Below, in pieces: positions 1 to 64,000 of a DNA stretch of 64,000 nucleotides. Location of the stretch: assembly GCF_023703325.1 (NCBI RefSeq), contig NZ_JAMQGM010000045.1, forward strand, positions 1-64,000. The letters are read 5' to 3'. The translations under genes and the position numbers were made by a program. Source of the stretch: Streptomyces meridianus (lineage in GTDB: Bacteria; Actinomycetota; Actinomycetes; Streptomycetales; Streptomycetaceae). How positions within the stretch are numbered: the first letter of the stretch is position 1; each line of letters opens with the position of its first letter. The notes beneath the pieces are model-generated. The model worked only from the letters and a program-made list of their open reading frames with translations. It searched no databases and was not told the origin of the DNA.

Positions 1-45
1 CCCGGGGCCGGCCCCTGCCGCTCGCACATCAGTGACCTGCGAGGT

Positions 46-155
46 GGGCTCCCTTCGCCGGCATTGTCCGGATCAGGTCGTGGAGGTCGCCGCAGCCTCT
101 CGACTCGCGGCCTCTCAGCCCGACTTCGGCAATTTCGGCGAGGACCAGAGCCCCC
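46..155 (-). promoter_or_regulatory. TPP (thi-box) riboswitch, gene off-window
   Basis: Read on the minus strand this has the conserved core of a thiamine pyrophosphate riboswitch. CUGAGA lies at 118-113, ACCUGAU at 78-72, and the downstream element CCGGACAAUGCCGGCGAAGG ends near 51. A P1-like helix can pair GGGCUC (about 153-148) with GAGCCC (about 51-46). The segment between CUGAGA and ACCUGAU forms a long variable P3 arm. The element reads toward lower coordinates, so the controlled gene (by family, a thiamine biosynthesis or transport gene) lies beyond position 1 and cannot be identified here. High TPP would be expected to switch it off. Confidence 0.87.
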
Positions 156-281
156 TTCCCCGAAACTGCCTCGTTCGAGCTCCCTCGCTCGCCCCGCAGG
201 CACTATTCAGGATAACTCTGCACCAAAGGAGTGAAAAGGTCTGGGGGGAAATCGCTTCCGGTTTCTTCGGTTCCGTCGCCG

Positions 282-725
282 TCAGCCGGTGGCCTCGCCG
301 TCCCGGTACACCCATGCCCCGTCCTCGCGGACGAACCGGCTCCGCTCGTGCAGATGGCCGGCCCGCCCGCGGTCGACGCAGTACGCCCGGAACTCCACCG
401 TGCCCTCGGTGTGGAAGACACCCCCACCGGTGGTGGCGAGGATCTCCAGACGCTCCCACCGCAGCTCGGGATCGAACTCGATGCGGGGCGGCCGGGTCGT
501 CGAGTGCCAGCTGCGCAGCAGATAGGCATCGTTCCGGACGGCGAAGGCACTGAACCGGGAACGCATGAGCTGCTCCGGGTCGGCCGCCCGCGCAGTTCCC
601 CGGTGCAGCGCCCCGCAGCATGCGGCGTAGGAGGCGGGTAGCCCGCAGGGACAGGGATCGCCGTCGGAGACGGGCGCGGCGGCGGCTTCGGCGGGCTGCT
701 GTGGGCGGGGCGGGCGTCGTGACAT
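282..725 (-). CDS. UPF0225 (YchJ-like) SEC-C motif protein
   Basis: 147 aa. After a short Pro/Ala-rich leader, residues about 23-40 carry a SEC-C-type zinc motif (CPCG, then CC after about ten residues). The rest (RSRFSAFAVRNDAYLLRSWH and onward) matches the NTF2-like fold of the UPF0225/YchJ family, and the length fits the family. The molecular role of the family is not established; SEC-C modules bind zinc and often mediate protein contacts. It stands alone on the minus strand, about 260 bp from the upstream oxidoreductase. The ATG start has a G-rich stretch as a plausible but weak ribosome binding site. Confidence 0.88.
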   Translation of the reverse strand: MSRRPPRPQQPAEAAAAPVSDGDPCPCGLPASYAACCGALHRGTARAADPEQLMRSRFSAFAVRNDAYLLRSWHSTTRPPRIEFDPELRWERLEILATTGGGVFHTEGTVEFRAYCVDRGRAGHLHERSRFVREDGAWVYRDGEATG

Positions 726-989
726 GCCCCCATTGTCGCTTCCCTTCGCGACGGCCCGGGTTCATGGCCCGGGCTCCGGCGGGGCCGGCCCGGCGCGAGG
801 GGCGTTCGACGTCGTCGTCACCGCACTGCCGGCACGGCATGCAGCGGACCGGTCGAGCTGCCGGGGGCGGGTCGGCGGTTGCGACGTTCGCCGTCCTGCG
901 GTCGGACGGGTCCGGTTGCCCGGCCCCTCCGTCCGGATGACAGACGCAGGCCCCGGTCTCTCTTCCTCCGGCGGAGTCGTGCCGAGGCA

Positions 990-1688
990 TCAGGCCTGCG
1001 AGTGAGCCCCCTGGATGTGGAAGTTGAAGTCGGTGTGGCCGACGGCACCAGCGAGCCGCAGCCACAGGGGCAGCAGCATCTCCACACCCCGGGCGGTGCT
1101 CAGGTCCCCGAGGTCGATGATCGCGGACGGTGGCCAGCCGAACGACATCAGCAGCCCGGTGACCTGCTTCTTGGCCTCGGTGTCGTCACCGGAGACGAAC
1201 ACGTTGTGCTCGCCCGGCACCCGGCCGGGATCGACCATCACCCGGCAGTTCATGGTGTTGAGCGTCTTGACCACCCGTGTCCCGGGGAAGGACCGCTGGA
1301 TCTGCTCGCCGAGGCTGTCGTCGCCGACCGGGTCCAGCCCCGGCGGCATGCCCCGGGAGAAGTCCAACGGGTTCGCCACGTCGATCAGCACCTTCCCCGC
1401 CATGTTCTCCGCCCCGGCCGCCACCAGCGCCGGCAGGCTCCGGGAACCGGACGTGGCGTTCACCAGCGTCCCTCCCAGCGCTGCCGCCTCGGCGAACGGG
1501 GCGAGCCGGATCTGCGGACGGGCCTGGTGCCACTCGGCGAACGGGGGACCGCCGAACCGGTCGGGCTCGGTCCGGGCCAGTGTGGCCTCCGGATCGCGTG
1601 TTCCGATCACCACCTCGTGCCCCAGGGACACCAGCTTCTCGGCAAGTGTCCGGCCGACCATGCCGGTTCCGCATACCGCGTAGTGCAT
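990..1688 (-). CDS. NADP/F420-dependent oxidoreductase-like Rossmann protein
   Basis: 232 aa. The N-terminus MHYAVCGTGMVGRTLAEKLV is a Rossmann dinucleotide-binding motif (GxGxxG), followed by VVIGTRDP, the usual signature of the NADPH:F420 oxidoreductase / NADP oxidoreductase (F420_oxidored) family. A mid-protein VLIDVANPLDF segment is also typical. The open frame extends upstream, but ATG at 1688 is chosen because GGAAGGACG precedes it. These proteins reduce or transfer hydride to small cofactors in the cytosol; the actual substrate cannot be told from sequence. Specific F420 use is unproven. Confidence 0.85.
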   Translation of the reverse strand: MHYAVCGTGMVGRTLAEKLVSLGHEVVIGTRDPEATLARTEPDRFGGPPFAEWHQARPQIRLAPFAEAAALGGTLVNATSGSRSLPALVAAGAENMAGKVLIDVANPLDFSRGMPPGLDPVGDDSLGEQIQRSFPGTRVVKTLNTMNCRVMVDPGRVPGEHNVFVSGDDTEAKKQVTGLLMSFGWPPSAIIDLGDLSTARGVEMLLPLWLRLAGAVGHTDFNFHIQGAHSQA

Positions 1689-1863
1689 CCCGTCGTCCTT
1701 CCGGTCCGGGAGGCACGCGGCGGAACGCCGACCGCGCCGGAACGGATGCGGCCGGGCGGTCCTCACGCGCCCGATGACACCATGATGCGACGCGGGCGGG
1801 ACGGCCGCCCGCCGCCGGTGGCCCCGGGCACCCGCTGGGTGCCGGCAGGGCCCGCCGCGTGCG

Positions 1864-2442
1864 TCACGTCTTCCTGGCGGCGCGCTTGACCTCCTGCTTG
1901 TAGGCCCGCACCTTGTCCAGCGACTCCGGCCCCGTGATGTCGGCGACCGAGCGGTGGGACCCCTCCTCGCCGTAGGCGCCCGCCGCCTCGCGCCAGCCCT
2001 CGGGGGCGACGCCGAGCTGCTTGCCCAGCAGGGCCACGAAGATCTGCGACTTCTGCTTTCCGTAGCCGGGAAGCGCGTTCAGCCGCCGCAGGAGCTCCCC
2101 GCCGGTCCCGGCATCGCGCCAGATGGCGGCCGCGTCGCCGTCGTAGTGCTCGACGAGGTACTGGCAGAGCTGCTGGATGCGCTTGGCCATCGAGCCGGGA
2201 TAGCGGTGCACGGCCGGCTTGGCGGACAGCAGCGCGGCGAACTCTTCGGGATCGCGCGCCGCGATCGCGTGTGCGTCGAGATCGTCGGTGCCCATCCGCT
2301 GCGCGATCGTGTGCGGGCCGGAGAACGCCCACTCCATCGGGACCTGCTGGTCCAGGAGCATGCCGACCAGTGCGGCGAGCGGGCTGCGACCGAGCAACTC
2401 GTCGGCCTCGGGCTGCTGTGCGAGCCGAACGGTCCTGTTCAT
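1864..2442 (-). CDS. HhH-GPD family base-excision repair protein
   Basis: 192 aa. Motifs run in order: LVGMLLDQQVPMEWAFSGP (residues about 25-45), a helix-hairpin-helix with LNALPGYGKQKSQIFVALLG (about 126-145), and a basic C-terminus. The LPGxGxxKA-like hairpin with its Lys fits HhH-GPD DNA glycosylases, though the protein is shorter than Nth or MutY and lacks their iron-sulfur cysteine cluster. It belongs to the short actinobacterial HhH-GPD group of unknown lesion specificity. The start at 2442 has GAGGATGGG upstream; a longer frame to 2541 would run through the terminator hairpin and is disfavoured. Confidence 0.85.
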   Translation of the reverse strand: MNRTVRLAQQPEADELLGRSPLAALVGMLLDQQVPMEWAFSGPHTIAQRMGTDDLDAHAIAARDPEEFAALLSAKPAVHRYPGSMAKRIQQLCQYLVEHYDGDAAAIWRDAGTGGELLRRLNALPGYGKQKSQIFVALLGKQLGVAPEGWREAAGAYGEEGSHRSVADITGPESLDKVRAYKQEVKRAARKT

Positions 2443-2513
2443 GGGCCCATCCTCGCAGCTCCGGCCGCGCGCACCAGCCGGACGCCACGGCACCCGGCAC
2501 GGCGCGAAAAGGG

Positions 2514-2549
2514 CCTGCCCGGTGCGACGGGGGATGCACACCGGGCAGG
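2514..2549 (-). terminator. Hairpin terminator upstream of the HhH-GPD gene
   Basis: CCTGCCCGGTG (2514-2524) pairs perfectly with CACCGGGCAGG (2539-2549), an 11-bp stem with a 14-nt loop. On the minus strand it is followed by CCCTTTT. It lies between the end of the enoyl-CoA hydratase gene (2686) and the start of the HhH-GPD gene (2442), so it should end hydratase transcripts. A second perfect hairpin, GACCGTCAG/CTGACGGTC (2681-2703), overlaps the hydratase stop codon. Confidence 0.7.
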
Positions 2550-2685
2550 CTCGCTATCTTTCTACCGCATGCGGGTGAGGTTATGCATGGACAAGCCTGT
2601 TCGTTTTCACATCCGTGCGCCTGCCGAGCCCCCGGTGCGCCGGAACGATCCGCACCACCCACGGCGCGTCGGAGGAGGGCGACCG

Positions 2686-3474
2686 TCAGTTCTCCTGACG
2701 GTCGCGAGCCGTGACCCCACTGCCCGGTGCCCGGCTCGCCGCGCCCCGCAGCAGGGCGGCCGTCGCGGGACGGGCGAACGACCGGCGCTGCCGCTCCGCC
2801 TCCACGGCAAGGGCCTGTTCGGCCGTCATCGCGGGGGACTCGCGCAGCGTCTGCTTGACCGACACGACCAGATCCCGTCCGGCTGCCGCAGCCCGCCCGG
2901 CGAGGCCGCGCGCCGTTGCGAGCAACTCGTCGTCGGGCGCGGCACGCAGCACCAGCCCGCGCTCCTGAGCGGTCCGTGCGTCGAGGCGTTCACCGCACAG
3001 GACCATTGCCGCAGCGGTCTGCGGGCCCACCAGCTGCTCCAGCATCCGCAGGTGCCCGCCGCCGGGGTGCAGCCCGATCCGCAGGAAGCGGGTGTCGAAC
3101 CACGCCGAGAGCCCCGCGACCCGGATGTCGCAGGCCAGTGCCAGGTTGAGGCCCGCGCCCACCGCGGGCCCCTGGACCGCGGCCACCGTGAGCAGCGGCG
3201 AACGGCGAACCCGGTCGAAGCCCTCGTAGACCTGCTCCACCGGGGCGGTGTCGCCGTCGACCGCCGTCAGCAGGTCGTCCAGGACGGCGCCCGCGCAGAA
3301 CGCCGGCCCCTCACCGGTGACGACCACGGCCGCGACGTCCTCTGCAGCCTCCAACGCGTCGAATGCAGCGGTGAGTTCGGCCAGCAGCCCGGCCGACAGC
3401 GCGTTGCGGCGCTCCGGGTCGGCGAGGGTGACGACGCCCACGCCCTCGGTGAGCTCGGTGCGTACCAGCGGCAT
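2686..3474 (-). CDS. Enoyl-CoA hydratase/isomerase family protein
   Basis: 262 aa, the usual length for crotonase-fold proteins. Seen: RRNALSAGLLAELTAAFD, the first oxyanion-hole segment GPAFCAGAVLDDL (about residue 65) and the second, GPAVGAGLNLALACDIRVA (about 105-123). Such enzymes hydrate or isomerise acyl-CoA esters in fatty acid or amino acid catabolism; the acyl chain specificity is not readable. ATG at 3474 is preferred over the longer frame since homology starts at MPLVRTEL and GAAAGGACC lies just upstream. It is divergent from the molybdoenzyme gene, 166 bp apart. Confidence 0.9.
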   Translation of the reverse strand: MPLVRTELTEGVGVVTLADPERRNALSAGLLAELTAAFDALEAAEDVAAVVVTGEGPAFCAGAVLDDLLTAVDGDTAPVEQVYEGFDRVRRSPLLTVAAVQGPAVGAGLNLALACDIRVAGLSAWFDTRFLRIGLHPGGGHLRMLEQLVGPQTAAAMVLCGERLDARTAQERGLVLRAAPDDELLATARGLAGRAAAAGRDLVVSVKQTLRESPAMTAEQALAVEAERQRRSFARPATAALLRGAASRAPGSGVTARDRQEN

Positions 3475-3627
3475 GCGTGCGGTCCTTTCGTCGGGTGGCA
3501 GGTTGCGGCTGCCGGGTCCGGTTGCGCGCCGTCGAGTCAACACGACGGGGGCGCCGGCCGGTCTGCGGCCCCTGCCGTGAGTGTCCGGATCCGGCCCGTG
3601 CGACGTGCCGCGGCCGCACACCGGGCG

Positions 3628-3640
3628 GATAATTCTGGGC
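3628..3640 (+). promoter_or_regulatory. Possible leaderless promoter of the molybdoenzyme gene
   Basis: GATAAT at 3628-3633 resembles a -10 hexamer and lies 7 nt before the ATG at 3641. No Shine-Dalgarno sequence is visible before that ATG. This is the arrangement expected of a leaderless actinobacterial transcript starting at the A of ATG. No good -35 box is seen, so this is an inference. Confidence 0.35.
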
Positions 3641-4759
3641 ATGGATGCCCGCATCGGCGAGGTGAGTACTCCGGCGCGGCTGGCCGCCCCCGCGGAGGGC
3701 ATCGGCCGGGAGGAACTCGCTCTCGCCGCACGCAACCACGGGATGCCGCTGGAAGCGCTGCGGCACGAAGTGACCCCGCCCGGTCTGCACTACGTCCTGG
3801 TCCACTACGACATTCCGTACGCCACGGCCGAGGGTTGGCGGCTCACGGTCCGCGGGAGGGTTCGGCGGCCACTGAGCCTCACCGTCGGCGAACTGCGCGA
3901 GCGGCCCGCCACCACCCTGCGGGTGACCATGGAGTGCGCCGGCAACGGACGGGCCCGGCTCGAGCCGCGCCCGGTGAGCCAGCCGTGGCTGGTCGAGGCG
4001 GTGAGCACGGCGGAGTGGACCGGTGTCCCTCTGAGGCTCCTGCTGGAGGAGGCGGGCGCCGGGCCCGGTTCCGCCCACGTGGTGTTCACCGGGGCCGACC
4101 ACGGCGTCGAACGCGGTGTGGAGCAGGACTACCGCCGCAGCCTCCCGCTGGCCACGGCCCTGGACCCGGCCGCCGACGTGCTCGTCGCGCACACGATGAA
4201 CGGCGCCCCGCTGCCGCCCCAGCACGGGTTCCCGCTCCGGCTCGTCGTCCCCGGCTGGTACGGGATGGCCTCGGTGAAGTGGCTGCGCGACGTGCAGGTC
4301 CAGGACTCCCCGTTCACCGGCTTCCAGCAGGCGGAGGCGTACCGGTTCCGCCAGGACCCCGGCGAGGAGGGCGAGCCGGTGACGGTGATGGCTCCGCGCG
4401 CCCTGCTGGTTCCGCCCGGATTCCCCGACTTCATGTCCCGCACCCGGTTCGTGCGGCCCGGACCGCAACGGATCGAGGGGCGGGCGTGGTCGGGCGCGGC
4501 GGCCCTCGCGGCGGTCGAGGTGAGCACGGACGACGGCCGCAGCTGGCGGCCCGCCGAGCTCGAGCCCGGGGGCCCGCACCGCTGGGCCTGGCGGGGCTGG
4601 AGCCTGCCGTGGACGGCCGGCCCCGGTCGCCATGTGCTCACCGCCCGGGCCACCGACGAGCAGGGGTGGACCCAGCCGGTGCTCCAGCCGTGGAACCGGG
4701 GAGGATTCGGCAACAACCTGGTCCAGCGGGTGGACGTCGTCTGTCTCGAAGCCGGTTGA
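3641..4759 (+). CDS. Sulfite oxidase-type molybdopterin oxidoreductase
   Basis: 372 aa. The N-terminal two thirds form the sulfite-oxidase molybdopterin fold, with VHYDIPYATAEGWRLTVRG, the Mo-ligand motif MECAGNGR (Cys near residue 101) and LRLVVPGWYGMASVKWL (about 200-217). The C-terminal third (about 255-360) is the Mo-co dimerisation immunoglobulin-like domain (VEVSTDDGRSW). No signal peptide or Tat motif is visible, so it should be cytoplasmic. Substrate could be sulfite or another small oxidisable compound; sequence alone does not settle this. The neighbouring lipase-maturation-factor gene begins 10 bp downstream, so the two are probably co-transcribed. Confidence 0.92.
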   Translation: MDARIGEVSTPARLAAPAEGIGREELALAARNHGMPLEALRHEVTPPGLHYVLVHYDIPYATAEGWRLTVRGRVRRPLSLTVGELRERPATTLRVTMECAGNGRARLEPRPVSQPWLVEAVSTAEWTGVPLRLLLEEAGAGPGSAHVVFTGADHGVERGVEQDYRRSLPLATALDPAADVLVAHTMNGAPLPPQHGFPLRLVVPGWYGMASVKWLRDVQVQDSPFTGFQQAEAYRFRQDPGEEGEPVTVMAPRALLVPPGFPDFMSRTRFVRPGPQRIEGRAWSGAAALAAVEVSTDDGRSWRPAELEPGGPHRWAWRGWSLPWTAGPGRHVLTARATDEQGWTQPVLQPWNRGGFGNNLVQRVDVVCLEAG

Positions 4760-4769
4760 GAACCGAGAC

Positions 4770-6218
4770 ATGGACTGGTTCACCGACCCCGACTACTGGC
4801 TCAGCCGGCTGGTCGTCCAGCGCTCGCTGGCCGTGCTCTACCTCGTCGCCTTCCTGACGGCCGCCCTCCAGGGCCGGGGACTCCTGGGCGACCGCGGGCT
4901 GCTCCCCGTGCGCACCTTCGTGCGACGGGTGCCCTTCCGACAGTCGCCGAGCATCTTCCACGGCCACTACTCGGACGGCTTTTTCACAGCCGTCTCCTGG
5001 TCGGGTGCCGCGCTGGCGGCAGCAGTGGCCGCCGGGGCGGCGGACCAGGTCCCGCTGGGCGTGGCGATGGCGATGTGGGCGCTGCTGTGGCTGCTGTGCC
5101 TGTCGATCGTCAACGTGGGCCAGACCTGGTACGGGTTCGGCTGGGAGTCGCTGCTGCTCGAGGCCGGCTTCCTCGCCGTCTTCCTCGGCAACTCGGAGAC
5201 CGAGCCACCCGTGCTCGTCCTGTGGCTGATGCGCTGGCTGCTGTTCCGGGTGGAGTTCGGCGCGGGGATGATCAAAATGCGCGGCGACCGCTGCTGGCGC
5301 GACCTGACCTGTCTCGACCACCACCACGAGACGCAGCCGATGCCGGGACCACTGAGCTGGTTCTTCCACCATCTGCCCAAGCGGCTGCACCGAATCGAGA
5401 CCGGCGCCAATCACGTCGTCCAACTCGTGGTGCCGTTCCTGCTGTTCACTCCGCAGCCGGTGGCGAGCGCGGCGGCGGGCCTGATCATTGTCACCCAGCT
5501 CTGGCTCGTGCTCTCGGGCAACTTCGCATGGCTGAACTGGCTGACGATCGTCCTGGCATTCTCCGCGGTCGACGCCGGGGCCGTCGCGGCTGTGCTCCCC
5601 CTGCCCCACGCGCCGGATCTCCCGGACGCGCCACCGGCCTTCATCGCTGCCGTGATCGCGCCGACCGTCCTGGTTGTGGCGCTCAGTTACTGGCCGGCGC
5701 GCAACCTCCTGGCCCGCGGGCAGCGGATGAACTACTCCTTCAACCGGCTGCATCTGGTCAACGCCTACGGCGCGTTCGGGAGCGTCAGCCGGGTGCGGCT
5801 GGAGGTCGTGATGGAGGGGACAGCGGAGGCGGAGCCCACCCGTGACGGGGTGTGGCGGGAGTACGGCTTCAGGGGGAAACCGGGGGACGTGCACAGGCTC
5901 CCGCGCCAGTTCGCTCCCTACCACCTGCGGCTCGACTGGATGATGTGGTTCGCCGCCCTCTCGCCCGCCTACGCCGGTGCGTGGTTCACCGCGTTCGCGG
6001 AGGCCCTGCTGCGCAACGAACCGTCGGTGCTGCGCCTGCTGCGGACCAATCCCTTCCCGGACGCCCCGCCCGTCCACGTCCGCGCGCTGCTGTACCGCTA
6101 CCGCTTCACCACTCCCGCGGAACGGCGGAGGACCGGAGCGTGGTGGGAGCGGACGCTGGTGCGCGAGTACCTGCCGCCCGTCCGGCTCCCGAACCCGGCC
6201 GAGGAGGCACAGCGCTAG
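4770..6218 (+). CDS. Lipase maturation factor (LMF) family membrane protein
   Basis: 482 aa. Starts MDWFTDPDYWLSRLVVQRSL. Multiple hydrophobic segments occupy residues about 20-330, and the conserved family motifs TWYGFGWESLLLEAGFL and FRVEFGAGMIKMRGDRCWRD are clear. After the membrane part, a soluble C-terminal domain of about 150 residues (EYGFRGKPGDVHRLPRQFAPYHLRLDWMMW and onward) follows, as in LMF1/2 homologues. In animals the family assists folding of secreted lipases; the bacterial role is undefined. It is 10 bp downstream of the molybdoenzyme gene, an association whose meaning is unknown. ATG at 4770 is chosen because the upstream extension overlaps that gene. Confidence 0.88.
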   Translation: MDWFTDPDYWLSRLVVQRSLAVLYLVAFLTAALQGRGLLGDRGLLPVRTFVRRVPFRQSPSIFHGHYSDGFFTAVSWSGAALAAAVAAGAADQVPLGVAMAMWALLWLLCLSIVNVGQTWYGFGWESLLLEAGFLAVFLGNSETEPPVLVLWLMRWLLFRVEFGAGMIKMRGDRCWRDLTCLDHHHETQPMPGPLSWFFHHLPKRLHRIETGANHVVQLVVPFLLFTPQPVASAAAGLIIVTQLWLVLSGNFAWLNWLTIVLAFSAVDAGAVAAVLPLPHAPDLPDAPPAFIAAVIAPTVLVVALSYWPARNLLARGQRMNYSFNRLHLVNAYGAFGSVSRVRLEVVMEGTAEAEPTRDGVWREYGFRGKPGDVHRLPRQFAPYHLRLDWMMWFAALSPAYAGAWFTAFAEALLRNEPSVLRLLRTNPFPDAPPVHVRALLYRYRFTTPAERRRTGAWWERTLVREYLPPVRLPNPAEEAQR

Positions 6219-6510
6219 AGCCTGTCCGGCGGGTCATGTGACGGGCCCACGTCGTCGTCCACGGCACCGTCGCCGCGCTCCGGCACCGGCTCGTCCGTGC
6301 TCAGCCGGCCGGGACCCGGCGCGGAGGCGCTCGAAAACCGGTGGAGCAGCGTCCCTGGGCTCCGTTACCGTGCGGCCGACCAAGTCGTCGAGTCAAGGAC
6401 CCGCCGTTGTACACCCTGTGAGACCTCCCGAGTGCTGAATCGTCGCGCGTCGCGCATCTGCGCCGCGCTCCTTTTTGCTGCGGACTTCTCATGGAAACCG
6501 GTGTACTTCT
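6219..6510. other. Intergenic, no gene recognised
   Basis: About 290 bp between the LMF gene and the DUF1062 gene. No ORF with family resemblance, RNA gene or clear terminator was seen. It presumably holds the promoter of the DUF1062 gene; no convincing -35/-10 pair could be picked out. Confidence 0.4.
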
Positions 6511-7059
6511 GTGCTCGAAAACTGGGTGGTCGCCCCCACCTGCCTGCCGCTCGTTCTCCGCCATTGCCACGCCTGCGGGTCCGGCCGCTTCCGGGCAAGC
6601 GGCAAATTCCGCGTCAACGCACACCACAAGCTCATCGACGCCTGGATCCTTGCGCTCTGCACCGCTTGCGGAGTGACCGCAAAGCTCACGGTCCTGGAAC
6701 GGGTGCATGTGCGCTCCGTACGACCTGAGCTGCTGGACCGACTGCACGGCAACGACCCCGGCCTGACGGCTGAGCTGCTCCAGGATCCGGTCGTGCGGCG
6801 CCGTCATCGCATCGCCCTCGACTGGGACAACGCCTGGTGCCTCGACACCGGCGGGTCGGAGCACCTGCACCGCGAGGCGATCGACGTATCCGTCCGCTTT
6901 GCGGCGCGGATCCCGGTCCGGCCGGTGCGGCTGATCGCCGAAGGTTGCGGTCTTTCGCGGGCCGAGGTCGAGAGACTGAGCGCGGAGGGGAAACTCGTGT
7001 CGGCGGTCCGGTTGAGCGGCAAGCCCTCCGGCGACTTCACCTTCATGCTCAAGCGCTGA
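6511..7059 (+). CDS. DUF1062 domain-containing protein
   Basis: 182 aa from a GTG start. Residues about 20-30 carry CHACGS and about 50-55 CTACG, a two-knuckle treble-clef or zinc-ribbon arrangement typical of DUF1062. The RVHVRSVRPELLDRLHGNDP segment and a C-terminal helix-rich part (LIAEGCGLSRAEVERLSAEG, resembling an S4-like or small binding helix pair) follow. Function of the family is unknown. An earlier TTG at 6475 is possible, but the family resemblance begins at LENWVVAPTCLP. It stands alone, upstream of the SPW protein. Confidence 0.82.
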   Translation: MLENWVVAPTCLPLVLRHCHACGSGRFRASGKFRVNAHHKLIDAWILALCTACGVTAKLTVLERVHVRSVRPELLDRLHGNDPGLTAELLQDPVVRRRHRIALDWDNAWCLDTGGSEHLHREAIDVSVRFAARIPVRPVRLIAEGCGLSRAEVERLSAEGKLVSAVRLSGKPSGDFTFMLKR

Positions 7060-7238
7060 GCCCTCCTCGCGGCCAGGGGCCTGTCCGGCCGTCGGCAGGC
7101 CCCTGGTGGACATCAGGAAAAACCGCCCAGGGCATGCAACTCGCCTATTCATAAGGTTTAAGTAAGTGCACAATGGACATGCGACGTAATGTCGAACAAA
7201 TCGGTCAGACTTGCATTGATCCGAAGGAGGCGAGTCGG

Positions 7239-7676
7239 ATGGCCGACCTCTCACACCGTGGCGACATCTCGGAACACCCTGATGTTTCCGAGATGCGTGC
7301 CCGGTACGCCCGCACACTCAGGGGCGGGATGCCGATGGTGGTCGACGGGCTGGTGCTCCTCGTCGGCCTCTACTGCGCCATCTCACCCTGGACGGTCCAC
7401 TTCTCGACCGCCCGCCCGGAACTCCTGATCAACAACCTCGTGCTCGGACTCGCCATCGCCCTGATGGGAATCGCGATCACCGCTGCGCCCGCCCGGATGG
7501 GCGGACTCAGCTGGACTCTCGGAGCCATCGGCGTGTGGATGATCATCTCTCCGTGGGTGGTCACCCGTGCCCCCGACGCGGGCATGATCTGGAACAACGT
7601 CGTCATCGGCGCTGTCACGTTCCTGCTCGGCTGCGTGGCGGCTTTCGCTTCCATGAGAGCCAACAAGGAGACCTGA
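7239..7676 (+). CDS. SPW repeat-containing membrane protein
   Basis: 145 aa with four predicted membrane segments. The two SPW repeats are visible as YCAISPWTVHF (about residue 47) and MIISPWVVTR (about 105). The start is decided by a strong AAGGAGG at 7224-7230, eight nucleotides before ATG. SPW-motif proteins are small bacterial membrane proteins of unknown function, sometimes linked to stress regulons; no regulator is encoded next to this one. The gene is convergent with the HIBYL-CoA hydrolase gene. Confidence 0.9.
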   Translation: MADLSHRGDISEHPDVSEMRARYARTLRGGMPMVVDGLVLLVGLYCAISPWTVHFSTARPELLINNLVLGLAIALMGIAITAAPARMGGLSWTLGAIGVWMIISPWVVTRAPDAGMIWNNVVIGAVTFLLGCVAAFASMRANKET

Positions 7677-7780
7677 GGCTCGTTGTGAAAGGCGTCGTGG
7701 GTCGCCCGCCCCTGGGGCACCGCGAGCCGGACGGGACTTTCACGACACGCCTTAGGGCAGGAGCCCAAGGGGTACCCCCT

Positions 7781-7812
7781 CCGCCACCGTTCCCTGGACG
7801 GAACGGTGGCGG
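7781..7812. terminator. Bidirectional terminator hairpin
   Basis: CCGCCACCGTTCC (7781-7793) pairs perfectly with GGAACGGTGGCGG (7800-7812), a 13-bp stem with a 6-nt loop. It lies between the convergent SPW gene (ends 7676) and HIBYL-CoA hydrolase gene (ends 7829), so it can serve both. Confidence 0.8.
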
Positions 7813-7828
7813 CCGCCTGCCGGCGAAC

Positions 7829-8887
7829 TCAGCCTTCCGCGAGGCCCAGTTCGCCGTCGCCGAGCGGAGCGAAGAGGCACTCGACGTCCTCCTGCGCCAC
7901 GTCCTCCAGCGTCCGCGGCGACCAGCGCGGACTGCGGTCCTTGTCGACCACCAGCGCCCGCACGCCCTCGGCGAAGTCCGGCGAAGCAGCAGCGAGCGCA
8001 CAGGCCACCCGGTACTCCTGGTCGAGCGCCTGCTCCAGGCCCGACAGGGAGCGCGCCCGTCGCAGCAACGCCAGCGTCGCCTCCAGCGCGGTGGGGGAGT
8101 GGTCCAGGATCAGATCGGCCGCCTCCTTCGCCTCCGGCACACCGGACGACCGCAGCCGCTCGACGATCTCCTCGACCGAGTCCGCCGCGTAACAGGTGTC
8201 GATCCACTCCCGCTGCGCTGCGAGTGCCGATTCGGGTGCCGTGCCCGCGAACTCCGCCACCGCCTGCTGCGGCTCGATCTCCGCCAGCGCCTCCAGGAAC
8301 GGTCCGAGCCGTGCGGCGGGCACGAAGTGGTCGGCGAATCCGCACAGCAGCGCGTCACCCGGGCCCATCCGGCCCGCCGTCAGTGCCAGATGCGTGCCCA
8401 GCTCGCCCGGCGCCCGGGCCAGCAGCCAGGTTCCGCCGACGTCCGGGACGAAGCCGATGGCGACCTCGGGCATGGCCACAGTGGAGCGTTCGGTGACGAC
8501 GCGGATGCCGCCGTGCGCCGAGACACCGACGCCGCCGCCCATCACGATGCCGTCCATCGCCGCCACGAAAGGCTTGGGGTACCGGGCGATCCGGGCGTTC
8601 AGCCGGTACTCGTCCCGCCAGAAGTCCTGGGCTCCCGAGCCGCCCGCGAGCACGTCCTCGCGCATGGCCCGGATGTCACCGCCCGCGCACAGACCGCGCT
8701 CCCCGGCGCCGGAGAGCACCACCGCCGCAACCGACGCATCCTGCTCCCACGCGACGAGCGCATCGTCCAGAGCCCGGACCATCGGATGGGTGAGGGCGTT
8801 GATCGACCGGGGCCGGTTCAGCACCAGGCGTCCGACCCGGCCGTCACGGCGCAGGAGTACGGAGTCGTCGTCCGGGGTCGCGGCCAT
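7829..8887 (-). CDS. 3-hydroxyisobutyryl-CoA hydrolase-type crotonase
   Basis: 352 aa, longer than ordinary hydratases and matching the HIBYL-CoA hydrolase (HIBCH) branch. Seen: LNRPRSINALTHPMVRAL, GERGLCAGGDIRAMRED, MDGIVMGGGVGVSAHG, then MPEVAIGFVPDVGGTWLLAR, the family signature around the catalytic Glu and Asp. The C-terminal DFAEGVRALVVDKDRSPRW segment is also typical. Reaction by family: hydrolysis of 3-hydroxyisobutyryl-CoA in valine catabolism. It lies 73 bp downstream of cbiD on the same strand, but no functional link is evident. Confidence 0.88.
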   Translation of the reverse strand: MAATPDDDSVLLRRDGRVGRLVLNRPRSINALTHPMVRALDDALVAWEQDASVAAVVLSGAGERGLCAGGDIRAMREDVLAGGSGAQDFWRDEYRLNARIARYPKPFVAAMDGIVMGGGVGVSAHGGIRVVTERSTVAMPEVAIGFVPDVGGTWLLARAPGELGTHLALTAGRMGPGDALLCGFADHFVPAARLGPFLEALAEIEPQQAVAEFAGTAPESALAAQREWIDTCYAADSVEEIVERLRSSGVPEAKEAADLILDHSPTALEATLALLRRARSLSGLEQALDQEYRVACALAAASPDFAEGVRALVVDKDRSPRWSPRTLEDVAQEDVECLFAPLGDGELGLAEG

Positions 8888-8960
8888 CAGGTCGTCGGTC
8901 CTCTCGTCAGCCCGTCCGCCGTGCGGGAAACCGGACGGCGATCACGGGCGCGAGCCTACT

Positions 8961-10097
8961 TCAGCGTCCGCGCGGGCCCATCGGCTGCGCCCGGCCCACG
9001 ACGCCCCCTGCCCGGTCGATGCACAGGACGTCGACCGCCACCCGCTCCCCGCGCAGCACCCCCAGGGCCGTCCCCCTGGCAGCCTCGGCCACCAAGGACC
9101 CCAGCGGCACACCCCGCGCAGCACACAGCTGTACGGTTTCCAGGCCGGTGTTCGCGGCGGCCACGGCCGCGGCCAGCTCGTCGTCGGCACCGCCCTGCCG
9201 GGCGAGATCCGCCAGAAAGCGCTTGTCCACCCGGGAGCGAGACGAATGCAGATCGAGATGGCCGGCGGCGAGCTTGGAGAGCTTCGCGAACCCGCCGGCG
9301 ATCGTGAGGCGCTCGACGGGATGGCGCCGCAGGTACTTCAGCACCGCTCCGGCGAAGTCGCCCATGTCCAGCAGCGCTTCCTCCGGCAGCCCGTACTCGG
9401 CGACCACCACCCGCTCCGAGGTGGAGCCGGTGCAGCCGGCCACGTGGGTCCGGCCCGCAGCCCGCGCCACGTCGACGCCCCGCCGGATGCTGTCGATCCA
9501 CGCCGAACAGGAGTAGGGAACCACGATGCCGGTGGTGCCGAGGACCGACAGTCCGCCGATGATCCCGAGCCGGGGGTTCCACGTGCTGCGGGCGATCTCC
9601 TCCCCCTCGTCCACCCCGATCTCGATCTCGACGTCCCCCGCGGCGCCGTGCGTTCGGGCCACTTCCGCGACGTGATCACACATCATCCGCCGGGGCACCG
9701 GGTTGATCGCCGGCTCTCCGACGGGCACCGGCAGCCCGGCCCGCGTCACCGTCCCCACCCCCGGCCCGGCCCGGAACACCACACCCGCGCCCGGCGGCAG
9801 GGCCCGCACGGTGGCCCGCACCACAGCGCCGTGGGTGACGTCCGGATCGTCGCCCGCGTCCTTGACGACCCCCGCCGTGGCCCGGCCCCGCTCCCGCTGC
9901 TCGACGGCCAGCGCGAACGCCGGACGCTGTCCCTTGGGCAGGGTGATCGTCACAGGATCCGGGAACTCGCCGGTCAGCAGCGCCGAGTAGGCGGCCGTTG
10001 CCGCGGCCGTGGCGCAGGCCCCCGTCGTCCAGCCCTGCCGCAGCCCGGTCCGCCGCAGCTGTGCCTCACGCCCGCCGCCGGCGCCCCCCTCAGCCAC
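8961..10097 (-). CDS. cbiD: Cobalt-precorrin-5B C1-methyltransferase
   Basis: 378 aa. The diagnostic GWTTGACATAAATAAYSALL lies near the N-terminus. MGDFAGAVLKYLRRHP, IAGGFAKLSKLAAGHLDLHS and GCTGSTSERVV are further CbiD signatures. By family it uses SAM to methylate C1 of cobalt-precorrin-5B in the corrin ring pathway (cytosolic). GTG at 10097 is chosen over the longer frame since GGAAGGACC precedes it. The gene is divergent from cobK, with only 26 bp between the start codons. A cobalamin riboswitch cannot fit there, so regulatory signals must overlap coding sequence. Confidence 0.93.
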   Translation of the reverse strand: MAEGGAGGGREAQLRRTGLRQGWTTGACATAAATAAYSALLTGEFPDPVTITLPKGQRPAFALAVEQRERGRATAGVVKDAGDDPDVTHGAVVRATVRALPPGAGVVFRAGPGVGTVTRAGLPVPVGEPAINPVPRRMMCDHVAEVARTHGAAGDVEIEIGVDEGEEIARSTWNPRLGIIGGLSVLGTTGIVVPYSCSAWIDSIRRGVDVARAAGRTHVAGCTGSTSERVVVAEYGLPEEALLDMGDFAGAVLKYLRRHPVERLTIAGGFAKLSKLAAGHLDLHSSRSRVDKRFLADLARQGGADDELAAAVAAANTGLETVQLCAARGVPLGSLVAEAARGTALGVLRGERVAVDVLCIDRAGGVVGRAQPMGPRGR

Positions 10098-10123
10098 GGA
10101 CGGTCCTTCCCGCGGGCGGCGGC

Positions 10124-10930
10124 ATGAGCGCCGCGGCCCGCCACGTGCTGATCCTCGGCGGCACCGCGGAGGCCGCACGGCTCGCCGCCGACCTGGCCGG
10201 AGACCAGGGGCTGACGGTGACCAGTTCGCTCGCCGGACGCGTCCGGGAGCCGCGGCTTCCTCCCGGCCGCACCCGCATCGGCGGGTTCGGCGGACCGGCG
10301 GGCCTCGCCCGCTGGCTGCGCGAGCACCGAGTGGACGCGGTCATCGACGCCACCCATCCCTTCGCCGCCACGATCGGTTTCCACGCGGCCGAGGCGGCCG
10401 CTGACGTCCATGTTCCCCTGCTCGCCGTGCGCAGGCCGGGCTGGGTCGCCGGTCCGGGTGACCGGTGGCACCCGGCCGCCTCGACCGCCGCTGCGGCCGA
10501 GCTGCTGCCCGGCCTCGCGGAACGGGCGTTCCTGACCGTCGGGCGCACCGGCATCGCCGCGTTCGCCGGAGCGACCGGACTGTGGTTCCTCGCCCGCGCA
10601 GTCGAGGCGCCCGGCCCGCCCGTTCCGCCCCGCATGCATCTGCTGCTCGAGCGCGGCCCGTTCACCGTCGACGCCGAGGCGGACCTGCTGCGCCGGTACC
10701 GGATCGACGCCGTCGTCACCAAGGACAGCGGAGGCACGGCCGGGGAGGCCAAGCTCGTCGCCGCGCGCGAGGCCGGGGTCCCGGTCGTCGTCGTCACGCG
10801 TCCCCCGGTGCCCGAGGGCGTGCCGGCGGTCTGCGGCCCCGAGCAGGCCGCGGCCTGGCTCCGCGGACTCCTCGGACTGCATCCCGACGAGGCCTCCGGC
10901 CTCAATCCGTCACGCAGGCCAGTGCGTTGA
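10124..10930 (+). CDS. cobK: Precorrin-6A / cobalt-precorrin-6A reductase
   Basis: 268 aa. Begins [20 protein letters not shown], a Rossmann-like NADPH site. [14 protein letters not shown] (about 70-83), [14 protein letters not shown] and the C-terminal [20 protein letters not shown] are CobK/CbiJ hallmarks. It reduces precorrin-6A with NADPH. The 3' end overlaps the convergent cobH by 29 bp, a tail-to-tail overlap that could give antisense pairing of the two mRNAs. Confidence 0.92.
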
Positions 10931-11528
10931 CCGCCGCCGCGGCCATGGCGCTGCCGCCGCGCCGGCCGCGCACCACGAGGTGATCGAGGCCGGACGGATG
11001 GGCGGCCAGCGCCTCCTTGGACTCCGCCGCACCGACGAAACCCACCGGAACTCCGATGACCGCGGCCGGCCGCGGCCCGTCCTCCTCGACGATCTCCAAC
11101 AGCCGGAACAGCGCCGTCGGGGCGTTGCCGACCGCCACCACCGCCCCCTCGAGCCGGTCCCGCCACAGCTCCACCGCCGCGGCGCTGCGCGTCGTCCCCA
11201 TGCGGTGCGCGAGCTCCGGTACGGCCGGGTCGGACAGGGTGCACACCACGTCGTTGGCGGCGGGCAGCCGCTTGCGGGTCACCCCGCTGGCCACCATCGC
11301 CACGTCGCACAGCACCGGGGCACCCGCGCGCAGCGCCCGGCGGGCCCGTGCCACCACGTCCGGGCTGTGCACGATGTCCCGGACGAGGTCGACCATGCCG
11401 CAGGCGTGGATCATGCGCACCGCGACCCGGGCCATGTCGGCGGGCAGGCCGCCGAGTTCGGCCTCGGCGCGGATGGTGGCAAAGGACTGGCGGTAGATCT
11501 CCGCGGGGTCCTTCTCGTAGTGGGGCAC
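10902..11528 (-). CDS. cobH: Precorrin-8X methylmutase
   Basis: 208 aa. Seen: [30 protein letters not shown] (catalytic His of the methylmutase), [31 protein letters not shown] and [16 protein letters not shown], all CobH/CbiC signatures. It moves a methyl from C11 to C12 to give hydrogenobyrinic acid or its cobalt form. GTG at 11528 has GAGGACC upstream. It is 76 bp downstream of the histidine kinase gene on the same strand and overlaps the end of cobK. Confidence 0.93.
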
Positions 11529-11604
11529 GGCAGGTCCTCGTTCGGGGTCGTTCGTCGTCGTGTGCGCCGGTCCGGGCAGCCCGGCGCTCCCGGGACCGTA
11601 CCGT

Positions 11605-13005
11605 TCAGCCCGCCGGACCGCGTCCCCGCTCACGACGATCCGCGCGGGCCTGACGGCCGGTGACACCGGCCGCGAGCTCCAACGTCACCTGGACCTGTGC
11701 CCCGCCCAGCCCACCGCGGCCGATCCGCACCTGTCCGCCGGCGGCCCGTGCGGCGCGGTGTGCGATGTCCAGCCCCAGCCCGGTCGAGCCGTTCACGCTC
11801 ACCCCGCGGGCCAGGGCGCTCTGCGGGTCCTCGATGCCGGGGCCGGCGTCCTCCACGGTCAGCACCACTGCCTGGGCCGTGCGTCCCACCCGCACCCCGA
11901 CGGCGGTTCCTTCCGGCGTGTGGCGGAACACGTTGCCGATCAGGGCGTCCACCATCGCCGCGACCTCGTCGGCCGGCAGCGCCACCGGTGTCGGCTCGGA
12001 GGTCACCTCCAACTGGTGCGGGCGGGACTGCTGCTCGGCCAGTACGGACCAGAAGTCCCAGCGCTCGCCCACAGTTGCGGACATCTCGCAGCGGGCGCCG
12101 GGCCCGGTCCCGACTGCCGTTGTCGCGGGGCCGGCCGCCGGCCGCCGCGTCGCGCCGGCCATCGGGCCCACGGCGAGCGGAGTACGGGCGGCCGTGATGA
12201 TCGAGTCGAGTTCGGCCTCGAGGTGGTCCACTGCCGTGGTGACGCGTTCGGCTCCGGGAATCGTCGTCATCCGCTCGGACTCCAGACGCAGGGCGGTCAG
12301 CGGAGTCCGCAGCCGGTGGGACAGATCGGCAACCAATTCGCGTTCCAGCGCCAGGAGTTGGACGACGTGATCGGCCATCGTGTTGAAGGCGACTCCCGCC
12401 TCCTTCAGTTCCGGCGGCCCGGCCGGCTCGACCCGGATCTCCAGGTCTCCGGCCCCCAGGGCGTTCGCGGCCCGGGACAGTCCCTGCGAGGAGCTCACCA
12501 CACGGGCCCCGAGCCGGTCGGCGACCGCTACCGAGCCGGCCACCAGGCACAGGGCGAGTGCCGACATGACGAACCAGGACATGACCACGCCGTGATTCAG
12601 GTCCGAGCGGGGAACGAAAGCCTCGGTCACGGCGACCTTGTTGCCCGGCAGTATCACCGGCTGCAGATAGCTCCGGCCGGCCCTGGTGGTGAACGCCAGC
12701 GTCTCCCGGTCCCGGACCGCCTGCCGCAGTGCGGCCGCAGAGGCGTGCGAAGCCCCTATGAGCCGTCCGCCGGGCAGATGAACGCCCAGCTGACCCGCCG
12801 AGTCGAGTCCGGCCACCGCCTGCTGGACGTCGGAGGGCCGGGTGGTCAGTGCCAGGACGGGAGCGAGCGCGGCCGCCTGCTGCTCGGCCGCCGTCGTCGC
12901 CCGGTCGCGGGCCTGGGACTGGACGAGCATGGCGAGCGGGATGAGGAACGACAGCGCCACCATCGACGTCACCGCCAGGGCGACGCCGGCGAGGGTGCGC
13001 CTCAC
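11605..13005 (-). CDS. Two-component sensor histidine kinase
   Basis: 466 aa. First membrane helix at about residues 5-28 ([20 protein letters not shown]), an extracytoplasmic sensor region of about 130 residues, and a second helix ([20 protein letters not shown]). Then a HAMP-like segment, the H-box [16 protein letters not shown] with phosphoacceptor His, and a HATPase domain with NVFRHTP (N-box), DAGPGIED (G1) and [10 protein letters not shown] (G2). GTG at 13005 overlaps the response regulator stop as GTGA, so the pair is translationally coupled. The signal is unknown. Location next to cobH makes a cobalamin or metal link conceivable but unproven. Confidence 0.93.
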
Positions 13006-13733
13006 CGCGGGGTCACCAGCTTGATGCCAACTCCGCGCACGGTGTGCAGGTAGCGCGGCTGGGCCGCTCGCTCGCCCAGCTTGCGGCGCAGTGAGGACAG
13101 GTGGACGTCGATCGTCTGGTCCTCGACGTACGGCTGCCGCCACACCTCGGAGAGGATCCGCCGCCGGGACACGACCCGGTCGGCGTGGGCGACGAGATAG
13201 GCCAGCAGGTCGAACTCACGTCTGGTCAGGCTGAGTTCGGTGCCGGCGAGATGGGCCGTCCGGGCCAGCGGGTCCACCAGCAGCTCACCGACCTGCGTGG
13301 TGTTCCGGAGTGACCCGGCCCCCGGTTCGGCGTCGGAGCCGTCCGCGGCCGGCGGGTACCCGGCGGGCGGTGCTGCCGAGCGGCGCAGCACCGCCCCCAG
13401 CCGGGCCGCCAACTGGCCCCCGGAGAACGGCTTGACCACGTAGTCGTCGGCCCCCGCGTCGAGGAGGCGGATCACCTCGGCGTCGTCGTCCCTGGCGGTC
13501 GCGACCAGCACCGGCACCTGGGATATCCCGCGCAGCATGCGCAGCACGTCCATCCCGTCGAGGTCGGGCAGCCCGAGATCGAGCACCACGGCGTCGGGAG
13601 GATTCCGGGTGGCCTCGCGCAGCGCCGCGAAACCGTGGGAGGAACTGTGCACGATGTGGCCGTGGGCGGACAGCACCTCGATGACCGCGGCACGTATCAC
13701 GGGGTCGTCTTCGACGAGCAGGACGGAGGCCAT
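13002..13733 (-). CDS. OmpR/PhoB-family response regulator
   Basis: 243 aa. Receiver domain: acidic pocket LLVEDDPV, phosphoacceptor Asp in VVLDLGLPDLDGMDVLRML (about residue 51), and conserved Lys in VVKPFSGG. Winged-helix DNA-binding domain at about 150-240 (LTRREFDLLAYLVAH, TIDVHLSSLRRKLGE, LHTVRGVGIKL). A low-complexity linker of about 30 residues separates the two. It is the first gene of the kinase operon and divergent from a small exported protein gene 34 bp away, which is a likely target. Confidence 0.94.
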   Translation of the reverse strand: MASVLLVEDDPVIRAAVIEVLSAHGHIVHSSSHGFAALREATRNPPDAVVLDLGLPDLDGMDVLRMLRGISQVPVLVATARDDDAEVIRLLDAGADDYVVKPFSGGQLAARLGAVLRRSAAPPAGYPPAADGSDAEPGAGSLRNTTQVGELLVDPLARTAHLAGTELSLTRREFDLLAYLVAHADRVVSRRRILSEVWRQPYVEDQTIDVHLSSLRRKLGERAAQPRYLHTVRGVGIKLVTPR

Positions 13734-13767
13734 GCCTCAGCACGTTAGCGTCCGTCAGTATGGTGGC

Positions 13768-14328
13768 GTGCCCCGGTTCCTGCGCTACCTGATCATCTGG
13801 TTCTCGTGCACGGCGGTCAGCGTCACCGCGGTGGTGCTCACGGTGCGGTTCGTGGTGGGTTCGACCCGGCCGACGCCGCCGGTCGCCCATTCGGCGCCGA
13901 CCGTGTTCGCCGATCCCTCCGCCGACGGCGCCGACCGCAGACGCCGCCGGAAGCCCGCTCCCTCGCCGAGCACGAGCAGCGCCTCCCCGCGAACCGCCGT
14001 GACGAGGAGTGCGACTCCCTCCGCCTCGCCGGGCCCTTCGCGTACGCCGAGCGCGTCGCCGAGCGACGGGACGACCCGGGACCCGAACTGCCCCGACGGT
14101 GCGAACGTGCACACCATCCAGTCCAACGGCGGACAGGCGTCGGTCCGCTTCGGCAGCGACACCGTGTGCCTGGTGTCGGCGGTACCGACCCGGGGGTTCA
14201 CGGTGCGCACTTCGCAGGACGAGCCCTCCGAACTGACCGTCACCTTCTCCGGCGACCGGCAGGAATCGGTGATCACCGCCACAGCGGTGCCGCAATCGGG
14301 TGCCACGGTCCGCGAGTCGTCCTGGTGA
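13768..14328 (+). CDS. Small membrane-anchored or secreted protein
   Basis: 186 aa from GTG at 13768; an in-frame ATG at 13732 would overlap the start of the divergent regulator and is less likely. The N-terminal helix (about residues 4-26, YLIIWFSCTAVSVTAVVLTV) is a signal anchor. It is followed by a Ser/Thr/Pro-rich linker (about 55-105) and a small C-terminal domain with two cysteines (DPNCPDG and DTVCLVS) that could form a disulfide outside the cell. Family not recognised. Divergence from the two-component system suggests it is either a regulated target or a sensory partner. Confidence 0.72.
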   Translation: MPRFLRYLIIWFSCTAVSVTAVVLTVRFVVGSTRPTPPVAHSAPTVFADPSADGADRRRRRKPAPSPSTSSASPRTAVTRSATPSASPGPSRTPSASPSDGTTRDPNCPDGANVHTIQSNGGQASVRFGSDTVCLVSAVPTRGFTVRTSQDEPSELTVTFSGDRQESVITATAVPQSGATVRESSW

Positions 14329-14370
14329 CCGGCCGGATCCGCCCCGGGCCCGTTCACCGCCCGGTGGGGA

Positions 14371-16773
14371 TCACCGCCGTGGGGTCTGCCGGCCGCTGAG
14401 GGAGGGAGGCGCGTCGCCGGGGTCGGTGCCCCAGCCGGAAGGTTCCGGGCCCACCCGGAAGGAGAGTTCGCCGCCCCTGCGGATGTCGTCCGTGCGGATC
14501 CAGGTCCGGTCGAGGTCCTGTCCGCCGAGTCCGGCCGACTGCACGTAGCGGTCCTTGCCGTTCGTGCCCGGCGCGGATATCCGGAAGCTTCCCTTGGGGT
14601 ACCAGCGGCGGTCGAGGTCGAGGTCGACCCGTTCGAAGGCCGGGGTGGACAGTCCCCAGGTGTCGGTGCCGGGGGAGACCGGGAAGACGCCCATCGAGGA
14701 GAGCACCATCCACGACGACATGGTGCCCAGGTCGTCGTTGCCGGTCACGCCGTTCGGCCCGTCGGTGTACAGCGACAGCGCGGCGTGGACCACGTCGGTG
14801 GTCTTCCACGGGCTTCCGGTGGACAGGTACGTGTACGGCGCGGTCAGGTCGGTCTCGTTCTGCGGGTTGTAGCGGTCGGAGTGGTAGTAGTCGTACGGGT
14901 CGTTGACCCAGCTCTCCCGGGCGGTGCCCTCGGGGTCCTTGCGCAGCCGGTCCTGGTCGAAGAACGCGTCGAGCCGTTTCTCGGTGGCCGCCGTCCCGCC
15001 GAGCAGGTCGATCAGCCCGGGGACGTCCTGCGGGACCAGCCACGTGTACTGCCACGAGGTGCCCTCCTGGAAGCCCTTGCCCTTCGACGGGTCGGCGGTT
15101 CCGGTGAACCGGCCTTTGGCGTCGCGCGGGCGGAAGAAGCCGGTCGACGGGTCGAGGATGTTGCGGTAGTTGCCGGCCCTGGCGGCGTACCGGCGGGCGT
15201 CCGCGTGGTGCCCGAGGTCACGGGCCATCGCCGACAGCGCCCCGTCGGCGAGCGCGTACTCGAGCGTGGCCGAGCCGCCGTGGCCGAAGTCGGTGCCGCC
15301 CTGCTTGTCCTTGGGTCGGTCCGGCTGGTGCGGAACGTAGCCGCGTTCCAGGTACTCCTGGTTGGCGTTGCGCCCGACGTACTGGGAGCGCAGCGGCGGC
15401 ACGCCGTCGGCGTTCTTGCGCAGCACCCGGTACGTCTCCTCCTCGTGTCCCCGCAGCAGGCCCTGCTGGTAGGCGTTGGTGAGGAAGGGCGTGACCGGGT
15501 CACCGGTCATGATGTTGGTCTCGACGGTGCCGTAGCCCCACTTGGGCAGCCAGCCGCCCTCCTTGTCCACGCGCAGCAGGGACAGCGCCATGTCGCGGGA
15601 CTCCTGCGGGGCGATCAGGGACAGCAACTGGGCCTGTGTCCGGTAGGTGTCCCACAGCGACCAGTTCTGGTAGTAGGTGAAGCCTTCCGAGGTGTGCACG
15701 CGCTTGTCCCAGCCGCGGTAGCGGCCGTCGGCGTCCTCACCGACGTTGGGGTGGAGCAGCGCCCGGTACAGTGCGGAGTAGAAGGCACGCCGCCGGGTTT
15801 CCGAGCCGCCCCGGACGTCGATGTCCTCGAGACGGGACTCCCACACGCGGCGCGCCTTGGCCACGGTCGAGTCGAAGGACCCCTCGCCCTCGGCGGCGAG
15901 GTTGCGGGCGGCGCCGGCGGCGTCGACGTAGCTGATGGCGGTGACCGCTTCGACCTGCCGGTCCCGGCCCCGGGTGTCGAACGTCACATAGGCGCCGCGG
16001 CGTCCCGGGCCCTCGGAGGCGTCGCTGCCCTCGGTCACCTTGTCGCCGGACCAGGTGCCGTGCGAGGTGAAGGGCTCCTTGAAGCGGGTGATCGTGTGCA
16101 CGGTGTAGGGCTTGGACTCCTGGCAGAAGCCCGTGCCGGTGATCTCGGAGACGACAGTCCGGTCGTCGACCACCCGTATCCGGCTGTCGGTCACGTCGTG
16201 CAGGGCCTGGCCGGAGTTGAGCAGCACGTTGGCCTGCTGGGCCGGGGGAAAGGTGTAGCGCTGCCAGCCGGTGCGCTTGGTGGCGCTCAGTTCGGCCTTG
16301 ATGCCGCCGTAGTCCCCCATGCGCACCTGGTAGGAGCCGGGCGACGCGCTCTCCTGGGCGTGGCTGAAGGTGGACGCGTACTTGGCGTTGTCCGTCTCGA
16401 CGACGTCGCCGGTGGTCGGCAGGACGGGCAGGTCCCCGCCGAGCCGGCAGCCGACGCCGGAGAGGTGGACGGGTGAGAAGCCGCGGATGCGCTTGTCGTC
16501 GTAGGCGTAGCCGATGTTCTTGCCGGTGTCGGGCGACATCTGGACCATGCCGAAGGGCACGGCTGCGCCGGGGAAGGTGTTGCCCTCGTTGCGCGAGCCG
16601 ATGAGGGGGTCGACGAGCGAGGCCTTTCCCTGCGGGGCGGCTCTTCCGTCATCGGCGGTGGCCGCGAGGCCGCTGGTGAGCACGACGGCGGCGGTGAGAC
16701 CGGCGATGATGCGGCGTCGCTGCTGGGCGGTCTTGTTCCGGGCCGGCGGCCCCTGTCCAACTCCTGAGTGCAC
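14371..16773 (-). CDS. Secreted GH92 family alpha-mannosidase
   Basis: 800 aa. GTG at 16773 follows GGAGACCGAGCA and gives a Sec signal peptide (basic QQRRR then IIAGLTAAVVLTSGLAA). The mature protein starts the GH92 fold with VDPLIGSRNEGNTFPGAAVP. The family's EGTSWQYTW (catalytic-acid region) and GNDDLGTMSSWMVLSSMGVF (metal/catalytic aspartates) are intact. GH92 enzymes are calcium-dependent exo-alpha-mannosidases that trim mannose from glycans outside the cell; linkage specificity is not readable. Monocistronic, convergent with the small secreted protein and divergent from the fpg-like gene. Confidence 0.93.
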   Translation of the reverse strand: MHSGVGQGPPARNKTAQQRRRIIAGLTAAVVLTSGLAATADDGRAAPQGKASLVDPLIGSRNEGNTFPGAAVPFGMVQMSPDTGKNIGYAYDDKRIRGFSPVHLSGVGCRLGGDLPVLPTTGDVVETDNAKYASTFSHAQESASPGSYQVRMGDYGGIKAELSATKRTGWQRYTFPPAQQANVLLNSGQALHDVTDSRIRVVDDRTVVSEITGTGFCQESKPYTVHTITRFKEPFTSHGTWSGDKVTEGSDASEGPGRRGAYVTFDTRGRDRQVEAVTAISYVDAAGAARNLAAEGEGSFDSTVAKARRVWESRLEDIDVRGGSETRRRAFYSALYRALLHPNVGEDADGRYRGWDKRVHTSEGFTYYQNWSLWDTYRTQAQLLSLIAPQESRDMALSLLRVDKEGGWLPKWGYGTVETNIMTGDPVTPFLTNAYQQGLLRGHEEETYRVLRKNADGVPPLRSQYVGRNANQEYLERGYVPHQPDRPKDKQGGTDFGHGGSATLEYALADGALSAMARDLGHHADARRYAARAGNYRNILDPSTGFFRPRDAKGRFTGTADPSKGKGFQEGTSWQYTWLVPQDVPGLIDLLGGTAATEKRLDAFFDQDRLRKDPEGTARESWVNDPYDYYHSDRYNPQNETDLTAPYTYLSTGSPWKTTDVVHAALSLYTDGPNGVTGNDDLGTMSSWMVLSSMGVFPVSPGTDTWGLSTPAFERVDLDLDRRWYPKGSFRISAPGTNGKDRYVQSAGLGGQDLDRTWIRTDDIRRGGELSFRVGPEPSGWGTDPGDAPPSLSGRQTPRR

Positions 16774-16934
16774 TGCTCGGTCTCCGGACGACAACGGGGA
16801 ACGGACAGTAGAGCATGCGAACCGTCCCTTTTGGGATGTGAAGTGACGGTATTCACAAGGAGTTGGGGGTCGAGCTCTCTGGCCGTTTGTCAGTTTTGCA
16901 GGCATTCGGCGAGTCATGTAGCAGAATGTGCGAT

Positions 16935-17795
16935 ATGCCCGAAATGCCAGAAGTAGAAGCTCTCCGGGAATTCCTCGACGAGCGCATCACAGGCCGGCGG
17001 ATCGCCGGCGTCCTCCCGCTCGCGGTGAGTGTGCTGAAGACCTTCGACCCTCCCCTGGACGCCCTCGAGGGGCGCACCGTCACCCGTGTCGCCCGGCACG
17101 GCAAGTTTCTCGACATCGCCGCGGACGGTCTCCATCTGGTCTTCCACCTGGCCAGGGCCGGGTGGCTGCGCTGGCGGGACAGCATGCCGGACACCCGGCC
17201 CCGGCCCGGCAAGGGGCCCCTCGCCCTGCGGGTGCGCCTGGACGGTCCCGAGGGCTTCGACCTGACGGAGGCGGGAACCCGCAAGAGCCTGGCCGTCCAC
17301 TGCGTACGCGATCCCCGGGACGTTCCGGGGATCGCACGCCTCGGCCCGGATCCGCTGGACCCGTCGTTCGGGCGCGAGCGGTTCACCGGACTGCTGAAGT
17401 CGGAGAACCGCCGGATCAAGGGGGTTCTGCGGGACCAGCAGGTGGTCGCCGGAATCGGCAACGCCTATTCGGACGAGATCCTGCACGCCGCCCGGATGTC
17501 GCCCTTCCGGATCGCCGCACGCCTGAGCGAGGAGCAGTCGGCGGAGCTGTACGACGTCATGCAGGCGACCCTGCGGACCGCCGTCGAACGGGCGCGGGGC
17601 ACGGAGGCGGGAGAGCTGAAGGCGGGCAAACGCAGCGGCATGCGGGTGCACGGCCGCACGGGCGAGCCCTGCCCGGTCTGCGGTGACACCATCCGCGAGG
17701 TCGCGTACTCCGACTCGTCCCTCCAGTACTGCCCCACGTGTCAGACGGGCGGCAAGCCACTGGCGGACCGGAGGCTCTCCCGGCTGCTGAAGTGA
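16935..17795 (+). CDS. Fpg/Nei-family DNA glycosylase-AP lyase
   Basis: 286 aa. N-terminus MPEMPEVEALRE exposes the catalytic Pro and Glu used after Met removal. The helix-two-turn-helix (VVAGIGNAYSDEILHAARMS, about 175-195) and a C-terminal zinc finger (CPVCGDTI then CPTCQ, about 250-275) are complete. The enzyme removes oxidised bases and nicks the abasic site. This group lies between Fpg (MutM) and Nei; it lacks the exact MPELPEVET start, so 8-oxoG preference is not assured. ATG at 16935 is chosen because the catalytic Pro must be residue 2. Confidence 0.92.
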   Translation: MPEMPEVEALREFLDERITGRRIAGVLPLAVSVLKTFDPPLDALEGRTVTRVARHGKFLDIAADGLHLVFHLARAGWLRWRDSMPDTRPRPGKGPLALRVRLDGPEGFDLTEAGTRKSLAVHCVRDPRDVPGIARLGPDPLDPSFGRERFTGLLKSENRRIKGVLRDQQVVAGIGNAYSDEILHAARMSPFRIAARLSEEQSAELYDVMQATLRTAVERARGTEAGELKAGKRSGMRVHGRTGEPCPVCGDTIREVAYSDSSLQYCPTCQTGGKPLADRRLSRLLK

Positions 17796-18112
17796 TCCCC
17801 GTCGGTTCCCCGCGCATGCGACCGGTGCGATTCGGCCGAATCCACCGCTGTCCGGCTGGGTTCGCCCGGCGGATGCTGCCGGAGAGGGACCCGTTCGGGC
17901 CTGCTGACCGCCTGTCGGCCGCCCCTCGTGGCGTGAGCAGGGCGAAGGCGGCATTTCCCCGCCCATGCCCGGATGGTGGACCGATGCATCGTGACCGGAA
18001 GAGACCGAAGATTTCCGTTTCCCGTTCCGTTGGTATCGGGTGATCAGTAGCCTTCCGAGCGAAGCCGACCCCCACCGGCCGCACTCATGTGGCCGAAAAA
18101 ATGGAGCTGTTG
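17796..18112. other. Intergenic, probable promoter of methyltransferase operon
   Basis: About 317 bp with no convincing ORF or RNA. The last 120 bp are relatively A/T-richer (around 18005-18060) and should contain the promoter of the methyltransferase-GGDEF/EAL pair, but no consensus box stands out. Confidence 0.4.
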
Positions 18113-18925
18113 ATGGAGCGTCCGTCCTGGGCCCCGCAGGGCATCGACCTGTCCGTGCCGAGCGTCTCCCGCGTGTACGACTACTACCTGGGCGGCTCGC
18201 ACAACTTCGAGGTCGACCGGGAGGCGGCCCGCAAGGCGATGCAGATCATGCCGGGCCTGCCGAAGATCATGCAGGCCAATCGGGCGTTCATGCGCCGCGC
18301 CGTGCGCCATGCCGTCGAACAGGGGGTGACCCAGTTCCTCGACATCGGCTCCGGCATACCCACGTTCGGCAACGTCCACGAAGTCGCCCGGGCCGCATGC
18401 CCGGAGGCCCGGGTGGTCTACGTCGACCACGACCCCGTCGCCGTCGCCCACAGCCGCGCCGTCCTCGAAGGCGTCGACCACGCGGCCATCTCCGCTGCCG
18501 ACCTGCGCGAACCGGAGAAGATCCTGGCCGGTCCCGAGGTCAACCGTCTCCTCGACCTCGACCGCCCGGTCGCCCTCCTCCTGGTGGCCGTCCTGCACTT
18601 CATCGTCGACGAGGAGAACCCGCGGGAGGCAGTGGCCGCCCTGCGTGACGCCCTCGCCCCGGGCAGCCTGCTCGTCCTCACCCACGCGTCCACCGAGGGA
18701 GGACCCCACTCGCCGGAACAGCGCGGCGGGGTCGAGCAGCTGTACGACAACATGGGGTCCCCCCTGCGGATGCGCTCCCGAGCCGAGGTGGAGCGCTTCT
18801 TCGACGGGTTCGAGCTCGCCGAGCCCGGGGTGGTCCCCATGCCGGACTGGCGCCCGGACGCCCCCACGAACGAGGAGGACCCGAGCGTCTTCATCGGGTT
18901 CGCCGGAGTGGGACACAAGCCGTGA
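18113..18925 (+). CDS. DUF574-type SAM-dependent methyltransferase
   Basis: 270 aa from ATG 18113, preceded by GGAG eight nucleotides away; an upstream GTG (18089) in frame would add eight residues. Features: PSVSRVYDYYLGGSHNFEVDR near the N-terminus, the SAM loop FLDIGSGIPTFGNVHE (about 72-87), VVYVDHDPVAVAHSRAVL, and MGSPLRMRSRAEVERFFDGF. This is the large streptomycete S-adenosyl methyltransferase family (Methyltransf_19/DUF574), with no known substrate. Its stop overlaps the GTG start of the GGDEF-EAL gene, so the two are translationally coupled. Confidence 0.9.
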   Translation: MERPSWAPQGIDLSVPSVSRVYDYYLGGSHNFEVDREAARKAMQIMPGLPKIMQANRAFMRRAVRHAVEQGVTQFLDIGSGIPTFGNVHEVARAACPEARVVYVDHDPVAVAHSRAVLEGVDHAAISAADLREPEKILAGPEVNRLLDLDRPVALLLVAVLHFIVDEENPREAVAALRDALAPGSLLVLTHASTEGGPHSPEQRGGVEQLYDNMGSPLRMRSRAEVERFFDGFELAEPGVVPMPDWRPDAPTNEEDPSVFIGFAGVGHKP

Positions 18926-21114
18926 CGGCCACACAGACCGCAACCGGGGCGGCGAGCACCGCGGACGGCGTCGCGGGGAGTGTCCAGGACGGGCCGGAGG
19001 ACAGACTCAGACGCTTCGCGGCGATCTGGAGCCGCGCCATCTATCCCGCCACCGCAACGTCGATGACGGCCAAGGAGTTCGAGGAACACCTGGGCGGCCT
19101 CGGCCGAAAGCTCAGGGACGCCCTCCTCGCGCGGCCGTTCGACCCCAGCCCCGCGCTCGGCGTCGGCGCCGGACTCGTCCAGGCGCACTGCACGGACGCC
19201 CACACCCTGCCCCGCACCCTCGGCGTCATCGACGCCTACCTGCTGCTCTACTGCTCTCCCGGGAAAGTGCTCCCGGCCGATGAGGGCCGCGCCCGCTGCG
19301 CACGCCTCCAGCACTCCCTGGCGGCCGGCTACGCCCAGGCGCTGCGTGAGCGGACGCTCTGCGAGCAGGAGGCGATCTCACGGGCCGCCCTGCGGGCCCA
19401 GGCCGAGGCCGAGAAAGCGCTGCACGACAGCGAGGCCCGGTTCCGCGCGATGTTCCGGGACGCCGCCGTCGGCATCGGCATCGCCGACATCGAGGGCAAC
19501 ATCCTCGACGTCAACGACGCGCTCTCCCGCATGTTCGGAGGCTGGGACCACCAGCTCCGCAGCCGGAAGGTGACGGACTTCTGGCACCCGGAGGACACCC
19601 CCGGAGTCTGGAAGGTCCACGACGAGCTGCTGCGCGGTGAACGCGACCACTACCAGGTCGAGAAGCCGTACTACCGCAAGGACGCAACGGTCCTGTGGAC
19701 CAACCTGACGGTCTCCCTGCTGCGCGACACCGAGGGCGAACCGCGCTACACCCTGGCCGTGCTGGAGGACATCACCGAGCGGCGGCTGCTGAACGACCGG
19801 CTCCGCCACCAGGCCACCCACGACGCCCTGACCGGGCTGCCGAACCGGCCCCAGTTCTTCGAACGGCTCGAGGCCGCACTGGCGCCCCGTCACGGGGAGG
19901 CCCGCTTCGGCCTCTGCTATCTCGACCTGGACGGCTTCAAGGCCGTGAACGACAGTCTCGGGCACGCCGTCGGCGACCAGTTGCTGGTGGCGGTCGCCGA
20001 CCGGCTGCACGCTTGCGCCACCTCCGCCGACCAACTGATGGCCCGGATCGGCGGTGACGAGTTCGTCGCCCTGATAGAGAACCCGGCCTCGCACGAGGAC
20101 GTCGTCGCCCTGGCCGACCGCATCCTCGACGCCCTGTCCACCCCGGTCCGCATCGAGGGACGCGACCTGACCGTCCGCGGCAGCATCGGCATCGTCGACG
20201 GAACCGCCGGGGAACTGAGCGCCGCAGCCGTGCTGCGCAGCGCGGACATCACCATGTACCGGGCCAAGGCCGCCGGGGGCAACCGGTACGCGCTGTCCGA
20301 CCCCGAGGCCGACATCCGCGCCATCAGCCGGCACAGCCTGACGAACAGTCTTCCCACCGCCCTGGAGCGCGGGGAGTTCTTCATCGAGTACCAGCCGCTG
20401 GTGCGGCTGAGCGACGGCAGCGTGCACGGGGCCGAGGCCCTCGTGCGCTGGTGCCATCCGCTGCGCGGCGTCCTCGGCCCCGACCAGTTCATCCCGCTGG
20501 CCGAGAACACCGGTCTGATCGTCCCCCTGGGCCGCTGGGTCCTCGAGCAGGCAGTCCGGCAGGCGCGCACCTGGCAGCTGGAGCAGCGCGACGCCCGGCC
20601 GGTACTGATCAACGTCAACCTCTCGCCGGCACAGCTGCACCACCCCGGCCTGGTCACGGACACCCTGCAGGTGCTTCGGGAGGCCGAGCTCGAGCCGACC
20701 GCGCTCTGCCTGGAGGTGACCGAGAGTGCGCTCATCGGCGCCGAAGAGGACCTGCTCAGGCCGCTGCGCCAACTGGCCGATCTGGGCGTGGCCATCGCAC
20801 TCGACGACTTCGGGACCGGCTACTCGAACCTGGCCAACCTCCGCCGCATGCCGCTGAGCACACTGAAGCTCGACCGCTCCTTCACGCGCGGGATGCAGCA
20901 CACCCCGGCCGACCCGGTGGACATCAAGATCGTCGAAGGCATCGTCTCGCTCGCCCACACGCTCGATCTCGATGTCACCGTCGAGGGCGTGGAGACCGGG
21001 ATGCAGGCCGAGCACCTGCGCGTGCTCGGCTGCGACACCGCACAGGGCTGGTACTACGCCCGCCCGGGACCGCCCGAGCAACTGCACAGCCTGTCCCTCG
21101 CGGACGCCACCTGA
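18922..21114 (+). CDS. rmdA: PAS-GGDEF-EAL cyclic-di-GMP enzyme (RmdA-like)
   Basis: 730 aa. An N-terminal helical region (about 25-150) and short coiled segment (about 150-165) are followed by a PAS/PAC domain (about 165-285), GGDEF (about 290-450) with intact RIGGDEFV near residue 375, and EAL (about 470-720) with GAEALVRW, DDFGTGYSNL and KLDRSF intact. Both synthesis and hydrolysis of c-di-GMP are possible. The position of the RxxD inhibitory site is not RxxD, so product feedback may be absent. No membrane segment is seen. The name rests on domain order plus remembered S. coelicolor neighbourhood and is inference. The GTG start overlaps the upstream methyltransferase. Confidence 0.85.
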   Translation: MTATQTATGAASTADGVAGSVQDGPEDRLRRFAAIWSRAIYPATATSMTAKEFEEHLGGLGRKLRDALLARPFDPSPALGVGAGLVQAHCTDAHTLPRTLGVIDAYLLLYCSPGKVLPADEGRARCARLQHSLAAGYAQALRERTLCEQEAISRAALRAQAEAEKALHDSEARFRAMFRDAAVGIGIADIEGNILDVNDALSRMFGGWDHQLRSRKVTDFWHPEDTPGVWKVHDELLRGERDHYQVEKPYYRKDATVLWTNLTVSLLRDTEGEPRYTLAVLEDITERRLLNDRLRHQATHDALTGLPNRPQFFERLEAALAPRHGEARFGLCYLDLDGFKAVNDSLGHAVGDQLLVAVADRLHACATSADQLMARIGGDEFVALIENPASHEDVVALADRILDALSTPVRIEGRDLTVRGSIGIVDGTAGELSAAAVLRSADITMYRAKAAGGNRYALSDPEADIRAISRHSLTNSLPTALERGEFFIEYQPLVRLSDGSVHGAEALVRWCHPLRGVLGPDQFIPLAENTGLIVPLGRWVLEQAVRQARTWQLEQRDARPVLINVNLSPAQLHHPGLVTDTLQVLREAELEPTALCLEVTESALIGAEEDLLRPLRQLADLGVAIALDDFGTGYSNLANLRRMPLSTLKLDRSFTRGMQHTPADPVDIKIVEGIVSLAHTLDLDVTVEGVETGMQAEHLRVLGCDTAQGWYYARPGPPEQLHSLSLADAT

Positions 21115-21233
21115 CCGGTCCGCACTGCCGGGGCCGGGCGGTGCCCGTGCCTTCGTGGCCGTGCGGCCGCTGACATGGCGACGCACCGCGAGGCCGGCAC
21201 CGCACCCCGTCGTCCGGCCACTGCCCGGGCCGC

Positions 21234-22262
21234 TCAGCCGGCCAGCGGATCCAGGTGCAGCGGGCGCACCTTGCCCTCGAGCATCGCGCCCAGCCCGCGT
21301 ACGGCGCAGGTGTCCGGCCGTTCGGCGGTATGGGCCGGCATCCCGGTGCCCTGGCTGAGCATGGTGTCCAGGCCCGGCAGCAGGGCACTGCCGCCGGCCA
21401 GCATGATGCCGCGGTCGGACAGGTCGGCGACCAGGTCCGGAGGACATTGCCGCAGCACGGCGCGGATCCCGTCCAGGACCGCGGTCAGCGGGGTGCCGAT
21501 CGCCCGGCGGATGTTCTCCCGGTCGACGACCACCGAGCGCGCCAGACCGGTGGCCACATCCCGGCCGTGCACCTCCGCCGGCTCGCCGGAGCCGTGGGCG
21601 ACGTCCAGGATCAGATCGAGCGGACGGGTCGTCGGATGGGGCATCACCAGCTCGTGCTTGCCGCGCAGGTACTCGGCCACGGCGTGGTCGATGGAGTGGC
21701 CCCCGACGGGGATCGTCTCGGCCGCCACGATGGACCCCAGCGACAGCACGGCCACCTGGGTCGTGCTCGCGCCGCACACCACCATCATCGTGGCCTCCGG
21801 CCGCTCGACCGGAAGCCCCGCCCCGACCGCCGCGCACACCAGGGTGTTCGCCAGCTCGACCCGGCGCGCGCCCAGCGCCGTCAGCGTCTCCACGGCCGCC
21901 CGCTGCGTCAGAGGCTCGCTGTCGTGCGGAGTGCACGCCGCGATGCGCAGTGTCGGCTTGCGGCGCCACGCCCTGCGGAGCTTGTCCCCGATGAGGTGCC
22001 GGAGCATCCGCTGGGCCATGTCGATGTCCACGACCGTGCCGCCCGAGACGGGCCGGCAGACGCGGATGTGTTGCGGAGTCCGGCCGGTCATGCGTTCGGC
22101 GAGCTCGCCCACCGCGATCAGCGCGCCGGTACGCGTGTTGACGGCGGCGACGCTGGGCTCGTCGACGACCAGGCCGGAGTTCTTGACGTACACCCTGGTC
22201 CGGGCGGCGCCGAGATCCACCGCGACGGAGCATCGTCGCAAATGCTCAAGGCTTTCGGGCAC
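21234..22262 (-). CDS. MreB-like actin-fold protein
   Basis: 342 aa. GTG at 22262 follows GGGGAGGACC. It has MreB landmarks: VAVDLGAARTRVYVKNSG (phosphate 1), VGELAERMTGRTPQHI, and LAGGSALLPGLDTMLSQGTG (adenosine region). The phosphate-2 motif, normally DxGGGTTE, reads VCGASTTQVAVLSLGS here, so the acidic residue is replaced by Cys and ATPase activity may be altered. Classical MreB/Mbl genes of Streptomyces sit in mre operons; this one is solitary between rmdA-like and dodecin genes. It may be a divergent paralogue; a polymer-forming role is unproven. Confidence 0.82.
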   Translation of the reverse strand: MPESLEHLRRCSVAVDLGAARTRVYVKNSGLVVDEPSVAAVNTRTGALIAVGELAERMTGRTPQHIRVCRPVSGGTVVDIDMAQRMLRHLIGDKLRRAWRRKPTLRIAACTPHDSEPLTQRAAVETLTALGARRVELANTLVCAAVGAGLPVERPEATMMVVCGASTTQVAVLSLGSIVAAETIPVGGHSIDHAVAEYLRGKHELVMPHPTTRPLDLILDVAHGSGEPAEVHGRDVATGLARSVVVDRENIRRAIGTPLTAVLDGIRAVLRQCPPDLVADLSDRGIMLAGGSALLPGLDTMLSQGTGMPAHTAERPDTCAVRGLGAMLEGKVRPLHLDPLAG

Positions 22263-22511
22263 GTGGTCCTCCCCTGGGGGACGGTCGGGAGGGCGGGGGA
22301 TACTGCCGCCCCAGCTATCGGTGCCCGCCGGGCACATCATCTGCCCACTTTGCTGGGCCGTCCGGGCGACCGCCGACCGGGCACTTCTGAACGCCGGCGA
22401 TCCGGAGGCGGGCGCCGGGGTCACGTCACCGTGCCCGGCCCGCCTCCCGATGGACCCGAACGGACCGGGCCGCAGGTCCCGTTCGGACGCGGCAGCCGGG
22501 GCAGGCCGCCG

Positions 22512-22739
22512 TCAGTGCCCGAGATCGTCCTCGTCCTCCAGGCGGAATCCCACCTTCAGCCCCACTTGGTAGTGCTCGACCGCTCCGTCGACGATGTTGC
22601 CGCGGACCTGGGTCACCTCGAACCAGTCGAGGTTGCGCAGCGTCCGCGACGCCCGGCGGATGCCGTTGCGGATGGCGGCGTCCACCCCGTCATGGGACGA
22701 ACCGACGATCTCTGTCACCCGGTAGGTGTGGTGGGACAT
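22512..22739 (-). CDS. Dodecin family flavin-binding protein
   Basis: 75 aa, the normal dodecin size. MSHHTYRVTEIVGSSHDGVD then RTLRNLDWFEVTQVRG with the conserved Trp, and HYQVGLKVGFRLED, form the three strands and helix of the family. Dodecins assemble into dodecamers that store FMN, riboflavin or CoA in the cytosol. Monocistronic, 250 bp upstream of the mreB-like gene on the same strand and divergent from the ornithine-lipid pair. Confidence 0.94.
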   Translation of the reverse strand: MSHHTYRVTEIVGSSHDGVDAAIRNGIRRASRTLRNLDWFEVTQVRGNIVDGAVEHYQVGLKVGFRLEDEDDLGH

Positions 22740-22952
22740 GGCGGGCTCCCTGCTGACACGGGCGAATCCGGTTTCCCCTCCACGGTGCCCCAGGTCGCGG
22801 GGGCGCGCGAGGCGAGGCGAAGGGACCGTTCAACCTCTCCACACCCGCACTGCCCGCAACGGACACGTCGAGGCAAGCCGGCTCCGCGAAGAAGGAGGAG
22901 AACAGCGCACTCCCGCGACGACCTGCCGGTTCGCCCGGCACAGGAGACAGCC

Positions 22953-23795
22953 ATGACCGCCGCGCACTCGCTCGTCCCCGCCGTTCCGCTGCCCGCCTCG
23001 ATCTCCCCGCAGCCCCTCGGACCCGCCGCCGGACCGCCCGCCCCGGCAGCACCTGCCACGTCCCGGACGGCGCCCGAGTACACCGTCTCCCTCGCCGACG
23101 ACGAAGCCGGCGTACGAGCCGCCCAGCGGCTGCGCCACGAGGTTTTCGCCGCCGAGATGGGTGCCGTGCTGAACTCCGCCGAGCCCGGACTCGACGTCGA
23201 TCCGTTCGACGCCTACTGCGACCACCTGCTCGTGCGGCACCGGGCCACGGGTTCGGTGGTCGGCACGTACCGGCTGCTGCCCCCCGGTCGGGCCGCCGTC
23301 GCCGGACGCCTGTACGCCGAGAGCGAGTTCGACCTCGGCGCACACCACGCCATCCGTCCCGACCTCGTCGAGGTGGGGCGTTCCTGTGTGCACCCCGACC
23401 ATCGCGACGGGGCCGTCATCGCCCTGATGTGGGCCGGGATCGCCCGCTACCTGGTCCGCAGCGGCCACAACTGGCTCGGCGGATGCTGCTCCCTACCCCT
23501 TTCCGACGGCGGGACGCTCGCCGCCGGGGTCCGCGACACCGTCATCGACCGGCACCTGGCCCCGCCGGAGTACCGGGTGCGGCCGTTGCTGCCGTGGGAC
23601 GCGGACGGCATCGCCCGGCCCGAGCGCACCGTGCTGCCACCCCTGCTGCGCGGCTATCTGCGGCTCGGCGCCTGGGTGTGCGGCGAGCCCGCGCACGACC
23701 CGGCGTTCGGCGCCGCCGACCTGTACGTGCTGCTCTCGCTGCGCCGTACGGACGCCCGGTACCTGCGCCGCTTCCTCGCCCTCGCCCCCGAGTGA
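22953..23795 (+). CDS. Ornithine N-acyltransferase-like GNAT (OlsB-type)
   Basis: 280 aa. After a Pro/Ala-rich N-terminus (about 1-45) comes a hemolysin/OlsB-type GNAT domain: RLRHEVFAAEMGAVL, CDHLLVRHRATGSVVGTYRL, LVEVGRSCVHPDHRDGAVI. OlsB transfers a 3-hydroxyacyl group from ACP to ornithine to make lyso-ornithine lipid. The assignment is strengthened by the coupled acyltransferase gene that follows with a TGATG overlap. ATG 22953 has AGGAG at 22942-22946. Ornithine lipids replace phospholipids when phosphate is short; no PHO box was identified. Confidence 0.85.
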   Translation: MTAAHSLVPAVPLPASISPQPLGPAAGPPAPAAPATSRTAPEYTVSLADDEAGVRAAQRLRHEVFAAEMGAVLNSAEPGLDVDPFDAYCDHLLVRHRATGSVVGTYRLLPPGRAAVAGRLYAESEFDLGAHHAIRPDLVEVGRSCVHPDHRDGAVIALMWAGIARYLVRSGHNWLGGCCSLPLSDGGTLAAGVRDTVIDRHLAPPEYRVRPLLPWDADGIARPERTVLPPLLRGYLRLGAWVCGEPAHDPAFGAADLYVLLSLRRTDARYLRRFLALAPE

Positions 23796-24664
23796 TGGGC
23801 GCCTGGTTCCCCACCGCGCCGTGCACGGTCCGGGAGTGCGTGGCCGCTTCCGAACCGCAGGCGGGAGTCGTGCGCCGGCACGCGCGCCTGGCCGTGGCGG
23901 GCCTCCTGCTGACGGCCGGGATCCTGCTCGCACCCCTGGTGCGCCGGTGGCCGCCGGACCGGTGCCTGCGGGTCACGGCGGCGTGGTCCCGGGCGCTCGC
24001 CGTGTCCTTCGGCCTGCGGGTGCGCGTGAGCGGTTGCCCCGGGCCGGTGGCCGGGCGTCCGGCACTGGTCGTCGCCAACCACATCTCCTGGCTGGACGTG
24101 GCACTCGTGGCCGCAGTGCGGCCGGGCCGTGTGGTCGCCAAGAGCGACATCGCCTTCTGGCCGGTCCTCGGCAGGATCGCCGCGCTCGGGGGCACCCTGT
24201 TCCTCGAACGGGAGCGGTTGCGGGCGCTGCCCGGCGCGGTCGCCGAAATGACGCGCACCCTGGGCCGCGGAACCAGCGTCGTCGTCTTCCCCGAGGGCAG
24301 CACGTGGTGCGGGCGCCGGCAGGGACCGTTCCGTCCCGCAGCCTTCCAGGCCGCCATCGATGCCGCGGTTCCCGTCCAACCGGTCCTGATCCGCTACCGG
24401 TCGGCGGACGGCAGGCCGGCCGCGGCGGCCTCCTACGTCGGCGAGGACACCCTGGTCGCGTCACTGCGGCGGGTCGTCGCGGCCCGGGGGCTGATCGCCG
24501 AGGTGAGGGTGCTGCCGCTGATCCCGCCCGGTGCTCACCCCGACCGGCGCGCGCTCGCCCGCGCCGCCCACGCCGCGGTGACGGCGGCCCGCGGGGAACG
24601 TGAAGGAACAGAGAGAGCGGAGGCAGCCGTGCCCCGGAACGCGGATGTTCTCCCGGTCACCTGA
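23795..24664 (+). CDS. PlsC-type O-acyltransferase (OlsA-like)
   Basis: 289 aa. One hydrophobic helix near the N-terminus (about 30-50), then the acyltransferase blocks NHISWLDVALVA (HX4D, about residue 90), GTLFLERERLRALP and VVVFPEGSTWCG. By context it would add the second acyl chain to lyso-ornithine lipid (OlsA role) at the inner membrane; a general lysophosphatidate acyltransferase is the alternative. The ATG shares its A with the TGA of the preceding gene, so translation is coupled. Confidence 0.85.
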   Translation: MGAWFPTAPCTVRECVAASEPQAGVVRRHARLAVAGLLLTAGILLAPLVRRWPPDRCLRVTAAWSRALAVSFGLRVRVSGCPGPVAGRPALVVANHISWLDVALVAAVRPGRVVAKSDIAFWPVLGRIAALGGTLFLERERLRALPGAVAEMTRTLGRGTSVVVFPEGSTWCGRRQGPFRPAAFQAAIDAAVPVQPVLIRYRSADGRPAAAASYVGEDTLVASLRRVVAARGLIAEVRVLPLIPPGAHPDRRALARAAHAAVTAARGEREGTERAEAAVPRNADVLPVT

Positions 24665-24803
24665 GCGGCAGCCCCCCCGGGGCGGGCCCGGATGGCCCGG
24701 AGACCGGGGAGGCCACGGGGTTACGCCCCGGGGGCGGCACCCGGGAAGGACGCCGCACCCACGGAACCGCCGGCACGTCGGCCGGCAGTCCGGGCCGAAC
24801 GGT

Positions 24804-25040
24804 TCAGGGCGCGAGGACGCTGCCCAGTGCGCCGCCACTCGAGGTTCCGGCGACCGAGCGGCCCACGTAGGACGAGGTGCCGGCGGCCGTGCGGTGAACG
24901 GTCGTGCCGTCCCCGGAGTTCTCACCGGAGGCGCCGATGACCAGTCCCGTGGCGCCGTCGCCGGTGAAGTCGCCCCCCGCCACCGAACTGCCCATGCGGT
25001 CCCCGGACTCGGCCGCACCGCCGATGCCGCCCGCGCCGTG
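24804..25040 (-). pseudogene. FG-GAP repeat protein remnant (3' end only)
   Basis: About 78 codons on the minus strand end at the stop at 24804. They read like the last two FG-GAP (integrin alpha-like beta-propeller) repeats of streptomycete secreted proteins: GAAESGDRMGSSVAGGDFTG, ATGLVIGASGENSGDG, SYVGRSVAGTSSGGALG. The rest of the gene, including a signal peptide, is missing. The coding stops abruptly at about 25040, exactly where the tnpB-like fragment begins on the other strand, so it looks truncated by that element. Confidence 0.72.
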
Positions 25041-25262
25041 ATGTCCGTGGACATCCCGCAGGGCCGGGACCTGAACATCGTCCGCGTGCACCGCCGGTGG
25101 GGGCAGGTCAATATTGTCAAGGTGGGCCGTGTCCGGTTTCGGTGGACCAGGGACCTGCCCGTGGGCAAGCACGCCAACGCGGAGAACCGGATCACCGGGG
25201 CCCGGCTGATCAAGGACCCGCTCGGCTGGCACATCGCCTTCCGTGTCCAGACCCTCCAGGGC
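25041..25262 (+). pseudogene. IS605-type tnpB transposase/nuclease fragment
   Basis: About 74 codons starting MSVDIPQGRD resemble an internal part of TnpB: RRWGQVNIVKVGRVRFRWTR, then ENRITGARLIKDPLGWHIAF. No RuvC motifs or zinc finger remain, and the frame then runs straight into the element's right end, so most of the gene is deleted. It is a fossil, not a functional nuclease. Confidence 0.72.
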
Positions 25263-25286
25263 CCTGCGCTTGGGCTACCGCAAGGT

Positions 25287-25326
25287 AAGCAGGAATCTCC
25301 CGGCTTCGGCCAGGAGAACACATCAA
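25287..25326 (+). mobile_element. Right end of IS605/IS1341-type element
   Basis: AAGCAGGAATCTCC, then GGCTTCGGCC, then AGGAGAACACATCAA form the terminal hairpin (CTCC-GGC-TTCG-GCC-GGAG, 25297-25316) typical of right ends of streptomycete TnpB elements. In intact elements this segment is the 3' scaffold of the omega RNA, with the guide beginning just after it. It immediately follows the tnpB fragment in the correct order. Confidence 0.6.
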
Positions 25327-25387
25327 GGGCATGTCGGCTCAACTGCTGCTCCTTCGAGGATGGGGTTGCCGGCGCGCGTGCGGCGCC

Positions 25388-25406
25388 CCGCCGGGACGCC
25401 CGGCGG
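25388..25406 (-). terminator. Short hairpin after esterase gene
   Basis: CCGCCGGG (25388-25395) and CCCGGCGG (25399-25406) form an 8-bp stem with an ACG loop directly downstream of the esterase stop (25409, minus strand). No T-run follows, which is common for streptomycete terminators. Confidence 0.5.
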
Positions 25407-25408
25407 TG

Positions 25409-26308
25409 TCACGGCGTCTGGGCCGTGCGGTCCTTGAGCCAGCTGACGACGGAGTCGAACATGCCTGCCGTACTGAGCAGGCCCCCGCCGTGCGTGGACG
25501 AGCCGGCCACGATCGTCGTGGTGACGTCCCCGGCCGGAACGCCCCTGGACTCCGCCGTGGCCTCGAGGTCGGCCGAGTGGGTCGCCGGCACGAAGTCGCC
25601 CTCGGAGTGCACCAGATACATCGGGGCGTCACCGGGGTTGGCCCAGTTCTTGGAGACCATGTCGCGCCAGGTGTCCCAGCAGCCGGTGTCGCGCAGTTCG
25701 GTGCCGTTGTCGGTGGAGTCCGGGTAGCAGCGGGCGAGGATGGCGGCATTGTCCCGCACCTTGCGCACCTTCGCCTCGGTCGAGGTGTTGCCGTCGACCC
25801 AGGCCCGGTAGGGGGAGGCCACCGGTGACAGGGCGACCACACCCTTCAGACCGAGGGCGTTGGTGCCGTGGGTCGCCGCGTCGGTGGCCATCTGCCCCCC
25901 GGCCGACGAGCCGAGTACGACGACGTTCGCCGGGTCGGCGTCGTACTGCGCGCCGTTGTCCCGAACCCACTGGACGGCGGCGGCGACGTCCTCGCGCTGC
26001 GCCGGCCAGGCCGCCTCGAAGTTCAGCCGGTACTTGATGCTGAACACCTGGAAGCCCTCGTCGGCGAACTTGTCCGCCCATGCGGACCAGTCGGTCTGCT
26101 CGTACCAGTAGCCGCCGTGAATGAGCACGAGCGCGGGCCGGGGCGCAGGGGAGGAATTCCAGTGGACGTCCACGGACTGACGGGGGTGCGGGCCGTATTT
26201 CGCGGCGACGGTCTGCTGCGCCATGACAGCGGATCTCGGCGGAGAGGCCGCCGAGGTGCCGACCACGGAGAGGACGGCGGCCAGGACGGGCAGCAGTATG
26301 CGGCGCAA
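25409..26308 (-). CDS. Secreted alpha/beta-hydrolase (esterase/lipase)
   Basis: 299 aa from a TTG start, chosen because it restores a Sec signal peptide (MRRILLPVLAAVLSVVGTSA). The mature enzyme shows the oxyanion-hole motif LVLIHGGYWYEQ, nucleophile elbow VVLGSSAGGQMA (Ser), acid DAPMYLVHSEGDFVP (Asp) and catalytic His in SSTHGGGL. This is the carboxylesterase/BD-FAE type. Four extra cysteines may form disulfides outside the cell. Substrate unknown. It shares strand with the egt cluster but is separated by a terminator. Confidence 0.88.
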   Translation of the reverse strand: MRRILLPVLAAVLSVVGTSAASPPRSAVMAQQTVAAKYGPHPRQSVDVHWNSSPAPRPALVLIHGGYWYEQTDWSAWADKFADEGFQVFSIKYRLNFEAAWPAQREDVAAAVQWVRDNGAQYDADPANVVVLGSSAGGQMATDAATHGTNALGLKGVVALSPVASPYRAWVDGNTSTEAKVRKVRDNAAILARCYPDSTDNGTELRDTGCWDTWRDMVSKNWANPGDAPMYLVHSEGDFVPATHSADLEATAESRGVPAGDVTTTIVAGSSTHGGGLLSTAGMFDSVVSWLKDRTAQTP

Positions 26309-26640
26309 CGGAGGGCCTTTCGGGGGGATGAGCGGGGAAGGATGATGCGTGGCCTACCGGCGTGGGGGCTTCCTCGTGCTCTGGTGGGGTCAGCAGGCGG
26401 CGCATTTCGTGGTGCCGGCAACCGGTGCGCAGAACAGGGGTGTTGAGCGCAACTCCGGGTTGCCGCAGTCAATGACCGACGAGGGCTGGAAGGTTGCATC
26501 GGAGCCCCGAAGTGTGACGCGGGACACAGTTGATGTCGACGGCGGGACGCCCCTCGTCCACCGGTCATCGGCAGCGTATGCGGGAACGTCGTCCGCGGCT
26601 CCGGGGCCGGGCGAGACACTACCGGCCCCGGAACGGCGGG
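26309..26640. other. Intergenic between egtD and esterase
   Basis: About 330 bp. It holds the egtD terminator hairpin at its right end and presumably the esterase promoter. No ORF or RNA gene was recognised. In particular no egtE follows egtD. Confidence 0.5.
26600..26632 (-). terminator. Terminator of the egt operon
   Basis: TCCGGGGCCGG (26600-26610) pairs with CCGGCCCCGGA (26622-26632), an 11-bp stem eight bases beyond the egtD stop on the minus strand. There is no T-run. Confidence 0.65.
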
Positions 26641-27606
26641 TCAGGCGGACGGGGCGGACAGCGAGAGCGCGAACCGGTCGGCGTCATCGGTCCACCAGTG
26701 CTCCAGGGTGAGCCCGGCGGCCGCCAGTTCGTCCCGCACGCCCTCACGGCGGAACTTCGCGGAGACCTCGGTGCGCATCTCCTCCCCGGGCCGGAAGGTG
26801 ACGGCCAGGTCGACGGCAGGGATCTTGGCCGTCACCGGTCTGCGGGCCCGCAGACGCATCTCGATCCACTCCCGGTCCGCGTCCCACGCGGCGACGTGGT
26901 CGAAGTCCTCCGGGTCGAAGTCCGCACCGAGTTCCCGGTTGAGAACGAACAGCACGTTCTTGTTGAAGGCAGCCGTGACACCGGCCGAGTCGTCATAGGC
27001 CGCCACCAGCGTCCGCTCGTCCTTGACCAGGTCCGTGCCCAGCAGCAGCGCGTCCCCGGGCGACATCAGGTCCCGGAGCGCGCGCAGGAACCCCGCCCGC
27101 TCCTCCGGCAGCAGATTGCCGATGGTGCCCCCGAGGAAGGCGATCAGCCGTGGGCCGGGGGTGTCCGGCAACTGGAGTCCGTGCTGGAAGTCGGCGATCA
27201 GGGCGTGCACGTTCAGTCCCGGATGGTCGGCGAGCAGGACGTGCCCGGCCTGGGTCAGGGCGCTCTCGCTCACGTCGACCGGAACATAGGCATCGAGGTT
27301 TGTGAGCGCCTCGATCAGGTGCCGCGTCTTCTCCGACGAACCCGAGCCCAGCTCGACCAGCGTCCGGGCACCGGAAGCCGCGGCGATCTCCGCCGCCCGG
27401 CCGATCAGGATCCCCCGTTCGGCGCGGGTCGGGTAGTACTCCGGCAGCCGGGTGATGTCCTCGAACAGCTCACTGCCCCGTGCGTCGTAGAACCACTTCG
27501 GGTGCAGGTGCTTGGGGTCGCTGCCCAGCCCCTCGACGACGTCCGCACGCAGGGCCGCGGAGGTGGCATCGGACGGGAGGGTGCGGGTCACGGCGAACGT
27601 ACTCAC
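26641..27606 (-). CDS. egtD: L-histidine N-alpha-methyltransferase
   Basis: 321 aa. Seen: HPKWFYDARGSELFEDITRL, EYYPTRAE, the SAM motif VELGSGSSEKTRHLI, RLIAFLGGTIGNLLPEE and the C-terminal FRREGVRDELAAAGL. EgtD trimethylates histidine to hercynine, the first step of ergothioneine synthesis. GTG at 27606 overlaps the egtC stop as GTGA, with AGGAG upstream. It is the last gene of egtABCD. Confidence 0.96.
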   Translation of the reverse strand: MSTFAVTRTLPSDATSAALRADVVEGLGSDPKHLHPKWFYDARGSELFEDITRLPEYYPTRAERGILIGRAAEIAAASGARTLVELGSGSSEKTRHLIEALTNLDAYVPVDVSESALTQAGHVLLADHPGLNVHALIADFQHGLQLPDTPGPRLIAFLGGTIGNLLPEERAGFLRALRDLMSPGDALLLGTDLVKDERTLVAAYDDSAGVTAAFNKNVLFVLNRELGADFDPEDFDHVAAWDADREWIEMRLRARRPVTAKIPAVDLAVTFRPGEEMRTEVSAKFRREGVRDELAAAGLTLEHWWTDDADRFALSLSAPSA

Positions 27607-28358
27607 GGGGCAGGCTCCTTGAGCGGGGTCAGCAGGACGTCGGTACGGTCGGCGAACAGGAGCGTCCGGTCGGGCACCTCGGCCCAGCACGGATCGTCGT
27701 CGTACGGTTCGGAGGCCACGACGGTGCCCCCGGCAGGCCCGGCGGAATACCACAATGTGTCCCCCCAAGCCGTGGCAGCGACCGACACGCCGTCGGTGAG
27801 GAGCAGGTTGAGCCGGGATCCGGGGGCCGCGGCGTGCAGCTCGGTGACCGTGTCGACGAGCGCCTGACCCAGGGAGTCCCCCTCGCGCAGCCGGTGCAGG
27901 ACCAGCGCCCAGACCAGTGCCGAGTCGCAGCGTGCCTCCAGCTGCAGCAGTTCGTGCGCGGGCAGTCCGCTCGCGAGCCCGGCCGCAGACCCCGGCCAGC
28001 CGGTCAGCGCCCCGTTGTGGCTGAACAGCCACGGCCCCGAGGCGAAGGGTGCGGCCGCCGCCTCCCCGTCCGCGCCGGATTCGGTCGCGTCCCGTACGGC
28101 TGCGAGCAGTGCCCCGGTGCGCACCACCCGGGCCAGGTCGGCGAAGGACGGGTCGGCCCAGATCGGTCCCCGGCGGCGGTAGCGGGCCGGGACCGGGTCG
28201 CCGGGTGCGTACCATCCGACGCCGAAACCGTCCGCGTTGACGGTTCCGTACCGCTGCATCCGTGGCGCCCAGGACTGCCGGTACAGCGCGTGCGGAGGCT
28301 CCGTCAGGACGTCCCGCAGGGCCGTGGCCGGGCCCGCGTAGGCGAGGTGGCGGCACAT
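27603..28358 (-). CDS. egtC: Ergothioneine amidohydrolase (class II amidotransferase)
   Basis: 251 aa when started at MCRHLAYAGP, which places the catalytic Cys at residue 2; the open frame to 28385 adds nine residues that would block it. NADGFGVGWYAP, LFSHNGALTGWP and ARCDSALVWALVL fit Ntn-type amidotransferases. EgtC removes the gamma-glutamyl group from the EgtB product. Coupled to egtD by a 4-bp overlap and 34 bp downstream of egtB. Confidence 0.94.
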   Translation of the reverse strand: MCRHLAYAGPATALRDVLTEPPHALYRQSWAPRMQRYGTVNADGFGVGWYAPGDPVPARYRRRGPIWADPSFADLARVVRTGALLAAVRDATESGADGEAAAAPFASGPWLFSHNGALTGWPGSAAGLASGLPAHELLQLEARCDSALVWALVLHRLREGDSLGQALVDTVTELHAAAPGSRLNLLLTDGVSVAATAWGDTLWYSAGPAGGTVVASEPYDDDPCWAEVPDRTLLFADRTDVLLTPLKEPAP

Positions 28359-28392
28359 CAGGCGCCTCCGTCGCTCGCGGTGCATGCCGTGT

Positions 28393-29745
28393 TCACGCGG
28401 CCTCCGGATGTGCGTCGCGGGCGGTCCGGAACCCGGAGAAGATCTGCCGGCGCACCGGAAGGTCCCAGTTGCGGAACGTACCGCGGCAGGCCACCGGATC
28501 CACCGCGAACGAACCGCCGCGCAGCACCTTGAGACCGTCGCCGAAGAACACCTCGGAGTACTCGCGGTAGGGGAACGGCGCGAATCCCGGGTAGGGCAGG
28601 AAGTCGCTCGACGTCCACTCCCACACGTCCCCGATCAGCTGGTGCACCCCGAGCGGTGAGGCCCCTTCCGGATAGCTGCCCACCGGGGCGGGCTGCAGAT
28701 GGCGTTGCCCGAGGTTGGCGTGCTCGGGAGCCGGGTCGGCGTCGCCCCACGGGTAGCGCAGGGAGCGCCCGGACGACGGGTCGTGCCGGGCAGCCTTCTC
28801 CCACTCCGCCTCGCTCGGCAGCCGCCGTCCGGCCCAGCGGGCATAGGCGTCCGCCTCGTACCAGCTGACGTGCAGCACGGGCTCCTGCGGCGGGACCGGC
28901 TCGACCACGCCGAACCGCCGCCGCAACCACTGCCCCGCCTCGCGCCGCCAGAAGAGGGGAGCGGACAGGCCGTGCTCGCGGACGTACGCCCAGCCCTCGG
29001 GGATCCACCAGCGTGGATCGTCGTACCCACCGGAGTCGACGAAGCGCGCGTAGTCGGAGTTGGAGACCGGCACCGTGTCGATGAAGTAGCCCGCCAGCGG
29101 CTTTTCGTGGGCGGGACGCTCGTTGTCCAGTGCCCACGGCTCCGTCGAGGTGCCCATGGTGAACGGGCCTGCGGGCACCAGGACTTCGGTCGGCAGGGCG
29201 GCGGCGTCCCGCGGGGCCGGCGGCGGAGGAGCGGTGAGCGCGGGGGCGCCGCGGCGCAACTGGTGGGTGATCAGCATGGTCTCGTCGTGCTGCTGTTCGT
29301 GTTGCGCGATCATGCCGAAGGCGAAACCGTTCTCCACCAGGCGCCGACCCTGCAACTGCGTCGTCTCCAGCACATCGAGGACGCGGGCCCTGACGTCGGC
29401 GACATAGGCCCGGGCCTCGTCCGGGGGCAGCAGCGGCAGGCTCGGTCGCTCGGCACGCGGATGCTCGAAGGCGTCGTAGACCTTGTCGATGTCCGGTCGC
29501 AGTGCCTCGTGCCCGCCGACCGCACGCAGCAGCCACTGCTCCTCCTGGTTGCCGATGTGCGCGAGGTCCCAGACGAGCGGTGACATCAGCGGCGAGTGCT
29601 GCGCCGTGAGGTCGGGATCCTCCACGCAGCCGGTCAGCGCGGCCGTACGGGAACGCGCCGTGGTCAGCATCTCGACCGCCCGCTGCCGGAACGTCTCGGG
29701 GTCGGCGGTCCCGGCAGCCGTGCGGTCCGGTGTCTGCGGGGTCAT
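28393..29745 (-). CDS. egtB: Hercynine oxygenase (sulfoxide synthase)
   Basis: 450 aa. The N-terminal DinB-like half carries the iron-binding histidines in SPLVWDLAHIGNQEEQW and MIAQHEQQHDETML. The C-terminal half is a formylglycine-generating-enzyme-type domain (FTMGTS, RLPSEAEWEKAARH, DVWEWTSSDFLPYPGF, GGSFAVDPVACRGTFRNWD). It joins gamma-glutamylcysteine to hercynine with O2 and Fe(II). ATG at 29745 overlaps the egtA stop (ATGA). Confidence 0.96.
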   Translation of the reverse strand: MTPQTPDRTAAGTADPETFRQRAVEMLTTARSRTAALTGCVEDPDLTAQHSPLMSPLVWDLAHIGNQEEQWLLRAVGGHEALRPDIDKVYDAFEHPRAERPSLPLLPPDEARAYVADVRARVLDVLETTQLQGRRLVENGFAFGMIAQHEQQHDETMLITHQLRRGAPALTAPPPPAPRDAAALPTEVLVPAGPFTMGTSTEPWALDNERPAHEKPLAGYFIDTVPVSNSDYARFVDSGGYDDPRWWIPEGWAYVREHGLSAPLFWRREAGQWLRRRFGVVEPVPPQEPVLHVSWYEADAYARWAGRRLPSEAEWEKAARHDPSSGRSLRYPWGDADPAPEHANLGQRHLQPAPVGSYPEGASPLGVHQLIGDVWEWTSSDFLPYPGFAPFPYREYSEVFFGDGLKVLRGGSFAVDPVACRGTFRNWDLPVRRQIFSGFRTARDAHPEAA

Positions 29746-31034
29746 GTACGGGTGTCCTTCCCTGGTATGGGGTTCAGCCCTGCCACTGAGTCGAGTACGT
29801 CGTCGGCGGGACATCGGCCCCGTGCCACGTAGCGGTCCGTGAACGCGGCCACGGCCGCCCGGACGGCCGGCGGCGCGGACAGCCGCACGAGTGCTTCCTC
29901 GGCCGCCGAGAAGCAGATGAGAGCGGCGGCGTGCAGATCCGGGTCGCGCAGGCCGTCCCGGGCGGCGGCGCGCCACAGGGGGTTGCGGGGCGCCGGAGTG
30001 CTGCCGGCGATCTCGTCGAGCGGCTTCACCGAGCGGTACACGATCTCGGCGGCCTCGGGGTCGTCGAACAGGGCGACGGCGACGGCCAGCGGAACCACCC
30101 AGCCGTGCTCTCCGCGCTGCGCGTCGATCATCCGCAGCTCGAGGTGACCGCGGGGCCGTACCGGCGGGAACAGCGTGGTCAGGTGGTAGTCGAGGTCCTC
30201 CGCCGTGGGCGGCCGGGGGATGCCGGAGCGGATCCACCGGCGCAGGGTGAGGCCCTCGGGCACGGCCCAGGGGCCGTCGTCGTCCCTGATGCACATGACC
30301 GGGGCGTCGAGGACGTACGCGGTCCAGGCGGCGCGGGGATCCCACTCGTCGGAGGGCGCCGAGGTGCGTCCCGGGTCGATGGCCGACCACACGGCCTGCC
30401 GGGTGGAGCGCCAGCCCGTGGGCCGGCCCAGGGACAGTGGTGAATTGGCGAACGCGGCGACGAGGACGGCGCCCAGGAGGTGCGCCAGGCGCCAGCGGCG
30501 GCCGTGTCCGAGGGGCCCCGGCTCCTCGTGCCCGGCGTCCAGACAGACCTGGACGGAAGCGCTGCTGCACATCATGGACCGCCCGGCGGTACCGCCGCGG
30601 TCGAAGTACGCCTCCATGGCGCAGTATCGGGGGTCGGTGAGCACGCGGCGCGGCCGGTGCCACGGCTCGTGCCCGTGACCGGCCAGGGTCAGGCCGTGTT
30701 CATGCAGACAGGCGCGGACGAGATCGAGGTCGGCGCTCGCCCAGGCGATGCAGTCGGTCAGCGACTCGGCGGGCAGGGAACTCAGTTCGAGCTGGCCGCC
30801 GGGTTCGAAGGTGAGCGCGGAGCGCAACGGGAGGGCGCGCAGAGCGGCGATGGCGGCCGAGAGCCGCGGGGGTGCGACGGTGTGTGCGGGATCGCCGAGG
30901 TCGTGGATGAGCCATTCGAGTTCGACACCGATGCGTCGGGGAGGACCTGTCTTGAAGCAGATGCCCTGTACCCGGGCCTCCACCTCGGCTTCGGTGACGG
31001 CTCGTCGCCGGTCCGTGCAGAGCTCGTCGGGCAT
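29742..31034 (-). CDS. egtA: Glutamate-cysteine ligase EgtA
   Basis: 430 aa. GCS2-type fold: RIGVELEWLIHDLGD, LTFEPGGQLELSSLPAESL, MCSSASVQVCLDAGHEE and PPVRPRGHLELRMIDAQRG. It makes gamma-glutamylcysteine for EgtB. ATG at 31034 is preceded by GGGAGG. It is the first gene of egtABCD; the cluster lacks egtE, so the final C-S lyase must be encoded elsewhere. Confidence 0.95.
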   Translation of the reverse strand: MPDELCTDRRRAVTEAEVEARVQGICFKTGPPRRIGVELEWLIHDLGDPAHTVAPPRLSAAIAALRALPLRSALTFEPGGQLELSSLPAESLTDCIAWASADLDLVRACLHEHGLTLAGHGHEPWHRPRRVLTDPRYCAMEAYFDRGGTAGRSMMCSSASVQVCLDAGHEEPGPLGHGRRWRLAHLLGAVLVAAFANSPLSLGRPTGWRSTRQAVWSAIDPGRTSAPSDEWDPRAAWTAYVLDAPVMCIRDDDGPWAVPEGLTLRRWIRSGIPRPPTAEDLDYHLTTLFPPVRPRGHLELRMIDAQRGEHGWVVPLAVAVALFDDPEAAEIVYRSVKPLDEIAGSTPAPRNPLWRAAARDGLRDPDLHAAALICFSAAEEALVRLSAPPAVRAAVAAFTDRYVARGRCPADDVLDSVAGLNPIPGKDTRT

Positions 31035-31374
31035 GGCCGGTACCTCCCGTCGCAGAGGACTTCGTCTCAACCCGGACGTACGAAACTCCGTGTTGCTCCC
31101 GTCCACCCAAGGGCACGGGGGGCGGTTGCTCAAGAGCGCCCCGAGCAGGCGGGACGCTCTCCTCACCCGAACATTCCGGGCAGAGCGATTGCCGTCCTTG
31201 CGGCAGATTACCGCTGCGGCCCGTGGTGCGCAGTTCGTATGCCGATGTCGCAGGGGCCCCGGTCACCGGCTGCGGTGGCTGCGCTGCGCGGGGGTCGGGG
31301 AGCGGGCCCGGGGGAGGGGCGGCCGCGGAGCGGCCGGACCAACAGGTCCGGGACGCCGGGAGTAGCTTCACGGC
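31035..31374. other. Divergent promoter region egtA / pirin
   Basis: About 340 bp between divergent starts. It contains no convincing ORF or RNA gene. It should hold promoters for both the egt operon and the pirin gene; no clear consensus boxes or operators were identified. Confidence 0.45.
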
Positions 31375-32340
31375 ATGAGCAATCTCGAACGACGGGCGAC
31401 GGCCACGCTGTGCGGCGGCCGGAGCGAAGTGGCCGCCGAGCCGGTGCGCGAACTCCTTCGGTCACGGCAGGTGGCGCTCGGTGAGAGCACGCGGGTGCGG
31501 CGTCTGCTGCCCAATCTCGGCCGGCGCATGGTCGGGGCGTGGTGCTTCGTCGACCACTACGGGCCCGACGACATCCTCGACGAGCCCGGGATGCAGGTCC
31601 CGCCCCACCCGCACACGGGGCTGCAGACCGTCAGCTGGCTGCACGACGGCGAGGTCCTGCACCGCGACAGCCTCGGGAGCCTGCAGACCATCCGTCCCCG
31701 CGAACTGGGGCTCATGACCGCCGGCCGGGCCATCGCCCATTCGGAGGAATCGCCGGCCGATCACCCCCGGATCCTGCACGGGGCGCAGCTGTGGGTCGCC
31801 CTTCCCGAGGAACACCGCCGGGTCGCGCCCGCCTTCGAGCACCACCCCGTTCTGCCCGTCGCCACCGGCCCCGGCCTCACCGGCACCGTGATCCTCGGCG
31901 ACCTCGACGGCGCGCGCTCACCGGGAACCGTCCACACGCCGATCACGGGCGCTGACCTGGCACTCGCGCCCGGGTGCGACGTCCGGCTGCCGCTGGAAAG
32001 GGACTTCGAGTACGCCGCGCTGGCCATGTCCGGCGAGGCGGAGGCGGACGGGGTACGGCTGGAACCCGGCTCGATGCTCTATCTGGGCTGCGGTCGCTCG
32101 GAGTTGCCGCTGCGCTCGGACGCAGGGGCGGGCGTGATGCTGCTCGGTGGGGAGCCGTTCGAGGAGAAGATCGTCATGTGGTGGAACTTCATTGGGCGTT
32201 CGCATCGGGAAATCGATGAGGCTCGGACGGACTGGATGGAGGGGTCTCGCTTCGGCGAGGTGCACGGCTACACCGGCGATCGACTGCCCGCTCCGGGGCT
32301 GCCGCCGGTGGCGCTGAAACCTCGGGGACGGGTGCGCTGA
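31375..32340 (+). CDS. Pirin family protein
   Basis: 321 aa. Bicupin with the pirin metal site HPHTGLQTVSWLHDGEVLHRD (about 82-102), ELGLMTAGRAIAHSEES and HGAQLWVALPEEHRR. C-terminal cupin with GEPFEEKIVMWWNFIGRSHR. Pirins are metal-binding proteins variously acting as quercetinases, redox sensors or regulators; the role here is undetermined. GGGAG lies about 15 nt before ATG. It is the last backbone gene before the accessory region and is followed by a strong terminator. Confidence 0.92.
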   Translation: MSNLERRATATLCGGRSEVAAEPVRELLRSRQVALGESTRVRRLLPNLGRRMVGAWCFVDHYGPDDILDEPGMQVPPHPHTGLQTVSWLHDGEVLHRDSLGSLQTIRPRELGLMTAGRAIAHSEESPADHPRILHGAQLWVALPEEHRRVAPAFEHHPVLPVATGPGLTGTVILGDLDGARSPGTVHTPITGADLALAPGCDVRLPLERDFEYAALAMSGEAEADGVRLEPGSMLYLGCGRSELPLRSDAGAGVMLLGGEPFEEKIVMWWNFIGRSHREIDEARTDWMEGSRFGEVHGYTGDRLPAPGLPPVALKPRGRVR

Positions 32341-32383
32341 CCTGGGTTGTTGTTCCCGCCGTGAGGACCCGGCGCTCGCCCTC

Positions 32384-32420
32384 ACTGTGCCCCCTCGCCG
32401 TGCCGGCGAGGGGGCACAGT
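32384..32420 (+). terminator. Strong hairpin terminator after pirin
   Basis: A perfect 17-bp stem: ACTGTGCCCCCTCGCCG (32384-32400), TGC loop, and its complement at 32404-32420. It marks the end of backbone sequence; downstream the G+C content visibly drops. Confidence 0.85.
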
Positions 32421-33626
32421 TGTGCCTGGCGTGGGCCGGCACCTTCGGCGGTCGGCACTTGCAGGTGTTGGCACCTGTGACCAGGTCTGATCAGACACTT
32501 GCTGACCCTTTGCTGACTCTACTGATGAGTAATCAGATTGATGGGATCGCCGAGCACGCCAAGCAGCCGGCATTGCGCGGCTGGCCGCGCAGTTGATCAG
32601 CATCAAGGTGCGGAGCACCCCGGGAAGGTCGTCAACGCAATGCAGCCGCGCCGGAATGCAGCAAATCGGCAGCACTCACTACGCGGAGTTGTACCATGTG
32701 AAGCACGACCGGGAACTCCGCAGTTCGTGGACGTCCGTTCCACTTGAAGCAGCGGCGTGCCGACGCCCGTAGTTGCGGCACTCCGGGCGGGTGGCACCGA
32801 TTCTTTGCGTGGCCTGCGAGGCCCAACCCGGTGCGCAGGTTGTGAAGGAGGACGGCGATTACGCAGGGCGACCAGCATCAGTGCGTCCTTGCATGAGTCG
32901 CGCTTGCTCGACGCCCGACTCCGTTGGGAGGTCTGGGAAAGCCATTGATGTGTTCCCGATGACGCATCATGTGGAGTGCGTGGCGATCCTTGAGCCGGTC
33001 ACGAAGGGCTCCTGACCTGCGGTTTTGTGCGTGCACATAATGTGCGGCGTGGACCGGTACGGGCGATATCTTGACGCCCGAAATGACGCCCATGACACTC
33101 GTTCTGATGAGGCGTCAGGCACACTGTGGCGGGCTGCTGAGGCTTTGTGGCGCTAGTGGTGTACCTACTACGCCCAGCGCGCTTTTCGTCTGCTTGGTGG
33201 CATCGGCCGAGCAGCGCTGGGGCGCAGGCGGTCGGAAGCGTCTTCTGGAGGCCACCGCGGTGGTGCGCCCACGCGCGTGAACGCGATCGCCGGACGGTGT
33301 GATCGCGGATTGTCGTCTTGCGGAGCCGCGTCTCTTGCGGCCGGTGAGTGAGGTTGGGCTACGAAGCACATTCGGAGTTTTGTTCGATAAAGAGAATCCG
33401 GACGTCTCTGTCTTCTCGTTACCCCTTTTCCCTCTGGGGAAGTCCTCGTCGGCCTGGGCTGTGTGCTCTGCCGAGACCGATGTCAGTGGTGGGCTCTACG
33501 GTTCTGCGTAACTGGCACGGAATGCCTGTGCACAGCTGCGCAGACAAGCCACAACGGGTGGGGTGTGCGCTTTCGCTGTTGGCGGAAATGCGGTCGTACC
33601 CGCTGGGGTAGTGAGAGGCAGTGCGT
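32421..33626. other. 1.2-kb accessory junction with no convincing gene
   Basis: Lower-G+C stretch leading into the Wadjet operon. Short frames exist on both strands but none shows Streptomyces-like codon bias or a recognisable family. A tandem TTGCTGAC repeat lies near 32500, an operator-like inverted repeat at 33026-33045, and a tiny GTG frame of 35 codons at 33049-33156. An A/T-rich patch (about 33365-33400) probably includes the jetA promoter. No tRNA was found. The region is most likely decayed sequence at an island edge. Confidence 0.5.
33026..33045. repeat. Overlapping inverted repeat, operator-like
   Basis: Three alternating half-sites run TGTGC-GT-GCACAT-A-ATGTGC. The first pair makes TGTGC/GCACA (2-nt spacer) and the second GCACAT/ATGTGC (1-nt spacer). 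It has the geometry of a dimeric repressor site but no regulator is encoded nearby. Confidence 0.45.
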
Positions 33627-35108
33627 ATGGGTTTGGACTACGACCGGCTGGTCGCCTTGCGGAAGCAGAGCGCGGCTTGGCGGTTGCTGAGAGCTGACCA
33701 CGCGGCGCTGATGCTGAGCTTCTTCAACAAGGTTTTCGTCGAGCAAGGGTCGCGGTCGATTGCTGGCCCGGAGCTTGTCGAACGCTTGGACGACGAGTTG
33801 TTCGCGCTCAATGAGCGGCTGGGGCGGAGCGCGTTTCCCAAGTCCGCGAAGGCGTACCTGGATGTCTGGTCGGCACCGGAGAACGGTTGGCTGCGCAAGT
33901 ATTACCCGCCGGATTCGGACGAACCGCACTTTGACGCCACGGCCGCGGTCGAGAAGGCCCTTGCGTGGGTCCGGTCGCTGGAAGAGCGCTCGTTCGTCGG
34001 TACGGAGTCGCGCCTGAACACGATCTTCGATCTGCTGCGGCAGATGACGTTCGGAACCGAAACCGACCCCGAGGCACGACTGGCCGAGCTCACGCGGCGC
34101 CGACACGAAATCGACCAGGAAATCGCGCGGGTTGAGGCTGGCGAGGTGGACGTCCTTGATAGTGCGGCGCTGCGGGACCGCTATCAGCAGGTGACCTCAA
34201 CGGCGCATGGGCTGCTGGCCGACTTCCGTGAGGTGGAGGCGAACTTCCGAGACCTGGACCGCGATTTGCGGAGCAAAATCGCCGCATGGGATGGGGCCAA
34301 GGGCGAACTCCTGGATGAGGTGCTGGGGAGCCGGGAGAGTATTGCAGAGTCGGATCAGGGCAGGACCTTCCAGGCGTTCTACGACTTTCTGCTCGCCCCG
34401 AGTCGTCAGGACGAGCTCAAGACGCTGCTGGCCGAGGTCGAGAGCATGGAGGCCATCGACGAGCCTGACCCGAGAATGCGGCGCATGCACCGGGACTGGT
34501 TGGAGGCCGCCGAACGTACCCAGGCTACGGTGCGGCAGCTGTCAGACCAGTTGCGCCGATTCCTCGATGACCAGGTGCGCTCGGAAGACCGCCGTGTCCT
34601 GGAACTGGTACGCCCGATCGAGGCCAAGGCCCTGGCGCTGCGTGATGTGTCTGGCGTGGGACTGATCGCCGAGATCGATGCGGCCGCGCCGGCGATCGCT
34701 CTGCCGATGGAGCGGCCGTTGTACGCGCCGGTGGTCAAGACGCCGATCGACAGCACCGGGATCCAGCCGGGGGACGAGGAGTTCACCGTGGATGCCCTGT
34801 TCGAGGCGGTTTATGTGGACCCCGCCCGGCTCACGGCCGCAGTGCACCACGCCCTCGGTGCCCGGACACAGGTGTCGTTGGCTCAGACGTTGCGCGAGCA
34901 CCCACTGGAGCAGGGCCTCGCCGAACTGATCGCCTACTTCGCGCTGCCGGACGACGGGTTCACCACGGTGTTCGACGACCGCCGTCAAGAAGAGATCACA
35001 TGGATCGGCGAGAACGACGTCCAGCAGGTTGCCACCGTGCCCGTGGTCACCTTCGCCCGCACCGGCCGCGGCATCACCTGGGCCACCAGCCAGAAGGAAG
35101 ACCGATGA
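33627..35108 (+). CDS. jetA: Wadjet type I JetA (DUF3375, kleisin-like)
   Basis: 493 aa, the DUF3375 length. The start [20 protein letters not shown] and N-terminal [17 protein letters not shown] are typical. A long helical/coiled region spans about 150-345 ([36 protein letters not shown]). The C-terminal winged part ends with TEEITWIG-like sequence. In Wadjet, JetA bridges the two JetC ATPase heads as the kleisin of an SMC-type motor that recognises small circular DNA. ATG 33627 follows GAGAGG; the frame also opens at GTG 33621. Overlaps jetB by ATGA. Confidence 0.93.
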
Positions 35109-35731
35109 ACCCGTCTGCCAATCCAGGACAGCAGCAGCCGTACACCTTGTCCTTGCCGGTCAATCAACTGCTGAAGGGGCCGGTCTTCCGTGACCAGCAC
35201 GAGCGGGCCTGGGACGCGCTGCTGAACCTCAGCGCTGGAGTCAAGGACTACGTCGAGGTCATGGGCCTGCGCGTGGTGATCGACGAAATGGAGGGCTACG
35301 CCTTTCTCCAGTCGACGCCCGACGACGAGGAGGAAGCCTGGGACTCGCACACGACGCCGCCGCGGTTGATTCCCCGCCGCTCGCTGTCCTACCCCGTCAG
35401 TTTGCTGGTTGTGCTGCTGCGCAAGAAGCTCGCGGAGTTCGACGCGGGCGCGGACGGAACCCGCCTCATGATCACCCGTGACGAGATCGTCGAGATGATC
35501 CGCACGTTCCTCCCGGCCGGCAGCAACGAGGCGCGCATGATCGACCAGATCGACGGCCACATCAACAAGGTCGTGGATCTGCAGTTCCTGCGCCGTGCCC
35601 GTGGCCAAGAGCAGCTGTTCGAGGTGCAGCGGATCATCAAGGCTTTCGTCGACGGGCAATGGCTCGCCGACTTCGACACGAACTTGGCCCAGTACGTGGC
35701 CTCCCACGCCCCTCAGGAGAAGCAGCAGTGA
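35105..35731 (+). CDS. jetB: Wadjet JetB (DUF4194, MukE-like)
   Basis: 208 aa. The DUF4194 signature is visible in [59 protein letters not shown] and [20 protein letters not shown], consistent with the winged-helix KITE/MukE-like subunit that binds JetA. Start overlaps jetA (ATGA) and stop overlaps jetC (GTGA), so the operon is tightly coupled. Confidence 0.93.
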
Positions 35732-38700
35732 TCCCCGCACAGTCCGGCCCGGCCGGCACGGTCACCCCCGTCGACCTGGCAGTGGCCGGTTTCAGGCTGG
35801 AGCGCCTGGAGGTCTACAACTGGGGCACGTTCGACAAACACGTGTGGTCGTTCGGCCTCGCCGGCGCCAACGGTCTGCTGACCGGCGACATTGGTTCCGG
35901 CAAGTCCACCCTGGTGGACGCGATCACCACGTTGTTCATGCCTGCCCGCAAGATCGCTTACAACCGGGCGGCCGGCGCGGAGAGCGGCGAGCGCAGCCTG
36001 CGCTCCTATGTGCTGGGCCACTACAAGTCGGAACGCAATGAGCAGACCGGCGCGACCAAGCCGGTGGCGCTGCGCAAACCCGGCAACTACTCCGTGATCC
36101 TGGGGGTGTTCCACAACGCCGCTTTGGGGTCGACCGTCACGCTGGGTCAGGTGTTCGGGCTGGCCGATGCCAACGCCACCAGCCCGGAGCGACTGTTCCT
36201 CGTCGCAGACCGGGCCCTGTCCGTCGCCGACGACTTCGCAGACTTCGGCACCGAGGTGCGGGCGTTGAAGAATCGACTCGAAGCCGACGAGGTCCGCGTC
36301 CACAAGACGTTCCCGCCCTACAGCAAGGACCTGCGGCGCCGTCTGGGCATTGACTCCGAGCAGGCCCTGGAGCTCTTCCACCAGACGGTGTCGATGAAGG
36401 CGGTGGGCAGCCTGGACGACTTCGTCCGCAGTCACATGCTCGAACCGTTCGACGCGGCCGCGATGACCGACAACATCGTCACCCACTTCGACGCCCTGAC
36501 CACCACCTACAACTCGGTTCAGAGGGCCCGGGCTCAGATCGAGGCACTGACTCCGCTGCTTGCCGATTGCGACGCCTACGAGGACCTGACCGCGCGCATC
36601 GACGAAGGGGACGCGCAGCAGGCCGCCCTGCGCTACTTCATCGCCCAGCACACCGCGGCTCTGCACGAGGAGCAGTGTGCCGCCCTGGAACAGATGCTCT
36701 CTCGCCTCGCGCACGAAAAGCAGAGCGCCAAGGAACGACTCGACCAACTCCGTGCCGAGCAGAGCCGATGGGAGTTGCAGCGTGAAGGGCTCGGTGGCGG
36801 GCGCCTGGGTGAACTCGGCCGCCAGATCAAGGAAACGGAGCTGCAGCGCGACGCCCGGCACAAGCGAGCCCTCGAGCATGCCGACCTGCTGGAACAGGCC
36901 GACCTGGCTCTGGTCACTGATCAAGTTCAGTTCACCGGTCGCCTCGACGACATCGCCCGTGCCCAGCACGAGGCGGCCGAAGCCGAGCAGCAGGCGCGCA
37001 TGGCCCTGGAGGCGCTCGCCGTCGAGGCCGCACAACTGAGGCAGCAGGCGCAGGATCTCAACGATGACCTGGTCAGTCTGCGCTCACGCCGCAGCAACAT
37101 CTCCCGCAAGCAGCTGGATGTACGGGCCCGCCTGTGCCAGGAGCTCGGTCTTGACGAGAGCGCACTGCCGTTCGTCGGCGAACTCATGCAGGTCCGCGAA
37201 GAGGAACAGGCGTGGGCCGGCGCCGCCGAGCGTCTGCTGCGCGGCTTCGCCCTGTCCCTCCTCGTCCCCGGCGACCAGTACGACCGAGTCTCCGAGTGGA
37301 TCAACGGTCATCACCTGGGGGCCAAGCTCGTCTACTACCGGGTACCCGACAAATTCCCGCCCCGGCGCCACCACAAAGCCCCGCCCAACGCGCTGTTCAC
37401 CAAACTCGAAGTACGCGACGACTCCCCGTTCGCCGAATGGCTGGCCGGTGAGCTCGAGCGCCGCGCATCGCACGCCTGCGTGGCCACCATGGACGAGTTC
37501 CGGCAGGCTGAACTGGCCATCACCGAAAAGGGATTGATCAAGGGAGCGCGGGGCCGCCACGAGAAGAACGACACAACCCGCATCGACGACCGCAGCACCT
37601 ACGTCCTCGGCTGGACCAACCAGGCGAAGATGGACGCTCTCCTTGACCAGGCGAACCGCGTTCACAGCGCCCAGCGCGAACTGGCCGAACGCAAGCGCGG
37701 CTTGGAAGCCGCTCACGCGGACAGCATGAGCCTCGACAAGGTCCTCAACCGGCTGGCAGCCTTGCGTGACTACAGTGAAATCGACTGGGCGTCAGCTGTA
37801 CGGCGGATCACCGAACTGACCGATGAGAAGCAGCGCCTGGAAGCCGCCTCCAAGGACCTGAAGGAACTCGAACGCCGGCTGAACGAGGTCGCCGACGAGA
37901 TCAGCAAGCAGGACGCCGTTTACGAGGAAGCGAACCAGAACTGGGGCCAGGCGCTGGGTGAGCAGACCACGGCCATCCGCGGCTGTGACGAGGCGCGGGC
38001 CATTCTCGCCGAGGCTGCCGCAGCCGACGCTCAGTCCCAGTTCCCCGCCCTCGAACAGCGCCTGAAGGATGCCCGCCTCGCCTGCCGCACGCCGCAGGAG
38101 TGCACCCGGGCCGAAACCCGGCTCCGTGAGGACCTGACGGCACAGAAGAACCGCTGGAGCAAGGAACAGACACGGCTGGCCCAGGCGATGGCCTCCCAGA
38201 TGCGCACTTTCCGTACCGACTACCCGTCCGAGACCAATGAGCTCGACGACTCCGTCGCCTCCGCCGACGGCTACCGCACCCTGCATCAGCAGCTTGTCGC
38301 CGACGACCTGCCCCGATTCGAGGCCCAGTTCCGCACGTACCTGAAGACCAATGTGATCCGTGAAATCGCCGGATTCCACGCTCAGTTGACCATCTGGGCC
38401 GATGAGATCGGCGAACGCATCCACACGATCAACGAGTCGCTGGCCGGCATCGACTACAACCCGGGCCGCTACATCATGCTCAAGCCCGAGCCGACGCCCA
38501 ACACGGAGATCCGCGACTTCACCGCGGAACTGCGCGCCTGCACCGACGACGTCCTGTCAGGCGACGGCTCTGAGCTGTATTCAGAAGAGAAGTTCCACCA
38601 GGTCCAGCGTCTGATCGAACGCTTCAAGGGGCGCGAGGGTCACACGGATGCCGACCGGGCCTGGACCAGACGCGTCACCGACGTGCGTTACTGGTTCGTC

Positions 38701-39144
38701 TTCAGCGCAAGCGAGCGACGTCGCGAGGACGACTCCGAGTACGAGGTGTACTCCGACTCCGGCGGCAAGTCCGGTGGCCAGAAGGAGAAGCTCGCCTACA
38801 CCATCCTGGCCGCCTCCCTCGCCTACCAGTTCAAACTGGATGCAACCGCCAGCAGGAGCCGCACGTTCCGCTTCGTGGTCATCGACGAAGCCTTCGGGCG
38901 CGGCTCCGAGGAATCCGCCCGCTTCGCCCTCGACCTCTTCAAACGCCTGGGCCTGCAACTCCTCATCGTCACCCCGCTCCAGAAAATCCATGTCATCGAG
39001 CCGTACGTGTCCGCCGTCGGCTTCGTCGACAACCCGAACGGACACCACTCCCGCCTGCGCACCCTGACCATCGCCCAGTACCGCCAAGAGCGCCTCGCCC
39101 ACACCCTCGCCGGTATGCAGCCTGCCTCTGGCCAGGGAGACTGA
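35728..39144 (+). CDS. jetC: Wadjet JetC (SMC/MukB-like ATPase)
   Basis: 1138 aa from GTG 35728 (AGGAG upstream). Walker [12 protein letters not shown] at about residues 51-61, two long coiled-coil arms (about 300-470 and 620-800) around a hinge-like centre ([20 protein letters not shown]), the ABC signature [11 protein letters not shown] near 1015 and Walker [12 protein letters not shown] near 1050. All catalytic motifs are intact. JetC is the DNA-translocating loop-extruding subunit. It works with JetA/B to sense plasmid size and presents DNA to JetD. Confidence 0.95.
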
Positions 39145-39145
39145 G

Positions 39146-40357
39146 ATGACGACGCATCAAGGATCCACCTGGACCACGCCGGAGGCCGTCCTCGCACGCC
39201 TCCGCAAGCGGTGGAACACCGGTGCCTACCTCACCCAACTCGCCGACGGAACAGACTGGGAACCCGTCGCGATTCCTCTACGCGGCCCGAAAGCCGGCGA
39301 CATCACCCGCCGCTACGATGACGTCCTCGCCTGGGCCGAGTCGTGGGCGCCCAGCGCTCACCCGCACCTGCGTATCGAGTACCGCCGACTCGGCGGACGC
39401 CTGGCCGGCGTGAACAATGTGCCCGACCGCATCTGGATCGACGACCGCGACGACCTGTGGCGCCTGCTGGGCGTCACCCCTACGGTTGCCCGCTTCCAAA
39501 GCCTGCTGGCCTCCACCCAGGAACGGCTGCCCGAGATCATCCCCTGGCTGATCGCCCATCCCATGAAGGTCCTCGACAGGGAAGCCGACTGGCCCCGCCT
39601 TCAGGCCACGATCCGCTGGATCACCGACTACCGCGGCCCATCTGTCCACCTGCGCCAACTCGACGTTCCCGGCGTGGACACCAAGTTCATCGAATGCCAC
39701 CGCTCCATCTTGACCACCCTGCTCGAGCAGTGCCTTCCCGAAGACCGTATCGACTCCGAGTCTGCGCGGACCGATTTCGCCGCCCGTTTCCGCTTCCTGC
39801 GCAAGCCCGCCTACCTACGATTCCGACTGCTCGACGGCGAGCCGCTGGCGGGCTTCAGCGAACTCACCGTACGCACAGATGAGTTCACCGCGCCGCCGTC
39901 CGGCATCACGACCGTGTACGTCGTCGAGAACGAAACCACTTACCTGGCCTTCCCCAAGCAGCCCCACAGCATCGTGATCCACGGCGGCGGCTACGCCGTC
40001 ACCCAGCTGTCCGGCCTTTCCTGGCTGCAGGACGTACGCCTAGTCTATTGGGGCGATGTGGACACACACGGGTTCGCCATCCTCGACCGGCTGCGCTGGG
40101 CCTTCCCGCACACGCAGTCCATCCTGATGAACCGCAGTGTTCTCCTGGAGCACCGCGAACAGTGGGTGAAGGAAGACACCCCCACCCACCAGCCGCTGAG
40201 CACGCTCACACCGGACGAAGCCGATGTCTACGACAGCCTCGTGGATGGTGACCTCGGCCCCAACGTGCGACTCGAACAAGAACGCGTGCAGTTCCATCTA
40301 GTCGAAGACGCCCTAACTGTCGATGCGGAGCGAGCCCGACCAATGGCGGAGAGGTAG
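39146..40357 (+). CDS. jetD: Wadjet JetD nuclease (DUF3322/DUF2220)
   Basis: 403 aa. The N-terminal DUF3322 region (about 1-190, TTPEAVLARLRKRWNTGAYL) is followed by a DUF2220 toprim-like domain. VYVVENETTYLAFP (catalytic Glu), IVIHGGGYAV and VYWGDVDTHGFAILDRLR (acidic DxD near residue 300) resemble the Topo VI/Spo11 toprim. JetD cleaves closed circular DNA once extrusion stalls. It starts one nucleotide after the jetC stop. The set jetABCD is complete and in canonical order. Confidence 0.93.
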   Translation: MTTHQGSTWTTPEAVLARLRKRWNTGAYLTQLADGTDWEPVAIPLRGPKAGDITRRYDDVLAWAESWAPSAHPHLRIEYRRLGGRLAGVNNVPDRIWIDDRDDLWRLLGVTPTVARFQSLLASTQERLPEIIPWLIAHPMKVLDREADWPRLQATIRWITDYRGPSVHLRQLDVPGVDTKFIECHRSILTTLLEQCLPEDRIDSESARTDFAARFRFLRKPAYLRFRLLDGEPLAGFSELTVRTDEFTAPPSGITTVYVVENETTYLAFPKQPHSIVIHGGGYAVTQLSGLSWLQDVRLVYWGDVDTHGFAILDRLRWAFPHTQSILMNRSVLLEHREQWVKEDTPTHQPLSTLTPDEADVYDSLVDGDLGPNVRLEQERVQFHLVEDALTVDAERARPMAER

Positions 40358-40361
40358 CGAC

Positions 40362-41021
40362 GTGAGTCTCGCCAAGAACGCAGCTGAACTGGGTGGAAAG
40401 CTCTGGTCGGAGCACGGGCACGCCCACTACTACTTTCCCCAATACACCCTGAACTGGTTCGCCGGGATCTCCTATCAGGGTGACAGCGGCCCCCATTACC
40501 GAGGCCAGCAAATCACGCCGATTCAGGCCAGCCGTCTGCGTACGGCACTGTGGGAGGTCGCCGTGTCGGCCGAACCAGAGCAGCGCGGCAAGGTCTTGAT
40601 TGCTTCGGACTCCTGCCGCGGTACACATCGCGCAAAGCTGATCAGATCGCCGCTCGCCACCGCCACGGAGATGCGCGAGATTGCGCAAGAGCGCGCTTCG
40701 CTACTTCTGCGCCACGATGGGGAGTGTTCAATGATCGGCGAGTGCCTTTGGCCCTTGGTGACTCTGATTCTCCCGGGGCTCTTCTCGCGCGGCCATGAAG
40801 TGCCAGTGCAGTGGGAGTGCATTTCGGCGTGCGGGTTCCTGCACCGGAGCGGCGACGAGGGGCAGTCTTGTGGGGACGTGATCGGGCGCTGGAACGGCCG
40901 CTACGCCTGCCTGCTGCAGGCCGCCCTTCCGGCTCGGAAGCGAGCAGTTCGCCGCGCACTTGGGTATCGCCCTGAGGACTGTGGCCGCCTGGCACTCCGA
41001 CGCGTCTGTCGTACCTCGTAG
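40362..41021 (+). CDS. Uncharacterised ORF coupled to jetD
   Basis: GTG at 40362 lies four bases after the jetD stop, with GGAGAGG inside the jetD 3' end as its ribosome site. The open frame runs 219 codons. The first 90 or so residues (LGGKLWSEHGHAHYYFPQYT, then IQASRLRTALWEVAV) look like genuine protein. The last third overlaps the decayed XRE-NUDIX gene and is probably read-through of pseudogene sequence, so the true end is uncertain. No family was recognised. It could be a fifth Wadjet-associated gene or a truncated leftover. Confidence 0.4.
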   Translation: MSLAKNAAELGGKLWSEHGHAHYYFPQYTLNWFAGISYQGDSGPHYRGQQITPIQASRLRTALWEVAVSAEPEQRGKVLIASDSCRGTHRAKLIRSPLATATEMREIAQERASLLLRHDGECSMIGECLWPLVTLILPGLFSRGHEVPVQWECISACGFLHRSGDEGQSCGDVIGRWNGRYACLLQAALPARKRAVRRALGYRPEDCGRLALRRVCRTS

Positions 41022-41485
41022 GGAGATGTAGCAGCTTCTCGACACGGCCTATGAGCATGCCCCTGCCACTGCGCGACAGCGCTTCGCACTCCTGCTGGCG
41101 AAGGAACGGGCCCCAGCGGACTCGGACGCCGCCAGGCGTACAGGCACTGCGGGTGGCCGTCGCGGTGGTGGTTCGCGACAGCGATGTCCTGCTTGTGTGT
41201 CGGCGGGACGACGACGTTGCCGGGATCACGTAGCAGTTCCCGGCCTGGGTCATCAAGCCGGGGGGTAAAGCGGAGAGCACCACCGTCCGAGAGACCTTGG
41301 ACGAGACCGGTGTCCACTGCGCAGTCCGCCAACACCTCGGCAATCGGCTTCATCCCGTGACCGGCGTGCTGTGCGAGTCGAGAACATCGACGTCATGTGG
41401 GGTGCCCCGAACCTCGGTGCCCCGCTTCATACCCGTCGATACGATCTTCCCACCCATCCTGGCTTTCCTGGAGGAGCAGACGTGA
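40878..41485 (+). pseudogene. Decayed HTH-NUDIX fusion gene
   Basis: A helix-turn-helix part (EQFAAHLGIALRTVAAWHSD) and a NUDIX part (LRVAVAVVVRDSDVLLVCRR, then QFPAWVIKPGGKAE) can be followed only by changing frame several times: near 40930, between about 41060 and 41140, and near 41370. Two in-frame TAG codons replace expected residues: after RREM (normally Gln) and after AGIT (normally Trp of the ITWQFP motif). The last frame, ending FIPVDTIFPPILAFLEEQT, stops at 41485 and overlaps the next gene's GTG. The gene is dead by multiple lesions. Confidence 0.75.
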
Positions 41486-41630
41486 CGCAGCAGAACGCGG
41501 AGGAACGAGCAGCCATCGCCGCGGCCATCGTCGTCAATGAGGGGCGCGTGCTCATGGTCCGCCGCCGAGTCAGCGAGGGGCAGCTCTCCTGGCAGTTCCC
41601 GGCCGGTGAGGTTGAGCCCGGAGAGGCGCG

Positions 41631-41672
41631 TGAGTGATGGCGCTCTCTGAAAGTCCTCAGTCGGCGCTCTCT
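41631..41672 (+). repeat. IS21 left end and target duplication
   Basis: TGAG (41631-41634) is the left copy of the 4-bp target duplication. The element starts TGATGGCGCTCTCTGAAAG at 41635. GGCGCTCTCT is repeated directly at 41639-41648 and 41663-41672, as expected of multiple transposase sites in IS21 ends. Confidence 0.8.
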
Positions 41673-41794
41673 ACTTCCTCAAACCTGCTCAGTTGATCTC
41701 CCCATCCTTCGTGTGATCTTGGTCGGCGTGTCGAACTGACTCCGACGTGTACGGGAGAGCCTGCGTACGCAAGTCGGCCTGTTCGGGGGCCTGG

Positions 41795-43152
41795 ATGCTT
41801 ACGCGGGAGGAAGACGTGGACGCTCATGCGCTGCGTCGTCAGGGATGGACGATCTCGGCGATCGCCCGGCATCTGGGCCGGGATCGCAAGACGATTCGCG
41901 AGTACTTGAACAGCGAGCGGGTGGCTGGGCAGCGGCGCCAGGCCCCCGATGCCTTCGTTGCGTTCTTGCCGTACTGCCGCCAGCGCCTCGCGGACGATCC
42001 GCATTTGTGGGCGTCGACGCTGCTGGACGAGGTGCGGGCGCTGGGATACGAGGGCGGGTACTCCACGTTCACGCGGGCGTTGCGCCGGCACGGGGTGCGT
42101 CCGCACTGCGAGCCGTGTCATGCCTCGAGCGGGCGGGACGTCGCTGTGATCGCGCATCCGCCGGGCGAGGAGATCCAGTTCGACTGGGTGGAGTTGCCCG
42201 ACCCGCCGGAATTCTGGGGCGTGGGCAGTCACGCGCATCTGCTGGTCGGCGCGCTCGCGCATTCGGGCCGGTGGCGGGCGGTGCTGGCCGACAGTGAGGA
42301 TTTCCCGCACTTCGTCCAGGCGCTGGACGTGGTGGTGCGCAAGCTCGGTGGGACTGCGCGGCGGTGGCGTTTCGACCGGATGGCGACGGTCTGTTACCCG
42401 TCCAGCGGACAGTCACCGCGGCGTTCGCGGCGGTTGCGAAGTACTACGGGGCCGGGGTCGATATCTGTCCGCCGCGTCGCGGCAATCGCAAGGGCGTGGT
42501 GGAGAAGGCCAACCATTCCGCCGCCCAGCGGTGGTGGCGGACGGTCCCCGACGAGCTGAGCGTGGTCCAGGCCCAGTCCGGGGTCGACAAGCTCGCCGTC
42601 CGGATGGACGCCCGCCGCCGGAGGATCGACGGCATCGCCTTTACGGTCGCTGAACTCGCGTTTGCTGAAGGCTTGTTGAAGGTTCCGGTGAGGCCGTTCC
42701 CGGCCGAGCTCGAGGCCGAGCGGGTGGTGAGTCCGCAAGGGCTGGTGTCCTTCGAGGGCAATCAGTACTCCGTGCCGCCGGGCCTCCCGGGCGCCCAGGT
42801 CAGGGTTCTGCACCGGCTCGGCGAGGACCACGTGCGGATCGCGACGGCGGGCCGGGCGGTGATCGCCCAGCACCGGCTCGCGCCCCGCGGGGCCGGACAG
42901 ACCGTCCGTGACGACGGGCACGTCGTCGCGCTCGAGCGCGCGGTGCTGGCCTCGTTCACCGACCGGGCGCCCTGCAAGACCAAGGTCCGCCGCCCACCGT
43001 CGGCCGCCGCGCTGGCCGAGGCCGAGGAACTGCGCGGCCGGCCTGCCGCCGGAGACCCGGCCGAACGGGTCGTCATCGACCTGGCCACTTATGCCGCCGT
43101 GGCCGACCGGCTGCGGAGTGATCCCTCGTCGAAGGAGGAGAACAAGGAGTGA
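41795..43152 (+). pseudogene. istA: IS21 transposase IstA, frameshifted
   Basis: HTH at the N-terminus (ALRRQGWTISAIARHLGRDR), then the DDE integrase core with EEIQFDWVELPDPP and FDRMATVCYPSSG. The frame then breaks near 42410 and resumes one base back as VTAAFAAVAKYYGAGVDICP, with the catalytic Glu in NRKGVVEKANH. A single-base deletion within about 42400-42415 explains it; no slippery heptamer is visible. The two parts together are a full-length IstA of about 450 aa ending in a GTGA overlap with istB. Confidence 0.85.
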
Positions 43153-43958
43153 GTACGTCGCCGACTCATATGAGCGAAGCGCGCCGCTTCCAGCAGCTGC
43201 GAGGCCATCTGTCCTATCTGAAACTCAACGACGCCGCGGAGGCCCTGAACCGGGTCTGCGACCAGGCCCGGGCCGAGGGCATGTCGCTGACCGCCGCCCT
43301 GGAGCGGCTGCTGGAGATCGAGGTCGACGCGGTCGAGGCTCGCAAACGCGCTGCCCGCGAACGGTTCGCCTGCCTGCCCGAGCCCTGGACGCTGAACGAC
43401 TTCGACTTCGCCGCCCAGCCGGGCGTCGACGAGAAACTCATCCGTGACCTGGCCACCCTGCGGTTCCTCGACGATGCCTCCAACGTCCTGTTCGTCGGCC
43501 CGCCCGGGGTGGGCAAGACCATGCTCTCGGTCGCGCTGGGCCGGGCCGCGGTTGATGCCGGGCATCGCGTCTACTTCACCACCGCCGCTGAACTCGCGGC
43601 CAAATGCCACCGGGCCGCCCTCGAAGGGCGCTGGAAGACCTGCATGCGGTTCTTCGCGGGACCCAAACTGCTGATCATCGACGAACTGGGCTACCTACCG
43701 CTGCCCGAGGACGGTGCCTCGGCGCTGTTCCAGGTGATCAATCAGAGGTATCTAAAATCGTCCACGATCTTGACGACCAACGTCGGCATCGCCGACTGGG
43801 CAGGCGCGTTCGGGGACGCCACCGTCGCGGCGGCGATGCTGGACCGGCTCCTGCACCGGGCCGCTGTCGCCGGCATCGACGGGCCGTCCTACCGCCTGCG
43901 CGGCCACCAGCATCAGGCCGAGAGCCTGCGCAAGGGAGTGAACGCCCGTGTCTCCTGA
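43149..43958 (+). CDS. istB: IS21 helper ATPase IstB
   Basis: 269 aa DnaA/DnaC-like AAA+ protein. Walker A FVGPPGVGKTML at about residues 114-125, Walker B LLIIDELGYLPL near 175, and sensor-like NQRYLKSSTILTTN. It drives strand transfer with IstA. It starts GTG with AAGGAG upstream and overlaps the istA stop; the stop overlaps the passenger ORF start. Confidence 0.94.
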   Translation: MSTSPTHMSEARRFQQLRGHLSYLKLNDAAEALNRVCDQARAEGMSLTAALERLLEIEVDAVEARKRAARERFACLPEPWTLNDFDFAAQPGVDEKLIRDLATLRFLDDASNVLFVGPPGVGKTMLSVALGRAAVDAGHRVYFTTAAELAAKCHRAALEGRWKTCMRFFAGPKLLIIDELGYLPLPEDGASALFQVINQRYLKSSTILTTNVGIADWAGAFGDATVAAAMLDRLLHRAAVAGIDGPSYRLRGHQHQAESLRKGVNARVS

Positions 43959-44469
43959 AGCCGAACCGCGATCCCACGCCATCCTCAACTACGTCAACTG
44001 CCCAGTCTGTGACGGTGAGTTCACGCCTGCGGCCAGGCAGATCTACTGCTCACCCAGGTGCAAGTCCGCCGCCCACCGGACCAGGTCCGCCGAGCCGGTG
44101 ACGCACACCTGCCCCGTCTGCTTCGGCGAGTTCACCGCCAACCCTCGCATCCGGCAGGTCTACTGCTCCGCCGCGTGTCGCAGGGATGCCGAGCGACTGC
44201 GCAACCGCGAACGCGACGAGGCCCGAGCCCTCCGCCTCGGCGAAGCGCCGCCGTCCCGGCCTGAACTCCCGTCACCACCCCGGACGACACCCCGCGGCGG
44301 ATCACGCCGGACCACACCAGAACGCGACCCGCTGGAACCTACCGCCACCAGGAACTGCCCCCACTGCCAGGAACCCATCACCATCGTCGCCCTACTGGCC
44401 ACCCCCGAGGCCGCACGCCCTTCGATGCCCACCAGCCCCGACGTCGTCCCCCTGAGACGAACTCCCTGA
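43948..44469 (+). CDS. Zinc-ribbon passenger protein of the IS21 element
   Basis: 173 aa from GTG 43948, overlapping istB by 11 bp. Two tandem CxxC...C-C modules (CPVCDGEFTP, then YCSPRCKSAAHR; and CPVCFGEFTA, then YCSAACRRDAERLR) are followed by a Pro/Arg-rich linker and a third CPHCQ motif. The first two resemble the small treble-clef zinc modules of DNA-associated proteins. It is inside the inverted repeats, so it moves with the element. Role unknown: target selection, transposition regulation or a host-factor mimic are options. Confidence 0.7.
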   Translation: MSPEAEPRSHAILNYVNCPVCDGEFTPAARQIYCSPRCKSAAHRTRSAEPVTHTCPVCFGEFTANPRIRQVYCSAACRRDAERLRNRERDEARALRLGEAPPSRPELPSPPRTTPRGGSRRTTPERDPLEPTATRNCPHCQEPITIVALLATPEAARPSMPTSPDVVPLRRTP

Positions 44470-44498
44470 ACGAGCCCGTCTCACCGTTACCGATCATC

Positions 44499-44529
44499 AG
44501 GGCCCGGCGGCCTTCGGCCGCCGGGCCCT
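44499..44529 (+). terminator. Hairpin terminator of the IS21 operon
   Basis: AGGGCCCGGCGGCC (44499-44512) and its perfect complement (44516-44529) form a 14-bp stem with a TTC loop, 30 bp after the passenger ORF. Confidence 0.8.
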
Positions 44530-44601
44530 CGCACGTGCTCGTCACTCCCCACCCTCCTCACTTAGTCAAAAACTCGACGACGTGAGGAACGAAGAGCACA
44601 G

Positions 44602-44631
44602 CTGGCCGTTTTCAAAGATCCTCATCATGAG
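44602..44631 (-). repeat. IS21 right end and target duplication
   Basis: Read inward from 44627 the right end is TGATGAGGATCTTTGAAAAC, matching the left end at 17 of the first 26 positions, including TGATG and TGAAA. TGAG at 44628-44631 is the right copy of the target duplication. Confidence 0.8.
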
Positions 44632-45089
44632 GACGCCGCCGTGCGGGAGACCCAAGAGGAGACCGGGCTGTACGTGGCCGCCGTGAAGCTGCTCGGCGAG
44701 CGGGTCCATCCGAAGACGGGCCGGCTGATGTCGTACACGGCCTGCGAAGTGATGGGCGGCACCGCCCACGTAGCCGACACCGAGGAGTTGGCCGAACTCG
44801 CTTGGGTCGCCCATGGCGAGATCGCGCAGTACGTGCCGTACGGGTTGTTCGAGCCGGTGCAGGAATACCTCGACGCAACCCTGACTGCCTGAGCTCTACC
44901 ATCTCGAGGTTGCGGTCTCGTGATCCCGAATGAGTGTGCTGTCGTCGTCGGGGCAACGCCCTCGAACGGTGTCGATGCTGGGATACAGGTCCCGGCTGGG
45001 GGCTGAGCGGATACGCGCGGACCACTCGACACCCTCGCCTCTCGAGGGAGAAGGCGCTGACCGCGATCCGCGTCGCGCCTACGTCTGCT

Positions 45090-45824
45090 TTAGCCGGCCC
45101 GTTCGTACAGGTTCCCCTCTGCCTCCCTCAGCTCGCGTTCGACGGCTTCGGTGAGGTTCGGGTTGTCGATGAGGACACCGAACTCGACGTTGTTGTTCTC
45201 TGCGCTCCAGGAGAAGTTTGCGCTGGTCACCAGTAGGAGGCGGTGATCGATGGCAAGGAACTTGGCGTGGTTGCGGACGTATGAACCGTCGAACTCCTTG
45301 GTGCGCCACACCTCGGCCGGGGCCAGGTGCGCGGCTACTTCTGCGGTCGAAGGGGACCATTGCTGTCCGCGGCCGTCAGCTGCTCGGCTGTCCATGTAGA
45401 TGCGGACGACAACTTCGCCTCGCTGAGCAGCTTCCCGTAGCGACGTCCAAAGAGCCGAACTGCGCTGGAAATTGAAGGTCGAACAGGTGATCGCGTGCCG
45501 TGCACTGTCCACGAGGCGAGGCACCGAGGTGGTGAGGGGCCCGCTCTGGGCGAGGTGGCCAGGCATGGTCCACAGAGGTGACAGTGTGGTCGGCAGTGCA
45601 CGTGCCCCTTCGATGGCACGCAGGACCAGAATCCGCTGGACTGCCGCCCCGGCGCCCCCGGCCACTGCATCCAGCAGCCTCCGGACTTCTGCCCGCTGGC
45701 CGACAGCGACGACCTTGAGCGCGGCGGTCAAGGTGTCGCCGTCGGCCAGCCGGTCTGCTATGCCTTTGGCTTCGGTGCCAGTGAGTAACTGGCCGAGCTG
45801 TCGTGGCGCGTCGGCGTTACTCAT
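45090..45824 (-). CDS. drmC: DISARM DrmC, PLD-family nuclease
   Basis: 244 aa. A phospholipase-D-type domain with one HKD motif, NHAKFLAID (His186, Lys188, Asp193), followed by LLLVTSANFSWSAENNNVEF. Preceding ITCSTFNFQRSSALW is also typical. DrmC is the least essential DISARM subunit; nuclease activity is inferred. ATG 45824 overlaps the drmB TAA. Last gene of the operon. Confidence 0.9.
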   Translation of the reverse strand: MSNADAPRQLGQLLTGTEAKGIADRLADGDTLTAALKVVAVGQRAEVRRLLDAVAGGAGAAVQRILVLRAIEGARALPTTLSPLWTMPGHLAQSGPLTTSVPRLVDSARHAITCSTFNFQRSSALWTSLREAAQRGEVVVRIYMDSRAADGRGQQWSPSTAEVAAHLAPAEVWRTKEFDGSYVRNHAKFLAIDHRLLLVTSANFSWSAENNNVEFGVLIDNPNLTEAVERELREAEGNLYERAG

Positions 45825-47844
45825 GGACCTGGAAGAACCCGAGACTGCTGCCCGGCAGGTCGAGGAGGAACCGGCGGTCCAGGAATCGGTTGGCGCGCTC
45901 GCAGGAGGTCTCCGAGGCCATGACGCAGCAGTGGCAGGCGGCGCCGTGGAGGAAGTCCTCGGGGGTCTGGGGGGTGCGTTTGGAGCAGATGGGATCCGAG
46001 GAGCAGCGCGCGGCCTTACGTAGCGCGCTGTCGACGACCCTTTGGAGGCGCGATGGCTCGCTGAGTTGTACGAGGCCGCCGAGGGTGCCGTCGCTGTCTG
46101 AGGCGGTGGTGCAGATAAGGAGGCCGGCCGACGGGTCGCGGCCTTCTGCGGCGGGCCAGGCATAGAGGCGCTCGCTGAGGCTGGCGGCCGAGTAGCCACA
46201 GGTGAGGGCGAGTTCGCGGATCAGGATGTGGGCGAAAGTGTGGACGAGCCAGTACCGCGGAGGTTTCAGGCGGCTTTCGGAGTCGACCTGGCCGGCGGTC
46301 TCGGAGAAGCGGCGCTCGAAGTTTCTTCGGTGTGCCTCGCGGTGAGACTTCCACACGTCGGCGTCCAGGACGCGCTTCTCCCATGCGGCGACGGCCTTCT
46401 CGTCGAGCTGGAGGAAGATGCCTTCGCCCCGGTCCTCGGTGGCGACTGTCCAGGCCGGCCGCGGCGTGCGGGTCAGCGGAGCCAGGCGGCGGGGCAGGTC
46501 GCCGACGCGATCCATGTCGTCAATCCGGGTGAAGCCGACCAGGGCGTTCACCTTGCGGAGACGTTCGACCGCGAGAACGCGTGTGATTTCCGGCCGTAGG
46601 TCTTTGCCTCGCTCGCGGGTGGCGAGGGTAAGTCCGCTCTTTGGTTCTTCCGCCCGGCTGCCGAAGATGTCGCGCACCAGGTGGCGCCACTCGGGCACAA
46701 GGAGGTCGACCGGGTCCCAGTCGCGCAGCTTCTGCTCTTGCTCCTCCGGGGAGTCGGTCGGCGCGGAGGCGGCCTGGAGGACTTGTTCCAGGTCTTGGTC
46801 GGAGATACGGGTGACGTCGACGCGCTCGTCCAGCAAGTCCCTGATGAGTTCGAGGTTGGCGCGGTACTTGGCGAGTTTGTCGCCGAGCGTGGTTCGGATG
46901 CGGTCGGCCAGATCGTTGGCCTTCTCCTCGGGGGAATCCGGCATGACGATGATCGACTGTGTGGCGGGGAACCACAGGTTGGAGGCGCCGACGAGCATCA
47001 GGCGGGTCGCGTTGGGGCAGCCCTTGGGTTCGAAAGCATCCAGGTGCGGGTGGCGTCCGCGGCATTGGGGCAGCTTCGCCTTGCCGGCTTCGCCTTGGGC
47101 CTCGTTCATGGGGCGACGCATGTCGCACGACGCGCACTGGATGACGGCCGATGCGCCCTTGCCGGCTGTACGGTCGACCATCTTCAGGGCGGGCAGTTCT
47201 GCCTTGCTGCATGGCTGCCCGCGGTGCACCCACAGGTCGTACGGGAACTCGTCCAGATGTCCGTCGGGGCAGGCCAGGAGATAACGGGCCGGGATGGCGG
47301 TGCGTCGCATCGCCTTGCGCGTGCCGACGCCGGCGCGACCCGTGCACTTGGCGTGCTCGAAGACGGCCAGGTCGGTGCGGTACGGGTGGGTGTTGCGGTA
47401 GTCGAACTGGGCGAGTAGCCCGAGCATGTCGCAGCCGGTGCATCGCAGCCACTGCGGGAAGATCCGGGACGGGACGCCGAGGTCGTTGCCCTCAGGGGAC
47501 CGGCTGTGCTTCTTCGGCTGCCAGGGGTACGGCCGCAGTTGCACGTCGGGGGAACGCAGCATCATGCGGACCACATCACGCAGCCGTGGGGCGTGGATCT
47601 GTAGTGGCGCGGAGTCGCGGCGCCGCCAGATGCGGTCCCAGTCGTCCAGGCCGGTGGGCATGATCGTGAACTGTGGCAGGTCCATGATCGCGCCGGGCCC
47701 GTAGGTGTACAGGAGTGAGGAGGGTCGGGCCGAGCCGACCTTGGCGCGGTTGTGCTTGGCGGCTTTCTCCGCCTCCTGCTCCAGGTCACCGAGCGGGTCG
47801 ACGGCGTGGGCGATGTCGTAGACGAAGCGTGTCTCGTTACTCAC
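45817..47844 (-). CDS. drmB: DISARM DrmB (DUF1998 protein)
   Basis: 675 aa. Zinc-binding cysteine pairs (RCTGCDM near residue 120, CASCDMRRPMN near 240) and a C-terminal DUF1998 domain (YWLVHTFAHILIRELALTCG, then HGAACHCCVMASETSCERAN) fit DrmB. It partners DrmA as the core DNA-binding complex and its unstructured loop gates DNA entry. GTG 47844 overlaps the drmA stop, with GGAGGACC upstream. Confidence 0.93.
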   Translation of the reverse strand: MSNETRFVYDIAHAVDPLGDLEQEAEKAAKHNRAKVGSARPSSLLYTYGPGAIMDLPQFTIMPTGLDDWDRIWRRRDSAPLQIHAPRLRDVVRMMLRSPDVQLRPYPWQPKKHSRSPEGNDLGVPSRIFPQWLRCTGCDMLGLLAQFDYRNTHPYRTDLAVFEHAKCTGRAGVGTRKAMRRTAIPARYLLACPDGHLDEFPYDLWVHRGQPCSKAELPALKMVDRTAGKGASAVIQCASCDMRRPMNEAQGEAGKAKLPQCRGRHPHLDAFEPKGCPNATRLMLVGASNLWFPATQSIIVMPDSPEEKANDLADRIRTTLGDKLAKYRANLELIRDLLDERVDVTRISDQDLEQVLQAASAPTDSPEEQEQKLRDWDPVDLLVPEWRHLVRDIFGSRAEEPKSGLTLATRERGKDLRPEITRVLAVERLRKVNALVGFTRIDDMDRVGDLPRRLAPLTRTPRPAWTVATEDRGEGIFLQLDEKAVAAWEKRVLDADVWKSHREAHRRNFERRFSETAGQVDSESRLKPPRYWLVHTFAHILIRELALTCGYSAASLSERLYAWPAAEGRDPSAGLLICTTASDSDGTLGGLVQLSEPSRLQRVVDSALRKAARCSSDPICSKRTPQTPEDFLHGAACHCCVMASETSCERANRFLDRRFLLDLPGSSLGFFQVHE

Positions 47845-50800
47845 GACTGGTCCTCCGGCAGCTTCCACTGAGGGGCATGGTCGGGCGCGCGGTACACCAG
47901 TCGCTCCTTGATCGGGCTCACCAAGAGGTTGATCTCGGGCTGCACCTCCCGCATGGAGTTGGCCACGATGAACGGTGCGGCATCTCGAGAGTCGATACCC
48001 GCCTTGGCGTTCTCCGCGCTCATCATCAGCGCGTCGTGCCGACTTTCGTCCTTGACCCGCTCGTACACCAGCGACTTGCGGTCCTCCATGAGGTGCTTAC
48101 GCCGCTTCAGCCACTGGTCGAGCCTGTTCTCCAGGCGCAGACGGGCCCGATTGGCAGCGTCCTCGTCGCCGACCTTGACGATCCTCTCTACAAGGGCGTC
48201 GATAAGTTCGCCGGCGAAGTGCTGCTCGGCCTCGATACGGGCGGCCCCGTCCTCCGGAGACAGCCCTTGGCCGGCCTTGGCGGCCTGCAGGACCCTGGCC
48301 GCGCTGACCAGCACGCCATCCAGACCACGCTCCAGCGATGTCACCGAGAACGGGGTCACGGACAATGCCTCGACCTGCTTGTAGAACGTCTCGTGATAGT
48401 GACGGAACTGCTCGAAGTGGGCGAGGTCCCTGGGTCGCGCCCAGTTCCCGAGCGCGACCACCAGCCCCGGCCGGTCAGCATCCCGGCCGACGCGCGAGGA
48501 GGCCTGAATGTACTCCGCGGTGTTCTTCGGTTGCCCGACCACGAGCATCAGGCCCAGGCGGGTCACGTCCACACCCACCTGCAGCATGGAGGTGGCCAGG
48601 ACCACGTCGTACGGATTGACCTCCCGGGTGGGCTCCGGCCTTTTCGCCTCCCTCAACGCGCGCCGGTTGCGCTTGCCCGCAGTGGAGTCGAAGCCCGGAT
48701 CGAAGGACGCCGCCATCTGGTCCAGTGTCGCGGTGATGTCCGCGCTGGACACACGCGACGTCAGCTCGGCGACGTTCAGGGAACCGAAGTTCGTGCCGGT
48801 CCGGCGGGACAGCTTCGACCAGGGTCGGCCCTTGGCCAGCGCTGTTTGAATGTCGTCGCTCATGTACCGGGCCATGCCCGCGAGTTCACGGGTGGCGCTG
48901 AAGTAGCCGACCAGAGTCATATACGGGTCCGCCGCCTTGCCGGAAAGGTCAAGAAGCAGCTGCCCGCCGGCCATGAGAACCTCGGACACCCGGATCTCCG
49001 CCGTGGTCAAACGCACCCCGGTCGTGCTGATCCCGACGTAGCGCCGGCCTGGCCTGTCCTCGGAGACGGGGATCTCCTTGGAGAAGAAAGTGTTCCCGGC
49101 GTCCAGGACCTGGGGCGGGAAAATGGTGACGTCCCGCCCGTACAGCGCACGTACCTGTTCAGACGCGTTGCGCGCGGTGGCTGTGGAGGCTACGAGCAGC
49201 GGACGCACCGGACGCCCGTCCTTCGTCCGCCAGTCGCTCATCACATCGATGGCCACTTCGAACAGGCCCACCGTTGTGCCAAGCGCACCGGTGATCAGGT
49301 GCAGTTCGTCCTGGATGACGAGATCCGGCGGCCGCAGTCGCATGGCCGGATGTACGGGGGCCGCGGGATAGCGGTCCTTCTTGGGGTGCTTGCTGCCGTC
49401 CTTGATGTCGCACTGCTGATAGTCGGGGTGGACGAAGCCGTGCCGCTCGCAGCGTCGCGAGACATGCCCGAAGAGCGAGGCCGCCTCGCCCTCACGCGAC
49501 AGGCGCGCGAACTTGTCCACCGTGGCGATGACGAAGGCCGGCGCGAGCCGGTAGATCTCCTCGTCGACCGTGAGGACCGGCAGTCCGTCGGGGACCTCGC
49601 CGCCGTCGGAGAACGGGCACTCGGCCAGCTCGTCACCGCAATACACATACACCCGGCGCAGCGCGGGCTCCGTGCGCACATCACGAGCCTCGACCCGGGT
49701 GCCGCACCACGGGCAGCGCTGGATCTGCAACACCGTCAGCCGGTAGCCGCGGCCGCCGTGAGCCTTCTGGAGCTGTTCGGCGGCCTCGTCATACCGTTTC
49801 GGACTGACATCGGTGCCAACCCACAGCCCGATACGGAAAGGCTCCTCGCCCCATATCGCCGGGGCTTCGCGCCGGACCAGTTCCGCCGCGCACACCAGGG
49901 TGGTGGCACGCTGGAACTGCTGCGCTGTGAGCAGGCGCAGCGTGTATCGCATGAGCACCGCCACGCCGGCCCGTCCATCCAACGGCCCGTCGAAGGCATC
50001 CACGACACCCTGCCGGCGACGAATCGCGAACGTGAAGGCGGCAAGACCCAGATACGCCTCCGTCTTTCCACCACCGGTCGGGAAGAACAGCAACTGTGCC
50101 TTGGCCAGATTCCCCGACCGCTTCTCAGCCGCAGGATCAGACAGCAACGGCAGCTGCATGAGCACAAAGGCGAGCTGGAAGGTACGCCAAGAATGCGCCC
50201 GTGCCTGCTTTTCTGCGATGACTGCCTCGCGAGCCGCCTCGATACTCTCCTCGGGCTTACTCGCCCGCCGCTCCACGACCTGTGACTGCACACGCTGATC
50301 GGCCATCACCCGGTTCATGAAGCGGAAGCAGCGCAACGCCTCCGCGTCCGCGAGCAGAAACGCCAGGCCATTCTCAAGCTGCTGCTGCACCCGACGGGCA
50401 TCACCCACCGCCTCCAGCCCTTCGGAGCGCAGATGTTCCGGTAGGGCCTCAGCCCGCCGCTCCTCGCCGTCCAGCCAGGCCGCGTAACCCTTGACGATCG
50501 GCTCAAGCCCGTCCCGCAGGTCGGCAATTGACGCCTCTTGAAGGCTCCGCATGTCCAGCAGAGCCGTACCGATCTCCTCGGCAGCCGTCTGCGGCGTCTC
50601 GCTGACCGGCAGCCACGTCGTCCAGACCCCACTCGCCCTACGGGAACCCTTGGCCACCTTCCAGTCCACCGAGCAGGTCCGGCCATGAGCGAACTCCAGA
50701 CGGTCGCGGTATTGAAGTCGCAGCCGGCGCAATTCGTCGTCCCACTCCTCGCGCGGATCGAGGAGTACATCATTGACCGGCAGAAACACCTCGGCACCAC

Positions 50801-51587
50801 CGGCAGACACCGACAACTTGGTCTGGTAAAGCCACGCCTCGACCGGGATCTTCCGAGGAGTCTCCCGGTCATTGCACAGCGCCACCTCAATCAAGCGGCA
50901 GCCGCGCTCTGCCTCGTCATGACGATCCACCCGGAGCACGACCTTGTCCTTCAACACGAGCTCGCTCGTACGGGACGGTGTGAGACCGGCGACCTTGATC
51001 GTCTTGACGATGTCGTGCGGGGTCCGCTGGAAACGCCGGAGAGCCTGTGCGGATTCACCTTCTGCTTCGCCGCGCTTCTCCTTGACTGGCCCGTACGTGC
51101 CCCACGAGGCCGTCACCGTGAACTCGTCCAGATCGTCGGGGATCTGGAATCGCAGCCCCATCGACGCCGGAATCATCAGGCCGCGTTTCTGCGGCTGGTC
51201 CTCGACCGCGTCCTCGTCCGAACTCGCGCTGCTGTCATCGACAGCCGTGAGCGGCACCCCCCGGCTCCCGGCTGCGTCAACGGCATCGCCGACGTCTGTC
51301 GCGGCATCGGCAGAGCCGGCCTCGCCGGGGTCGTCGTGGCCGGTGGTCAGACGCACGGGCGCGATCCGGCCGATCAGATACGCCGAGTCAGGCACGCCTT
51401 CGAGGATCTCGGTCGGCCCATTCGCAGGGCCGAGAAGTTCACGCTCCAGGATGTCCACGAGGTTCTCGCGGACTGTCCAGGAGCGGTCATCGGGTTCGAG
51501 GGCAAGGCGATAGGCAGGGGCCTCAGCAGCGCCGGGTGTGCCTGCGCTCCCTACGGCCTGAGCGCCATCACGCCGGGGGGTATTCAC
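47841..51587 (-). CDS. drmA: DISARM DrmA helicase
   Basis: 1248 aa. After an N-terminal region of about 490 residues with an acidic low-complexity patch (SSASSDEDAVEDQ), the SF2 helicase has Walker A FFPTGGGKTEAYLG near 500, DEAH-type VIQDELHLI near 757 and C-terminal motifs LATSMLQVGVDVTRLGLMLV and IQASSRVGRDAD. An inserted zinc cluster is CPWCGTRV. DrmA loads on DNA with 5' overhangs. GTG 51587 follows AGGAGGG and overlaps the drmMI stop. Confidence 0.94.
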   Translation of the reverse strand: MNTPRRDGAQAVGSAGTPGAAEAPAYRLALEPDDRSWTVRENLVDILERELLGPANGPTEILEGVPDSAYLIGRIAPVRLTTGHDDPGEAGSADAATDVGDAVDAAGSRGVPLTAVDDSSASSDEDAVEDQPQKRGLMIPASMGLRFQIPDDLDEFTVTASWGTYGPVKEKRGEAEGESAQALRRFQRTPHDIVKTIKVAGLTPSRTSELVLKDKVVLRVDRHDEAERGCRLIEVALCNDRETPRKIPVEAWLYQTKLSVSAGGAEVFLPVNDVLLDPREEWDDELRRLRLQYRDRLEFAHGRTCSVDWKVAKGSRRASGVWTTWLPVSETPQTAAEEIGTALLDMRSLQEASIADLRDGLEPIVKGYAAWLDGEERRAEALPEHLRSEGLEAVGDARRVQQQLENGLAFLLADAEALRCFRFMNRVMADQRVQSQVVERRASKPEESIEAAREAVIAEKQARAHSWRTFQLAFVLMQLPLLSDPAAEKRSGNLAKAQLLFFPTGGGKTEAYLGLAAFTFAIRRRQGVVDAFDGPLDGRAGVAVLMRYTLRLLTAQQFQRATTLVCAAELVRREAPAIWGEEPFRIGLWVGTDVSPKRYDEAAEQLQKAHGGRGYRLTVLQIQRCPWCGTRVEARDVRTEPALRRVYVYCGDELAECPFSDGGEVPDGLPVLTVDEEIYRLAPAFVIATVDKFARLSREGEAASLFGHVSRRCERHGFVHPDYQQCDIKDGSKHPKKDRYPAAPVHPAMRLRPPDLVIQDELHLITGALGTTVGLFEVAIDVMSDWRTKDGRPVRPLLVASTATARNASEQVRALYGRDVTIFPPQVLDAGNTFFSKEIPVSEDRPGRRYVGISTTGVRLTTAEIRVSEVLMAGGQLLLDLSGKAADPYMTLVGYFSATRELAGMARYMSDDIQTALAKGRPWSKLSRRTGTNFGSLNVAELTSRVSSADITATLDQMAASFDPGFDSTAGKRNRRALREAKRPEPTREVNPYDVVLATSMLQVGVDVTRLGLMLVVGQPKNTAEYIQASSRVGRDADRPGLVVALGNWARPRDLAHFEQFRHYHETFYKQVEALSVTPFSVTSLERGLDGVLVSAARVLQAAKAGQGLSPEDGAARIEAEQHFAGELIDALVERIVKVGDEDAANRARLRLENRLDQWLKRRKHLMEDRKSLVYERVKDESRHDALMMSAENAKAGIDSRDAAPFIVANSMREVQPEINLLVSPIKERLVYRAPDHAPQWKLPEDQS

Positions 51588-54500
51588 TCGTCGCCCTCCT
51601 TTTCCTCGATGGGCCCATTGTTGCCGGTGGAACCGACAACGCCCTGCGCGGCGGCACGACGATGGTTCTCTTCGAGGAGCCGGTCGAGGATCTCCACGCG
51701 GGCGGCAGGGCTCACCGTCCAGCGCTGCATCTGACGGTAAGTGTGGAAGCCGTGGTCCAGCGGGACATCGTCCCACCCGTAGGCGGCCATGACGGCACGG
51801 TCGAGCTCTACATGGATATCCCGTAGGCGGGCAACGTCAGGGTCGGCGGCATTGGTAATGCCAGGGTCGTTGACCAGATTGTAGAGCTTGGTGAGACCGA
51901 GACCGCGGTGCAGCATGATCTCTCGGCGGTCAGCGTTGAGCATCTTGCCGACTTCTGCAAGGTGTCCGCTCACATCCGGGCGTGGAAAGGTTTCAAAGAC
52001 AGCCGATGGTGTGTATGTCGGGTCAACTCGCATCGTGGTCCCGTATTTGATCGTCCACAGCTGATGCGGGCTACTGGACAAGACCGCGAGATCTGCGAAT
52101 GCCCCCTTGGCGAACACAACTAGCTTTTCATGGAATACCTGTCGTGTTGGCACACGAAGAGGCATCACAGTCTTACTGACTCGCGCAATCACCAGCACCT
52201 CGTCGAGGTCAGCGTGGGTGAGCGCCTTCCGCATCGCAGGGCGCTTTTCGCAGAACTGCCACCAGTAGTCTCTATAGACTTTCCGGTTGTTTCGAGCGCG
52301 CTCCGGCTTCACTTGTTCTAGCACTCGTTGATACGGCAGCTCGTACTCCTGGGCCTGCTGTTCCGATCTATTGTTGAAGTCAATGACCCAGCGTGAAGGC
52401 GTGCTATCCGGGCGGGAGTTGAGATCCTCACCGTTGAGGTAAGGGAACAAGACGTCCTTGTTCATCGGATCGGCATCGATCCACGCCGCGGCTTCGTCGG
52501 GTTCCAGCACGAAGCCCATGCCCAGCACGTTACAGCCCTGAAAAGAGAGCCCGATGTTCTCTGCCAGTCGCTTCGGATCGCCGTCCACCCGGCCTCCCGG
52601 TTCGAGGAGCGTGGAGATCCGCTCAACCTCGATGTCCCCCTCGATCTCGGCGACGATTCGGGGCACCGCCGAGTTCATGTCGGCCCGACTACCCCACACC
52701 GCCGCATACTCGAGGTTGGCGCTGGCTGCAGGCCACGACCGGCTCTGGATCGAGCGGGTGATCGCGAAGCCCTTCGAGACCACCTGGTCGAGGCCGACCT
52801 GCCGAGTGTCCCCCTGAGCGACGGTATTCGTCGCGATCAGCCCGAGGGTGCCGCGCCGCAACAGCAGCTCATGCGCGCGCAGGAAGAAATACGCCACCAG
52901 ATCCGCACTCCCCTTCTTCCCGCCCGCGAGTGTGTTGACGAACCAGTCACGGACACTAGTCCCCAACGCGCCGGTGAGTTTCTGCCCGCCCAGGAAGGGC
53001 GGATTTCCGACCACTGCGTCGAAGCCACCCCGCTCCATCACATCCGGCACAGCCAGGATCCAGTGCAGCGGCTTCCACCGCTCGTAATCCGTCGTCACCG
53101 TCGGCGTGAGCCCGGCCTCCTGGATGCCGTCGAGCATTGTCCGGTTCGGCTCCCCGCCTCCGGCGGGGTACGCCCTCTCCACCGCGATGTGCAGGTCCTC
53201 GTACGCCGCCTTCAATTGTTTCCCGGGCTTGCCGCCCAATCGCAGACCAGCCGCGATCACACCATCCGCGACGTCAGCGAGCTGAGCCGTCAGTCCCTGG
53301 TATCGGCGCCACTGCCGTCGCTTGGCCGCCGCCGAGCGCTGTGGATCCCCGTCATCGACCTCGGTGGCGAGCTGGCGGCGCAGGCGAGTGGCCTTGTCCA
53401 GGATGTCGTCCACATTGAGGCCGAACACGCTGAGTTGGTCGCCGGCCGCTGCGGGGTTGATGTGGAGGTCACGTAGCTGCCGGGCATCGGTGAGGCCGAG
53501 CAGGGCGTTGCCGTGCAGCACCTTGTCGTCGACGAAGGAGAACGGCAGCTTCGGGTCGAGCGAAACCAGCCACAGCGACAGCTTGCACATTTCCACGGCC
53601 ATGCCGTTGATGTCGGCGCCGTACAGACAGGTGGCGACGACGGTCCTTATGGCGTGGACGCGCATGTCATGCGGCGACCCGTATGCTTGCCCTTGTCGCT
53701 GCCATGCCTCAACGAGTCGGTCGGCGAGGTACCGGGCCGCGGCGACGAGAAAGGCCCCTGAGCCGCAGGCGATGTCGGCGATGCGCAGGTCGAGGATCTG
53801 GTCGGAGTCGATCGGGTGCCACTCGTCCTGGTCAGCAGTCTGGTGCGGTCCGGGCGAGTAGACCAGAGGCTCCAGCGCGTACCGAACAACTTCCTCAGCA
53901 AGGGACCGGGGCGTGTAGTGGGCGCCTGCGGAGGCCCGCGAGGGAGTCTCTACCAGCAATACGCCGCCGGGTTCCACGACGAGGGGACGACCTCGCAAGT
54001 CGCGGCGGATGATGCCGATGAACGGGCGAAGTCGTTCGCGGAGTTCGGGGTCGTCGGTGACGTCGCGCAGGGCGATCTCGGCGTCGTCGAGCGTCTCGCC
54101 CGCCTTCAGCGCCTTGATGAGGGCGGCCTTGCTGGACGGTTTTGCGGCCGGCTGGTTCTGCTTGACCCAGGCGAGGATTGCGTCGCCCAGCGCGGTCTCG
54201 GTGCGGTTCGCTTCGGCGAGTTCTTCGAGGGTGGCGAGGGGGATCTCGGGTTCGGACCCCGCGCTGCCGGTCAAACTGACGATGGTCTCTTTGACTGGTT
54301 CGCAGGAGTAGCCCAGCAGACCCTCATAGATGTAGCCGATCTGCTCGACGTCGATGTCGCGGAAGGAGATCCGCCTTGCACCGCCGGGCAGTTGGGCAAC
54401 CTGAACGGCGCGCAGCACTTCGAGCATGACGCGGTCGCTGACTGTGATGGCCAGGGTGTCCTGGGCGTCGCAGGCGGTGAGGAAGGAGAAGCGGGCGGGG

Positions 54501-55627
54501 TCGAAGAGGGAGCCGCCGTACTCGGGCAGGCGGAGGTCTTCGAAGGTCGCGCCCCGGTACAGGGCCTGGGAGGTGGCAAGAAGCCGGTGCCAGGTCAGGA
54601 AGGTGGCGTCAAGGGCCTGCTCGCTCTCCTCCTTCTCGCGTGCATCGAGGAGGTCGAGTTCGTCGCTGATGCCGTAGCCCATGGCGAAGAGGCGGCTCTG
54701 CGGCAGCAGTCCGCGCTCCTCTGCGAAGAGGAGGAAGACGACGCGCATCATGACGGTGACAGCGGCCTCGTAGACCTCGCCCCGCTGCGTGGGAAGTGGG
54801 TCGGGTTCGCCGCGTCGTTGTGCGTCCAGAGCGCCTTCGGAAAGGGCCTGGACGACGAGTTCGACGGCACGGCGGACCTGGGTGCCGAGCGCTTCGGTGA
54901 TCTTCTCGGCGGCGGTGACGGACTCACCGAAGAGTTCCGTCAGTCGGTCCTGCGGCTTACCGCCGACCAGACGGCGGCGCTGGAGGAGTTCGATGTAGGC
55001 GTTGCGGGTCTGGGGCTCTTCGATCCAAGTCTGTGCGTCGACAATGCCGGAGGCGACCATGGTCTGCGGGCGCGCGCTGACGATGGCCCACCAACGGCCA
55101 TCGGTGACAATGCCAATGGGGACGTCAGAGGCGCGCAGTAGCTCTTCCATGCGGTCGATGGGGCTGGCCGACCATCCGTCGGTGAGCGGGTCGCGCAGGG
55201 AGTCCGTGGGGTTGGTGACCAGGACGAGGGCGCCGGTGGTGTCACCGTGGATCAGAGCGCCGTCAGCGCGCACGGTGACAATGTAGTCGGGCGAGCGGAC
55301 ATCGGCGGCGGCCGGGGCCGGCACGGTGTAGGAGGTGCCCCAGCGTAGGCCCTGGCGCAGGACGAGGTCGACCCAGGCGTCGCGGGCTTCCCGATACAGG
55401 GCGAGCGCGGCTTCGTCATCGGGGTGCTCGTCCCAGTTCTCCCACGCCTTTTCGAAGCTGGGTTTGGCGTCCTTGATGGCGTCGAGCGCGCTGGCGTCGG
55501 GCTGGGGGATGCCTTGCGGGTAGACGCGTTCCAGGGCGGGGACGGCAAGGAACGGGCCGTCGGTGTCCACGAGTTCGAGCCAGGAGCGGTGCAGTTCGGC
55601 GGCGGTCAGGGGGTACTTGCGGCTCAT
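51584..55627 (-). CDS. drmMI: DISARM class 1 N6-adenine methyltransferase
   Basis: 1347 aa, type IIG-like size. SAM-binding motif IADIACGSGAFLVAAARYL near residue 617, catalytic NPPF in FDAVVGNPPFLGGQKLTG near 872, and a C-terminal specificity region (TPSRWVIDFNNRSEQQAQ). The N-terminal 400 residues form a helical region without obvious nuclease motif. It should methylate host adenines to mark self DNA and defines this as class 1 DISARM. ATG 55627 overlaps the drmD stop. Confidence 0.93.
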   Translation of the reverse strand: MSRKYPLTAAELHRSWLELVDTDGPFLAVPALERVYPQGIPQPDASALDAIKDAKPSFEKAWENWDEHPDDEAALALYREARDAWVDLVLRQGLRWGTSYTVPAPAAADVRSPDYIVTVRADGALIHGDTTGALVLVTNPTDSLRDPLTDGWSASPIDRMEELLRASDVPIGIVTDGRWWAIVSARPQTMVASGIVDAQTWIEEPQTRNAYIELLQRRRLVGGKPQDRLTELFGESVTAAEKITEALGTQVRRAVELVVQALSEGALDAQRRGEPDPLPTQRGEVYEAAVTVMMRVVFLLFAEERGLLPQSRLFAMGYGISDELDLLDAREKEESEQALDATFLTWHRLLATSQALYRGATFEDLRLPEYGGSLFDPARFSFLTACDAQDTLAITVSDRVMLEVLRAVQVAQLPGGARRISFRDIDVEQIGYIYEGLLGYSCEPVKETIVSLTGSAGSEPEIPLATLEELAEANRTETALGDAILAWVKQNQPAAKPSSKAALIKALKAGETLDDAEIALRDVTDDPELRERLRPFIGIIRRDLRGRPLVVEPGGVLLVETPSRASAGAHYTPRSLAEEVVRYALEPLVYSPGPHQTADQDEWHPIDSDQILDLRIADIACGSGAFLVAAARYLADRLVEAWQRQGQAYGSPHDMRVHAIRTVVATCLYGADINGMAVEMCKLSLWLVSLDPKLPFSFVDDKVLHGNALLGLTDARQLRDLHINPAAAGDQLSVFGLNVDDILDKATRLRRQLATEVDDGDPQRSAAAKRRQWRRYQGLTAQLADVADGVIAAGLRLGGKPGKQLKAAYEDLHIAVERAYPAGGGEPNRTMLDGIQEAGLTPTVTTDYERWKPLHWILAVPDVMERGGFDAVVGNPPFLGGQKLTGALGTSVRDWFVNTLAGGKKGSADLVAYFFLRAHELLLRRGTLGLIATNTVAQGDTRQVGLDQVVSKGFAITRSIQSRSWPAASANLEYAAVWGSRADMNSAVPRIVAEIEGDIEVERISTLLEPGGRVDGDPKRLAENIGLSFQGCNVLGMGFVLEPDEAAAWIDADPMNKDVLFPYLNGEDLNSRPDSTPSRWVIDFNNRSEQQAQEYELPYQRVLEQVKPERARNNRKVYRDYWWQFCEKRPAMRKALTHADLDEVLVIARVSKTVMPLRVPTRQVFHEKLVVFAKGAFADLAVLSSSPHQLWTIKYGTTMRVDPTYTPSAVFETFPRPDVSGHLAEVGKMLNADRREIMLHRGLGLTKLYNLVNDPGITNAADPDVARLRDIHVELDRAVMAAYGWDDVPLDHGFHTYRQMQRWTVSPAARVEILDRLLEENHRRAAAQGVVGSTGNNGPIEEKEGDE

Positions 55628-58600
55628 GCCTTGACCATTCCGTTCTTGGCGTCTTCAGGTGTGAGAGCGAACACGACCGCGGCGGCGGACACGTAGGGCC
55701 GGATGTCGCTGTAGCGCTCCTGGATCGAGGCGATCTCGCGTGCTTCCTCGTCGTCCAGGCTGTCGAGGCGCTCGTTCATGTGGTGCAGATCGCGGCGGCG
55801 CTGTTTCTGCTGGTCATCGGTGAAAAGGAGCTCTTCCTCGGCGCGGATCTCCCGCTCCAGGCGGTCACGGGACTCGCGCAGGTTGAGCCGGAACGCGTCG
55901 AAGATCTCGTGGGCGCGATTGATGTCGGCGTCCCTGCGCTGTGTGAGGGCCTCGGTGACCTTCTCCTGGCGAGCGGCGCTCTTGCGTTCCATCGCGGTCA
56001 CCAGGCGGGTACGCAGTCGGGCCCCGTCGTTCCACTGTTCGGCGAGGTGGGCGCGTACCTCATCGTTAGCGAGGATCAGGTCCGCAGAGTCGAGCGTTTC
56101 GTCGAGTACCCGCTCGACCTTGGCCTCGGCGAGCGCCTGACCGCGCAAGCGCACGCCGGTGAGGAAGACCTCCTCATGCAGTCGTAGCCCGCCACGCCCG
56201 ACCAAGACGAGCCGAGAGACAGCGGCGACACACGATTCGGGAAGGTCGGGGGTGACGACGGCGGTGACTCGGTGCACCGGGGAGTCAGTGCTGAACAGGG
56301 CGGAGCGGAGTGTGCGGGTGGCCCGCTGCATGAGGGCGTGTCCGAGGTGAATGTGGACGAGGTCGGTGCGCTGCTGCGCGGCCTGGTCGTCGAAGGTGAT
56401 GGGACGCAGCACGCCCGGTTCCAGGCGGGTGTCCAGGCCGCGCAGTGCCGACTGCCAGGTGCGGCCGAGGTTCGGGATCTCAAAGACCTGTGCCTCGGTG
56501 CGGTCGTCGCCGATCTCGTCCAGCGGGGGCTGGGAGGTCAGGGTGAGTGCGGTGTCCACCACCCGGCGCGCGTTGGCGGGCGTGAGGTGCATGGCGGCCT
56601 TGGACGCGCCGTACGACTCCGACAGCTGGGTCAGCTTGCGGTTCAGCTCGATTCCGCCCGCCAGGGCCCGGGCGATCACCTCGTTGCCGTCGTCCGGTGC
56701 CGTCGGTCGGGGCTTGCGTGTCGTCCGAGTGGGACTGAAGTGCTCCTGCACCTCGGCGTCGATGACCTGGTTGATCTTGCCGAGGTCTTCGGTGGCCTGC
56801 CCGACCTTCGTCGCGATGATTCCCATGAACTTCATGTCCGCGGCGTACGTCGTGGAGCTGGAGACCGGTACGAAGTGGAAGATCTCCGGGTTCTGCGTCT
56901 GCCCGTACCGGTCGATTCTGCCGATGCGCTGCTCCAGGCGGGACGGGTTGAAGGGGATGTCGAAGTTGACGAGGCGGTGGCAGTGGGTCTGGAGGTCGAT
57001 GCCCTCGCCCGCGGAGTCGGTGGCGAGCAGGACACGCACCGGGTGCTTGTCGGGGCTCTCGGTGAACCTGGCGCGGATCTTCTCCCGCTCCTCGGTCGGG
57101 GTCGAACCCTGGATGACCTCGAGAACGCCGTCGTAGCCGCGCTGGCGCAGGATGCGCTCGATCCATTCCAGGGTGGCGGCGTACTCGGTGAACACCACGA
57201 CCCGTTCGTTGGTCCAGAGGCGGCCGTCCGGGCGGCAGACCGTGTTGAGGAAGGACAGCAGCTCTTCCAACCGGGAGTCCGGCTTGTGCTCGTACCCCCG
57301 CCCCCACTCGACGAGCGAGGCGATCTCGCTCTTCGTGGCGGTGACCAGCGGGTCCGAGCCCTTGGAGTGGCGGAGCGCGGTGAACTCGGGGTGCTCGGCC
57401 GCACCTTCCTCCTCGTCGGACTGGCTGCTACCAAGAACCTCCGTGTAGTACTCGTCCTCGTCATCCACTCGCAGCTGGCGGTCGCCGCCATCGGCGCCCT
57501 CGTACAGCTCCAGCGTGCGGGCGAACGACCACGGGCTCGAAAGGAAGCGCTTCTTCAGCAGCATCGCGACGATGTCGCCGCCCGACTTCTTGCCGTTCGC
57601 ACGGGCACTCTCCGTCAGCAGCCGCTCCAGACGTTCGAACTGCCGCTGCTCCTCCTCGGACGGCGTGAACTGGAGGGTCCCGAGCTTCCGTGCCTTGAAC
57701 CCCTTGTCCGGCAGATCGGTCTTCAGCCAGCGCACCATCACCTCCCTGAGCGCCTTCTCATCGATGCTCGCGCCGCGGGTGAACCGGCGGCCGTCGATCA
57801 TCTCCAGGAGGGCAGTGAACGACTCCGAGTAGCCGTTGTGTGGCGTGGCGCTCAAGAACAGCCGGTGCTCGCACGCCTCCGCGAGCTTCTTCGTCGCCGT
57901 CGTCCGCTTGCTGTCCACCGCGTAGCCGCGCTGCCCGGGTGCTGTCGTCGGGCTGGCCGGCGCCACGTGGTGCGCCTCGTCGACCACCAGCACGTCGAAC
58001 GCGTACCGCCTGGCCGTCTGAGAGCTGCGCACATCGGCCAGCACGTCGCGCAGCAATCGCTGCGCCCGAAGCGACGGCAGCCACGCCATGCTCACGATCA
58101 CGCGTGGGAAGAGCCGGAACGGGTTGGCGTTCAGCCCGTGACTTCGCCGCACCTTCGCCATCAACTCGCTGTTGACGATGACGAAGTCGAGGCCGAACTT
58201 CTCCCGCATCTCGTCCTGCCACTTCAGCGACAGGCTCGGCGGACAGACGATGACCACAGACCGTGCGCGGTGCCGCAGCAGCAGCTCCTGCACGACGAGG
58301 CCGGCCTCGATGGTCTTGCCCAGCCCGACGTCGTCGGCAAGAAGCAGGTTCGTACGCGAGGATTGCAGGGCCCGGCTCAGCGGAACCAGCTGGTACGCCT
58401 CCACGTTCGCGCCGCTCCGGAACGGGGCCTGGTAGGAGTCGGAATCCGCCGAGGTGACCGCACCCCAGCGGACTGCGTCCACAAAGGCGGCGAGCGTGTT
58501 CGGATCGTCGAACGCCTCCGCCCGTACTGTCTCCGGAAGGCCCTGATGCGGCGCGACCGTGTGGCCGACCTCCAGCTCCCAGACGACCGTCAGCTCCTGC

Positions 58601-58917
58601 CCGAGCCGGTCCTCGTCCAGAGACTGCAGGCTGATCACATGGGACAGCCCCGGCGCGCCTTCGTCGGCAGGGCTTCGAGGGAGACCTTGCTTACGGACAT
58701 CGGACACCGCCCAGGTGGAGCCTCGGACCTTGACGACCTGTCCCGGCTCCGGGATCGGCGGAAGGGCTGCCGCGTTGCGGGTATTGCTCGCTGGTCCCTG
58801 TAGGTGCTCCGTAGCGGTCGCCACCTCGGCGGACTCCTTCACCAGTGCTGTTGTCGCCGGACCCTGCCCCTCGGCGATTTGCCTCGCAATGAGGGGCACG
58901 GAGGATCCCGAAAGCAC
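55624..58917 (-). CDS. drmD: DISARM DrmD, SNF2-family helicase
   Basis: 1097 aa from GTG 58917 (GGAG nine bases upstream). SNF2-type motifs: LLLADDVGLGKTIEAGLVVQ near 195, VLVVDEAHHVAP near 315, LFLSATPHNGYSES, and HELICc RLEQRIGRIDRYGQTQN near 660. The C-terminal third is helical and charged. First gene of the DISARM operon, drmD-MI-A-B-C, each pair overlapping by 4-8 bp. Confidence 0.93.
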   Translation of the reverse strand: MLSGSSVPLIARQIAEGQGPATTALVKESAEVATATEHLQGPASNTRNAAALPPIPEPGQVVKVRGSTWAVSDVRKQGLPRSPADEGAPGLSHVISLQSLDEDRLGQELTVVWELEVGHTVAPHQGLPETVRAEAFDDPNTLAAFVDAVRWGAVTSADSDSYQAPFRSGANVEAYQLVPLSRALQSSRTNLLLADDVGLGKTIEAGLVVQELLLRHRARSVVIVCPPSLSLKWQDEMREKFGLDFVIVNSELMAKVRRSHGLNANPFRLFPRVIVSMAWLPSLRAQRLLRDVLADVRSSQTARRYAFDVLVVDEAHHVAPASPTTAPGQRGYAVDSKRTTATKKLAEACEHRLFLSATPHNGYSESFTALLEMIDGRRFTRGASIDEKALREVMVRWLKTDLPDKGFKARKLGTLQFTPSEEEQRQFERLERLLTESARANGKKSGGDIVAMLLKKRFLSSPWSFARTLELYEGADGGDRQLRVDDEDEYYTEVLGSSQSDEEEGAAEHPEFTALRHSKGSDPLVTATKSEIASLVEWGRGYEHKPDSRLEELLSFLNTVCRPDGRLWTNERVVVFTEYAATLEWIERILRQRGYDGVLEVIQGSTPTEEREKIRARFTESPDKHPVRVLLATDSAGEGIDLQTHCHRLVNFDIPFNPSRLEQRIGRIDRYGQTQNPEIFHFVPVSSSTTYAADMKFMGIIATKVGQATEDLGKINQVIDAEVQEHFSPTRTTRKPRPTAPDDGNEVIARALAGGIELNRKLTQLSESYGASKAAMHLTPANARRVVDTALTLTSQPPLDEIGDDRTEAQVFEIPNLGRTWQSALRGLDTRLEPGVLRPITFDDQAAQQRTDLVHIHLGHALMQRATRTLRSALFSTDSPVHRVTAVVTPDLPESCVAAVSRLVLVGRGGLRLHEEVFLTGVRLRGQALAEAKVERVLDETLDSADLILANDEVRAHLAEQWNDGARLRTRLVTAMERKSAARQEKVTEALTQRRDADINRAHEIFDAFRLNLRESRDRLEREIRAEEELLFTDDQQKQRRRDLHHMNERLDSLDDEEAREIASIQERYSDIRPYVSAAAVVFALTPEDAKNGMVKA

Positions 58918-59048
58918 CAGTATCTCCGACTCTCCGGATGGCCCGCTCCAAGTCCCCCGGACTCGTTGAAATCGCTGGTCCGTCCGGTGAGGAAGGCGTC
59001 AAGTGCGATCTGTGCACCGTTCAGCGGTGGTGGGAGGTTGCTGAGGTG

Positions 59049-60161
59049 TCAGCGGGAGATGCGCGGGGCGGCGGACACCCAGGACCGGGAAGGGCTGGGG
59101 CGTGGCGGGGAACCTCTTGCGCGCTGGGGCTTCACGACGGACGACGCTGGCGCGGTAGCGCGGTGCCAGCGGGTTCGAACGGAGGTCAGGCCGACTAGGA
59201 CCCGGCGGCTGCCGAGGATGAACTGGTGCGGGGTGGTGGCTGGGTCGTTGGTGAACGCCTCGATGCGCCGTGCCACCTCGTGAGCCGTCGTGAGAAGGGC
59301 GCGTTGAAGGATTCGTATGCCCCAGTGCTCTAGGGACCCGGTCGGCGTAGCAAGGAGGGTGAGGAGATCTGCCGGTTCCGTTCCAGGTGTGAGGAGTCTG
59401 CGCTGCTGGGCCTCCCACAGGACCGTGACGGGGTCTACGGGCTCGCGGCGGCGGGCGAGGGCGGTCAGGCACTGCCATAGGCCCGCGTGCAGGGGATGGG
59501 CGAAGTCGTTCTGGTTCAGCCACCGGGTCCGCTCGATGTCGTCGGGATGCGCGGTCGCGGTCGCGAGGAGCAGTTGTTCTTCGTCGATTGCTTCCTCGGT
59601 GTCGTGGACGGCGGTCGGCTCAGGTGTCGGCGTGCGGGGCAGAAGCGCGGAGCGCGCCGGGAAGCGGGCGGCGATGTCGTTGACGACTGCGGTGAGGGCG
59701 TCGGCGTCAGCGAGCGTGGCGGGCACGGGATCCGGGTGCGAGGTATCGCGCGCGGTGCGGGCGAGGCGTTGGGCGGCGCGGATCAAGCGGCGGCGAGCGT
59801 GTTCTGACTCGACGATCCGTGCGTAGGCAGGCGCGTGTCGGGGCGATGGGCAGCTTTGAACCAGGAGATGAAGGTGGGCGGAGGTGAGCCCCGGGGCTTG
59901 CTCGCGGGCTGCGGCGAGTACGTGGTCCAGCCAGGCGGTGGTGGTGGCGTGCCGGCGCGCGTCAGGGGCCGGTTGGCTGCGCATTGCATTGAACAGGGCC
60001 ATGTGCGGGTGATGGTTGAAGGAGTCGGGGGAGACACCGGTGATGTCGGCGAGGCGGTGCGGTTGGAGGAGGAGAGCGCCCAGGAGGGCCTGCTCGGCGT
60101 AGAAGACCGGCGGTGGGATCGTGTCGCGGTCGTCGTAGTCGGGCTCGGCGGTGGGGTGCAT
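59049..60161 (-). CDS. Protein with two DnaB-N-like domains, no ATPase
   Basis: 370 aa. Residues about 17-125 (YAEQALLGALLLQPHRLADI, then YARIVESEHARRRLIRAAQR) look like a DnaB helicase N-terminal domain. Residues about 185-310 (EEQLLLATATAHPDDIERTR, EPVDPVTVLWEAQQRRLL) repeat the same pattern. No RecA-like ATPase domain follows, only a basic Ser/Pro-rich tail (about 330-370). The N-domain of DnaB mediates hexamer collar and primase contacts, so a replication-modulating role is conceivable. ATG at 60161 shares a base with the upstream trpA-like stop (TGATG). Confidence 0.72.
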   Translation of the reverse strand: MHPTAEPDYDDRDTIPPPVFYAEQALLGALLLQPHRLADITGVSPDSFNHHPHMALFNAMRSQPAPDARRHATTTAWLDHVLAAAREQAPGLTSAHLHLLVQSCPSPRHAPAYARIVESEHARRRLIRAAQRLARTARDTSHPDPVPATLADADALTAVVNDIAARFPARSALLPRTPTPEPTAVHDTEEAIDEEQLLLATATAHPDDIERTRWLNQNDFAHPLHAGLWQCLTALARRREPVDPVTVLWEAQQRRLLTPGTEPADLLTLLATPTGSLEHWGIRILQRALLTTAHEVARRIEAFTNDPATTPHQFILGSRRVLVGLTSVRTRWHRATAPASSVVKPQRARGSPPRPSPSRSWVSAAPRISR

Positions 60162-60793
60162 CAGGCGGCCGAGGTGCCGATCGGCGCCGAGCGGAGCGGC
60201 TGGGCGAAGGCGGCGGTGAGCCGGCCTGCTGCGTCGGGACCCTGGTCGAGGGCGCGGACGATGGGAGTGCCGATGACGATGGCATCGACCAGGGGCGCGA
60301 CGGCGACGGCGCGGTCCGGTGTGGAGATGCCGACGCCGGAGACGATGGGCAGGGGGCTCGTGGCCCGGAGGCGTCGCACGGCCGTTGAGAGGTTCCGGAG
60401 GTTGAGGTGGCCGCGGTATCCGGTAGGCGCCGGGTTGGCGGGGGCGTAGAGCCATCCGGATGCGCTGGAGGAGATCGACTGGAGCTGGCGGTCAGTGGCC
60501 TCGCGGGGTACGAGGCGCGGCGTGGTGAGGCCGACGCCGGCGGCGATCTGCCGCCAGGACGCAGCAGATTCGTGAGGTAGGTCGACGACCATGACGCCTG
60601 CGGCGCCGGCGTCGGCGAACCCGCGGGCCAGGCGTTCGGGGCCGTGTTCCTTGACGGGCTCCCAGTAGCTCATAACCACAGTGGGGCGGCAGCGGGCGGC
60701 GTGTTCGACCGCGCGCAGGGCGCGGTCGAAGGCGTGCCCGCCTTGCAGGGCTCGGTGGTAGGCGGACTGGATGACCGGCCCGTCGAGGAAGGC
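60161..60793 (-). pseudogene. 5'-truncated trpA-like (TIM barrel) gene
   Basis: From about 60793 to the stop at 60161 the minus strand encodes the last 210 residues of a tryptophan synthase alpha-like barrel: FLDGPVIQSAYHRALQGGHA, VVMSYWEPVKEHG, VMVVDLPHESAASW, and the phosphate loop VSGVGISTPDRAVAVAPLVD. The first 55 or so residues, including the first catalytic Glu, are missing and replaced by unrelated sequence from about 60794. The tail is coupled to the DnaB-N-like gene. This is an orphan paralogue, not obviously the housekeeping trpA. Confidence 0.75.
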
Positions 60794-60802
60794 CGAGTGG
60801 TA

Positions 60803-60880
60803 TTTACCGAACACCTTGTAAGGCTTCGCGTCACCCGTGCGGGCGGTCTCTTGTGTGGTCCCGGGCGTGTTTACCGAGCA
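60803..60880 (+). repeat. Direct repeats at recombinase element edge
   Basis: TTTACCGAACA (60803-60813) recurs as TTTACCGAGCA (60870-60880), 67 bp apart, exactly between the broken trpA-like gene and the first recombinase gene. The second copy sits beside an imperfect palindrome CGAGCATGTTCG. They could be recombinase binding sites at the element's left end. Confidence 0.45.
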
Positions 60881-60929
60881 TGTTCGTAGTCTCCGCGACG
60901 GGCTGAACATAGCGGGGGGCGAGGGGCTT

Positions 60930-62123
60930 GTGACGCGAGGCAGATTGGTTGTTGGTGATCTGCGGGTGCAGAAACTGACGAATCCGGGTGGCGGCTCGTC
61001 GTACACGATCTTGTGTGCTGACGGATCGATTCATGACGATGCTGATGGGTTCCTTCGGTTGTACGAGGGGTCGGGGACGCAGAAGACCTACGCCTACTGC
61101 TTGGTGGACCATCTGCGGTGGTGCGCTCGTGAGCGGCTCACAGCGGAGAGGACGACGCTGCGAGACCTACTTCGCTACATGGGAGCGGTGGGAGCGCAGG
61201 TGCCGATGCCATGGGGGCAGCCATGGCGTCTGCCGCCGAAGCGTCCGTACGGTGCGTCGGCCCTCAAGGGCGCTGCGGCCTGCTTGAAGGGCTACTACCT
61301 GTATGTGTGCACCGGCAGCGGGACGAACGCGGAGCTGCGTACGGCTCTGGCCGTGCAACGCCTGCCGACGAAGGCTGACCGAAGCCGGGCGTTCTTGGGG
61401 CACGCGCTGAAGTCGATGCCCAGTAATCCGCTTGCTCCTACCGGTCGGCCGACGCGACGGCATCCGAAGATGTTGCCGGAGGGCACTCGGCCGCACCTGT
61501 TGGAGCAGGTGAACACGGCTCGGGACGCGATGGTGGTGCAGTGGCTGTCGGACACCGCCATGCGCATCGGCGGGCTGGCCGGCTTGCACCTGGTCGATCT
61601 GCATCTGCGCCGGGGCGCCGCATGCGGGGAGTGCCGTGACCCCCACGTGCACGTCTGCCACCGCTGGGCCAACCCGAACGAAGCGGCAGCGAAGATCAAG
61701 CCCGAGTGGCAGATGACCGACGGAGTGATCAGCGGCGGGGAGATCTACCGCGTGAGTCCGGCAATGATCAACCGCTACTTCCGCTACATCACGACCGAGT
61801 ACACCCAACATGCTGCGTCCCATGGCATGTTGTTGATTCAGTTGGCCGGTCCGCGGCGTGGACAGCCGTGGACCGCGGACGCAGCGAGAGGAATGCTGCG
61901 ACGGGCGGGCCGCAGAGCTGGTCTGCCGGGCCGGATCAAGCCCCAGGCGTTCCGGCACCAGCTCACCAACGATGTGCTCGACGTGTCGGGCGATCCGATG
62001 GTGGCCAAGCTCGTGGGGAACTGGTCCTCGGCGCAGATGGTGGACGAGGTCTACGGGCATCCTGACCTCCATTCACCGCAGTTCACCGCGGCACTGGAGA
62101 ACGTCTGGGGTGAGCAGGAATGA
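60930..62123 (+). CDS. Tn554/trio-type tyrosine recombinase 1
   Basis: 397 aa if started at GTG 60930 (G-rich upstream); the frame opens from 60837. An N-terminal SAM-like domain (TQKTYAYCLVDHLRWCARER) precedes the catalytic domain: Arg in SDTAMRIGGLAGLHLVDLHL, PQAFRHQLTNDVLDVSGDP (the HxxR box, here with F-R-H), Trp in VGNWSSAQMVDEVYGH and the Tyr nucleophile in VYGH. The ATGA overlap with the next recombinase gene and its size match the first enzyme of Tn554-like trios (TnpA-B-C). Confidence 0.85.
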   Translation: MTRGRLVVGDLRVQKLTNPGGGSSYTILCADGSIHDDADGFLRLYEGSGTQKTYAYCLVDHLRWCARERLTAERTTLRDLLRYMGAVGAQVPMPWGQPWRLPPKRPYGASALKGAAACLKGYYLYVCTGSGTNAELRTALAVQRLPTKADRSRAFLGHALKSMPSNPLAPTGRPTRRHPKMLPEGTRPHLLEQVNTARDAMVVQWLSDTAMRIGGLAGLHLVDLHLRRGAACGECRDPHVHVCHRWANPNEAAAKIKPEWQMTDGVISGGEIYRVSPAMINRYFRYITTEYTQHAASHGMLLIQLAGPRRGQPWTADAARGMLRRAGRRAGLPGRIKPQAFRHQLTNDVLDVSGDPMVAKLVGNWSSAQMVDEVYGHPDLHSPQFTAALENVWGEQE

Positions 62124-64000
62124 GTGCGCCGACGCTGGTTCTGGCGACCGATCCCACCTCCGGCACGCGGACCGTCTCCGACCGGCTGGAGCTGCTCCAG
62201 GCCCTGATCGACGGGCCGACCTTCGACCCCGTGCTCCGAGGCGATGTCATTCGCGTCCCGCGCGAACACTCCGTCTACGGATGGCTGTGCCATGTTCCGC
62301 GATGCGAGCGCAGCCGTGACGTGTGGCGCGACTACTGCTGCGACCACGCCGCGCAGTGGAACCAGTTCCAGCGCGAGGGGCGAGACATCGTCGCGTTCCT
62401 GCGCGAGGCGGTGCCGCTCAAACCCCGCGGGGGACGTCACCTTGGCAACTGCCTGTTCTGTCCCGAGGCGCCGGCCTACAGCAGCAACGGGCTGTGCTAC
62501 CTGCACTCCGGCAACCTGGTGAAGTGGCGCGCCTTCTGCCAAAGGACCGGTCTGAGCGCCGATTACGAACGCTGGGCGGACCGCCAGCGGCCGTTTCCCC
62601 ACTTCGGTGACTGCCGTGCACCTGCGTGTCCCGAGCAAGCCGGCCACTACGTGCGCCTCTGCCCTTACCACTGGCTGAACTACATATGGGCGGCCTGGCG
62701 GAGCGCGGGCGCTCCACACACGCACGAGCCGGACCAGAGAGGCCAGATATACGCTCACGTACGTCGACGAGGCAGCGTTCCTGGCCTGGTGCGCTGCTGC
62801 GACGCCGGCCGGGCGCACGGACGGTGTGCTCTCTTTACGCGGGCTGAAGCCGCTGGCGCGGGCGGAGTTCAAGTGGGTGCTGAACCATCATGCCCAAGGG
62901 CCGACCGAAGGGGCCCGTTGGCCGATCAGCGTGGTGCAGCGGCTGGCCACCGAGTGCCAGAGGCAGCAGATCGGCTCGCTGGCCGACCTGGACTTGAGCC
63001 GTGCCCCGCAGCATCCGCGCACGATGGCCCGCACCATGCTCAGCCACCTGCGGGTCGTCTACTTCAGCCGGCAGGACACCAAAGAGGCCGGCTACATCGA
63101 GACCGACCACTACGGCGTCCGACTGAATGGCCACACCAGCAACTTCGACATCTCCCAGGTCAGCCAGCGCTGGCTGCGCGATCTGCTGTGGGACTACCTC
63201 GACATGCGGCTGACCAGCGACCCGCCCCGCGGCAAGAGCACCTTCACTCGACCTCGACGCGGATGCGTCGAACTGAGCGCCTATCTCGAAGCGCACGCCC
63301 CGAAGGGCGGTCACGACCCCACTCTGCTGCGCAAGGAGCACATGCTCGGATTCGTGACCGACCAGCGGCACCGAGCCGCCCAAGGGCTCAAGCCTCTGGG
63401 AGTCCACTACAAGATCCTGCAGCGCAACCGTGGCCCCGTCGCCGTCACCAAGGCGCAGGTGGCGACCATCTTCAGCGCGACCCGCTTCGTGCTGCGCACC
63501 GCTATGGACGCGGGTGAGACGGAACGTATCGGCCTGGATCGGCAGTTCGTGGTCGCACTGCCGCCCGGCGGCAACCCGCGCAGCAGACGTCGCCGCCCGT
63601 TCTCGGACGAAGCCGCGCGTGCGCTCGCCGACGAGGCGAACCTGAGCCGCCTGGACGACACGGACCTGGACGACCGCGGCCTGCGCGACGTCTGGGAGTC
63701 CATCGTCACCACTGGCCGCCGGTGCGGCGAGATCCTCACGCTGCGTCTGGACTGCATCGGGCGCTACAAGGGGCTGCCTCTGCTGTGGCACGACCAGAGC
63801 AAGGTCGGGAAGGTGGAGGAAGCCATCCGCATCTCCGAGCGGATGTACCAGCGCATCGAACAACGGCAGGCCACGACCCGTGCCCGCTTCGCCCAGCGCC
63901 ACGGCCAACCACCGACCCCAGCCCAGGAGCGCGAGCTCGCCCTGTTCCCCCGGCGCACGGCCAACCGCACGGGGGTCAAGAGTGTGAGCTACGGCTGGTT
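62120..64000 (+). pseudogene. Trio-type recombinase 2, frameshifted, runs off window
   Basis: The N-terminal part (62120-about 62740) holds three Cys/His clusters: CHVPRCERS with CCDH; CLFCPEAPAY with CYLH; CRAPACPEQ with LCPYH. The sequence then continues one frame over (YTLTYVDEAAFLAWCAAA from 62748) through a long arm region to the catalytic Arg in TTGRRCGEILTLRLDC and reaches the window end without stop. The shift lies between about 62700 and 62748. It is either an inactivating +1 change or a sequence error. One TTA codon occurs at 62832. Confidence 0.75.

Follow-up and report, generated by a model that had tools for sequence, protein, structure and literature searches.

The window examined here, 64,000 nucleotides of a Streptomyces meridianus contig (NZ_JAMQGM010000045.1), contains a defence locus in which a type I Wadjet operon (jetABCD, + strand) and a class 1 DISARM operon (drmD-MI-A-B-C, - strand) converge. 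An initial annotation had described both as complete with their catalytic motifs visible, and this was borne out by PADLOC, by NCBIfam for DrmD, DrmA, DrmB and DrmC, by gene order and strand, and by the motifs found in JetC, JetD, DrmD, DrmMI, DrmA and DrmC. All nine genes are open, in the expected order and on the strands described, and over ~20.7 kb in total they carry neither a frameshift nor a stop.

The four Wadjet genes are adjacent on the + strand, each with the type I model as its best PADLOC match: jetA (33627..35108; JetA1 1.7e-204, Pfam DUF3375 2.6e-141), jetB (35105..35731, MukE-like; JetB1 3.3e-81, Pfam DUF4194 2.6e-46), jetC (35776..39144, a MukB-like SMC ATPase; JetC1 E=0, PDB JetC 4.3e-59) and jetD (39146..40357, a Toprim nuclease; JetD1 3.4e-134, Pfam JetD_C and DUF3322). 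The start of jetC is uncertain, its reading frame being open from 35659. JetC carries the ABC ATPase motifs (Walker A, SGGQ and Walker B) and JetD the Toprim acidic residues (VVENE and WGDVD), with E261 aligned to the residue mutated in the JetD(E248A) structure, PDB 8q72. None of the four Jet proteins has an NCBIfam match above the curated cut-off. A stop in one JetB relative (genome G003), opposite residue 207 of 208, fits a shorter C-terminus in that genome.

Class 1 DISARM is marked by drmD together with drmMI, an adenine methyltransferase gene, and both are present here beside the core genes drmA, drmB and drmC, which all pass their NCBIfam cut-offs. Along the - strand lie drmD (55624..58917, SNF2 helicase; NCBIfam DISARM_DrmD 1245 bits, cut-off 610; PADLOC DrmD E=0), drmMI (51584..55627; PADLOC DrmMI E=0, Eco57I and MmeI domains, no NCBIfam match above the curated cut-off), drmA (47841..51776, SF2 helicase; NCBIfam DISARM_DrmAS 1377 bits, cut-off 950; PADLOC 1.3e-290; PDB 7s9v_A 8.5e-218), drmB (45817..47868, DUF1998/MZB; NCBIfam DrmB_fam 674 bits, cut-off 240; PADLOC 4.2e-75; PDB 7s9v_B 1.3e-116) and drmC (45090..45818, PLD nuclease, start uncertain; NCBIfam DISARM_DrmC_I 182 bits, cut-off 133; PADLOC 2.7e-117). 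DrmD carries Walker A, DEAH and QRxGRxDRxGQ motifs, DrmMI ACGSG and NPPF, DrmA PTGGGKTE and QDELH, and DrmC HxKxxxxD (HAKFLAID); further, loosely written DrmA helicase patterns and one DrmB pattern gave no match. V1278 of DrmA is aligned to V1296 of the Serratia protein, which PMC9142583 proposes as a methylation sensor. All six relatives compared have stops opposite DrmA residues 7-61, and the true start of drmA is therefore probably downstream of the predicted one; two relatives have stops opposite DrmD residues 10 and 18, and both sets of stops fit over-long predicted starts here.

The operons are separated by 4,732 bp, as the initial annotation had it, but what it called a zone of wreckage is mostly one IS21-family insertion of 2,993 bp that splits a NUDIX gene, next to an older NUDIX-like relic. 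The insertion (41635..44627, + strand) has its terminal inverted repeats and a TGAG target duplication, an istA frameshifted near 42.38 kb (Mu-transpos_C_2 1.9e-13), an intact istB (IstB 4.7e-71) and a small zinc-ribbon-like ORF, and is the sole full copy in the assembly. The 5' part of the NUDIX gene (41482..41634, + strand, start set by eye) matches profile positions 4-43 (1.3e-7) and the 3' part (44628..44892, + strand) positions 49-118 (1.8e-5); once joined across the insertion, the flanks read as 197 uninterrupted codons that include a NUDIX box. The relic (~40880..41480, + strand, bounds approximate and upstream part by eye; NUDIX 0.037, below cut-off) has frame changes and an internal stop at codon 43 in the frame from 41102. 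NUDIX genes like those broken in the gap are described as frequent cargo of actinobacterial AICEs (PMC3218068).

Comparison with other genomes placed the cassette bounds at 33470-40314 for Wadjet and 45099-58990 for DISARM, and the same bounds recur elsewhere in differing surroundings. The GC contents of the two cassettes are 65.5% and 66.5%, versus 72.0% left of the locus. Against relatives, the dN/dS of the Wadjet and DISARM genes is 0.08-0.28, indicating purifying selection. The two cassettes are similarly far from their nearest relatives, and dating their arrivals by divergence was therefore ruled out.

To the right of DISARM lies a T4SS conjugation module. Its shared backbone begins with a DnaB-N-like gene (59049..60455, - strand; Pfam DnaB 1.9e-22) that is 72-73% identical in DNA to, and in the same relative order in, two other Streptomyces genomes, G107 and G262, and it extends past the window to ~104.6 kb of contig C40. 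Positions 59153-104578 are colinear, with gaps, with 970783 to 904177 of G107, and 59153-94780 with 7899500 to 7937878 of G262, so that three genomes in all show DISARM and the T4SS backbone in colinear arrangement. The plain defence island of the initial annotation is not supported in that form, since the conjugation genes flank the same DISARM in two other genomes. The colinear block encodes a T4SS coupling protein (PF12696 2.7e-34, PF02534 5.2e-23), a feature of ICE membership, and a VirB4-like protein with a weak Pfam AAA_10 match (0.0095, below cut-off); in a plasmid-borne relative of this block the annotation names an SCO6880 family protein and a type IV secretion system protein, the latter beside an ATP-binding protein. 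The backbone is interrupted by an insertion of ~10 kb specific to S. meridianus (60820..64000 in the window, + strand, continuing to ~71.0 kb, bounds approximate) with tnpABC-like recombinase genes (Phage_integrase 9.5e-12, DUF6262 6.3e-11); G107 has 1.27 kb where our contig has 60174-71471. The sole integrase-like gene found sits in this insertion, and an element integrase, att repeats and a right end were not found at the locus. A Pfam scan of 22 S. meridianus proteins beyond 64 kb, a subset of the ORFs, and of one protein of a relative gave no relaxase. The 64-kb window has no tRNA, and neither do 18 loci taken from G107, G262 and G110; one tRNA-Trp was found at L064:7575-7675. An insertion also interrupts a trpA-like gene.

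On the left, where the flank includes a single-copy EgtD-type gene, we searched for an empty chromosomal site in 61 genomes (S. meridianus included) by way of the left-edge pirin gene, and compared 20-kb stretches on both sides in eight. Only one of the eight (G030) shares further left-side sequence and none matches our right flank, and no empty site was identified.

The module is not a constant neighbour of this DISARM: T4SS genes lie near it in 3/7 relatives examined (G107, G262 and G110), and no T4SS proteins were found within 46-60 kb in G080 and G038 or on shorter stretches in G073 and G202. Around related type I Wadjet loci they were found in none of eight (G226, G003, G264, G175, G102, G014, G085 and G212) in the stretches retrieved. 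In 295 genomes of the genus, S. meridianus included, JetD matches 17, of which 12 are below 1e-100, and DrmB matches 115, with eight loci at least 82% identical over nearly the whole length, our own included; S. meridianus alone belongs to both the 12 and the eight, and conservation of the exact pair was therefore rejected. No DrmA, DrmB or DrmC was found near any of 36 named JetD loci at 1e-6 in stretches of up to 10 kb. DrmD-like and DrmMI-like matches near JetD in Streptomyces sp. WELS2 (L089) were excluded from the counts, as the PADLOC DrmD match on the same contig (G102) is weaker (7.3e-78, half the protein) and the other best match is a type IIG enzyme; a short DrmD-like match at L099 was likewise excluded. 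The co-occurrence in related Streptomyces that had been suggested as a check thus takes another form: close relatives of the cassettes have one of them only, and G107 and G262 pair the same DISARM (83-84% identical) with a type III Wadjet ~2 kb away.

We also compared the cassettes with plasmids and phages. At the DNA level, 80% coverage by a plasmid is reached neither for the DISARM part (45000-52999) nor for the Wadjet part (33400-41399). Plasmid matches to the type III Wadjet stretch of G107 number three, all trivial, and the one phage match to the DISARM part is trivial; a plasmid or phage origin of these cassettes was rejected. Protein relatives of DrmA were found on 85 plasmid records, the best at 60.7% identity, and of JetD on 11 (all under 60%), so that both systems are plasmid-borne elsewhere, though not in these close lineages.

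Taken together these data suggest, with a probability of roughly 0.57, that two complete cassettes, each of which occurs on its own in other genomes, lie stacked next to ICE-type conjugation genes on a Streptomyces chromosome and are most probably carried as cargo. The transfer genes beside the same DISARM in two other species give the cassettes the appearance of mobile-element cargo, and not of a new kind of system. That the element is mobile, that Wadjet belongs to it and that the combination brings a benefit is what we infer; for Wadjet this holds in particular, as none of its eight related loci has T4SS proteins in the stretch retrieved and it sits at the outer edge of the locus, flanked by chromosome and DISARM. 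These same eight loci, the separate distribution of the cassettes, the repeated insertions (in the NUDIX and trpA-like genes) and the fact that no relaxase or att repeats were found would also fit independent chance arrivals in a tolerant chromosomal stretch, with the T4SS genes a defective remnant that had no role in moving the cassettes. We consider this possible but on balance unlikely; against it stand the colinearity of DISARM and the T4SS backbone in three genomes and the fact that in two of these the DISARM is accompanied by a different type of Wadjet.

The initial annotation had instead proposed that selection keeps both systems, pairing cover against plasmids and phages at one host locus. 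Both operons are indeed intact and under purifying selection, and of 15 sampled genus genomes carrying both markers three show the two within 20 kb of each other, where 0.10 would be expected. Two of these three, however, share one locus (stretches 94-99% identical), and a class sample of 345 genomes, ten with both markers, gave 2/10 within 20 kb, both already counted in the genus sample. The cassettes stand apart in other Streptomyces and dN/dS cannot test pairing; intactness is evidence that each lineage is under selection, but not that the pair is. The division of labour is also too neat, since DISARM is reported to protect against plasmid conjugation as well (Bravo et al., PMC9142583). A host defence island is, in our judgement, a doubtful explanation. 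That the systems look complete yet are silent is very improbable: an IS and frameshifts lie nearby, but the nine genes are unbroken and their dN/dS is low.

Activity of both systems is predicted from their genes. By homology, JetABC would extrude DNA loops and JetD would cut small circular DNA; DrmMI would methylate self DNA, and DrmAB would load onto unmodified DNA that has 5' overhangs and, by way of DrmD, DrmC or other nucleases, stop phages and conjugating DNA. Between them, Wadjet would deal with small circular plasmids and DISARM with unmethylated DNA that enters by injection or conjugation. Wadjet cuts circles below ~100 kb and leaves linear DNA uncut (PMC10586767). Extending the cargo reading, we tentatively sketch a family of Streptomyces conjugative elements in which class 1 DISARM is a permanent passenger and the Wadjet, type I or type III by lineage, can be exchanged; with Wadjet these elements would clear rival circular plasmids and ICEs in new hosts, the carrier escaping self-cutting by staying integrated or as a circle above ~100 kb. 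This proposal is rather unlikely. Carried by a conjugative element, Wadjet would act as a weapon against competitors, one that the carrier itself has to survive on circularising. As this DISARM lies next to a type I Wadjet here but next to a type III Wadjet in two relatives, Wadjet swapping on such elements becomes testable. The locus is also a warning that adjacent anti-plasmid and anti-phage operons are not necessarily a host strategy.

In comparison with Streptomyces T4SS-type ICEs (PMC9513070) and AICEs (PMC3218068), the locus is alike in its coupling protein, a possible VirB4-like gene and its NUDIX genes, and differs in that no relaxase, integrase or att was found here; under the rule of PMC9513070 the element would count as a defective ICE. 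In G107 and G262 the type III Wadjet separates DISARM from the T4SS genes, at the drmD end, whereas the type I Wadjet here lies on the other side.

The Wadjet operon has the gene order, four subunits, and ATPase and Toprim motifs of the type I family and nothing outside the family range, although the part of JetD past residue 390 is unaligned in the four closest Streptomyces copies. Relatives of type I Wadjet (JetABCD) are also named MksBEFG and EptABCD. The DISARM of Serratia sp. SCBI (DrmAB, PDB 7s9v), which we take to be class 1, shares with ours the order drmD-drmMI-drmA-drmB-drmC, the DrmAS and DrmC_I models and the V1296-equivalent residue. The Serratia system is described with adenine and cytosine methyltransferases (PMC9142583), whereas only the adenine-type DrmMI is seen in the operon here. 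Both systems thus belong to known kinds and, neither being anatomically different, the operons alone are ordinary; what is new is the setting of the cassettes.

The jetABCD operon (33627-40357, + strand) and the convergent drmD, drmMI, drmA, drmB and drmC operon (58917 down to 45090, - strand) lie in the first 64,000 of the 137,520 bases of contig C40, one of 93 contigs in an assembly of 5.64 Mb. All nine proteins strongly matched their expected families in PADLOC and Pfam, the four Jet proteins through the type I PADLOC models and the remaining five through the DrmD, DrmMI, DrmA, DrmB and DrmC models. The NCBIfam cut-offs were passed for DrmD, DrmAS, DrmB and DrmC_I, and no NCBIfam match above cut-off was obtained for DrmMI or the Jet proteins. 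Relatives in the PDB were found for JetC (4.3e-59), MksG/JetD (1.7e-20), DrmA (8.5e-218) and DrmB (1.3e-116), with DrmMI and DrmC weakly matching general methyltransferase and nuclease structures only. A pattern check located the main catalytic motifs of both systems. JetD Glu261 corresponds in the alignment to the position mutated in 8q72, chain JetD(E248A), and DrmA Val1278 aligns with Val1296 of Serratia DrmA, the proposed methylation sensor (PMC9142583). Given the expected families and motifs, the initial annotation was correct in calling both operons complete, and both are ordinary systems.

The operons are separated by 4,732 bp, which had been described as a zone of wreckage; most of it is accounted for by one identifiable insertion and one relic, since a NUDIX gene is split by an insertion sequence and preceded directly upstream by an older broken stretch with weak NUDIX likeness. 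The insertion (41635-44627) is of the IS21 family, with IstB (4.7e-71), a Mu-transpos_C_2 match for the second part of a frameshifted IstA, ends in which 18 of the first 30 bases match and a 4-bp target duplication; elsewhere in the assembly it has only short, weak matches. A short ORF (43948-44469), intact and coding for CxxC-type zinc-ribbon motifs, overlaps the end of istB. The NUDIX profile is covered from positions 4-43 on the left of the insertion and 49-118 on the right, and joining the flanks restores a 197-codon open frame with a NUDIX box. Actinomycete integrative conjugative elements (AICEs) often carry NUDIX genes, and Pif of pSAM2 confers conjugal immunity (PMC3218068); an HTH-NUDIX gene has also been reported on a Streptomyces ICE (PMC9513070). 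By analogy, the NUDIX relics may be of the AICE/ICE-borne kind.

Pairwise comparison with five relatives for the jet genes and six for the drm genes gave dN/dS of 0.08-0.28 for all nine genes, at dS of 0.33-0.98. Where the relatives have stops, these fall opposite residues 1-61 of DrmA, residues 1-18 of DrmD or residue 207 of the 208 in JetB, and nowhere else. The proposal that selection keeps both operons is thus supported for each gene lineage, which has been under long-term purifying selection, but not for the pair, as dN/dS is blind to the pairing and to the period since the operons met.

Both operons occur in other genomes as cassettes with sharp bounds. The Wadjet cassette (33470-40314) is found at 83-85% DNA identity in G003, G264, G226 and G175; DNA comparison also showed that G102, G085 and G014 have less similar copies and that G212 has a piece of jetD. 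The DISARM cassette (45099-58990) is found, also at 83-85%, in G262, G107, G073, G110, G038 and G080 (in two pieces); in G202 it ends at the contig end, and fragments are present in G231 and G024. None of the 17 fetched regions contained this type I Wadjet together with this type of DISARM, and DrmA, DrmB or DrmC was found in the fetched flanks of none of the 36 named JetD loci.

The JetD_C family, our marker for Wadjet, matched in 36 of 295 genus genomes, and in two species, G107 and G262, the match adjoins DISARM. Here a type III Wadjet lies ~2 kb from drmD of the same DISARM subfamily. By PADLOC, G262 has JetA3 and JetD3 and G107 has JetC3; the 271-aa protein at the JetB position had no PADLOC match. 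JetC is intact in G107 (1,485 aa) and in two frames in G262; for the other three genes the ORFs are equal in length. A gene for an IrrE-like peptidase (Peptidase_M78; an HTH was recognized by eye) and one for a 201-aa protein adjoin DISARM on different sides in three of seven relatives (L049:7570-9314, in local coordinates, in G262; G107; the drmC side of G038), and no DNA match to this gene pair was found next to the S. meridianus DISARM. JetD_C and DrmB, the DISARM marker, lie within 20 kb in 3 of 15 genus genomes that have both, against a random expectation of 0.10, a rough test because both families include proteins of other systems and draft contigs mask distances. Since G107 and G262 share the locus (stretches 94-99% identical), these represent two pairings and not three. 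A sample of the class (345 genomes) contained 10 with both markers, and in two of these (S. meridianus and G107) the markers lie within 20 kb. On the 485-kb plasmid NZ_CP020372.1 of Candidatus Thiodictyon syntrophicum, Wadjet (~121-127 kb) and DISARM drmA (~461-464 kb) are widely separated.

The left flank is chromosome-like, with a GC content of 72% and pirin, glutamate-cysteine ligase and single-copy EgtD-type methyltransferase genes. The right flank lacks this chromosomal character, and a T4SS backbone begins there, 163 bp past the end of the DISARM cassette. Colinearity with G107 (970783 down to 904177) extends, with gaps, over 59153-104578, and with G262 (7899500-7937878) over 59153-94780; identity is 72-82%, and the block keeps its order and its orientation with respect to DISARM. 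Between DISARM and the backbone of G107 lie 22 kb that include the type III Wadjet. Among the proteins of the block are a coupling protein of the T4SS (PF12696, PF02534), one that is EccE-like and one related to an NlpC/P60-domain protein of G110, and a plasmid relative of the block is annotated as SCO6880 family and type IV secretion system protein; of the 601 plasmid records with a relative of the coupling protein, 596 fall short of 60% identity. The G110 copy is more diverged (five proteins 60-70% identical) and arranged differently; of the genes shared, a methylase lies nearest to DISARM, at 3 kb. No such module was found near DISARM within 46-60 kb in G080 and G038 or in shorter stretches of G073 and G202, nor within the fetched stretch at any of eight related type I Wadjet loci.

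At a position occupied by 1.27 kb in G107, S. meridianus carries a ~10-kb segment with tnpABC-like recombinase genes, of which tnpB has a frameshift near 62.8 kb. This insertion apparently splits a trpA-like gene, recognized by eye (60161-60840 and 71026-71358; the latter L063:7026-7358). It also holds an MFS-like gene and, in tandem, three genes of 281-308 codons that show HExxH motifs by eye and have no Pfam match. A second, intact trpA-like gene in it (70160-71029) shares 39% identity with the broken one. Further along C40 are genes for a 1,096-aa protein that has a NucA/NucB DNase domain at its C-terminus (98462-101752; L064:14462-17752), a 1,121-aa HsdM/N6_Mtase, possibly a further restriction-modification gene (115325-118690; L065:11325-14690), and a second alanyl-tRNA synthetase (133117-135771; L066:9117-11771), 51% identical to the copy on contig C36.

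The most economical account of the sequence is a T4SS-bearing integrative element that would carry DISARM as cargo, with the type I Wadjet as a putative member; different Wadjet cassettes would have been added beside DISARM on different sides in two lineages. A Pfam search of 22 C40 proteins from beyond 64 kb, plus one protein of a relative, revealed no relaxase, and no element integrase, att sites or right end were found, so that by the rule of PMC9513070 the element would at present rank as a defective ICE.

Wadjet, enriched in Actinobacteria (41% vs 11%; PMC9090908), extrudes loops and then cuts small circular DNA, sparing linear DNA and circles above ~100 kb (PMC10586767), and DrmAB of DISARM is activated by unmethylated DNA with 5' overhangs (PMC9142583). 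The suggested clean division of Wadjet for plasmids and DISARM for phages is not supported, since protection by DISARM reportedly extends from phages to plasmid conjugation (PMC9142583), and a 2025 paper includes DISARM among systems acting against plasmids (PMC12287153). The two systems would instead overlap on incoming plasmids, differing by DNA form. A Wadjet-DISARM pairing on a Streptomyces element was not described anywhere in the literature searched, which is weak evidence of absence given its thin coverage of subscription journals. Compared with known systems the operons themselves are ordinary, and what this locus adds is their conjugative setting and a second pairing of DISARM with another Wadjet type.
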